A DNA stretch of 32,664 nt, from positions 1 to 32,664 of the IMG/VR virus record IMGVR_UViG_3300025380_000004, one strand, 5' to 3'. A program made the position numbers and the translations under genes. Below are positions 1 to 32,664 of the stretch, piece by piece. The first letter of the stretch is position 1. Each line of letters begins with the position of its first letter. The stretch is from a virus. The notes beneath the pieces are model-generated. The model was not told the origin of the DNA, ran no database searches, and was given only the letters and a program-made list of their open reading frames with translations.

Positions 1-98
1 TGGCATTCTAACTCTTCTCTTTCGTGTTCCTTAACCGCTTTCTTTGTATTACTAATAAAAGAGAAGCTAACATCTTCAGTGCCTTTCTTTCTTGCCAT
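1..98 (-). CDS. Small Cys protein, 5' part only (cut by window edge)
   Basis: Only the first 32 or so codons are inside the window. They read MARKKGTEDVSF and onward, and are identical to the start of the plus-strand gene at 2465, because bases 1-119 are a perfect inverted copy of 2444-2562. The start codon overlaps the stop of the methyltransferase upstream of it (TAATG), so the two are translationally coupled. The function is unknown. The full-length copy at 2465 has four cysteines in its second half. Confidence 0.75.
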   Translation of the reverse strand, partial: MARKKGTEDVSFSFISNTKKAVKEHEREELEC

Positions 99-119
99 TA
101 AAACTCCAATTTTAACTGA
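1..119. repeat. 119-bp inverted repeat, left copy
   Basis: The reverse complement of this segment is identical, base for base, to 2444-2562. It covers the last codons of the methyltransferase at 98-898 (tail QLKLEF) plus the start of the next gene. It reaches the window edge, so the repeat may be longer. Matching stops just inside the methyltransferase, right at the shared QL codons. Confidence 0.95.
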
Positions 120-898
120 TTAACTTCCGTTTCAATTCTATGCTTTATTATCTCACAATATTCTTCTGATATTTCACAACCTATCCATTTCCTATTTGAT
201 TTCTCACACATTTTAGCAGTTGTTCCGCTTCCCATAAACGGGTCAAATATTAAATCGTTTTTGTTGCTCCAAGATAGTATATGGTCGGTTGCTAATTTTT
301 CTGGGAATACAGCAGGATGTTTTTCTCTTGTTCCGCTTTCATGATACGTCCATATATTCATTCTACGACCAAATTCTTTTCTTGTTATAATCCTTTTAGG
401 TTTTACAGAACCATCCTTAAATCTATGACCTTGCGATTCTTTTTTTTTACTTGGTTTTGTTTTATTTTTTCTATCTTTAATTGGATTAAATGTTTTAATT
501 TTACCTTTACTTAAAATAAACATATATTCAAAATCTTGCCAATAAGACAAATTGCTGCCCGTAGCCCCTTGACCACCTTTTTGATAAATCATAGTATCAT
601 GCAAATTAAAACCTATTTCTTTAAAATATAATGCTTGTTTAAAACTTGTTCCAGTTTCACTTCCCTTAATTGTTGCGTCTCCAACTACCCAAACTACCAC
701 GCCACCAACTTTTGTTGTTCGATATAACTCTTTTGCTAATGCTTCAAAATCCCAAGAATATCCTTTATAATCTCGCAAATTATCATAAGGTGGACTTGTA
801 ACAGTTAAATCAAAAGTATTATCATTTACTGTATTTAGATATTTAACATTATCAAAGCAGAATAATTGACCGTTATCTGTTTTGTAATATGGTTTCAT
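98..898 (-). CDS. DNA methyltransferase, beta class (N6-adenine or N4-cytosine)
   Basis: This 266-residue enzyme is predicted to transfer a methyl group from S-adenosylmethionine to an exocyclic amino group of adenine or cytosine in DNA. Catalytic motif IV (TSPPY, residues 34-38) precedes the SAM-binding motif I (FDPFMGSGTT, about 218-227), which is the beta-class order; SPPY occurs in both N4C and N6A enzymes. The start overlaps the stop of the upstream small membrane peptide (ATGA), and its stop overlaps the next start. No restriction endonuclease lies nearby, so it looks solitary, as is common in phages. The last six residues are QLKLEF, which fits the sliding-clamp-binding pattern QLxLxF. 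The N-terminus (YxTDNGQL) resembles the methyltransferase at 31587 and the minigene at 2415. Confidence 0.9.
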   Translation of the reverse strand: MKPYYKTDNGQLFCFDNVKYLNTVNDNTFDLTVTSPPYDNLRDYKGYSWDFEALAKELYRTTKVGGVVVWVVGDATIKGSETGTSFKQALYFKEIGFNLHDTMIYQKGGQGATGSNLSYWQDFEYMFILSKGKIKTFNPIKDRKNKTKPSKKKESQGHRFKDGSVKPKRIITRKEFGRRMNIWTYHESGTREKHPAVFPEKLATDHILSWSNKNDLIFDPFMGSGTTAKMCEKSNRKWIGCEISEEYCEIIKHRIETEVNQLKLEF

Positions 899-966
899 CT
901 ACCAACACTCAATACGGCTAATATCACGAAAAATGCGAGTTGGGAAGATACATAACCTTTTCTCAT
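895..966 (-). CDS. 23-residue membrane peptide between two methyltransferases
   Basis: This short open frame starts just after the upstream methyltransferase stop and ends in an ATGA overlap with the next one. It reads MRKGYVSS, then a hydrophobic stretch (LAFFVILAVLSV), then GR, so it could be a single-span peptide. It may instead serve only to couple translation. Its last 60 or so bases match the segment in front of the minigene at 2415 on the plus strand, evidence that the two loci are copies. Confidence 0.45.
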   Translation of the reverse strand: MRKGYVSSQLAFFVILAVLSVGR

Positions 967-967
967 A

Positions 968-2218
968 TTAAAACTCCAATTCAGTTTGAACGATATAATT
1001 TTCAATTCTACTTTTAGCAATATTAAAATAATCTTCATCTAACTCGATTCCGATGAAGTTAAAGTTTTCAAGTTTAGCACCTATTCCAGTTGAGCCACTT
1101 CCCATAAACGGGTCGAGGATAGTTCCGCCTTTCGGAGTTATAAGCCTGCATAGATAACTCATAAGTGCTATTGGTTTGACTGTGGGATGGTTGTTATTTC
1201 TCAATGTAGATCCTCTTTGAAAAGCATTATCTATTTCTTTATTTCTTCCATCATTTGTTTTCTTCTCTTCAAACCCTTCAAGCCCTTTATTCCGCTCACT
1301 TTTTGAAGCCTTCGCACAATAAAAAAAGCGGGAGGCAGAGCCAGAACCAGCGTCGGGGAGCTTAACCTCATCAGCAGAGTTCTTATTCATACCCCAACCA
1401 TCTTGTTCGGGTTTAACACTTCGTTGTAATTTACGAGCCTTACCGCTACCATTACTATCAGGAAACAGCCCAACCACTTCATCACTTCCGTCGTGGATTA
1501 GGTTGGCAGGGAATCTGCCTTGAGTCTGTGGCTTACTTTCCCAGCCATTGTTAGGAGCATTAGGTGTGCTAGTGTCTTTGTTGTTTCCTTGTGTTCTTTC
1601 TAATTTATCTCCACTCCCAACCCTGCACCCATCAATATTTATTCCACCTGTCCCGTGTTTCAAAACATTTTGAGCCACCGTTTTTTCTTCGAGAGGTTTG
1701 CGGCAGAGAGTCCATAATTCCATAGCTGGTTTTAGAGCTGTTCCCCAGCCTTCGTATTTAGAGTTTCCTTTGGTATCAGTTGTTTCTCTTGTTGGAACTC
1801 CACCTTTTTCAGCAGTTCTTTCGCTTGATATTCCTCCACCTCTTTGGTCTGGAACTTGTCGTGTTCCCAATACTTCCCTCTCATTCCCTTGCAACTTATC
1901 AACCGCCTTACCAATATTGTGGCTCTTAGGAAATCCTGAACCATAAATCCAAGCAACAATATCCCGAATTTCAAATCCAGCATCTTCTAAATTAACTGCC
2001 ATTCTATGTTGAGTCCTCGTTCCACAAGCTACTAAAGCGTGTCCACCTGCTTTCAAAACTCTTAGAGCTTCCTGCCAGACTTCAACTTTTGGAACGTTAT
2101 AATCCCACTTTTTACCCATAAATGATATACCATAAGGTGGATCAACAACAATAGAGTCTACACTATTATCTTCTAATTTCTGCATTTCAACTAAGCAATC
2201 ACCTTGTATTAATCTCAT
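968..2218 (-). CDS. DNA adenine-type methyltransferase (DPPY), phage style
   Basis: A 416-residue beta-class methyltransferase. Catalytic motif IV is DPPY at residues 26-29, and SAM motif I is DPFMGSGST at about 369-377. The long middle contains the KPAMELW and GTGGINIDGCR segments typical of phage-borne N6-adenine methylases. I place the start at 2218 because AGAGGATT lies just upstream on the minus strand; a longer frame from a TTG at 2236 would run through that ribosome-binding site. The C-terminus is QTELEF, a weaker version of the QLKLEF clamp-like tail of its neighbours. It is the first gene of the minus-strand operon and diverges from the plus-strand genes at 2277. Confidence 0.9.
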   Translation of the reverse strand: MRLIQGDCLVEMQKLEDNSVDSIVVDPPYGISFMGKKWDYNVPKVEVWQEALRVLKAGGHALVACGTRTQHRMAVNLEDAGFEIRDIVAWIYGSGFPKSHNIGKAVDKLQGNEREVLGTRQVPDQRGGGISSERTAEKGGVPTRETTDTKGNSKYEGWGTALKPAMELWTLCRKPLEEKTVAQNVLKHGTGGINIDGCRVGSGDKLERTQGNNKDTSTPNAPNNGWESKPQTQGRFPANLIHDGSDEVVGLFPDSNGSGKARKLQRSVKPEQDGWGMNKNSADEVKLPDAGSGSASRFFYCAKASKSERNKGLEGFEEKKTNDGRNKEIDNAFQRGSTLRNNNHPTVKPIALMSYLCRLITPKGGTILDPFMGSGSTGIGAKLENFNFIGIELDEDYFNIAKSRIENYIVQTELEF

Positions 2219-2276
2219 ACTAATCCTCTGTGCCAAAACTATAATTCTCTTTATATAAAGTCAAGGAGATTCTTAA
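2219..2276. promoter_or_regulatory. Divergent promoter region with 12-bp palindrome
   Basis: This 58-bp gap separates the minus-strand methyltransferase operon from the plus-strand small-gene run. It holds the perfect palindrome CTTTATATAAAG (2249-2260), which can supply a -10-like element to both sides and could be an operator. Ribosome-binding sites sit at each end (AGAGG on minus, AAGGAG on plus). The -35 elements are not clear. Confidence 0.5.
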
Positions 2277-2296
2277 ATGCTAAACGCATACATGAT
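2272..2296 (+). repeat. 25-bp direct repeat, copy 1 (MLNAYMI start)
   Basis: Identical to 3131-3155. In both places it contains the start codon and first codons of a small gene (MLNAYMI). A conserved gene start joined to different downstream sequence suggests recombination at the 5' end of the gene. Confidence 0.9.
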
Positions 2297-2414
2297 TAAT
2301 ATGAGATTAATAGGGGGAAAGATGAAGAAGATTATATTATGCGTATTGTTATCGTTTATGTTTGCAGTTGTTGTTCGCATATTTCGTGATATTAGTCGGA
2401 TTGAGTGTTGGTAA
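2277..2414 (+). CDS. Small membrane protein, hybrid-looking N-terminus
   Basis: A 45-codon frame with AAGGAG upstream. It begins MLNAYMI, continues through MRLI (the first four residues of the methyltransferase at 968-2218), and then a GGGGGAAAG ribosome-binding site and an internal ATG at 2322 lead into MKKIILCVLLSFMFAVVVRIF, a likely membrane span. The internal start at 2322 may be the real one. The last 60 or so bases match the region just before the methyltransferase at 98-898. The simplest reading is that this is the 'empty' counterpart of the minus-strand locus, with the methyltransferase body missing after its fourth codon. Confidence 0.45.
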   Translation: MLNAYMINMRLIGGKMKKIILCVLLSFMFAVVVRIFRDISRIECW

Positions 2415-2465
2415 ATGAAACTAATATACGAAACAGATAACGGTCAGTTAAAATTGGAGTTTTAA
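2415..2465 (+). CDS. 16-residue minigene: fused start and end of a methyltransferase
   Basis: The frame reads MKLIYETDNGQLKLEF and stops. Its first half matches the N-terminus of the methyltransferases at 98-898 and 31587 (YxTDNGQL), and its second half is their C-terminal tail (QLKLEF). About 250 codons are missing between, with the join at the shared QL codons. It sits between the same upstream and downstream genes as the intact minus-strand enzyme and keeps the TAATG overlap with the next start. It is most likely a deletion scar or an unoccupied insertion site rather than a functional gene, but the frame is open. Confidence 0.7.
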   Translation: MKLIYETDNGQLKLEF

Positions 2466-2562
2466 TGGCAAGAAAGAAAGGCACTGAAGATGTTAGCTTC
2501 TCTTTTATTAGTAATACAAAGAAAGCGGTTAAGGAACACGAAAGAGAAGAGTTAGAATGCCA
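2444..2562. repeat. 119-bp inverted repeat, right copy
   Basis: Perfect reverse complement of bases 1-119. It starts in the last codons of the minigene and runs into the gene at 2465. Together the two copies bracket about 2.3 kb holding both minus-strand methyltransferases, a geometry that would allow the segment to invert by recombination. Confidence 0.95.
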
Positions 2563-2707
2563 CAATGGATTATGTGCTGGTAAGTCAAGATGTGCAGTAT
2601 ATAAAGGAGATGAAGAAGGGATTCACAGAGTAAAAAGAAATCCTACCACATGTAGAATATATACCCCAAAGGAGACGGAATATGTCGGAAAGAATAAGCG
2701 ATATTAA
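2465..2707 (+). CDS. Small Cys protein, unknown
   Basis: This 80-residue protein begins MARKKGTEDVSF. Four cysteines in its second half (in ECHNGLCAGKSRC and TTCRIY) could bind a metal. The first 33 codons are duplicated in inverted form at the left edge of the window. It is coupled to the minigene by TAATG and overlaps the next start by 26 bases. I do not recognise the family. Confidence 0.7.
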   Translation: MARKKGTEDVSFSFISNTKKAVKEHEREELECHNGLCAGKSRCAVYKGDEEGIHRVKRNPTTCRIYTPKETEYVGKNKRY

Positions 2708-2900
2708 TACTACATTCGTTGATGGTTTATGCTTAAATACTAGGTGTGATTCAAACTCTATATGTAATCATTACTCAGAAGATGCAACGTCAGAACAGCG
2801 AGATAGATTCATTGTAAATCCTTGTATACAATGCAACTCGTTTCTTGATAATAGAGAAAAGGAAGACCCAGTAGAAAACTCGGAGTTAGAAGCATATTAA
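2682..2900 (+). CDS. Small Cys-rich protein, unknown
   Basis: A 72-residue acidic protein with six cysteines: C in the segment GLCLNTRCDSNSICNHY, then CIQC further on. The spacing suggests a small zinc-binding fold. It starts inside the end of the upstream gene, with GGAGACGGAAT as the ribosome-binding region. The cysteine arrangement (a CxxxxC pair early, then CxxC) also occurs in the proteins at 15594 and 17522. Function unknown. Confidence 0.65.
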   Translation: MSERISDINTTFVDGLCLNTRCDSNSICNHYSEDATSEQRDRFIVNPCIQCNSFLDNREKEDPVENSELEAY

Positions 2901-2916
2901 AAACATAGGGAATAAT

Positions 2917-3135
2917 ATGGGATATAAAAAATGGAATAGATTTGTTAGAGATGGACTTGTTATCAATAAACAATCAAACACAAAATATGGGTTTAGCAAG
3001 ATGTGTAAGCTATTTGGCAAAGAGTATATTGACTATATAAAAGCATCATGGGAAACAAATCAACTTTCGGCACAAGAGTTTATGGCAATAAATGGGGATA
3101 TACCACAAAGCTTTATGGATAAATACATAGCTTAA
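2917..3135 (+). CDS. Small protein, unknown
   Basis: A 72-residue protein, MGYKKWNRFVRDGL and onward, rich in aromatic and lysine residues and without membrane spans. It follows a weak AGGGAATA ribosome-binding site. Its stop is directly followed by the ATG of the next gene. No family recognised. Confidence 0.6.
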   Translation: MGYKKWNRFVRDGLVINKQSNTKYGFSKMCKLFGKEYIDYIKASWETNQLSAQEFMAINGDIPQSFMDKYIA

Positions 3136-3155
3136 ATGCTAAACGCATACATGAT
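3131..3155 (+). repeat. 25-bp direct repeat, copy 2 (MLNAYMI start)
   Basis: Identical to 2272-2296. It spans the stop of the preceding gene and the first codons of the next, as the first copy spans the start of the gene at 2277. Confidence 0.9.
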
Positions 3156-3396
3156 CTACAATAAATACAGAGTCGCTGAAATTAAACTCGAAATAGGCTA
3201 CCGCCACGAAGCTAGAACTTGGGCTAATAAACAATACAAGCTAGGCATATCTGTATTCATAGGGAGATACTCACCAAAATTCTGCAAGTGGAGATGGATC
3301 AGATACATTCCCAGAATGAAAATAAACTCGACACAGATAGGGGTTGCACAGCCTACTCCGTATCGATCTGTAAATAATACAATCGCCACGAGGTAA
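3136..3396 (+). CDS. Basic protein, unknown
   Basis: An 86-residue basic, aromatic-rich protein that shares its first seven residues (MLNAYMI) with the frame at 2277, which supports this start. It has no obvious ribosome-binding site and probably depends on the preceding gene, whose stop it abuts. The codons use more C and A than neighbouring genes. Function unknown, and it could be a remnant. Confidence 0.45.
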   Translation: MLNAYMIYNKYRVAEIKLEIGYRHEARTWANKQYKLGISVFIGRYSPKFCKWRWIRYIPRMKINSTQIGVAQPTPYRSVNNTIATR

Positions 3397-3407
3397 AAGG
3401 AGGCTCA

Positions 3408-3542
3408 ATGAAGTACATAATAACAATACTATACATAACAATCATAACCCTACTTATAAAAAAACGCCACGAAGATAAACAAACCATACAACTCTTCAAC
3501 GATGAATGCCAAGAACTATACAGGAAGTATTCAAATAAATAA
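3408..3542 (+). CDS. 44-residue small membrane protein
   Basis: A short gene with an excellent AAAGGAGG ribosome-binding site. The N-terminal 17 residues (MKYIITILYITIITLLI) form a membrane span, followed by a charged tail (KKRHEDKQ). The layout, one span then a charged helix, resembles small phage membrane proteins such as spanin components or superinfection factors, but there is no specific signature. It is the last gene before a long gap. Confidence 0.6.
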   Translation: MKYIITILYITIITLLIKKRHEDKQTIQLFNDECQELYRKYSNK

Positions 3543-4350
3543 ACCCGTCTTGATACGTTTATTATATACAACATCCTTTTTAATCGCTCTCGTCATATAT
3601 AAACCACCAATACAAACAACTGTTTAGCTTAATCACGCATAAACACACAGGAAAGACCAGTATCCTAACAATATTACCATGCACAATCGCTTTTAATGGA
3701 TGTCTACCTACCAAATTTTACCTTGCCACGACTCCACACTCCCCATCCCAACTCACTGATAACAAAGAACTTATACCAGCAGCAATGACGCTACCAAAAA
3801 AATAAATACCCAAATGTTATTTCTGCAGCATTATAAATCTTATCCAATCAATAACGCAAACCAGCATCAGTAAAGGATTCAAACGAAAGCGAAGAAGGAA
3901 AACAAAGGAATCGGGGCAAAAAAAAAATTCGTGGTAGCTTCGCACTAAAGATTGGTTCAAAAACAAGCTCTCCCGCCCGATCTTTTAACAGATGAGAAAG
4001 TAGCAAGGATAGAAAGAAAAAAACATCACAGCACAACCATCGGAAGCTACGTGGCAATACAATAATATACACATACTATCATAAAGGAATGCAAAGCTCT
4101 GATAGTGTCCTTGATGAAAAATTGGGGAGATGCCAAGTTAGCAATTTTCGGTTTGGATTTCTACCCTTTGACATTGGTCCTGGACCGTGAACAAAGAAAA
4201 AAAAGGAACCAAAGAAAAAAAGATCTCCAGCTTGCATTTGTTCTGAGATATATATAAAAGATTTTTCTAGTAAATAGTTTTTGTTAGACAAAAAAGAATT
4301 GACATTTTTTTAATTAGATTCAGTTTTGGCAATATAAAAGGGGGCACAAA
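3543..4350. other. 808-bp gap of unusual composition, no gene supported
   Basis: I see no convincing gene here. The first third is G-poor and rich in CA and CCA runs on the plus strand; from about 3870 to 4260 the plus strand becomes purine-rich with long A runs. There is a perfect GGTCCtGGACC palindrome at 4176-4186. The end carries TTGACA at 4299-4304 with no good -10 at the usual distance. The strand asymmetry could mark a replication origin, a decayed segment or foreign DNA. Confidence 0.4.
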
Positions 4351-5538
4351 ATGAAAAAGAGAACAGTTGCACAAGTTGCAAGAAAAGAATTTTGGAAGGG
4401 AGATCACATGAAAAAATATGAAGTTTTAGAAAAAAAAGATTTTTTAAAAATTCCTGATCACTGTAAATTTAAAAACTATTTACAGTTTACAAAAAAAGAA
4501 AATAGTAATTTTGAAATTGTAGATGATAAGTATATTAATTACTTATCAGAATTTGATGTCGGCGGCGGCGGTGGTAATAGTGAAAGTACCTCATTTGGCA
4601 TTGGATCACTTCAGAAAACAATTGGCAATTCTAGTCAATTAGATTATAGTAAACGATCTATAAAAGAATTTCTTATAAAAGAATTTGATCTTACTGGAAT
4701 TGAATTGGATAACAAAGTAGATTATTTATATCATTACTTAGCTGATCCACATGAATTGACAAACAAAGAAGTTTACACGGTTGACGGTCTAGTCAAGTTT
4801 ACAGCTAAAGGCAAAAAAATCTATAACAAAGTTCCTGCATTAAAAAATTATAAATATAATTGCCTTGAGAATAACATTGAACATGCATTAAATATAGTTA
4901 TTAGACTGCACAAATCATATACAAGTTACGGCGTAAATTTAAATGATTTACGTCAAGACTGTTACTTGTATTATTTACAAAGAAAAAAAAACCTACCTAA
5001 AAACTGGATCATTGCGAAAAATAAGTACTTTCAGAAAACTGGTAGAAAATTGACTTCATTAAAGTTTTTAGTGAATATTCTAAAAAGTTATTTTCGTAAA
5101 CGAGTAAACGAATATTTGTATTGCTTTTATATTCCTTCAAAAATAAAAAACAAATTTCCAGAAAAAGCGAAAAACATTCAAATTAGAAGTTCAAAAAACT
5201 TATTTGATAATATGAAGTCAAATAATTTTGAAGGCAATAGAAATGCAATTTCACGCACTAGGCAAGCATCTATTTATCCTGTAGGGAGTGTAGAATATTT
5301 TTCTGAAGTCAAGAGCTGCAATGTGAAAGAATTAGAATATATCGATATTGGCAAAACTGATAAAATAATTTCTGATAGTGTTAGAATTTTGAAAAAAGAA
5401 ATATACATTGATATATGGAATTTGAAATTGCAAGGTCTTAAACTTTCAGAAATTGCAAGCCAATTAAATTTATCGGTTCCTTTGATAAAAAAGCGGTCAA
5501 TGATAATTAATATATTGTTTGACCAATATGGTTATTAA
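4351..5538 (+). CDS. Sigma-factor-like or HTH regulator
   Basis: A 395-residue protein. The C-terminal 40 residues (GLKLSEIASQLNLSVPLIKKRS) read as a helix-turn-helix of the sigma-70 region 4 type. The middle (about 165-260) has helices with a DLRQDCYLYYLQR stretch that recalls sigma region 2. A GGGGG run lies near residue 72. It may be a phage sigma-like transcription factor; the evidence is limited to the HTH and overall layout. A second start at 4408 also has a good ribosome-binding site (AAGGGAGATCAC). It stands alone between two gaps and has its own terminator. Confidence 0.55.
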   Translation: MKKRTVAQVARKEFWKGDHMKKYEVLEKKDFLKIPDHCKFKNYLQFTKKENSNFEIVDDKYINYLSEFDVGGGGGNSESTSFGIGSLQKTIGNSSQLDYSKRSIKEFLIKEFDLTGIELDNKVDYLYHYLADPHELTNKEVYTVDGLVKFTAKGKKIYNKVPALKNYKYNCLENNIEHALNIVIRLHKSYTSYGVNLNDLRQDCYLYYLQRKKNLPKNWIIAKNKYFQKTGRKLTSLKFLVNILKSYFRKRVNEYLYCFYIPSKIKNKFPEKAKNIQIRSSKNLFDNMKSNNFEGNRNAISRTRQASIYPVGSVEYFSEVKSCNVKELEYIDIGKTDKIISDSVRILKKEIYIDIWNLKLQGLKLSEIASQLNLSVPLIKKRSMIINILFDQYGY

Positions 5539-5564
5539 TAGATATATAATAAAAGCATTTACAG
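5535..5564 (+). repeat. 30-bp direct repeat, copy 1
   Basis: Contains the stop codon of the sigma-like gene and ends in AAAAGCATTTACAG. It matches 5649-5678 with one mismatch. The second copy lies in non-coding DNA, so the gene end appears to have been duplicated or used as a recombination point. Confidence 0.9.
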
Positions 5565-5593
5565 GCAAGTTTTTTTGACTTGCCTGTTTTTTT
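5562..5593 (+). terminator. Rho-independent terminator of the sigma-like gene
   Basis: Nine-base-pair stem CAGGCAAGT / ACTTGCCTG with a seven-base T-rich loop, followed by seven T residues. It lies 23 bases after the stop codon. Confidence 0.92.
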
Positions 5594-5648
5594 ATAACTT
5601 ATTTTTTATAACTTATTAAAAAGCATGATTGACACCATAAAAAGCAAT

Positions 5649-5678
5649 TTAATAGATATGTAATAAAAGCATTTACAG
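5649..5678 (+). repeat. 30-bp direct repeat, copy 2
   Basis: Matches 5535-5564 with one mismatch, in intergenic DNA after the terminator. Confidence 0.9.
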
Positions 5679-5771
5679 TTTACTCAATATATATTTAATA
5701 AACTATTTTAATTTAATTTTAAAATAAATAATAAACTTCATAACTTTTATCAAAAAAGCTGACAAGTATAG

Positions 5772-5801
5772 TTGACAGAGAAAAAAACAAACATATATTA
5801 T
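5772..5801 (+). promoter_or_regulatory. Probable sigma-70 promoter
   Basis: TTGACA (5772-5777) is followed after 18 bases by TATTAT (5796-5801). It points toward the palindromic sites at 5885-5928, which lie just beyond the expected transcript start, where a repressor would block it. Confidence 0.5.
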
Positions 5802-5884
5802 TTGTAGTTAGTTTTTTAATTTATTTTTTTCTATTTTTAAAAACTAATTTTTTTGTTCGGTGTTTGCATTTCGTTCATTTGGAA

Positions 5885-5928
5885 GTTACACAAAGTGTAA
5901 CGTGGAAGTTACGGAAAGTGTAACTTCC
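5885..5928. promoter_or_regulatory. Two tandem palindromic operator-like sites
   Basis: Site 1 is GTTACAC-AAA-GTGTAAC (5885-5901). Site 2 is GGAAGTTAC / GTAACTTCC around a seven-base centre (5904-5928). They share the GAAGTTAC...GTGTAAC theme and lie about 21 bp apart centre to centre, two helical turns, as expected for cooperative binding of a dimeric repressor. No adjacent repressor gene is evident apart from the HTH gene at 4351. Confidence 0.7.
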
Positions 5929-6223
5929 TTATACATAGAATACAGACATAGATTACAACAGAGATTATCACTTTATTCTATGTTTATATGTTATGACGAT
6001 TATAGACGTGATATTAGTAATGTATCGGTTTGGAGGCACAAATTGATCGAGTCAGTGCAAAGAATCGGTGCATTATTAAGCTTACAACAATGTTAATACA
6101 TTATGAGATTATAATCAGGTAGTAAAGTGATTCCCAGTGTATGAAGTTATTATCTTCATCTTAGTATGTTTACTTATGCTTTCGTTATCCCATGAGAGCA
6201 TAAAAAAACAGATGGAGGTAGTT

Positions 6224-6964
6224 ATGGGAAAGTTTATGGATGTTTTAGTAGGAGTCAATTCGATTGATGTTCCTGAGGTTATTTTTAATTATGGGAAAGT
6301 TGCTTACAAAGAATTATTCCAAGATTATGAATGTAATCTCGTGTTCAGCGGAAAGGTTGGTAGTGTTGCTTTATCTACAGAAAAAGCTTTAGAGTTATTT
6401 GAAGCAAATCCAGAAGGTTATGGTTTCAAGATTGAAAAAGTAGAAACTATTACTATTATGGGTCAATTTTGTTTGAAGGTAATTTCTAAAGAAATTTCTT
6501 TGGTTAATAAGCAAGTTTCTGGTCTTGACGTTAATGATCCTGATAATGATGATGCTTTTATGGCTGTAAGGCGTGAAGCTGGAAAGCTTAACAGTTATGG
6601 CGAAAAAATAAAAGCTCATTGTAAAGGTGTAGGTAATGCCTTGAAAGGTCATTTAATCAATCGTGGCAGAAACATTAGGATCGTTGGAACTAAAGATGGT
6701 GTAGTTGACATTTTTATCTCTGGTAATGAGATCAGCGAAACTAATAATGGAGATCATATTCTTCATGCTGTCAATTCCTGTGATCATGCTTTTGAAGTTA
6801 ATAACAAAATTAGAGGACTTCAAGGAGCATCTGGAGCAATTAAGGAAACTCGTTATGCTTTTTTCCACGCAGAAGGTAATGATTTATACCTTTGGGAATC
6901 ATGGTTTGAAAACGGTAAAGAGAAATTCAATGAAATTGAATACGGACCGTTAGTAGGAAAGTAA
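6224..6964 (+). CDS. Hypothetical protein, 246 residues
   Basis: I place the start at 6224 because GGAGG sits seven bases upstream; a longer in-frame stretch back to 6137 lacks such a site. The protein begins MGKFMDVLVGVNSIDVPEV, is slightly acidic, has no membrane span and shows no motif I know. Its middle includes DVNDPDNDDAF, an Asp-rich loop. It is preceded by the palindrome region, so it is probably the regulated gene. Function unknown. Confidence 0.75.
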   Translation: MGKFMDVLVGVNSIDVPEVIFNYGKVAYKELFQDYECNLVFSGKVGSVALSTEKALELFEANPEGYGFKIEKVETITIMGQFCLKVISKEISLVNKQVSGLDVNDPDNDDAFMAVRREAGKLNSYGEKIKAHCKGVGNALKGHLINRGRNIRIVGTKDGVVDIFISGNEISETNNGDHILHAVNSCDHAFEVNNKIRGLQGASGAIKETRYAFFHAEGNDLYLWESWFENGKEKFNEIEYGPLVGK

Positions 6965-7068
6965 AATCCCCCACCTGAAAATTATGGCTGGTTATGAAAG
7001 CCAGCTATGGTTTTTGCCAAGTTTCGGTTATACGAGATTTAGCAAAGATTATTATAGGAGTGTGGATT

Positions 7069-7266
7069 ATGACAAAATCTGAAAGAAAAGATTTAGATAA
7101 AGCTCTTAATTGACTTGAAAGAAAAGAGTTATTAAATGAAACATTATGCAATATGTTCGGAATTAAACCTGAAAGTTGCCACGCTGTATTTCCTAATGAT
7201 AACAAAGACGGATTAGTATTTGCAACAGTAGGTTGTTATCATTTAGAAGTTAAAACAATAATTTAA
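7069..7266 (+). pseudogene. Small gene with in-frame TGA at codon 15
   Basis: The frame starts with GGAGTGTGGATT upstream and reads MTKSERKDLDKALN, then TGA (7111-7113), then continues open for 50 codons (LERKELLNETL to EVKTII) to a TAA. Translated through the TGA it would give a 65-residue protein with three cysteines. TGA serves as a real stop in other genes here, so this is most likely a nonsense mutation (TGG to TGA); readthrough is the less likely option. Function unknown. Confidence 0.7.
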
Positions 7267-7364
7267 TTACAAAACATCATGGCAGATTAATACGATTAAA
7301 AACTGTGTTGAGTCGTTAATTGTCTGTTATGATATTTTTTTTGCTTAAAATAAGGAGTATCTTT

Positions 7365-7508
7365 ATGAACAAAAAAACAACTATTTACTATTGGTTGAAA
7401 GGGAAAGTTAAGGAATTTAGAACTTTTTCTAATCACAATATGGCAATATCATTTTTACAAGCTATGTATTTGAATGAACAATGCGAAGCTTGTGGACTAA
7501 TAAGATAA
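7365..7508 (+). CDS. Small protein, 47 residues, unknown
   Basis: Starts at 7365 behind TAAGGAG. It is a short basic protein (MNKKTTIYYWLKGKVKEFR) ending in a cysteine pair, CEACGLIR. It overlaps no other real gene and lies 11 bases before the next start. Unknown family. Confidence 0.6.
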   Translation: MNKKTTIYYWLKGKVKEFRTFSNHNMAISFLQAMYLNEQCEACGLIR

Positions 7509-7519
7509 AAGGAGGTCGT

Positions 7520-7861
7520 ATGAAAAAGATTATATTTGTATTTATCACATTATCACTATTATCAATGTTGTTAGCAGTACCAAAATTCAGTAGCTGGGAT
7601 GGAGTAGCGTATTGCGTAAAGGATTATATGGATACAAATCTCCATAATCCTAAGAGCTTAAAAATTCAAAATGCTTATACCATAACATCTGTAAGTGGAG
7701 ATTATATTCAACGAGTGACATATCGTGCAAAAAATGCATTTGGTGGACTCGTATTGGAAGATAATGTTTTCTTTATGAAGAGTGTTGCAGGTGGTTATAG
7801 TGTCTATGATGTATGGTCATATGAAGAATTTCTATCATTTATGCAATTGTTTGGGCAATAA
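7520..7861 (+). CDS. Secreted or membrane-anchored protein, unknown
   Basis: A 113-residue protein with an N-terminal signal peptide or anchor: MKK, then a hydrophobic run (IIFVFITLSLLSMLLAV), then a polar mature part. The start at 7520 follows AAAGGAGG. The mature region (residues 30-110) has alternating beta-like stretches and a conserved-looking SWDGVAYCVKDYM segment. It is similar in style to small host lipoprotein-like or DUF-type proteins about 110 residues long, but I cannot name it. It is exported in any case. Confidence 0.75.
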   Translation: MKKIIFVFITLSLLSMLLAVPKFSSWDGVAYCVKDYMDTNLHNPKSLKIQNAYTITSVSGDYIQRVTYRAKNAFGGLVLEDNVFFMKSVAGGYSVYDVWSYEEFLSFMQLFGQ

Positions 7862-7919
7862 TCAGAAATCTGCTAAAAGTAGATATTGATAAAATAACAC
7901 AAAAATAAGGAGGCGTTAT

Positions 7920-8123
7920 ATGGCAGGATTTACAGAGTTTTTCAAGAATCGTTTAGAAGAAACTGGAGATTATGAAACAGATGAAATTGACGATGTAGTT
8001 GATGATACAGTTAGCACAATGGAATACGATATGGAGAATGGAGATTCGTTAATGGTTGCATTTGGTAAAGCCTGCAGGGATTTATACATTGATCCTGATG
8101 GCATTGAGTCTTTTGTAGGATAA
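7920..8123 (+). CDS. Small acidic protein, paralogue of the protein at 8902
   Basis: 67 residues behind AAGGAGGCGTT. It shares STMEYD, then NGDSL, then KACRDL and IDPDGIES with the 71-residue protein at 8902, so the two arose by duplication. It is strongly acidic (DEIDDVVDD), which suits a DNA mimic or a protein-protein adaptor, but that is a guess from charge alone. The family is not known to me. Confidence 0.75.
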   Translation: MAGFTEFFKNRLEETGDYETDEIDDVVDDTVSTMEYDMENGDSLMVAFGKACRDLYIDPDGIESFVG

Positions 8124-8127
8124 TTAG

Positions 8128-8156
8128 TTGACAAAATAATAATGGTTCTCTAAAGA
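8128..8156 (+). promoter_or_regulatory. Possible promoter for the HTH replication gene
   Basis: TTGACA (8128-8133), a 17-base spacer and TAAAGA (8151-8156), a moderate -10. The transcript would begin just before the tandem repeat and hairpin described at 8155-8233. Confidence 0.4.
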
Positions 8157-8233
8157 TGGTTTTGTGTGTTGGGCGATGGTTTTGTTCCTAAAGCGTTCCC
8201 ATTGCCTGATGCACAAAATAATGCTTTAGGAGG
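8155..8233 (+). promoter_or_regulatory. 5' leader: tandem repeat plus hairpin that pairs with the ribosome-binding site
   Basis: GATGGTTTTGT occurs twice, 20 bases apart (8155-8165 and 8175-8185). CCTAAAGC (8187-8194) is perfectly complementary to GCTTTAGG (8223-8230), which includes the first bases of the AGGAGG (8228-8233) of the gene at 8240. The eight-base stem would partly hide the ribosome-binding site, suggesting translational control. The two repeats could instead be protein-binding iterons. Confidence 0.6.
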
Positions 8234-8239
8234 CTATTT

Positions 8240-8707
8240 GTGAACAATTTCAAAAACAAAAAAGGTAAAAAAATGAATCCATCTTATTATGCAATTATTC
8301 CAGCAAATGTTAGATATGATAAGAACATTACTCCAAATGCAAAATTACTATATGGAGAGATTACAGCATTATGCAATAAAGAGGGGCATTGTTGGGCTAC
8401 AAACAAATATTTTTCTGATTTATATAATGTATCAATAGTATCTGTGTCTAAATGGATTACTCAATTAGTAAAAAATAAATATTTAATAAGAGAAATTATT
8501 TATAAAGAAAATACTAAACAAATTGATAAGAGGTATTTAAAAATTGTTGGTGAGGGTATTAAAGAAAAGTTAAATACCCCTATTAAAGAAAAGTTAAAAG
8601 ATAATACTACAAGTTCTAATACTACAAAGAATAATACAAAATCACTCTATCCGTCAAAAACTACTAGATATAACAGTGGTAAGGACAGATTGGGAGAAGG
8701 ATATTAA
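8240..8707 (+). CDS. HTH replication protein (replisome-organiser-like)
   Basis: 155 residues starting at a GTG with AGGAGG in front. Residues 15-85 (YYAIIPANVRYD, then NAKLLYGEITALCN and WATNKYFSDLYNVS) match the winged-helix N-terminal domain common in phage and plasmid replication proteins. After a lysine- and threonine-rich linker the protein ends in DRLGEGY, nearly the same as the end of the other replication protein at 17798 (DRLGEGF). It probably binds origin DNA and recruits the helicase loader. It lacks a DnaD-like C-terminal domain, so it may be a shortened form. Confidence 0.7.
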   Translation: MNNFKNKKGKKMNPSYYAIIPANVRYDKNITPNAKLLYGEITALCNKEGHCWATNKYFSDLYNVSIVSVSKWITQLVKNKYLIREIIYKENTKQIDKRYLKIVGEGIKEKLNTPIKEKLKDNTTSSNTTKNNTKSLYPSKTTRYNSGKDRLGEGY

Positions 8708-8720
8708 AAGGAGTTATTAT

Positions 8721-8891
8721 ATGGCAATTAGAAATGGAAGTTTTACACTAAGTAATACAGATTATCTTACTCTTATTACCGAATCTAATGCAAGGATTAA
8801 AGAAGTTAAATCTAAATATTTAATTACTGGAGTAACTATTATTGAACATGATGGTTCTTATTTTTCCATCATACAATATAAATGGAATTAA
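8721..8891 (+). CDS. Small protein, 56 residues, unknown
   Basis: Starts behind AAAAGGAGTTATTAT and reads MAIRNGSFTLSNTDYLTL, a mixed alpha/beta composition with no motif. It lies 13 bases after the replication gene and 10 bases before the next, in one operon. Unknown. Confidence 0.6.
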   Translation: MAIRNGSFTLSNTDYLTLITESNARIKEVKSKYLITGVTIIEHDGSYFSIIQYKWN

Positions 8892-8901
8892 TGGAGGTAA
8901 T

Positions 8902-9117
8902 ATGGCAAAAGTAGATTGTAAATTCAAAGAATTTTTCATTGATAGCTTAAAAATTGCTAATGAATATAACAGTAAAGAAGAAGTTGATGGTGTAGCTGAT
9001 GATGCATTATCAACTATGGAATATGACATAGATAATGGAGATTCATTAAGTGAAGCATTTAGTAAAGCCTGCAGAGATTTGCATATTGACCCTGATGGCA
9101 TTGAATCTTACATATAA
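8902..9117 (+). CDS. Small acidic protein, paralogue of the protein at 7920
   Basis: 71 residues starting at 8902 behind GGAGG. The C-terminal half (STMEYD, NGDSL, KACRDL, IDPDGIES) is nearly the same as in the protein at 7920, while the N-terminal third differs. Its stop overlaps the next start (TAATGA). Two copies with divergent N-termini flank the HTH replication gene, so they may act on it or on one target, but no function is known. Confidence 0.75.
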   Translation: MAKVDCKFKEFFIDSLKIANEYNSKEEVDGVADDALSTMEYDIDNGDSLSEAFSKACRDLHIDPDGIESYI

Positions 9118-9380
9118 TGACAATAATTAATGTCCACGAGTTAAAAGTCCCAGAATTCATTGTTCAAGGTATATATCATGGAGATGTAACTGAGTTCAAT
9201 GAGTATGAAGAAGAAGTATTAGGTAAGGCAATTAAGCATTTCAATAATCTCTGTATGGATAATGAGTTTTACATTATTTCAAAATACAATATAAGCAATA
9301 AAGAGTATATAGCGGTTGATGATATTCTTGAAGAGAAATGTATAGTTTGTGATATTAAAGTAATAGTTTATAAGAAATAA
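9117..9380 (+). CDS. Small protein, 87 residues, unknown
   Basis: Begins at an ATG overlapping the upstream stop, so it is coupled to it. Acidic, with three cysteines near the end (CIVCDIKVIV and one earlier). No signature recognised. Confidence 0.65.
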   Translation: MTIINVHELKVPEFIVQGIYHGDVTEFNEYEEEVLGKAIKHFNNLCMDNEFYIISKYNISNKEYIAVDDILEEKCIVCDIKVIVYKK

Positions 9381-9381
9381 T

Positions 9382-9506
9382 TAGAGCCGACAACAGGGTG
9401 ACTTTAAAGAGTTCAATATGAACCAATCAAAAAAGGAAAATATTTATTATTAATTGATTAAATAGTTTTCTATTGATTCAGGAATTCCCGTGCCAAGTTG
9501 GCTCTA
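9382..9506. repeat. Long-range inverted repeat between two genes
   Basis: TAGAGCC (9382-9388) pairs with GGCTCTA (9500-9506), and further matches (AC, GGG/CCC) follow inside. The inner part contains an AATAG-TTTT-CTATT hairpin (9461-9474). The gap lies between the stop at 9380 and the start at 9523. It could be a structured RNA or a degenerate member of the hairpin family seen elsewhere, but it lacks the TAAC...GTTA boxes. Confidence 0.5.
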
Positions 9507-9522
9507 TATTTATGGGGGGAAT

Positions 9523-9762
9523 ATGACAAAATTACCATCATTTACGAAAGAAGAACTTACTAATGAGCAAGAACAAATTGAGCAATCAGTAGCACGATTG
9601 TTCAAAAACGAAATGTTCAGGAAATTATCTGAAGAAGATAAAAAAGGCTTTATTCAATGGGCTGATGATAATAAAAAACAAGCAAATATCAATAAAGTTG
9701 GTAAGTATCATCCTATTATCATTGACCGATGGATAGAGTTAGGATTAATTACAAAGGAGTGA
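9523..9762 (+). CDS. Small helical protein, unknown
   Basis: 79 residues starting behind GGGGGGAAT. MTKLPSFTKEELTNEQEQIEQ and the rest are charged and helical, ending DRWIELGLITKE. The length and the C-terminal 'YHPIIIDRWIELGLI' pattern suggest a small DNA- or protein-binding helical bundle, not identified. It ends in TGA, which supports the standard code. Confidence 0.6.
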   Translation: MTKLPSFTKEELTNEQEQIEQSVARLFKNEMFRKLSEEDKKGFIQWADDNKKQANINKVGKYHPIIIDRWIELGLITKE

Positions 9763-9765
9763 ATT

Positions 9766-9921
9766 ATGAAAGATAAAATGATTTGTAAGCCTAATGATAG
9801 AACAAAAGATTTCCATAAAGAAGATAAATTCAAAATATCACGAAACAAAGTCGGAGTTATTAAGTTTGTAACATTCAATAAGTCTTTAAATGAAACACAA
9901 CTACGTGTTGTGGCAAAATAA
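9766..9921 (+). CDS. 51-residue basic protein, unknown
   Basis: Starts three bases after the previous stop, with AAAGGAG upstream. MKDKMICKPNDRTKDF and the rest are basic and hydrophilic, ending LRVVAK. It is the last gene before the tmRNA. Unknown. Confidence 0.55.
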   Translation: MKDKMICKPNDRTKDFHKEDKFKISRNKVGVIKFVTFNKSLNETQLRVVAK

Positions 9922-9924
9922 TTC

Positions 9925-9957
9925 TTGACATTTTCAATCAATATTTAATCTAAAGAT
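9925..9957 (+). promoter_or_regulatory. Probable tmRNA promoter (good -35, weak -10)
   Basis: TTGACA at 9925-9930 is a perfect -35. The -10 is unclear: TAATCT (9946-9951) is 15 bases away and TAAAGAT (9951-9957) is 20. The mature tmRNA 5' end would be made by RNase P, so the transcript can start upstream of 9977. Confidence 0.45.
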
Positions 9958-9976
9958 AAATCATAGAAGTGTTTAT

Positions 9977-10328
9977 GGGGGTGAAAGGTATCGATTTATG
10001 TTTGATGTTACCTTATGCATGTCGAGAGAAGTTGCTTATCTCGTTAAAAATAGTAACAAATTATAGTAACTGGCGAAGCTAGATTACTTAACGCTGCTTA
10101 AGCGTTCCCTTTGAATATTTGGCATCTTAATATTTATTAAAGGGCTGTTATAGATGATAATTCCTAATTGCTTGGAGTGAAACCATAAAGCAAGAACCTC
10201 TTATGCTTAGAGAAATGGCATCAGGCTTTTGTCGATTAATCTTCCTGCTAATAAATAATCGAATAAACATGTAGATTAAGATATTGATAATATAAAGACT
10301 CCGCTCTCGGATGCGGACACCTCCACCA
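9977..10328 (+). ncRNA. ssrA: tmRNA carried by the element
   Basis: This 352-nt RNA rescues stalled ribosomes by adding a degradation tag. The 5' end GGGGGTG pairs with CACCTCC (10316-10324 region) followed by ACCA, giving a seven-pair acceptor stem with the G3-U70 pair that alanyl-tRNA synthetase reads. Internal landmarks match bacterial tmRNA: TGCATGTCGAG, CTCGTTAAAA and AACATGTAGA. A likely tag frame follows ATAGTA and begins at 10069: TGEARLLNAA then TAA, ten codons as in Escherichia coli. The resume codon would be ACT rather than the usual Ala or Gly. The T arm (TCCGC / GCGGA) has an eight-base loop TCTCGGAT, without the normal TTCRA. Plasmids and some phages are known to carry tmRNA, but it is uncommon. 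Confidence 0.9.
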
Positions 10329-10355
10329 ATTTAATCGTTGCGTTGCGATTAGTGA

Positions 10356-10420
10356 GCAAGCCATATATGTTTAATGATTCCTCCCCGGAATTTATGTTAT
10401 TAAACATTGGCTTGCTTTTT
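10356..10420 (+). terminator. Terminator after tmRNA
   Basis: GCAAGCCA and ATGTTTAAT pair with ATTAAACAT and TGGCTTGC, separated by a small bulge and a loop of about 20 bases, followed by five T residues. This long stem ends the tmRNA transcript. Confidence 0.9.
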
Positions 10421-10443
10421 GTATTTAATAAAAAGGAGTAACT

Positions 10444-10656
10444 ATGACTGAATATAAATTACCTAAAAAAGAAATTGAGTATCTCGATAAAATGATGCCT
10501 ACTGTAATTGCTGATTTGAAAGATGGTAGACATTTTAGTGCCACGATTCAAAGTATACGTTCTGGTATATTAGTAAGTGAATGGAATGCCTATAAACAAT
10601 ATTACATAGATAAGAAGATAATTGATAAAAATAGTAATTTCATAAGCGATTTATAA
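10444..10656 (+). CDS. Small protein, 70 residues, unknown
   Basis: Starts behind AAAAAGGAGTAACT. MTEYKLPKKEIEYLDKMMP and the rest are helical and slightly basic, with a YKQYY stretch. First gene after the tmRNA terminator; 10 bases before the next start. Unknown. Confidence 0.65.
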   Translation: MTEYKLPKKEIEYLDKMMPTVIADLKDGRHFSATIQSIRSGILVSEWNAYKQYYIDKKIIDKNSNFISDL

Positions 10657-10666
10657 GGAGGATTGC

Positions 10667-10936
10667 ATGAAAAGAATGGATCATAGCAATAAAAAGAATT
10701 TCTTTCAAAACGTATTTAAGAAAGTGAATCCTTTCCAAACAAAAAAGAGAAAGGATAAAGTAAAAGAAGAAATCAACAAAGAAACAGATGAATTTATTGA
10801 TGGCGAGATGGTGCAAAGTGGTCATGGCAATAGTGGCAAACGTAATAAGAAAACACCTACATATAGACAAAAAAGAGACAAACTCAATCGCATTAAGCGT
10901 AAATCAAGACGTAAAAATCTGAAAAGAGGTAAGTAA
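10667..10936 (+). CDS. Highly basic protein, probably nucleic-acid-binding
   Basis: 89 residues behind AAGGAGGATTGC. Lysine and arginine make up about a third of the protein, with a C-terminal run such as RIKRKSRRKNLKRGK. This is typical of a disordered nucleic-acid-binding tail. No fold or family can be named. Confidence 0.65.
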   Translation: MKRMDHSNKKNFFQNVFKKVNPFQTKKRKDKVKEEINKETDEFIDGEMVQSGHGNSGKRNKKTPTYRQKRDKLNRIKRKSRRKNLKRGK

Positions 10937-10937
10937 T

Positions 10938-11075
10938 ATGTGGAACAAAATTTGGATCTGGATTATATGTACTTTTTACGGACATGATACGCACACAATA
11001 CATTCTCAACGAACAAAGTGGAATATGTTGTGGAAGTGTAATCGTTGTGGCAAAACTTCAACTAAAGCGTTTTAA
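10938..11075 (+). CDS. Small Cys protein of DUF1660 type
   Basis: 45 residues: MWNKIWIWIICTFYGHDTH, a middle with HSQRTKW, and an end with CNRCGKTSTKAF. The layout of a hydrophobic start, HD/H residues, then CxxCGK matches the short prophage zinc-finger-like proteins of DUF1660, whose function is unknown. The start lies two bases after the preceding stop, with a modest AGAGGTAA ribosome-binding site. Confidence 0.55.
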   Translation: MWNKIWIWIICTFYGHDTHTIHSQRTKWNMLWKCNRCGKTSTKAF

Positions 11076-11096
11076 TAACAGCATAAACTAAGGAGT

Positions 11097-11194
11097 ATGC
11101 TAAACTATTGCCTGTTGCCGGAATTTATTCAGGCTCGGACTCCTTGAACAAAAAAAATCCGAGTTCTTTTTTCATGGTGGCAGGCTCTTTTTTA
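11097..11194 (+). promoter_or_regulatory. Leader with short peptide and two U-tract hairpins (possible attenuator)
   Basis: AAGGAGT is followed at once by ATG (11097) of a 16-codon frame, MLNYCLLPEFIQARTP, ending in TGA (11145-11147). CTCGGA (11134-11139) pairs with TCCGAG (11158-11163), followed by TTCTTTTTT. GCCTG (11110-11114) can pair with CAGGC at either 11130-11134 or 11181-11185; the latter is followed by TCTTTTTT. Alternative pairings plus U tracts are the design of transcription attenuators. The gene at 11210 follows. The spacing of the peptide's ribosome-binding site is poor, so translation of it is uncertain. Confidence 0.5.
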
Positions 11195-11209
11195 TACTTA
11201 GGAGGTATG

Positions 11210-11722
11210 ATGAAAAAAAACAAAGATGAAGAGAAGATTCAATACACTAAAGAAGACATATTTATCTTTACGAAAACAAACTTTGAATATAGTAATGCAA
11301 AGATGCATCGTGAGGTTCGATTATTCTGCAGGACACTATGGTTCTGCCTAACAGTCAAAGAGCGGTTACGATTCATATTTACAGGTAACTATCGCAAATC
11401 TGTGATTAAAGCGTATGATGAGTTATTGTCGAAGAAAGATTTTGTTAATGAAGAAACTCTAATGCGTGAGATTGACCGATACTATGGAAGTGAGTTACGA
11501 GTTAGAATGATTACTTTATGCACAAACTTATTCTCTGAGATGTCACGTTTTTATAGGTTATTATTTGTAATTACAGGTATACATTATGTTCCATTGCAAC
11601 AAACTAATAAACGTATGGTAAAACAACAGCAGAAGAAACAGAAAAAACAACAGAAACGAGTTAATCGAATAATAGCAAAACAAAATAAAGAAATTGCCAA
11701 GAAGAAGAAAAATAGTGCATAA
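11210..11722 (+). CDS. Hypothetical protein with basic Q/K-rich tail
   Basis: 170 residues. I choose the ATG at 11210 (a second ATG at 11207 is too close to AGGAGG). Residues 1-135 are helical with aromatic and basic residues (RLFCRTLWFCLTVKERLRFIF could sit at a membrane). The last 40 residues are a repeat of K and Q (KQQQKKQKK), a charged tail. The stop TAA is part of GCATAA, the outer box of the hairpin at 11717. No family recognised. Confidence 0.7.
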   Translation: MKKNKDEEKIQYTKEDIFIFTKTNFEYSNAKMHREVRLFCRTLWFCLTVKERLRFIFTGNYRKSVIKAYDELLSKKDFVNEETLMREIDRYYGSELRVRMITLCTNLFSEMSRFYRLLFVITGIHYVPLQQTNKRMVKQQQKKQKKQQKRVNRIIAKQNKEIAKKKKNSA

Positions 11723-11798
11723 TGAGAGAGTGTGCGGCTTGATCGGAACGATCAAAGCTAAACACCTAATAAACCTAACGCTGACACCTATGTTATGC
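11717..11798 (+). repeat. attC-like site 1
   Basis: GCATAA (11717-11722, containing the upstream stop) pairs with TTATGC of GTTATGC (11792-11798). After an unpaired spacer, GTGT-g-C-g-GC pairs with GC-tG-ACAC, leaving bulged bases. The tip holds GATCG-GAA-CGATC. Its 82-nt size and R'-box GTTATGC followed by GTTG resemble the Vibrio cholerae repeat class of attC. It precedes the gene at 11837. Confidence 0.55.
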
Positions 11799-11829
11799 GT
11801 TGTAAAAAGTCCTGAATGGGCGAGGAGAA
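11740..11829 (+). repeat. 90-bp perfect direct repeat, copy 1
   Basis: Identical to 27484-27573 over 90 bases. It runs from inside the attC-like hairpin to the AGGAG ribosome-binding site of the next gene. The genes after the two copies are unrelated, while the segments after those genes are again similar (AAGCTCATTTA, GGCTTTTATT, CATAACTGC). Confidence 0.95.
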
Positions 11830-11836
11830 AGAAAAG

Positions 11837-12085
11837 ATGGAAAATTATGAATCTATGTTGCACGATGAACAAGTTGGAATATTGAACGGAATATTGGCAG
11901 ATGTAGTATTGTTGAAACTTAAAAACAAGGATAGTTCTCTAAAAATAACAAGAGGAGAAATATACAAGTTGAAACAACAATTACAAATTTTACCGAAATT
12001 AAGAAAAGCTTGTAATCATTATCCAGAAATAAAAAACAAAATAGTAATCCAATCAAAAAATCTTATGATCGGGATGTTAGACTAA
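11837..12085 (+). CDS. Cassette gene, small helical protein, unknown
   Basis: 82 residues, MENYESMLHDEQVGILNG and onward, with a Leu/Lys-rich middle. I use the ATG at 11837 because the AGGAG in the preceding repeat is the ribosome-binding site, as it is for the gene at 27577. The start context and 3' flank are shared with that gene but the proteins are unrelated, so it appears to be an exchangeable cassette. Unknown function. Confidence 0.65.
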   Translation: MENYESMLHDEQVGILNGILADVVLLKLKNKDSSLKITRGEIYKLKQQLQILPKLRKACNHYPEIKNKIVIQSKNLMIGMLD

Positions 12086-12110
12086 GCTCATTTATGGCTT
12101 TTATTTCGCA

Positions 12111-12141
12111 TAACTGCCAGTATGCTAGGCATAGGCTGTTA
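12111..12141 (+). repeat. attC-like site 2 (short form)
   Basis: TAAC-t-GCC-ag-TATGC / GCATA-GGC-t-GTTA. The outer box TAAC/GTTA, a mismatch, a GCC/GGC stem, an AG bulge and a TATGC stem are the same as in the sites at 17726 and 22125 but with a three-base tip. It is only 31 nt, shorter than classical attC. Confidence 0.5.
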
Positions 12142-12156
12142 TTAAGGATGGTTAAA

Positions 12157-12353
12157 ATGAAAATATCAACAGAAACAATTCTTAAAATTCTTGGGAACTT
12201 TACGTAAACTATGATGATGAATGGGAGATATCATCTATATGCCATTCACACAAAGAGTATAAAGCTAAAAGAAAATATGAATATCAAAAACAACTTTACC
12301 CGATTAAATGGGTAGAATGTAGAAAACCTAATCCAGAATATAAAGGAGTATAA
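12157..12353 (+). pseudogene. Small gene broken by a one-base frameshift
   Basis: From the ATG at 12157 the frame reads MKISTETILKILGNFT and hits TAA. Adding one A in the run AAAA at 12184-12187 gives a continuous 65-residue protein: MKISTETILK, then NSWELYVNYDDEWE, and an end with KWVECRKPNPEYKGV, stopping at 12351-12353 directly before the next ATG. The downstream frame has normal coding character. It is a recent frameshift or a sequencing error in a homopolymer. Function unknown. Confidence 0.7.
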
Positions 12354-13517
12354 ATGGGAAATAGAACATGGGCGTTTGAATTAAAAAGAAATGGATCTGT
12401 AGTAAAGGTTATCCAATGTAAAATGCAAAAATCACTTGCTAAATCTCTTACAAGTATGATTGCAAAACCGTTAAATATAGAACATCATGAACGTGAACTT
12501 TCAGGCATAATTGGATGTGAGGAAAGAACATCTAACTATCAAATAATGTTTGGTACTGTAGATGCAATTAGGAGTCCAGAAACTTATGATGAGAATTTAC
12601 ATAAATATCTTAATAGTTTTCCAGATGTTTTTACCGAAGAAAATTATAAACCTATAATCGAGTTAAGAGATGAATTTGTTGAAAAACATATATCCATTAA
12701 AGATAGTAGAAGAACACAAGATGAAGATAATAAACGCAACACGGAACTTAATGAGATTGCGGTTAAGAGAGAAGCAGAAGCAAAAATCAAAGCAGAAAAT
12801 AAAAAAACTGAAAATGAAAGATTAATTATAGAGTTCCCATATCTTGAAACAATACATAATACAAAAAAATCTCGTCATGCATTAGCATCTTCAAATATAA
12901 AAAGACAACTACAAATGAAATACCCAGGTGCAAAATTTTCTGTAAAATCTGATTCGTTCTCTATGGGAGATTCAGTTCATATAAGCTGGACTGATGGTCC
13001 GACTGAAAAAGAAGCATCTGATATTTACGATCCGTATCAATATGGACACTTTAATGGTATGATCGATATGTATGAATACACAGAAGATAATAATTGGACT
13101 ATTTTTGGAAGTTCTAAATATATATCTGGTAATAGGCATTTAACTAAAGAAGCTTATCTTAAAGCATCTGAAGCAACTGAAATAAAGATTACTTTTGATA
13201 AATGGGATGGCATGGATAGAAATATTATGAGTCAAGATCAAATTAGAAGAATTAGAATATGGCTTTGTGATAATTCTCTATATGTTAAACCAAAAGTAGA
13301 TCCTAAAAGCGAAACTTCCACGACACATAAAGAAGTAGGAGTTAGCAGAAACGAAGAGAAAGGCGGTATTGAAATTAGCTTTAATGGCAAACCTGCAATA
13401 AGTATCTTAGATCAATTAAAATCTAATGGTTGGAGATGGAGTAGATTTGGTAAAGTTTGGTGGAAGAAATTTACAGATGCAGATTGGCAATTTGCTAATA
13501 ACCTTATAGGAGGGTAG
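12354..13517 (+). CDS. LPD29-type polyvalent/antirestriction-associated protein
   Basis: 387 residues. The middle (about 170-245) has SNIKRQLQMKYPGAKFSV, then VHISWTDGPTEKE, the pattern of the large polyvalent-protein-associated domain LPD29, which occurs on phages and conjugative elements beside antirestriction proteins. The C-terminal part (GWRWSRFGKVWWKKF) matches a second domain found in such proteins. A Lys/Glu-rich coiled region lies at about 120-160. It may help the element evade or protect against host defences after entry; the exact reaction is unknown. It starts directly after the preceding stop. Confidence 0.7.
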   Translation: MGNRTWAFELKRNGSVVKVIQCKMQKSLAKSLTSMIAKPLNIEHHERELSGIIGCEERTSNYQIMFGTVDAIRSPETYDENLHKYLNSFPDVFTEENYKPIIELRDEFVEKHISIKDSRRTQDEDNKRNTELNEIAVKREAEAKIKAENKKTENERLIIEFPYLETIHNTKKSRHALASSNIKRQLQMKYPGAKFSVKSDSFSMGDSVHISWTDGPTEKEASDIYDPYQYGHFNGMIDMYEYTEDNNWTIFGSSKYISGNRHLTKEAYLKASEATEIKITFDKWDGMDRNIMSQDQIRRIRIWLCDNSLYVKPKVDPKSETSTTHKEVGVSRNEEKGGIEISFNGKPAISILDQLKSNGWRWSRFGKVWWKKFTDADWQFANNLIGG

Positions 13518-13748
13518 ATGGATAGACCAATTCCAACAGTAGATTTAAGTAGTAATCCTCATTTACTTGAAACTGTAGAAGCAAAAACTAATGAAGAAGT
13601 AGTTTGCTTTTGTAAACTATGTGGAAGATCTTATAAAGAAAGACCTTTCTTATGTAAATGCAGGTCAAATGTATTTTTAATAGACGGTAAGGTAATCGAT
13701 GGCAAATTCATAAGAGATATTGCAATTGAAAAGTTAAATGGAGGATAG
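13518..13748 (+). CDS. Small zinc-binding-like protein
   Basis: 76 residues starting next to the LPD29 gene's stop, with ATAGGAGGGTAG upstream. Cysteines in CFCKLCGRSY and LCKCRSN form two CxxC-like knuckles (residues 31-36 and 48-50), a likely zinc ribbon. The tail carries IDGKVIDGKFI. Function unknown; likely coupled to the LPD29 protein. Confidence 0.65.
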   Translation: MDRPIPTVDLSSNPHLLETVEAKTNEEVVCFCKLCGRSYKERPFLCKCRSNVFLIDGKVIDGKFIRDIAIEKLNGG

Positions 13749-13919
13749 ATGCATAAAGTAACAATTACGTTTTATAGTGATAAAAGTCCAAACGAAATTT
13801 CAGATACTTTAATTGATTTAGCAAACAGTGATTTAATACAATCAATTACACCCTGCAAAGATAAGAATAACAAAGAGATTAATACAATCAACTATTCTAT
13901 TGATAAGGAGGGAAAATGA
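13749..13919 (+). CDS. Small protein, 56 residues, unknown
   Basis: Starts behind GGAGGATAG and ends in a TGA that overlaps the ATG of the next gene (ATGA). MHKVTITFYSDKSPNEI and the rest look like a small alpha/beta protein. Unknown. Confidence 0.6.
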   Translation: MHKVTITFYSDKSPNEISDTLIDLANSDLIQSITPCKDKNNKEINTINYSIDKEGK

Positions 13920-14449
13920 CAGAAGAACCTAATAGTTTAAAAATTGTGCAAAGGATTTACGAAGAAGCTGAGATCGAACGAGAGTTTATCCTTACATTAG
14001 ATAAACTTTACTTTACTGTTACAAATCCAGTAGATGTTATATTTGAAGAGAAATATACAACACAATTTATTGTAGCTGACTATTTATTCGACTCAATGTT
14101 CTTAGAAAAGGAACTTACAGCTTACCTTATGGCAAGTGACCCTGAGTTAGCTGAATGGAATAGAAAACATCATCTAAGTTATCTTGAAGATGAGATGAAG
14201 TACTTTGTTGTCTATGAAGAAATGTTTAGTGCTGATGATTCTACAATGTTTAGCTGGTTAAAGAAAGCAAAATCTTCTGATGATATTGAAAAATATTATA
14301 CTGATTGCCACGAAATAGAATACTACAAAGAAGATGGAGATACTTTAGGATATGAAACTAATTGTGGTAATCAATTTGCAATAGAAAGCATACGTGAAAT
14401 TCCTAAATCACACTTTGATGTGTTAGCTAAATATTTAACAATCGTGTAG
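13916..14449 (+). CDS. Acidic protein, 177 residues, unknown
   Basis: Starts behind AAGGAGGGAAA and overlaps the previous stop. Strongly acidic, with clusters such as YKEDGDTLGYE and SADDSTMF. No membrane segment and no known motif. In the middle of the same run of small plus-strand genes. Confidence 0.65.
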   Translation: MTEEPNSLKIVQRIYEEAEIEREFILTLDKLYFTVTNPVDVIFEEKYTTQFIVADYLFDSMFLEKELTAYLMASDPELAEWNRKHHLSYLEDEMKYFVVYEEMFSADDSTMFSWLKKAKSSDDIEKYYTDCHEIEYYKEDGDTLGYETNCGNQFAIESIREIPKSHFDVLAKYLTIV

Positions 14450-14457
14450 GAGGAACA

Positions 14458-14733
14458 ATGACAAGAAAGAAAATATTAGAAAAACATCTTGGCAATATAC
14501 ATATCTCGGATATTACGCTTGAAAAGGTATTATCTGCTATGGCAGAAGTTGAAAATAAACTCAATATCGATTGTGATATGTTAGCGAAGCAGAAAGAATC
14601 TTTAGAAACAGCTATACTAATTTTTAAAGATAAATCGAAATATGAAAAACTTCATGAAGATCCTTTTATACAAGACTTAATTGGAATACTTCATCTAATT
14701 TATAACCTACAAGATAATAATTGTAAGATGTAA
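14458..14733 (+). CDS. Small helical protein, unknown
   Basis: 91 residues behind TAGGAGGAACA. MTRKKILEKHLGNIHISDI begins a helical, mixed-charge protein. Two bases before the next start. Unknown. Confidence 0.6.
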   Translation: MTRKKILEKHLGNIHISDITLEKVLSAMAEVENKLNIDCDMLAKQKESLETAILIFKDKSKYEKLHEDPFIQDLIGILHLIYNLQDNNCKM

Positions 14734-14734
14734 T

Positions 14735-15007
14735 ATGAAAAAATACATAGTAGGGTTACTCGTTGGGTTATTAATTGCATTTGCTATTATGATGATGGTA
14801 GTTCAAGCAGGACTTTGGAGAGAGTTTACACTATCACAAGAGAATAAATCTCTTCGAGAACAAAAGATTAAAATACAATATAAACTGGATAAAGCTAATA
14901 AATATATTAGTACCCTTACATATAATTTTAATTATAACATGACCCTTGCTGATGAAAAAGCTGAAGAGTTTAGAGAAAAAATTAAAAAGCTTAAGGAGAT
15001 TGAATAA
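14735..15007 (+). CDS. Membrane-anchored coiled-coil protein (spanin-like layout)
   Basis: 90 residues: MKKYIVGLLVGLLIAFAIMMMVV is one membrane span, followed by a coiled-coil of about 60 residues rich in K, E and L (LSQENKSLREQ, EKAEEFREKIKK). An N-terminal anchor with a periplasmic or cytoplasmic coil is the layout of inner-membrane spanins, but no lysis genes are adjacent, so the role is open. Its stop (TAATG) overlaps the next start. Confidence 0.65.
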   Translation: MKKYIVGLLVGLLIAFAIMMMVVQAGLWREFTLSQENKSLREQKIKIQYKLDKANKYISTLTYNFNYNMTLADEKAEEFREKIKKLKEIE

Positions 15008-15594
15008 TGATATTAAGACCATCTATTTTGCAACATCCCCAAATCCCAAAAGCATTGGCAGGAGTAAATCCAAGAAATATCATTGGACCAATGGATTGGG
15101 AAGATGTTAGATATGAAACAATTAATAGGCAAGGTGGCAAATGTTTAGCTTGTGGCTCTGAAAAAACTTTGGAGTGCCACGAGGTATATAGTATTAATTA
15201 TCTAACAGGAGAGGTTAAATTCATTGAGTTTGTTGCAATTTGTGTTAAGTGTCACCGATTTATACATTCAGGAAAACTTAGAAGTCTTTATCTTACAGGT
15301 AGAATTACTGAAAATTTCTATGAAGAAACAATGACTTATGGATTAATTACTTTGGCAAATGCTGGATTAGAGCCTTATGTAATGACACTAATTAGTTGGT
15401 TATATCATACTGAAAGTTTATCAGATACAGAAATAGGTAAACGATTATCTTTTGAACAACATAAACAATTAAATAAAATAACAAATAAAAAGATTGCATG
15501 GAAAGATTGGTATTTACTATTTAATAATAAAAAATACTACTCTAAATTTAAGAATGAGAAATCATGGCAAAGAAATTATTATAGGAGGAAGTAA
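15007..15594 (+). CDS. HNH endonuclease-like protein
   Basis: 195 residues. CLACG, then ECHEVYSI and CVKCHRFIHSG give the two CxxC pairs and the H-H core of HNH nucleases (about residues 47-97). Such nucleases cut DNA with one divalent metal and occur free-standing in phage genomes. The C-terminal half is lysine-rich and may bind DNA. The strict catalytic Asn/His pair cannot be confirmed by eye, so activity is uncertain. Confidence 0.7.
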   Translation: MILRPSILQHPQIPKALAGVNPRNIIGPMDWEDVRYETINRQGGKCLACGSEKTLECHEVYSINYLTGEVKFIEFVAICVKCHRFIHSGKLRSLYLTGRITENFYEETMTYGLITLANAGLEPYVMTLISWLYHTESLSDTEIGKRLSFEQHKQLNKITNKKIAWKDWYLLFNNKKYYSKFKNEKSWQRNYYRRK

Positions 15595-15755
15595 TGGAAT
15601 GTATTGATTGCAAACATCATTTTTTAGGCTGTGATTTAACAAGAAAAATACAAAAAGAAACTGGGTTTATTATGACATGCGAAGATGCTTTAAAATATAT
15701 GAAGGTGCAAGATAAAGTTTGTGAATATTTTATAAAGGAAATAAAAAATGATTGA
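15594..15755 (+). CDS. 53-residue Cys-rich protein
   Basis: Overlaps the preceding stop (TAATG) with ATAGGAGGAAG upstream. MECIDCKHHFLGCDL, then MTCEDALKY and KVCEYFIKE place five cysteines in a CxxC...C...C pattern, likely a small metal- or cluster-binding fold. It is similar in style to the protein at 17522. Ends in TGA and overlaps the next gene by eight bases. Confidence 0.65.
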   Translation: MECIDCKHHFLGCDLTRKIQKETGFIMTCEDALKYMKVQDKVCEYFIKEIKND

Positions 15756-16020
15756 GATGTTAAGACCATTATCACTAAACACACCATATGTAGGCAATCA
15801 GTTACTTGCTATGATAGATACAATGATAAAACCAGAGCAAATATCTGAAGATACGTATATTATTTTAGCAAAACAATGCGAACAGTATTTTACCACGATG
15901 CTAATAGATGAGAGGAAAGACATATTTGTGCTAACAAACATAGATAAGAAAATATTTGGGATTGCACCTATACGAAAGCAATTCTATGAAAGTATCATGG
16001 CAAGAAATATTTTACACTAA
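15748..16020 (+). CDS. Small protein, 90 residues, unknown
   Basis: Starts inside the end of the upstream gene behind AAAGGAAATAAAAA. MIEMLRPLSLNTPYVG and the rest are helical. The stop TAA is the first part of the TAAC box of the hairpin at 16018, so gene and hairpin form one unit. Confidence 0.65.
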   Translation: MIEMLRPLSLNTPYVGNQLLAMIDTMIKPEQISEDTYIILAKQCEQYFTTMLIDERKDIFVLTNIDKKIFGIAPIRKQFYESIMARNILH

Positions 16021-16057
16021 CGATAAGCACGCTACTAACAGCGATGTTGCAGTGTTA
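16018..16057 (+). repeat. attC-like site 3
   Basis: TAAC (stop codon plus C) pairs with GTTA at 16054-16057; after the spacer GATAA/AGT, GCA pairs with TGC, and an inner CGCT-actaac-AGCG hairpin forms the tip. Opens the chain of cassettes up to 22173. Confidence 0.5.
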
Positions 16058-16081
16058 TGTGTAGCTTATAAGGAGGATTTT

Positions 16082-16324
16082 ATGAAAGATAATTATTTTA
16101 ATACAGCTAATGGTGTAATCACAAAAAAAGAAGAAGAAAAGAAAGACCAGAAAGTCAGAGAACATATTGATAGTGTGTTGCCTGATGAAGAGTGTGTTTG
16201 GAAAAATGCAGGTGAATATTGGGCAACGGAATGTGATGGTGCATTCTATCTCGAAACAGGAACACCATCTGATAATAAAATGATATACTGCCCTTATTGC
16301 GGTAAAAGACTAAGTTACACATAA
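16082..16324 (+). CDS. Cassette gene with C-terminal zinc ribbon
   Basis: 80 residues behind AAGGAGGATTT. The start at 16082 is set by that site; a longer upstream frame would run through the attC-like hairpin. CVWKNAGEYWATEC and CPYCGKRLSYT supply four cysteines, a typical zinc ribbon of small phage proteins. Lys/Glu-rich before it. Function unknown. Confidence 0.7.
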   Translation: MKDNYFNTANGVITKKEEEKKDQKVREHIDSVLPDEECVWKNAGEYWATECDGAFYLETGTPSDNKMIYCPYCGKRLSYT

Positions 16325-16331
16325 TGTGCGG

Positions 16332-16366
16332 AGCTGTAACGATCCGTTAAGCGGACCGTTATAGCT
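16332..16366 (+). repeat. attC-like hairpin 4
   Basis: AGCT-g-TAACG-a-TCCG / CGGA-c-CGTTA-t-AGCT with a TTAAG loop. The TAAC/GTTA boxes lie within a longer stem, and the upstream stop is eight bases away instead of overlapping, so this is an atypical member. Confidence 0.45.
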
Positions 16367-16382
16367 TGTTTAGTGAGGGAAT

Positions 16383-16703
16383 ATGATAACTAAAAAAGAA
16401 TATAGATTAGCAATTGGAATTGTTAAACAGTATGAAAAAGAAAATATTCATACCTTCAATCGAGGTGGCTTTACTATAAAAGATTTGGAGATATTAGATT
16501 ATTCGATTAGTGTCAAAAAATTAACAGAAGATATATTCTCTGAGAATAACTGCCATGAATTATACAAGATTATAGTTGAGAGAATAGATGGTTGTAACTG
16601 GACAAATGTAGATGATGCTGGATACTTATCAATATCATTTAAGAAGCGCTTGATAACAGGTAAACAGATTGATGTAGTACTAAAATCACTAAATGAGCTA
16701 TAA
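16383..16703 (+). CDS. Cassette gene, 106 residues, unknown
   Basis: Starts behind GTGAGGGAAT. MITKKEYRLAIGIVKQYEK begins a helical, mixed-charge protein; the middle has a cysteine in NNCHELY and another in DGCNWTNV. The stop is the start of the TAAC box of the next hairpin. Unknown family. Confidence 0.65.
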   Translation: MITKKEYRLAIGIVKQYEKENIHTFNRGGFTIKDLEILDYSISVKKLTEDIFSENNCHELYKIIVERIDGCNWTNVDDAGYLSISFKKRLITGKQIDVVLKSLNEL

Positions 16704-16751
16704 CGTTCAGGTGTGCCATGTAGAACGAAGTGGCACATGGACATAGTGTTA
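16701..16751 (+). repeat. attC-like site 5
   Basis: TATAAC / GTTATA outer box (the TAA is the stop of the upstream gene), an unpaired spacer, then TGTGCCA / TGGCACA around a 12-base tip. The R'-like end GTTATACG is followed 10 bases on by GGAGG of the PAPS-reductase-like gene. Confidence 0.55.
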
Positions 16752-16768
16752 TACGAAATGGAGGAATT

Positions 16769-17512
16769 ATGACAAGAAAAAAAAGAACCATTGAAATGTT
16801 AAAAGCATTTGAACCAAAGAATGGTTATCACCTTGCATTCAGTGGTGGCAAAGATAGCCAAGTATTGTATCATCTTTGTGAAGAAGCTAATGTAAAATTT
16901 ACTGCATATTTCTGCCGAACATCAGTTGATCCACCAGAAGTAATTGAATTTATAAAAACAAATTATCCAAATGTAAAAATTTTAAGACCAAAATTAACAA
17001 TGTATCAAATTATATTGAAACATAAAGGATTACCAAGTAGAAATATAAGATATTGTTGTGGTGAATTAAAGGAATATGCAGGTTCTGGACAATTAGTAAT
17101 AACGGGTATTAGATCAGAAGAATCTAATGCGAGAGAAAATAGACCAGAAATTGAAATGGATAACCATAAAAATAAAATCAAATTATTATTTCATCCAATA
17201 AAAGATTGGTCTGAATTACAAATATGGGATTATCTTGATGGATTAGGGATATCTCCAAATCCACTTTATGATGAAGGATTTGGAAGAATTGGTTGCATTG
17301 GTTGCCCGATGGCAACAGCAAAAGCCAAATATATTGAGTTTCAAAAATATCCAAAACATAAAATGGCATACATAAAAACTATTGAAAAACTTATGCAAAT
17401 GGGAAAATATACTGACTTTGATGATGCAGAAGATGTATTTAATTGGTGGATTTCAGATATTCCAAAAGGTGAGTATATGGGGAATAAAAAACAATTAAAA
17501 TTGGAGTTTTAA
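16769..17512 (+). CDS. PAPS/APS-reductase-family enzyme with clamp-like tail
   Basis: 247 residues starting behind ATGGAGGAATT. SGGKDS (25-30) is the PP-loop that binds a nucleotide. Cys96-Cys97 and Cys176-x2-Cys179 match the CC...CxxC [4Fe-4S] ligands of APS reductases and of the DndC family used in DNA phosphorothioation. In phages this family is common but its substrate is mostly unknown; sulfur transfer to a nucleic acid is one option. The C-terminus is QLKLEF, the same clamp-like tail as on the methyltransferases, and the DNA around it (TTAAAATTGGAGTTTTAA) is also shared, which links this enzyme to DNA modification at the replication fork. This is inference. No dndD or dndE genes are nearby. 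Confidence 0.85.
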   Translation: MTRKKRTIEMLKAFEPKNGYHLAFSGGKDSQVLYHLCEEANVKFTAYFCRTSVDPPEVIEFIKTNYPNVKILRPKLTMYQIILKHKGLPSRNIRYCCGELKEYAGSGQLVITGIRSEESNARENRPEIEMDNHKNKIKLLFHPIKDWSELQIWDYLDGLGISPNPLYDEGFGRIGCIGCPMATAKAKYIEFQKYPKHKMAYIKTIEKLMQMGKYTDFDDAEDVFNWWISDIPKGEYMGNKKQLKLEF

Positions 17513-17521
17513 GGGGGAAAG

Positions 17522-17728
17522 ATGAGAGAAGAAACAAAGGTTAATTTACCAAAGGATAATCCATTCTGTAATAATTGTAAAGAAAAGCATTGTTGTGTTT
17601 CACTTGACGGCACTTGTGCTATGATAAGAGTTTATTTGAAATATTGCATAAAACAACTAAGCGGAGAAAAACAACTAAGATGTGGAGTTATATTTACTAA
17701 AGATTCAAATTATCGTGATTTTGCCTAA
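17522..17728 (+). CDS. Cys-rich protein beside the PAPS-reductase-like gene
   Basis: 68 residues behind AAGGGGGAAAG. FCNNCKEKHCCVSLDGTC and CIKQ, RCG add at least seven cysteines, a pattern seen in Fe-S or zinc proteins. It is directly downstream of the reductase with only a 9-base gap and may deliver electrons or sulfur to it; that is inference from position. The stop forms the TAAC box of the next hairpin. Confidence 0.65.
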   Translation: MREETKVNLPKDNPFCNNCKEKHCCVSLDGTCAMIRVYLKYCIKQLSGEKQLRCGVIFTKDSNYRDFA

Positions 17729-17774
17729 CTGCCAGTATGCTATGCGAGTGAAGCGTGGCATAGATAGGCTGTTA
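17726..17774 (+). repeat. attC-like site 6
   Basis: TAAC-t-GCC-ag-TAT-g-CTATGC / GCATAG-ATA-GGC-t-GTTA. The bulged AG and G lie on the same arm, as extrahelical bases do in attC. It differs by one base from the site at 22125 over about 50 bases. The stop of the upstream gene is its first triplet. Confidence 0.6.
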
Positions 17775-17797
17775 TACGAAAAAACATGGAGGTATTA

Positions 17798-18580
17798 TTG
17801 AAACTTAAAACAATAAATGACTTGATAGCATGGCAATTATCAAGTAGAACAGTTACATTAAAACTAATTTATGCAGATCTTTTTAAATCATACAATAAAG
17901 ATGGAAAACTAATAAAAAATGCAGATATTGTTGCTGGTTTATTATTATCTCAAATTATGTATTGGTTCATGCCAGGAGAAAATGGTAAATCTAAACTAAG
18001 AGTTGAAAGGAATGGCAGATTTTGGCTATGCAAATCACGTAAAGAATGGCATAATGAAATTCGTATATCATCACGTCAATATGACAGAGTTGCAAAGATA
18101 CTCGGACCAAGGACTAAATATAATCCACAAGGGCTAAATATAATAGACATTGAGACGTTCAAATTTGGTGGAACACCAAAGACACATATTGCCATTAATT
18201 TTGATGTATTGATGAATTTATTAAATATTGAATTATCTAAATACTCTACTCATACAAACACTTTTATAACTAAGAAATCTAAGATTCCAAATGTAGAGGT
18301 TAAAGATAAAGATGCGGTATGGGTTGAAAGTTATTTGGCAAAACAATCAGAAAAATACAGAGAAACATGGCAATATTTTCTTGACCATAGGCGTAGTCTT
18401 AAAAGTCCAATGACTAAACATGCTAAATATCTAATGTTATTTAAACTCGATAAAGTATTCCCTTGTAATTCAGAAGAGCATATCACAAGATTTAACAACT
18501 CAATTACTAATGGATGGAAAGGCGTACTGTTTGCGAATGAACTTAAAAAATTAAATGATCGATTAGGAGAGGGATTTTAA
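17798..18580 (+). CDS. DnaD-like replication protein (probable initiator or loader partner)
   Basis: 260 residues. I take the TTG at 17798 because GGAGG lies just in front; the ATG at 17786 is part of that site. Residues about 35-50 (GLLLSQIMYWF) and WLCKSRKEWHNEI, ISSRQYDRV match the winged-helix N-terminal domain of phage and plasmid replication proteins. The C-terminus (NGWKGVLF) is the tail motif of DnaD-type proteins. The last residues, DRLGEGF, match those of the HTH protein at 8240. It probably works with the helicase loader at 19070. Confidence 0.75.
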   Translation: MKLKTINDLIAWQLSSRTVTLKLIYADLFKSYNKDGKLIKNADIVAGLLLSQIMYWFMPGENGKSKLRVERNGRFWLCKSRKEWHNEIRISSRQYDRVAKILGPRTKYNPQGLNIIDIETFKFGGTPKTHIAINFDVLMNLLNIELSKYSTHTNTFITKKSKIPNVEVKDKDAVWVESYLAKQSEKYRETWQYFLDHRRSLKSPMTKHAKYLMLFKLDKVFPCNSEEHITRFNNSITNGWKGVLFANELKKLNDRLGEGF

Positions 18581-18581
18581 A

Positions 18582-18935
18582 ATGATTGAAGATAAACTAT
18601 TAGTAAAGAATCTATTCACAATAATAACAGCGTATAGAGAACAGATATTACGTCTTTGTTCTGAAACTGGATGTTATTTACTAAATGATTTTCAAGCAGG
18701 ATGTAATGAATGTCCATTGAAAGATGATAAGGATTTTGATAAGGCTATTGAACTTATTAAAGCATCGTGGGATGGAAAGAATAAGATAGACTATGCTGTA
18801 TATTGGAGTCTGTTATCTGAAAAAGAAAGGAAGAGAATATTAAAAGCTAATTCGCTTGAAGAACGGTTAAGTGTATTTGACTTTAAATATCTTCCACAAA
18901 CCGCAAGAGAAATGCTTAATAAATTGGAGGAATAA
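18582..18935 (+). CDS. Hypothetical protein in the replication operon
   Basis: 117 residues, starting one base after the previous stop, with GGAGAGGGA as a distant ribosome-binding site. Cysteines occur in LCSETGCY and AGCNECPLKD. The N-terminal half is helical. It sits between the DnaD-like gene and the loader and is likely expressed with them. No family recognised. Confidence 0.65.
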   Translation: MIEDKLLVKNLFTIITAYREQILRLCSETGCYLLNDFQAGCNECPLKDDKDFDKAIELIKASWDGKNKIDYAVYWSLLSEKERKRILKANSLEERLSVFDFKYLPQTAREMLNKLEE

Positions 18936-19060
18936 TGAAAGAGAAACCAATTGACATTGATAAACTCGGTGAGAAAATGCGTGAACGTGACCGTAATGAA
19001 ATTCCAGTAAAACCAAACGGATATCGTGGAGCTGGTGAACATAAATACGAAGGAGATTAA
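18935..19060 (+). CDS. 41-residue small protein ahead of the helicase loader
   Basis: Overlaps the preceding stop with TTGGAGGAATA upstream. It reads MKEKPIDIDKLGEKMRERD and ends with GYRGAGEHKYEGD. Charged and probably disordered. Directly before the loader gene. Function unknown. Confidence 0.6.
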   Translation: MKEKPIDIDKLGEKMRERDRNEIPVKPNGYRGAGEHKYEGD

Positions 19061-19069
19061 GGAGATTTA

Positions 19070-19888
19070 ATGGATAAAATATTACCTAAAGAAACTGCGA
19101 GTATTTGGAAAAAAGCTGCTGAAACCCTGCCTAAAGATGAATGGATATGTGACATCTGCCACGAAGTAAATACAAACTGGATGCCTAATATGTCATTAAT
19201 ATTAAGGGAAAGTAAAATAGAATTCCATCGTGGAATGTGTGAAAATTGTAGGAGGTTAAAAGATGAAAAAATAATTAAAGAAGAAAATGCCATGAAGCTG
19301 GAAGATAAAAAAAGAAAAATCCAAAAGCTTTTAGCATCGTCACAAATACCACCGAAAGTTGCTGACTCTACATTTGATAAACTTGAAATAAGAAAAGGTG
19401 CAGAGAAAACATTTAAAACAATGAAGCGTTTAGAAAATGCTGATAGGTGGATTTATGTTTCAGGAACAAACAATACAGGAAAGACTTTATTAATTGGAGC
19501 GACAATAAATGATCTGTCCAGTAAAAATATTCCGTGTTATTATTTCAATGAGAGATCTCTATTCCGTAGATTCAAAGATGCTATGGATACTAAGAACAAC
19601 GAATCTTCATATTCGATAATGAGAGAACTCAAATCTGCAGAGATAATATTTTGGGATGACTTCTCAATCTTTGCTTACTCTCCATGGGAAGCAGGCATGG
19701 CATACGATCTATTAGAATTCTTTGATACTTACTATAAGAAAATTGTATTCTTCTCTAACTTTAACCTTGAAGATACATTAAAAGAAAATGCTAATAATGT
19801 AGAAACTAGAATAGGTAAACGACCATTAGCTCGGATGCAAAAAAATAAAACTCATTATATTCACATGGATAATGAACCATTTAAGTAA
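19070..19888 (+). CDS. DnaC-like helicase-loader ATPase
   Basis: 272 residues. An N-terminal CDIC...CENC pair (residues 27-60) is a zinc motif often found on phage DnaC-type loaders. Walker A is GTNNTGKT (132-139), Walker B is IIFWDDF (191-197) and a sensor-1 segment FFSNFNLED follows. The protein would use ATP to place the replicative helicase on origin DNA. It starts behind AAGGAGATTTA and is followed by the annealase gene after a 67-base gap. Confidence 0.85.
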   Translation: MDKILPKETASIWKKAAETLPKDEWICDICHEVNTNWMPNMSLILRESKIEFHRGMCENCRRLKDEKIIKEENAMKLEDKKRKIQKLLASSQIPPKVADSTFDKLEIRKGAEKTFKTMKRLENADRWIYVSGTNNTGKTLLIGATINDLSSKNIPCYYFNERSLFRRFKDAMDTKNNESSYSIMRELKSAEIIFWDDFSIFAYSPWEAGMAYDLLEFFDTYYKKIVFFSNFNLEDTLKENANNVETRIGKRPLARMQKNKTHYIHMDNEPFK

Positions 19889-19955
19889 AATAAATTGACA
19901 ATATAATTTGTAATACAAAAATTGACATAGTAATATACTATAAACAGGAGGGTTT

Positions 19956-21260
19956 ATGGAAGTAAAAACATTCAAAGATATTTGGAAAAAATTAATTGAT
20001 ATTGATGTAACTCCATTCACTAAGAAAAAAAAATCTGATGGTAAGGAGTATGGATATATTCCGTGGGCTGTTGCATGGGGAGAGTTAGTAAAAATATATC
20101 CTGATTCTACTTATAAAGTCCATGTTGATACTGATGGATTCCCATGTTTCTATAAAGATGGCATCGGGGCATTTTGTAGAACATCAGTAACAATTGAAGG
20201 ATATACTCGTACAATGGACTTACCAGTTCTTAATTTTGCAAATAAGGCTATGAAAATTGAATCTTATTCTTATACTGTTAATAAATATGTTGATGGTAGA
20301 AAGCAAGGTACTATTGATAAAAACGTTGGAGCTATTAATTCCTTTGATGTCAACACGACTAAATGGCGTTGCCTAGTTAAAAATCTAGCTATGTTTGGAT
20401 TTGGCATTAAGCTATTTGCTAATTCTGATTGGGAAACTCAAACAGATGATGACGGAGTTGCACCTTGGGCTGATGAAAGATTAAAAAAGATTGGTGGAAA
20501 AGGTAAACATGCAGAAAAAACATGGGCTGAGGTTGCAGTTAGTCAGATATATTGGTATATTGATCCTGCTAATTCTAAATATACAAGACGACTTGCTCCA
20601 TTAGCACAAAGAGAACTAGACTTCCGTTCTAATATGGCTGATGATAATGCAGATGTTCTTAAAGATAAAACAGACCCATTACACAATATGAGGCTTGATA
20701 TTCAGGCAAAGGCTGATGATATTCTAAAGGAAAGATACAAACAAACTATCCAATATGATTTCTATACAGATGCAATTGCCAAAGCAAAAACAAACGAAGA
20801 TCTAATTATTATATCTGCTAGAATTGATACAATAGATATTCTTGTAACTGTATTTAATAATGACGAGATAGATGCTGAAGAATTTAAAATCTACCTATTG
20901 AAAATATCTACTTCTGCAAATGGAGAACTTCAAAATTTAAGTATTAAGCTAAAAACATTATCCCCAGAAGCATCTAAGAATAGAGATTTACTAGAGCATT
21001 ATTGGAATGAAATAACGACTCTATTTAAAGAGCTTGGCTATGAACACAATGCTAGCTTATCTATTAATTCAATGAAGAAAAATCTAGGTAGTGAAGACAT
21101 GTATTCAATACTTGATGTCAAGAAACTAGAGAAATATGAAGAACATTTAAGAAAGAAACTTAAAGATATAAATAAAACAACAAAGGATAAACACCTTAAT
21201 AATAAAGTGGAAACACTAGAACCAGAGAATAATGGCAACAAAGTTGTTATTGGAGAATAA
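19956..21260 (+). CDS. DUF1071-type single-strand annealing protein
   Basis: 434 residues. The first 180 or so match DUF1071 (Sak3-like): YGYIPWAVAWGELVKIYPDSTYKV, a middle with GYTRTMDLPVLNFANKAMK and WRCLVKNLAMFGFGIKLF. DUF1071 proteins are phage recombinases that pair complementary single strands in Rad52-like reactions. The C-terminal 200 residues are helical, charged and not conserved. AACAGGAGGGTTT sits in front. It lies within the replication block, and its stop forms the TAAC box of the hairpin at 21258. Confidence 0.85.
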   Translation: MEVKTFKDIWKKLIDIDVTPFTKKKKSDGKEYGYIPWAVAWGELVKIYPDSTYKVHVDTDGFPCFYKDGIGAFCRTSVTIEGYTRTMDLPVLNFANKAMKIESYSYTVNKYVDGRKQGTIDKNVGAINSFDVNTTKWRCLVKNLAMFGFGIKLFANSDWETQTDDDGVAPWADERLKKIGGKGKHAEKTWAEVAVSQIYWYIDPANSKYTRRLAPLAQRELDFRSNMADDNADVLKDKTDPLHNMRLDIQAKADDILKERYKQTIQYDFYTDAIAKAKTNEDLIIISARIDTIDILVTVFNNDEIDAEEFKIYLLKISTSANGELQNLSIKLKTLSPEASKNRDLLEHYWNEITTLFKELGYEHNASLSINSMKKNLGSEDMYSILDVKKLEKYEEHLRKKLKDINKTTKDKHLNNKVETLEPENNGNKVVIGE

Positions 21261-21295
21261 CGAGAAGCACACCACGTTCTGTGGGTGCAGTGTTA
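21258..21295 (+). repeat. attC-like site 7
   Basis: TAAC-spacer-GCAC-a-CCAC-gttct-GTGG-GTGC-spacer-GTTA. The bulged A in the inner stem is placed like an extrahelical base. The stop codon of the annealase gene is its first triplet. Confidence 0.6.
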
Positions 21296-21331
21296 TGCAC
21301 AGTTCTTACAAAAAAAAATAAGGAGAAAAAG

Positions 21332-21520
21332 ATGGAAAAGCCAAAAAAATTAGAAGACAAACATTTGATGTTTTTAGATGTTCTCAGGGAATCAGGAGTT
21401 ACAAATATGTTTGGTGGTGGAAGTTATTTAAGAGAAGAATATCCAGACTTATCAAAACAGGAATCATATCAGATATTATCATATTGGATGGAAACATTTG
21501 AAGAAAGACATTATGTATAA
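21332..21520 (+). CDS. Cassette gene, 62 residues, unknown
   Basis: Starts at 21332 behind AAGGAGAAAAAG. MEKPKKLEDKHLMFLDVLR begins a helical protein with GGGSYL and SYWMETFEE. A single-gene cassette between two hairpins. Unknown. Confidence 0.65.
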   Translation: MEKPKKLEDKHLMFLDVLRESGVTNMFGGGSYLREEYPDLSKQESYQILSYWMETFEERHYV

Positions 21521-21580
21521 CGTGGGAGTAATGCCACCAAGCACCCCTTCTTGCTGTTCTAACTGTGGATTACTTTGTTA
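21518..21580 (+). repeat. attC-like site 8 (most complete)
   Basis: TAAC (the upstream stop) pairs with GTTA at 21577-21580. An unpaired spacer (GTGGG against TT) follows; then AGTAAT-g-CCAC pairs with GTGG-ATTACT, leaving one bulged G; the variable tip contains CAAG / CTTG. Outer box, unpaired spacer, inner box with an extrahelical base and a variable tip are the four parts of an attC site. Confidence 0.65.
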
Positions 21581-21613
21581 TACGTTGTTATTTATAGGGT
21601 TATGAAATGTTAA

Positions 21614-21643
21614 TTCTAGAAAAAGTAGTATGTTTTTCTAGAA
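21614..21643 (+). promoter_or_regulatory. Perfect 11-bp hairpin before a cassette gene
   Basis: TTCTAGAAAAA / TTTTTCTAGAA with an eight-base loop, ending about two bases before AAGGAG of the gene at 21657. It may affect translation initiation, or protect the RNA. Confidence 0.6.
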
Positions 21644-21656
21644 AAAAGGAGAAGAA

Positions 21657-21824
21657 ATGAAAACAGAGTTTGTTAAAAAAGTGAAGTTTTATTGTGATAA
21701 ATTTAGCATTGATTATCCAGACTTTACAGATTATGAATCTATTAAAAAAGTAGCAGATAAAATAAATAACAAACACAATGATGAACAATGTAAAAAAGAA
21801 ATGGCAAGAATTTATGGTAAATAA
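21657..21824 (+). CDS. Cassette gene, 55 residues, unknown
   Basis: Starts behind AAAGGAGAAGAA. Begins MKTEFVKKVKFYCDKFSID and ends EMARIYGK; helical and basic. One-gene cassette. Unknown. Confidence 0.6.
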   Translation: MKTEFVKKVKFYCDKFSIDYPDFTDYESIKKVADKINNKHNDEQCKKEMARIYGK

Positions 21825-21831
21825 TAGCGAA

Positions 21832-21867
21832 TAACGGCTGTATGCGGTGCATGGCATATAGCCGTTA
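21832..21867 (+). repeat. attC-like site 9 (perfect short hairpin)
   Basis: ATAACGGCT-g-TATGC / GCATA-t-AGCCGTTAT, a stem almost without bulges. The TAAC/GTTA boxes are kept but the unpaired spacer is not, so it could equally be a simple RNA hairpin. Confidence 0.45.
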
Positions 21868-21919
21868 TATTTCGTGTTTGTCAGAATGAAATGATAAAAA
21901 TAAAACAAAGGAGAAAAAG

Positions 21920-22114
21920 ATGAAGGCTTTACAAGGAATGTTGACTGGGTGGAGTATTTATAACATAATAATACTTTTAATATGCATAGCCAATATAATA
22001 ATACAAATCAGGATAGGAATCATTGAAGAAAACTGGAACATTTCTGCAATATGTGGGTGGACTGGTGCTACAATAGCTTATATACAATTGATTTGGTTCA
22101 CTAATTTTTTATAA
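21920..22114 (+). CDS. Cassette gene, small two-span membrane protein
   Basis: 64 residues behind AAAGGAGAAAAAG. Two hydrophobic stretches: SIYNIIILLICIANIIIQI (about 12-30) and a C-terminal ATIAYIQLIWF. A small integral membrane protein carried on its own cassette; role unknown. Confidence 0.65.
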   Translation: MKALQGMLTGWSIYNIIILLICIANIIIQIRIGIIEENWNISAICGWTGATIAYIQLIWFTNFL

Positions 22115-22124
22115 ATATGCGACA

Positions 22125-22173
22125 TAACTGCCAGTATGCTATGCAAGTGAAGCGTGGCATAGATAGGCTGTTA
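22125..22173 (+). repeat. attC-like site 10, near-twin of site 6
   Basis: Same sequence as 17726-17774 except for one base in the tip (A for G). TAAC-t-GCC, bulged AG and G, CTATGC / GCATAG, GGC-t-GTTA. Near-identity between non-adjacent sites 4.4 kb apart fits a family of copies. Confidence 0.6.
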
Positions 22174-22210
22174 TGCAAAGATAAATCAAAATTACTAGGA
22201 GGTAATTAAA

Positions 22211-22675
22211 ATGGCAAGACCAGGAACAGCAACATGGACATCAATATTAAATTATTGGTTGTTGGATAAAGATGGCAATCTGGATAAAGGGCATACGCTT
22301 ATGAATCCTGATGCGACTGACCCTAAGAAGAAATTGTATTGGGAAAACAAGGCAGCTGCTGAACAGGGACTAAAAGATTTGCAACTTGATTGTGAGTTTG
22401 AGTATGTAGTATTCGGACAATTCTATAATACCGTATTCAAAATGAAACCATCAGCACAAACCAGAATCAAGTATGAAATTACAGAGATAGACCCTGATGC
22501 AGAAGATAAAATCATCAAAGAAGAAAAATCTGAATCTATTATTAAGAATACATCTGATAACGTTATTAAAGAAAATTTGGAAAACATTATTGCTAAGGAC
22601 ATTGAAGAAGAAGTAATAGAAGAAGAAAATGAAAAACATGGTAGTGGAACACTTCCTACATTGGGCAATGACTAA
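22211..22675 (+). CDS. Hypothetical acidic-tailed protein, 154 residues
   Basis: Starts behind CTAGGAGGTAATTAAA. The first 90 residues (MARPGTATWTSILNYWLLD; YVVFGQFYNTVFKMK) look like a folded domain; the last 60 are strongly acidic (EEVIEEENE), perhaps a tail that contacts a DNA-binding partner. The terminator at 22684 follows. I do not recognise it. Confidence 0.7.
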   Translation: MARPGTATWTSILNYWLLDKDGNLDKGHTLMNPDATDPKKKLYWENKAAAEQGLKDLQLDCEFEYVVFGQFYNTVFKMKPSAQTRIKYEITEIDPDAEDKIIKEEKSESIIKNTSDNVIKENLENIIAKDIEEEVIEEENEKHGSGTLPTLGND

Positions 22676-22683
22676 TTAATTAA

Positions 22684-22719
22684 GTGGCAGAAATTATTTA
22701 GTTTCTGCCACACATTTTT
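22684..22719 (+). terminator. Rho-independent terminator
   Basis: Ten-base-pair stem GTGGCAGAAA / TTTCTGCCAC with an eight-base loop, then ACATTTTT. It separates the cassette region from the next operon. Confidence 0.92.
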
Positions 22720-22735
22720 ACAAATGGAGGAAAAG

Positions 22736-23179
22736 TTGGCAAGAACACAAGAGCAAATAATCGGTGGTGCGATGATACATCATTGTATTGCCATACAAAA
22801 AGGTGAAGATTCAGTAGACCATTTAAAGCGTTTAAAGGCAAGGATAATTGAGCTTGACTTTCTTATATTAGGATCAACTGCAGAAGATAAGAAGAAGCAT
22901 ATGACTGTTCGTGAAGCAGTTGAAATTGTATATGAGAAATTGCCATTCGGAGAATTTTCTGGAACTGTATTATCTGAGAAAGTTAGATTTCTTACAGGGA
23001 GATCTCATATGCATAATGATAGTGCATTGCGTAAACTTAGAAGTATGCGCTCAGAAGGTATAATCAATTGCCCAAACATAGGCTCACCTAAGTTGTCTAT
23101 CTATGAAAAATTACATGTATATAATTGTAATATTGTAACGATAGATGTAGCTGATTCAACATCTCATCGAATTGCTTAA
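22736..23179 (+). CDS. Winged-helix-like protein, unknown role
   Basis: 147 residues. I place the start at the TTG (22736), because GGAGGAAAAG directly precedes it and the ATG at 22724 lies within that site; the protein then begins MARTQEQIIGGAMIHH. The middle (TVREAVEIVYEKLPFGEFSG; SALRKLRSMRSEGIINC) reads as a helix-turn-helix with a wing. It opens the recombination operon and may regulate it. Confidence 0.6.
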   Translation: MARTQEQIIGGAMIHHCIAIQKGEDSVDHLKRLKARIIELDFLILGSTAEDKKKHMTVREAVEIVYEKLPFGEFSGTVLSEKVRFLTGRSHMHNDSALRKLRSMRSEGIINCPNIGSPKLSIYEKLHVYNCNIVTIDVADSTSHRIA

Positions 23180-23190
23180 TTGGAGGTGTA

Positions 23191-23616
23191 ATGAGTAATG
23201 AAAAAAAGAAAGGATGTTATTCCATTGACGATCAAAAAATAGCACATCAAAAACTAATTGATTTTTTTGGAACAGATAACGGTGGGTTTGTAATAATCTA
23301 CAATGGAGATAAACAGGAAATATTCGATACTTTTAATAATATTCATAAGGATTGTTTGGAAAATGTTTTTAAGAAGATAATTAACGAAGCAGATAATTCC
23401 AATCTTTTTATGAATGAAATTGAAAAAGTACTTTCTACTATAAAGAAACGCAGAAAACAATTAAGTATTTTCAATAAAAGAAATAAAATATCTAAAGATG
23501 AACTTAATAAAATGACTGATAATCAAAAACAATTATGGAGACGTAATCTATTCATTGATGGATGTATATTTAATGCTGATCCAGAAGACTATATAAATGA
23601 ATTGGAGGTAGAATGA
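23191..23616 (+). CDS. Hypothetical protein with internal QLSIF motif
   Basis: 141 residues behind TTGGAGGTGTA. Helical, lysine-rich. RRKQLSIFNKRNK (about 88-100) contains QLSIF, close to the pentapeptide clamp motif QLSLF, in a basic loop. Whether it binds the sliding clamp cannot be decided from sequence. Overlaps the next start by four bases. Confidence 0.65.
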   Translation: MSNEKKKGCYSIDDQKIAHQKLIDFFGTDNGGFVIIYNGDKQEIFDTFNNIHKDCLENVFKKIINEADNSNLFMNEIEKVLSTIKKRRKQLSIFNKRNKISKDELNKMTDNQKQLWRRNLFIDGCIFNADPEDYINELEVE

Positions 23617-23936
23617 AAAGAAAACTGAATGAACTATTTGGTAAAGGTAAAAAGACTTACAATAAAGTACGTAAAACTTTCCCAAAACCAGATGACTTAA
23701 TTAAAGGAGATGTTATAAAACTATTACACATAACAAGGTTTTGTAATATAGATGGAGACTGTTCTTTAATTAGAAAGCTTTTAGTAGATGAGATTGTTAC
23801 ATATCGTGGCAGAGCTAAAAACAAATTATGGAGTAATAATAATATTTGGATTAAGCTTGAAACTGCTGATGGAATATTGGGTATAGTAAGTCCAGTAATG
23901 ATGATAAATAACTTTGAATATGAGGAGGAAGAATAG
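23613..23936 (+). CDS. Hypothetical protein, 107 residues
   Basis: Starts in the end of the previous gene behind TTGGAGGTAG. Basic N-terminus (KRKLNELFGKGKKTYNK) and an acidic end (YEEEE). The middle (GDVIKLLHITRFC; LETADGILGIVSP) looks like a beta-barrel fold such as an OB or SH3 type. Directly before the ATPase gene; they may act together. Confidence 0.6.
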   Translation: MKRKLNELFGKGKKTYNKVRKTFPKPDDLIKGDVIKLLHITRFCNIDGDCSLIRKLLVDEIVTYRGRAKNKLWSNNNIWIKLETADGILGIVSPVMMINNFEYEEEE

Positions 23937-25250
23937 ATGGAATATAAAGCAGCAGAATTAACACTAGTAAATTTCAAAGGTTCAACAAAGCTAAAGATTA
24001 AATTCAATGGCAATGTAACTTTTTTAATAGGAGTGAATGGATCTGGAAAAACAATGATTGGTACGGCATTCCAATATTTGTTTGAGGGTAAAACATTCTT
24101 TAATAACAAATACCGTAGAAGAATGATTACTGATGGGGAAGATAAACTCAAGGTTATTGGTGAGTTTACAAATGAAGAAACTGGTAAATCATTTAAAATT
24201 ACAAGGACTTTAACCTCGAATGATAGTCCTAATCTTAAAGTTGAGTGTGATGATAATGACTCTCTTGACATGAAAGAGATTCTCTCTATGATTAATATGC
24301 TTTATCTTAGACCGTTTGAGATAGTTAAAATGACACCGCAAGAACAGGCAAAACTTGTTGGAGTTGATACAACGGATTATGATAAGAAGATTAAAGAAAA
24401 GAAATCTAATTTAACCGTGCCACGATCTGATTTAAAAAGAGTAAAAGAGCAACTAAAAGCATTCTTGCATATACCAGAAAAGGTAGTTGCTGTAAATCTT
24501 AAAGATCTTTACGAGGAACGTGAAAATATTAAGCTGTTTAATGAAGAGCAACTTAATAGGAATAGTGAAATTACATCACAAACATTCAGAGTACAAGAGC
24601 AAGAACGTAAAATTAAAAAACTCGAAGAAGAATTACAGTTTGAAAAAAATGCTCTTGCAACAAAGAATGGAATTCTTGAATCATTAGTTAAACCAGAGCC
24701 TACACAATCTCTTGATAATGTTAATTCAAGAATAGATAGTGCTGATAATACAAACCTTAATGCTAGAACATTTGATAAATATGTTAGCCTTAAATCAGAA
24801 CTTGCAATTGAAGAAACTACATTTGCTACTAAAGAGCAAGAAGTTAAAGATGCTGAACAGAACAAGATTGATTACATTAAATCAACTAAGGTAGATTCTA
24901 GTGTTACATTCGATGAAAACGGAGGATTAAGGTTAACAGCATTTGGTCACACCGAAGCATATCTAAACGAAGCATTCTTTTCAACAGGGCAGATACTTAA
25001 ACTTTCAATCCAATTCTGTCTAATCAAAATGCTTAAAGATCGTGCTAATAATCTTCCAACAATACCTGTAATATTTGTAGATAATGCAGAGGGATTAGAT
25101 AAGAAAAACCTAGAGTATATTGATAAGATTAGTAAAGAGTACAACATTCAATTTATACTTGGCTATCAAGATGATAAGCCACAAGATGGGAAAAATTGTA
25201 TAATGCTCAGTGAACAATCAATTACAAAAATAACAAAGGAGGGAAAGTGA
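23937..25250 (+). CDS. SMC/Rad50/RecF-like ATPase
   Basis: 437 residues. The N-terminus (LVNFKGSTKLKIKFNGN, Walker A GVNGSGKT at 32-39) and the C-terminal Walker B region (VIFVDNAEGLD, about 377-387) frame a coiled-coil (about 175-290). This is the Rad50/SbcC/RecF head layout, shortened as usual in phages. The second acidic residue of Walker B is displaced (DNAE instead of DE). It likely works with the nuclease at 25645 in DNA end processing or repair. Its stop overlaps the next start (GTGA). Confidence 0.85.
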   Translation: MEYKAAELTLVNFKGSTKLKIKFNGNVTFLIGVNGSGKTMIGTAFQYLFEGKTFFNNKYRRRMITDGEDKLKVIGEFTNEETGKSFKITRTLTSNDSPNLKVECDDNDSLDMKEILSMINMLYLRPFEIVKMTPQEQAKLVGVDTTDYDKKIKEKKSNLTVPRSDLKRVKEQLKAFLHIPEKVVAVNLKDLYEERENIKLFNEEQLNRNSEITSQTFRVQEQERKIKKLEEELQFEKNALATKNGILESLVKPEPTQSLDNVNSRIDSADNTNLNARTFDKYVSLKSELAIEETTFATKEQEVKDAEQNKIDYIKSTKVDSSVTFDENGGLRLTAFGHTEAYLNEAFFSTGQILKLSIQFCLIKMLKDRANNLPTIPVIFVDNAEGLDKKNLEYIDKISKEYNIQFILGYQDDKPQDGKNCIMLSEQSITKITKEGK

Positions 25251-25645
25251 TTAATTTGGTTAAGCAGTACAACCTAACAAGCATTCAAAAACATCTTATT
25301 AACTGCGTGAAGAAAGAGGACAAACGTAAACGCATTATGGCACAATTAAAAGCCATTATGAAAAAGGAAGACATCTATCTTGGACATGATGGAGTAAAAG
25401 AAGTACGAGTTGTTATAGGTAGACATCTTGCGTATTCCAGATGTTGCCCGACAGATATCTTTGATGTAAGTCGTGGAGTTGCTATGTGTATTTGTGAAAT
25501 TCTTAATGAGAAAACTGAAAAAAGAATTAAGATCAGTAATGTATATACTAATTTATCCCAAATGCCATATTTTAGTAAATTCCCATCATCAGTATCGGGA
25601 GATTTTATCCTTAATAAAAAATATAATAAGTATCAGGAGGAATAA
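25247..25645 (+). CDS. Hypothetical protein between ATPase and nuclease
   Basis: 132 residues starting at a GTG that overlaps the ATPase stop, with GGAGGGAAA upstream. Basic N-terminal half (KKEDKRKRIMAQLKAIMKK) and a C-terminal half with RCCPTDIFDV and CICEIL. Its position suggests a DNA-recombination role but no motif supports this. Confidence 0.6.
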   Translation: MINLVKQYNLTSIQKHLINCVKKEDKRKRIMAQLKAIMKKEDIYLGHDGVKEVRVVIGRHLAYSRCCPTDIFDVSRGVAMCICEILNEKTEKRIKISNVYTNLSQMPYFSKFPSSVSGDFILNKKYNKYQEE

Positions 25646-26565
25646 TGGCAGATAAAAAAGTAGAAAGAGGCGGATTTTATGTTGTATTCAATGCAGAAAC
25701 AGGACCAGATATTGCCACAGCACGAATTGCAGATGCGGCAGACCCAAAGAAAGTACCTTTCGTTCCAGCATTGAAAACTTTCGAGCAATACTATGCGGAG
25801 CTAAAAGAGAAAGAGTACGTAAAAATTGCCAAGTTCAAGGGCGAAGATACACAGGAAAGAAAGAAAGCAGAGTTCAAAGCATTAGATCATAAAACTGGAT
25901 ATCAAACATTACTTGATGATTATAACAAGAAACTCCAAATGCTTGCAGTTCATCCACCATTTGCGTATATTAAAATTGCCACGATGGTTATAAACTCTGA
26001 TGATAAACGTGAAGTTAAAATTTGGAAGAACGAAAATAATGATCCAGTTATTGAAGCTAAAATTATTAGGGAAGTCGTTGAGATTTTATATTCAACTAAT
26101 CATGGTAATGATAGCTTTAATTCTCATGCAACAGTTACGTTTAATGGAAAGAGGTTTGATATTCCATTACTTTCTGAACGTGGACAGATTCGTGGCGTTA
26201 GAAATATCCCATACGATTTCCTTGAACGATTAATGAGTAGAGGAAGTAGGGAAAATCATCACGATATGATTGAGAATAGACCTTACCAAAATACTGTTGT
26301 TAATAAACTATCTCTTACACGGAACTTAGCAATTAGATTTGGAATTGATTGTGCCAAGGTGCAAATTGATTATGCAAAATGTTCAATCGAAGAGTTAAAA
26401 TATTACTCTCTTGATCAAGTATTAAAGCTGGAATATTGGTATCGCTTCCACCATGGATTAGAAATACCAACAGTAAAGGAATTCTTAGCTACATTACCAA
26501 ATCAAAATAAAGCTGAACCAAAAGAAATTCCAAATATTGAACCAAGAAAGTTACCAGAACTATAA
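25645..26565 (+). CDS. DEDD-type 3'-5' exonuclease with altered motif I
   Basis: 306 residues behind CAGGAGGAATA. Motif II (TFNGKRFDIPLL, about 165-176) and motif III (YYSLDQVL, about 252-259) are those of DnaQ-like or PolB-type exonucleases. Motif I reads FNAETG (about 15-20): the first catalytic Asp is Asn, while the Glu remains. The family uses four acidic residues for two metal ions, so this change may lower or alter activity. The RecF-like ATPase neighbour suggests a nuclease-ATPase pair. N-terminal sequence between motifs I and II is long, an insertion typical of phage members. Confidence 0.75.
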   Translation: MADKKVERGGFYVVFNAETGPDIATARIADAADPKKVPFVPALKTFEQYYAELKEKEYVKIAKFKGEDTQERKKAEFKALDHKTGYQTLLDDYNKKLQMLAVHPPFAYIKIATMVINSDDKREVKIWKNENNDPVIEAKIIREVVEILYSTNHGNDSFNSHATVTFNGKRFDIPLLSERGQIRGVRNIPYDFLERLMSRGSRENHHDMIENRPYQNTVVNKLSLTRNLAIRFGIDCAKVQIDYAKCSIEELKYYSLDQVLKLEYWYRFHHGLEIPTVKEFLATLPNQNKAEPKEIPNIEPRKLPEL

Positions 26566-26573
26566 TGATTATA

Positions 26574-26646
26574 TTCTCATGATACGAGAAAATACATAGG
26601 TCGGGTGGAAGGAACGAAAGTGACCGATAGAAAGCTCGACCTTATT
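26574..26646 (+). promoter_or_regulatory. Two hairpins ahead of the ASCH gene
   Basis: TTCTC / GAGAA (26574-26590) and AGGTCG / CGACCT (26598-26642), the latter with an inner GGT/ACC helix and followed by TATTT. The second could end transcription from the nuclease gene or act as a structured leader; it lies 13 bases before the ribosome-binding site at 26652. Confidence 0.45.
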
Positions 26647-26659
26647 TAACGGAGGAAGT

Positions 26660-26959
26660 ATGAAAAAAACATTACATTTAATTGTTCATAAGAGATGGTT
26701 TGATTTAATTAAATCAGGAGAAAAAACAGAAGAGTATCGTGAGATTACTAAATATTGGAGAAAAAGATTATGTGATAAAGAAAATAAAATGAAACACTTT
26801 GATACTATTACATTTTCCAATGGATATTCTAAGAATAGACCGCAATTTGAAATAGAGTTATTGGGTGCTTATGCAGGAGAAGGTTCTGAAAGTTGGGGAG
26901 CTATACTTGGTAAAACCTATTATGTATTTGAATTAGGTAAAATTATAAAGGAGAAATGA
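26660..26959 (+). CDS. ASCH-domain protein
   Basis: 99 residues behind ACGGAGGAAGT. HLIVHKRWFDLIKSGEKTEEYRE at 6-28 and TITFSNGYSK; FEIELLGA are the ASCH fold signature (PUA-like). ASCH proteins bind RNA or act on modified nucleosides; in phages they are small and of unknown target. Ends in TGA overlapping the next start. Confidence 0.75.
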   Translation: MKKTLHLIVHKRWFDLIKSGEKTEEYREITKYWRKRLCDKENKMKHFDTITFSNGYSKNRPQFEIELLGAYAGEGSESWGAILGKTYYVFELGKIIKEK

Positions 26960-27465
26960 TGCAGATTTTTGAACATGATAATAGAAAGTATTTATCTATC
27001 AGGGGACATCACTTCCATATACTAAATGGCTTTGGTAGTGGAGATTTTATACAATGCACTACAATGTCATCAAGTGGCATAATTAAAGATTATCTCCCTC
27101 AAGGATATGAGTTATCCAAGAGCAGGTATAACGGACAGATGATATTTACTATCTATAAGAAGAACTTATTTAATTATAAATCTAAATCTAAATCATTGGG
27201 TACTTTATTATTCATAGCATTATCAGAAGATGGTGCGAAGTATTTATTCTATAGATGGCTACTAAATGAGCAAATTGGCATGGATGATACACCTGAAAAT
27301 ATTGCAATAGTTAAAGAAGTTTTTGCAGATGAGCGTAGACAACTTGAACGATTTGTAGATACAGTTAAAAATCAAAACATGAAAGCTGTTTCTATAAATA
27401 TGAATGATTATGGTATAACATATGCAATTAAAACTATTATTAAAAAAATTGGGATGATTGCATAA
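26956..27465 (+). CDS. Hypothetical protein, 169 residues
   Basis: Starts at 26956 or 26959 (ATGATG) behind AAAGGAGAA. Begins MMQIFEHDNRKYLSIRG, with a helical second half (FADERRQLERFVD). The stop TAA is part of GCATAA of the hairpin at 27460. Unknown. Confidence 0.65.
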   Translation: MMQIFEHDNRKYLSIRGHHFHILNGFGSGDFIQCTTMSSSGIIKDYLPQGYELSKSRYNGQMIFTIYKKNLFNYKSKSKSLGTLLFIALSEDGAKYLFYRWLLNEQIGMDDTPENIAIVKEVFADERRQLERFVDTVKNQNMKAVSINMNDYGITYAIKTIIKKIGMIA

Positions 27466-27542
27466 TCTGAAAGGTATACGGCGTGATCGGAACGATCAAA
27501 GCTAAACACCTAATAAACCTAACGCTGACACCTATGTTATGC
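27460..27542 (+). repeat. attC-like site 11 (twin of site 1)
   Basis: GCATAA (27460-27465, including the upstream stop) pairs with TTATGC of GTTATGC (27536-27542). The 5' arm differs from site 1 while the 3' part is identical, as expected if cassettes exchange at the R' end. 83 nt. Confidence 0.55.
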
Positions 27543-27573
27543 GTTGTAAAAAGTCCTGAATGGGCGAGGAGAA
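27484..27573 (+). repeat. 90-bp perfect direct repeat, copy 2
   Basis: Identical to 11740-11829. It includes GATCG-GAA-CGATC, GTTATGCG and GCGAGGAG, the ribosome-binding site of the gene at 27577. Confidence 0.95.
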
Positions 27574-27576
27574 CAA

Positions 27577-27927
27577 ATGAGAGTAATCTACAGGAATCAT
27601 CCAGATGAAGAAAAGTTTGAACAACTAATCAGAAAAACCTATGGAGATGGTCGTCTCATCGATCATATAGAGTTAACGAATTGTGAAATATACAATATTG
27701 GATCACATAAGTTTAGGAGACGTAAAATTTCTAATGGGATTTATTCTACTGTATATCAAGGAATCCCAATAAAGATTGTTGGAGAACATGCTAATAATAA
27801 ATGTAAAGAAATTGAACAATTAATGATATTGTCTAACAGAATTGTGCAGGATCATAAAGATAAAAAATCTTTAGATTATTCAAGGTCACTAAACAGAATA
27901 ATCAAAAGTTTGAGGAACATATTCTAA
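27577..27927 (+). CDS. Cassette gene, 116 residues, unknown
   Basis: Starts six bases after AGGAG of the repeat. MRVIYRNHPDEEKFEQLIR and YQGIPIKIVGEHANN look like a compact alpha/beta fold. Unrelated to the protein at 11837 though both share 5' and 3' flanks. It is followed by AAGCTCATTTA...GGCTTTTATT and the hairpin at 27953. Confidence 0.65.
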   Translation: MRVIYRNHPDEEKFEQLIRKTYGDGRLIDHIELTNCEIYNIGSHKFRRRKISNGIYSTVYQGIPIKIVGEHANNKCKEIEQLMILSNRIVQDHKDKKSLDYSRSLNRIIKSLRNIF

Positions 27928-27952
27928 GCTCATTTAGGGCTTTTATTACACA

Positions 27953-27993
27953 TAACTGCTGGTATGCCATAATATTTCGTGGATTAGCTGTTA
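27953..27993 (+). repeat. attC-like site 12
   Basis: TAAC-t-GCT / AGC-t-GTTA outer part, inner CCA / TGG with uneven bulges (GGTAT against ATT). Related to the site at 12111 (both begin CATAACTGC). GTTATACG ends it, followed by the start region of the helicase gene. Confidence 0.5.
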
Positions 27994-28025
27994 TACGAAT
28001 ATAACTAAATAAAGAGAGGATACAA

Positions 28026-31000
28026 GTGGGTGAAACTGAAATGAAAAACATAGAGATTATTGATGAGAATATTTCGACTAAGCATTTAAATTGGTTCGAT
28101 ATTAGTAAATCTCTTGATGGAGAATATTTTACGCAAAAAGAAGTAGCACAGGCTATCTTTGAAGTGTTTGAACCTAACTTAAAGAAAGAGCATTTGATTT
28201 TTGACCCTTGTGCTGGAAATGGTAGATTACTTGTACCATTTAAAAAAGCAGGCTCCCAAGTATTAGGAATTGAGTTCAAAGAGAATTTAGCCAATAGTTT
28301 GAAGCATAACATTGGTAAAGATAATTGCAGGATAGGTGATATAAGAGATTACTTTAAACAAATGATTAAGGTAATTTCATATTATGGTGCAATAGATATT
28401 GCAGTTTGCAATCCACCTTACGGATTGAAGTGGGATATTGAAGATATGCATAGGCTTACTTCTTCTAACAACGGAGAGTTAGTTGAAAGCCAGCTTGCAG
28501 TATTGGAGATGTTAAAGAATGTTCTAAAGCCAAATGGCATGATGGTATTAATTATTCCAACTTCAACATGGAGTAATAAAAAAGATATTAAACTTATAAA
28601 TATGATGTTTGAGAACTTTGAACTATACGAAATAGTAACATTACAAAAAGGATTTAAAAAAGAATACAATCTTAATCTACTAACTGATATAGTATTCATG
28701 CGTAAGAAAATTGGTTATCAAGATAATTGCAGATACAGACAAACCTATCCAGAGATAAGTAAACACGTACTATCTATTGATAATATAAGTGAGCTTAAAA
28801 ATATAGTAAGAATGGATTTGCACAATCCTTATTATGAAAGTATATCATATCTTAAAAGTGAATTAGCAAAGATACCAAAGTTGGACACACTTACTCCATT
28901 TCAAGAATCAAACTACAAATTAGATATAGGGATGAAGGGAGTAACTGGAAATGAATGTATATTATCTTTATTGGATTTCTATGATAAGACTAATTTAGAC
29001 CATTATAATCCTGTCATGGGTAAACCAACAAGCATTAAAGAATGTTACTTCTCTCTTCCGTCTCTAATAAAAATTGGTGTTGAACCAGTACAACAATTAT
29101 GCAGAGAAATTGACATTGATATTAATTTTACTGAAGAGAATAAAAAGAAATTTGCAAAATTAAAAGAGAAATGGGACTTTGAATCTACTCCAATATATAA
29201 ACCAAAAGCACATGAGCTACTTGCTTATTATGATCTTGCTAAATATCCTGCGAAAGATACGCTTATTATAAATGGAAAGGTTATATATAATAAAGGTTCT
29301 GAATATCTAATCAAACCAACATGGGTTAGAAATAATCATATCACTGAAGAAACTGAACTAACTGATGATAAAGGCAAGAAAACAGGTGAGGTTGAAACAA
29401 AATCACTTGAAAGTGGTTATTTGACTCTTGAAGTAAAATCAGAGATAGAACTAAGGGTTTACGCTGCTAACGAAGAAGAAAAGATACAAGAGTTTCTATC
29501 TGTATTTGATTTACCTGATATTAAAGGGATTGCTGAACTTTATCCTGAACGTGTTAAGAATTGGGCTAATGTTATTGCTAAAAACCATGATCACTTATTT
29601 GACTATCAAGCAGAAGATATTTCAAGGGCATTGTGTAAAAGAAACTTGTTCATTGGATGGGATATGGGCGTTGGAAAAACGATCGGGGCATTTGCATATG
29701 CTGAAGCTAGAAAATATCAACGTGTTTTAGTTATTGTTGAAGGTGCATTAGTACAGAATTGGTTGAATAAAGGCAACGAGTTTGGTATTAAAATATCAGC
29801 AATAAGAAGCCATTCAGATATTTGGAAACTAAAATGGAGGATTAAAAATAAAGATTTTCCACGACACTCAACTGAATTCTTTGTAGTCGGTCAAGAATTC
29901 CTATCATTAGATGGTGGCAAAATATACAATGAATGGACTTGCCAACGAAGAAACAAAGATGGAGTATTAATTCATAGTGAAACATGCACAAAAGGTAAGT
30001 GTTCAGAGGGTCACAAATACGAAGTCCAACATAAAACTTGTCCTATGTGTGGTGCTGAATATTCAGAGGGATGGACAGGAAGATATTGCAATGCGGTTTC
30101 AGATAATGGTAAGCGTTGTGGATATAGACCATATAGTTATGGGCTAACTGCTAATGGTAGAGGTATGAACCAATTCCCTGCATATAAACACATGAAAAAG
30201 CTATTCTCTTGTGTGATAACTGATGAAAGCCAAAACTATGCTAACAGATCTCTTCGTGGAGAGGCAACTAGAACATTCAAGTCTAAAAGTAAGGTAATGT
30301 TAACTGGAACTATTATGAAAAATTATGTTAACGATGTATTCTTAAACTTTGGATGGTTACTCGGTTATCAAAATCCTATTTACTATTATAAGCGTGGAGA
30401 TGTAAAAAGATTCTTAGATGAGTTCGGGTCCTACGAGCTTATATCTAAATCATATTTGAATGAGATGTCAAGAGCTAAGTATAGAAGTAGGCAAGGTGGC
30501 AGAAAGAAATTACTTCCTGCTGTCTCTAACTTAAATCGATTCTGGAAAATGACATCACCATTTACTATCAGACGTAAATCAAATATAGTTAGTGAATTGA
30601 AAGATATACAAAGAGAAAGAATTTATCATAACTTAGATATGGAAGGCAAGCATTATAATATGTATGTTGACTATGAAGAGTGGGCTAAAAAAATAATTGA
30701 TCGTGAACTTAGAAAAGAAGATCAGGAAATAAATCTTGGCGTGATAAGTGGTTGTCTTTGGAAATTGCGTAATGTTGCCACTTGCCCTATCAATCCTAAC
30801 TTATTAAGTGATAGTTCAACTGCTCCTAACTATCTATTAGAAGAACCTTCGTGGAATAAAATAGATAAGATGATGGAACTTGTTAAGGATGCAAGATCGA
30901 AAGGCGATAAGGTAATTGTGGTAAGTGGGATAGTCTTCATGCAAAACTACATATATAATTACCTTGTAAGTAATGGATATAAAGTTAAGTTTATAAATGC

Positions 31001-31586
31001 AAAAGTTAAAACAATAAAAAGGACTGAACATATAAAAGATTTTGAGGATAACTATGAGATATTAGTTTCAGGAAACAACATCGTGAATAGAGGGTTTGAT
31101 ATTATCGGAGCAAATCATATAATCTTCTTCGATCACGAATACACACCAGAAATTACAGACCAAATGGAAAAACGATTGATACGAATAGGGCAACTTAAAA
31201 AAGCTCATTGGCATTATTTAATATCTAATCAAACTATTGATGAACAAATGAAAGAAACGTGTACTATGAAACGTGATGCGATTGAGAGTGCTATTGATAA
31301 GCGAAACAAACATGCTGGCATTGAAGAGATGATGAAACAGGCAGACTTTAGAAATCCTGAAATGAAAATTGCTAGGGACATTCATAAAAAGACTATATTG
31401 AAGAGAAAAGTATTAGTTCAGAAAGAGGTTATTACTCCAGTTGAAAAAGAAACAGCCACGATACTAGACTTTAATGATATTGTTATTAGTGAAAATATCG
31501 TAGCAAAAGTTGAAAAAGTAGTTGCCAAGAAACCTAAGATAAAAGAACAATACCAAATAGAATTTGATTTTGGATTTGGAGATTAA
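28026..31586 (+). CDS. Fused DNA methyltransferase-Snf2 helicase
   Basis: 1186 residues from a GTG (28026) with GAGAGGATACAA in front; an ATG at 28041 is possible. Domain 1 is a methyltransferase: motif I FDPCAGNGRLL (about 59-69) and NPPY (129-132), the gamma/adenine type. Domain 2 is a Snf2-family helicase: Walker A MGVGKT (about 546-551), Walker B variant DESQ (about 733), LTGT, and motif VI QMEKRLIRIGQ (about 1045-1055). A Cys-rich zinc insertion (CTKGKCSEGHK; CPMCGAEY; CGYRP) lies between motifs. Such fusions include P1 DarB, which protects phage DNA. The end QIEFDF resembles the clamp hexapeptide, eight residues from the C-terminus. No nuclease domain is visible. The next methyltransferase follows immediately. 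Confidence 0.85.
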   Translation: MGETEMKNIEIIDENISTKHLNWFDISKSLDGEYFTQKEVAQAIFEVFEPNLKKEHLIFDPCAGNGRLLVPFKKAGSQVLGIEFKENLANSLKHNIGKDNCRIGDIRDYFKQMIKVISYYGAIDIAVCNPPYGLKWDIEDMHRLTSSNNGELVESQLAVLEMLKNVLKPNGMMVLIIPTSTWSNKKDIKLINMMFENFELYEIVTLQKGFKKEYNLNLLTDIVFMRKKIGYQDNCRYRQTYPEISKHVLSIDNISELKNIVRMDLHNPYYESISYLKSELAKIPKLDTLTPFQESNYKLDIGMKGVTGNECILSLLDFYDKTNLDHYNPVMGKPTSIKECYFSLPSLIKIGVEPVQQLCREIDIDINFTEENKKKFAKLKEKWDFESTPIYKPKAHELLAYYDLAKYPAKDTLIINGKVIYNKGSEYLIKPTWVRNNHITEETELTDDKGKKTGEVETKSLESGYLTLEVKSEIELRVYAANEEEKIQEFLSVFDLPDIKGIAELYPERVKNWANVIAKNHDHLFDYQAEDISRALCKRNLFIGWDMGVGKTIGAFAYAEARKYQRVLVIVEGALVQNWLNKGNEFGIKISAIRSHSDIWKLKWRIKNKDFPRHSTEFFVVGQEFLSLDGGKIYNEWTCQRRNKDGVLIHSETCTKGKCSEGHKYEVQHKTCPMCGAEYSEGWTGRYCNAVSDNGKRCGYRPYSYGLTANGRGMNQFPAYKHMKKLFSCVITDESQNYANRSLRGEATRTFKSKSKVMLTGTIMKNYVNDVFLNFGWLLGYQNPIYYYKRGDVKRFLDEFGSYELISKSYLNEMSRAKYRSRQGGRKKLLPAVSNLNRFWKMTSPFTIRRKSNIVSELKDIQRERIYHNLDMEGKHYNMYVDYEEWAKKIIDRELRKEDQEINLGVISGCLWKLRNVATCPINPNLLSDSSTAPNYLLEEPSWNKIDKMMELVKDARSKGDKVIVVSGIVFMQNYIYNYLVSNGYKVKFINAKVKTIKRTEHIKDFEDNYEILVSGNNIVNRGFDIIGANHIIFFDHEYTPEITDQMEKRLIRIGQLKKAHWHYLISNQTIDEQMKETCTMKRDAIESAIDKRNKHAGIEEMMKQADFRNPEMKIARDIHKKTILKRKVLVQKEVITPVEKETATILDFNDIVISENIVAKVEKVVAKKPKIKEQYQIEFDFGFGD

Positions 31587-32539
31587 ATGAAAGAATACTA
31601 CACAAACGATAATGGACAGCTTTATTTCGGAGATGTTTTAAATAACTTAAAGGAGTTAAAAGACGGTACGGTGAATTGTGTTATTACAAGTCCACCGTAC
31701 TGGTAAGGCAACTTCGTGATTATGGTTTCCCGGACCAATGGGGATTAGAGCCGACTTATCAGGAATATCTTGAACATTTATGGCAGATGATGGATGAAAT
31801 CTGGCGTGTGCTGAGAGATGATGGAACTTGCTGGATAAACTTGGGAGATAGTTATTCAACACAAAGTGGGCAAACAAGAGGAACGATGTATGGCGAAGCA
31901 AGTGATAAAAATGTTATGGCTGGTAAAAATTTAATTAAAGGAAAACTGCCAAGTAAATGCCTTTTACTTATTCCACACCGCTTTGCAATAGGTTGTATAG
32001 ATCGTGGTTGGATAATGCGGAATGATATAATCTGGGCTAAAAGAAATGGAATGCCTGAATCTTGCAGAGATAGATTTTCCAAGAAGCACGAATACTTTTT
32101 CTTTATGGTAAAACAGCAGAAGTATTACTTTGATTTGGATGGCGTGAGAGATAAAACAACTACAGTAGAAAAAAGAGCAGAAAGAATAATTTATAATAGT
32201 TCTAAAGAAGATATAACAAATAAAACAAACACATTTATTCCACCAAATCCAAACGGCAAGAATCCCGGTGATGTTTCAGACTTCTGGGATATTCCAACTA
32301 AACCTTCATCAAAGAAACATTATGCAACTTATAACTTTGATTTGATTGATAAGTGTATTATTGCAGGATGTCCTGAAGGTGGAACAATACTTGACCCGTT
32401 CAATGGAACTGGAACTACTACACTAAGAGCAGACCAGCTTAACCGTAAATGGATTGGAATTGATGGAAGCGAAGAATATTCCAAGATTGCAAAGAAATCT
32501 ATGGAAAATGAATTTAACCAAATTAAATTGGAGTTTTGA
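31587..32539 (+). pseudogene. Third beta-class methyltransferase, frameshifted at motif IV
   Basis: The ATG follows the helicase stop directly. The first frame reads MKEYYTNDNGQLYFGDVLN and reaches TSPPYW at codon 39, then TAA (31704-31706). The rest continues in another frame (QLRDYGFPDQWGLEPTY) with all later parts intact: LDPFNGTGTTT motif I and the tail QIKLEF, ending in TGA. Compared with SPPYWGLRDYG of relatives, a short insertion of net two bases lies just after the catalytic motif. Unless frameshifting corrects it, no full enzyme is made. The N-terminus matches the minigene at 2415 and the enzyme at 98. Confidence 0.8.
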
Positions 32540-32541
32540 AA

Positions 32542-32606
32542 AACTCAAGCGATTGAGTTACCAGTAGCAGGGTAAGTTTTGACCCCCATCTGTCTTATTC
32601 TGCTAC
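32542..32606 (+). other. Two hairpins after the third methyltransferase
   Basis: AACTCAA-GCGA-TTGAGTT (32542-32559) is a perfect seven-pair stem with a GNRA-type loop. GTAGCAG / CTGCTAC (32564-32606) is a second stem with TAAG / CTTA inside. No U tract follows, so they are not standard terminators. They lie between the pseudogene's stop and the ribosome-binding site of the next gene. Confidence 0.5.
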
Positions 32607-32624
32607 GAATTTAAGGGAGGTAAT

Positions 32625-32664
32625 ATGGCAACGAGAAGAGAAATGATTAATAGTATATTAGATG
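32625..32664 (+). CDS. Start of a gene cut by the window end
   Basis: The frame begins MATRREMINSILD behind AAGGGAGGTAAT and runs off the window. Too short to assign. Confidence 0.6.
   Translation, partial: MATRREMINSILD

Follow-up and report, generated by a model that had tools for sequence, protein, structure and literature searches.

An array of attC-like hairpins in a bacterial virus and the exchange of site-bounded units among related phages

Twelve attC-like hairpins lie at the 3' ends of genes, all on the coding strand, between 11717 and 27996 of a 32,664-base IMG/VR record, a fragment of a bacterial virus that was analysed over its whole length (the window). The array is probably a CALIN, ie an integron-type attC cluster without an integrase, carried here by a phage, with small genes that would have been acquired as cassettes and would now be swapped at the sites. 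A CALIN consists of at least two close attCs with no intI nearby; the window has 12 sites in 16 kb and no TIGR02249 or PF00589 match, and its array is a CALIN if the sites are attCs. Each small gene would probably have arrived with an attC at its 3' end, through an IntI that the host may have supplied in trans. Today the sites part mostly single genes, and would serve as shared junctions for unit swaps between co-circulating phages. Comparison of the related contigs demonstrates, at the level of their sequences, that units bounded by sites are exchanged among phages.

An earlier note, which had read the region as gene cassettes, listed a series of hairpins, and one was present at every coordinate given there. 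Single-stem TAAC...GTTA hairpins number 11 in the window, compared with a mean of 2.29 in 100 shuffles (max 7), and 12 other boxes gave 1-7 hairpins each. The 12 sites considered here are those 11 hairpins, minus the ones at 5921 and 14703, which were taken as chance, plus three sites with TAAT. The right-box GTTA is invariant in the 12 sites and the left box is TAAY; TAAC, given in the note as the outer box, is found at most sites, but 11720, 16322 and 27463 have TAAT. The start of the sites in the upstream stop codon was confirmed, the stop being exactly the left-box TAA (R'') in 8 of 12. When folded as single-stranded DNA, 10 of the 12 sites were better than their shuffles (z from -1.85 to -5.6). 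Sites 3 and 12 (z 0.13 and -1.29) folded little better than shuffles, and the site at 21832 is a palindrome, paired throughout.

Table 1. Sites and gene units of the window. Square brackets within sequences mark the bulged base; z is the DNA-fold score.
Feature	Positions	Strand	Hairpin position	z	Basis and remarks
attC-like site 1	11717-11798	+	11720	-3.0	Bulge rule; stop codon of upstream ORF is left-box TAA; GCATAAT - GAGAGA - GTGT[G]CGGC - long variable tip - GCTGACAC - CTAT - GTTATGC
Single-gene unit	11816-12085	+			89 aa, no family match
attC-like site 2	12108-12144	+	12111	-2.3	Short tip, no bulge; TAAC TGCCAG TATGC TAG GCATA GGCT GTTA
attC-like site 3	16015-16060	+	16018	0.13	Weak fold; left-box TAA is stop codon
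Single-gene unit	16082-16324	+			80 aa, zinc-ribbon-like; 3' 141 bp common to G3/L024 at 97%, ending in CACATAA
attC-like site 4	16319-16364	+	16322	-2.6	Bulge rule; TAAT...GCT[G]TAACG / CGTTAAGC...GTTA
Single-gene unit	16383-16703	+			106 aa, no family match
attC-like site 5	16698-16754	+	16701		Bulge rule, fold; GTGT[G]CCATGT / ACATGGACAT; inner half common to phage G1 at 3580-3626
Two-gene unit	16769-17728	+			PAPS-reductase-like gene and 68-aa gene (17522-17728; relatives of the latter present in G3)
attC-like site 6	17723-17777	+	17726		Bulge rule; TAT[G]CTATGC / GCATAGATA; same 49-51 bp present in G1, G2, G4, L017
Replication/recombination block	17786-21260	+			O-/DnaD-like replication protein, small ORFs, DnaC-like helicase loader, Sak-like annealing protein
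attC-like site 7	21255-21298	+	21258	-2.2	Bulge rule; TAAC GAGAA GCAC[A]CCAC gttct GTGG GTGC AGT GTTA
Single-gene unit	21332-21520	+			62 aa, no family match
attC-like site 8	21515-21583	+	21518	-2.7	Bulge rule; long tip; GTAAT[G]CCAC / GTGGATTAC
Single-gene unit	21657-21824	+			55 aa; unrelated 73-aa gene instead in L034/G3
Site 9	21829-21870	+	21832	-5.6	Palindrome, no bulge; TAACGGCTGTATGC...GCATATAGCCGTTA; left edge of segment common to window and L034/G3
Single-gene unit	21920-22114	+			64-aa membrane-like protein; 99% identical in L034/G3 and L017
attC-like site 10	22122-22176	+	22125		Bulge rule; site 6 family; from CATAAC on, another site type in L017/L034
Site 11	27460-27544	+	27463		Comparison with site 1, fold; hybrid: tip, right half and downstream leader identical with those of site 1, left half differs, complementarity lost
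Single-gene unit	27577-27927	+			116 aa, no family match
Site 12	27950-27996	+	27953	-1.3	Weak fold; TAACTGCTGGTATGCCA...GTTATAC

The anatomy of the sites was scored by a bulge rule, which asks for paired outer boxes, a spacer that is unpaired and asymmetric, and an L stem whose R''-L'' arm has a single extra base, followed by more stem (limits: 3-5 bp, a one-base bulge in the 5' arm, then at least 4 bp, spacer and GTTA). Seven of the twelve sites passed and five have no bulge. In 300 shuffles of the window the mean was 0.32 matches (max 4). The bulged base, unpaired spacer and variable tip described in the earlier note are correct. The reverse strand of the window gave no match, and the opposite bulge polarity gave two, one of them overlapping. 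Class 1 attCs from plasmid records (aadA, dfrA, catB and aac(6')-Ib cassettes, loci L026-L033) passed in 8 of 10 cases, all in the polarity of the window sites. Other phage DNA, 493 kb on both strands, contained seven matches, four of which are known or likely attCs: two consecutive sites of phage TJE1, the site flanking the methyltransferase gene of P12002L and one site of the related phage G2. The attCs of Tetrasphaera phage TJE1 are recombined by IntI1 (PMC9892861), and we infer that the TJE1 coordinates passing the rule are those tested with that enzyme.

The L boxes vary among sites (GTGT/ACAC, GCAC/GTGC, TAT/ATA, GTAAT/ATTAC, GCT/AGC), with complementarity and bulge retained. In an alignment of L stems from pieces trimmed by hand, 93% of cells were paired compared to at most 48% when slid, and covariation among the hand-picked pieces was 0.51 as against 0.23 (0 of 500 shuffles). 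A covariance model of our own, built on class 1 sites, gave no significant match in the window (best E 0.41), a point against the attC reading, although the test is a weak one: the model also missed many of the sites it was trained on, those with long tips, and is uninformative here because long variable tips are penalised. Polarity was also sought in the bases adjacent to the boxes (TAACA/CGTTA versus TAACG/TGTTA), and this was abandoned as ambiguous because a TJE1 site also has TGTTA. The site types include TAAYGAGAGAG- and TAACTGCCAGTATGC-types.

The gene products of the window include a DnaC-like loader, a Sak-like annealing protein, a PAPS-reductase-like protein, a helicase-methyltransferase and those of several small genes. 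Exactly one small gene is present in seven of the units, and the remaining units have two genes, several (the replication block) or many. The PAPS-reductase-like gene runs from an ATG at 16769 to 17512, the mechanical ORF call starting at 16730, inside site 5. Protein matches among isolated phages were all distant, the best for two larger window proteins being below 50% identity and none of them close, and no isolated phage gave a meaningful match to the sites. A search of IMG/VR with the helicase loader protein returned only contig L017, and one with the helicase-methylase protein returned no relatives. The patterns of sites 1 and 5 identified no further contigs in IMG/VR, and most of the contigs picked up by the first site pattern were chance matches in other contexts.

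The window was compared with phage G1, with L035 and G2 (which overlap by 112 identical bases), with G3/L034 and with L017. Phage G1 (70.8 kb) has on its minus strand a comparable array, made up of the same types of site, at 3637, 3072, 2208, 1908 and 1317, with a few small genes between one site and the next. Further degenerate sites lie between those five. Three shared segments could be delimited. Segment A, at 21830-22146 of the window and 99% identical in L034/G3, comprises the site at 21832, the gene that follows it and the left portion of the site after that. Upstream of the segment the genes are unrelated, and downstream there is a DNA-metabolism block in the window and a lysozyme module in L034. 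Unit B is a methyltransferase gene with both flanking sites, about 99% identical between G1 and L035/G2 and bounded, in G1 coordinates, by the left edge of site 1908 and the right edge of site 1317; outside it these phages have only short scraps in common. Segment C is the 3' part of gene 16082-16324, which G3 and the window have in common as far as CACATAA; beyond this point their sites differ. The earlier note had proposed that the replication block, too, moved as a cassette, but no such movement was seen: L017, the one relative having the block, keeps it intact at 99.7% identity and in the same order.

If IntI had made the exchanges, block edges would be expected at G^TT of R', and every attC would have travelled together with the gene upstream of it. 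At least four of the five usable block edges instead fall on TAA|Y, in the left box or stop codon, and do not match G^TT. Segments A and B both begin at a left box, and A and C also end at one; C begins within a gene. B ends at GTTAT, but many of these phages carry the 49-bp site type found there, which makes this edge ambiguous. The edges test cleavage at G^TT only indirectly, as past exchange may not have been the work of an integrase. Neighbours do change at the hairpins. No tyrosine, serine or Y1 recombinase was found. Phage_integrase (PF00589), TIGR02249, PF13102, resolvase and Y1_Tnp (PF01797) domains were absent from the window and its relatives (eight contigs, all possibly incomplete), although a Y1 transposase could still act in trans, and a complete integron was not seen, intI being absent from the window, itself a fragment, and from the related contigs. 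Two site patterns searched against the available GTDB species genomes gave no match, and no host integron was found. The cassette interpretation of the earlier note is supported as regards the attC-like anatomy with the polarity of known attCs, the mostly single-gene units and the site-bounded exchange; movement by an integron integrase is not supported, no such domain being present in the eight contigs and at least four of the five usable edges lying at the left box.

The strongest competing explanation, to which we give somewhat less than an even chance, is that the sites now serve only as repeated linkers. Phages would swap blocks by homologous recombination, annealing (Sak) or template switching wherever they have gene ends or short stretches of sequence in common, and no site-specific recombinase would act. 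The Sak-like annealing protein is encoded in both the window and L017. Left-box edges are also stop codons, a pattern expected of ordinary phage mosaicism, and there are hybrid sites with broken pairing at 27463, at L017 4507 and at 16701 compared with G1 3637. Swaps at gene boundaries also occur away from any hairpin, at a shared AATTGGAGTTTTAA gene end and around 31587-32539, where a window gene is cleanly absent in G1. Because of the left-box edges, the hybrid sites and the lack of a recombinase in the eight contigs, recent exchange may be homologous or annealing, at sites that would be of integron ancestry; judged on the sequences, such recombination, acting at sites and stop codons, would account for the swap edges no less well than IntI cleavage. 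What this explanation leaves unaccounted for is an attC anatomy with one fixed bulge polarity, and several units of exactly one small gene between two sites.

The position of the edges could also mean that polarity is inverted, with a tyrosine recombinase whose cut in the coding strand falls at TAA^Y of the left box, each moving unit then being a site plus the gene after it; we think this unlikely. It would suit the segment common to the window and L034/G3, which begins where a site begins on its left, takes in the gene downstream and stops at the left box of the site that follows, and it would suit the left edge common to L035 and G1, also at the left end of a site. Many sites have a G directly after the left box, and in most attCs a G follows the AAC of the cleaved box on the cleaved strand (PMC2727003). 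However, there are three independent comparisons only, and the left edges are also stop codons. Inverting the extrahelical bases of an attC shifts recombination to R'' (Bouvier et al. 2009, PMC2727003), but in the window the right box is indicated both by the bulge polarity, which predicts cleavage there, and by its GTT, which is invariant although the left box may be TAAC or TAAT. That the array belongs to a phage-adapted relative of integrons, in which the coding strand would be cut at TAA^Y and a site with its downstream gene would be mobile, the small genes being swapped within a group of phages by some recombinase, we regard as distinctly unlikely.

That the hairpins are RNA elements or transcription terminators at gene ends, with no tie to recombination, is very improbable. 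All sites are at 3' ends and can form stem-loops, and the one at 21832 is terminator-like; a scan for intrinsic terminators (GC-rich stem plus T run) called that site only among the 12, as the sole one with a T-rich tail, and Rfam gave no match at E up to 1 over 11600-28050. The earlier note had held that the hairpins would be RNA elements if they were conserved in place within a fixed gene order, and the change of neighbours at the hairpins argues against a purely conserved element. Contig L017 consists of window-type DNA joined to L034/G3-type DNA through the 317-bp segment A and may be a true recombinant or a chimera; it was rejected as independent evidence because both of its junctions are ends of the stretch common to the window and L034/G3. 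That the contig junctions in general are assembly chimeras at repeated hairpins is, despite the look of L017, highly doubtful, since two contigs, each from its own metagenome dataset, have the L034 arrangement (99.7% over 5.4 kb), most site repeats are about 50 bp long and several edges fall where two site types differ.

The fact that at least four of the five usable edges miss the textbook cleavage point means that attC anatomy alone should not be taken as proof of movement driven by an integrase. Whole-gene exchange, edges at stop codons and an encoded annealing protein are features shared with gene-boundary mosaicism of phages, but the boundaries in the window, unlike those of ordinary mosaicism, carry attC-like hairpins of fixed polarity. 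With class 1 attCs the sites share R''/R' boxes, an extrahelical base on the R''-L'' arm, a variable tip and a stop codon in R'', the last also seen in several of the class 1 cassettes examined. They differ in that R' is GTTATRY and not GTTRRRY (base 7 is Y in most sites and base 5 is T, not R), the AAC of R'' is often AAT (a G-T wobble), the spacers are about 6/4 and not 5/5-6, and the base before GTT is T and not C. The right box of the VCR sites of Vibrio cholerae is GTTATGC, as in window sites. In VCR sites, as here, extrahelical bases lie on one arm, where they set the strand (PMC2727003). The window, unlike the VCR superintegron, has no integrase platform, and its left-box edges resemble the R'' recombination of VCR mutants with inverted extrahelical bases rather than that of the wild type.

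The array is best filed with a kind already reported, the phage CALINs of TJE1, PH101, P12002L and MW202573 (Qi et al. 2023, PMC9892861). As in those phages, attCs lie between phage genes, there is no integrase and methyltransferase genes are among the cassettes; one TJE1 site has the same layout, with the stop codon in R'' and a left-arm bulge, and passes the bulge rule. IntI1 activity was shown there, whereas the window sites are known from sequence alone. The window differs also in having 12 sites in 16 kb, site families present in at least five related contigs and units in common, and Qi et al. (2023, PMC9892861) do not appear to report cassettes common to several phages. Phage-borne attC clusters have been described once before, from single genomes; because several related contigs here share both site families and units, the exchange of phage genes as cassettes is now directly testable.

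Two of the units in the window, each bounded by attC-like hairpin sites at gene 3' ends, have common flanks and different genes (coordinates are collected in the table). They share a 5' leader with a site half and a 3' trailer, and no similarity was detected between the 89-aa gene of one and the 116-aa gene of the other. The gene end AATTGGAGTTTTAA (KLEF stop) is a junction of a second kind, without a hairpin. It is common to the window and the related phage contigs G1 and G3, lies 3' of methyltransferases and the PAPS-reductase gene, and the phages are also spliced there.

The N6/N4-type methyltransferase gene near the right end has its frame broken just past the SPPY motif. The entire gene is missing from G1, and the edges of the absence are clean. 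Two further methyltransferase genes are enclosed by the copies of a perfect 119-bp inverted repeat, the left copy lying at the contig end; the segment between them is either invertible or an assembly fold-back. The phage contig also carries a tmRNA gene, matched by Rfam RF00023 at 79 bits and with no ARAGORN call.

Coordinates of features in the window and related phage contigs
Feature	Contig	Positions
tmRNA gene	window	9977-10328
5' leader and site half	window	11735-11834 / 27483-27573
3' trailer	window	12082-12125 / 27924-27967
N6/N4-type methyltransferase gene	window	31587-32539
AATTGGAGTTTTAA gene end	window	105, 2450, 17500, 32530
	G1	36640
	G3	9930
119-bp inverted repeat	window	1-119 / 2444-2562
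AACTTGACAAAA...TATAGTAATGTAAGT repeat	G1	about 50-150, 3880-4010, 4930-5040, 12500-12640, 13590-13720, 25130-25260
TTTGCACGATAACAT...GTGCAAA inverted repeat	L017	5360-5414
	L034	4912-4966
	G3	422-476
	G1	9827-9889

The promoter-like repeat AACTTGACAAAA...TATAGTAATGTAAGT occurs six times in G1 (L018/L019), 5' of genes. An inverted repeat around TTTGCACGATAACAT...GTGCAAA is kept in several related phages, and is possibly an operator or an origin.
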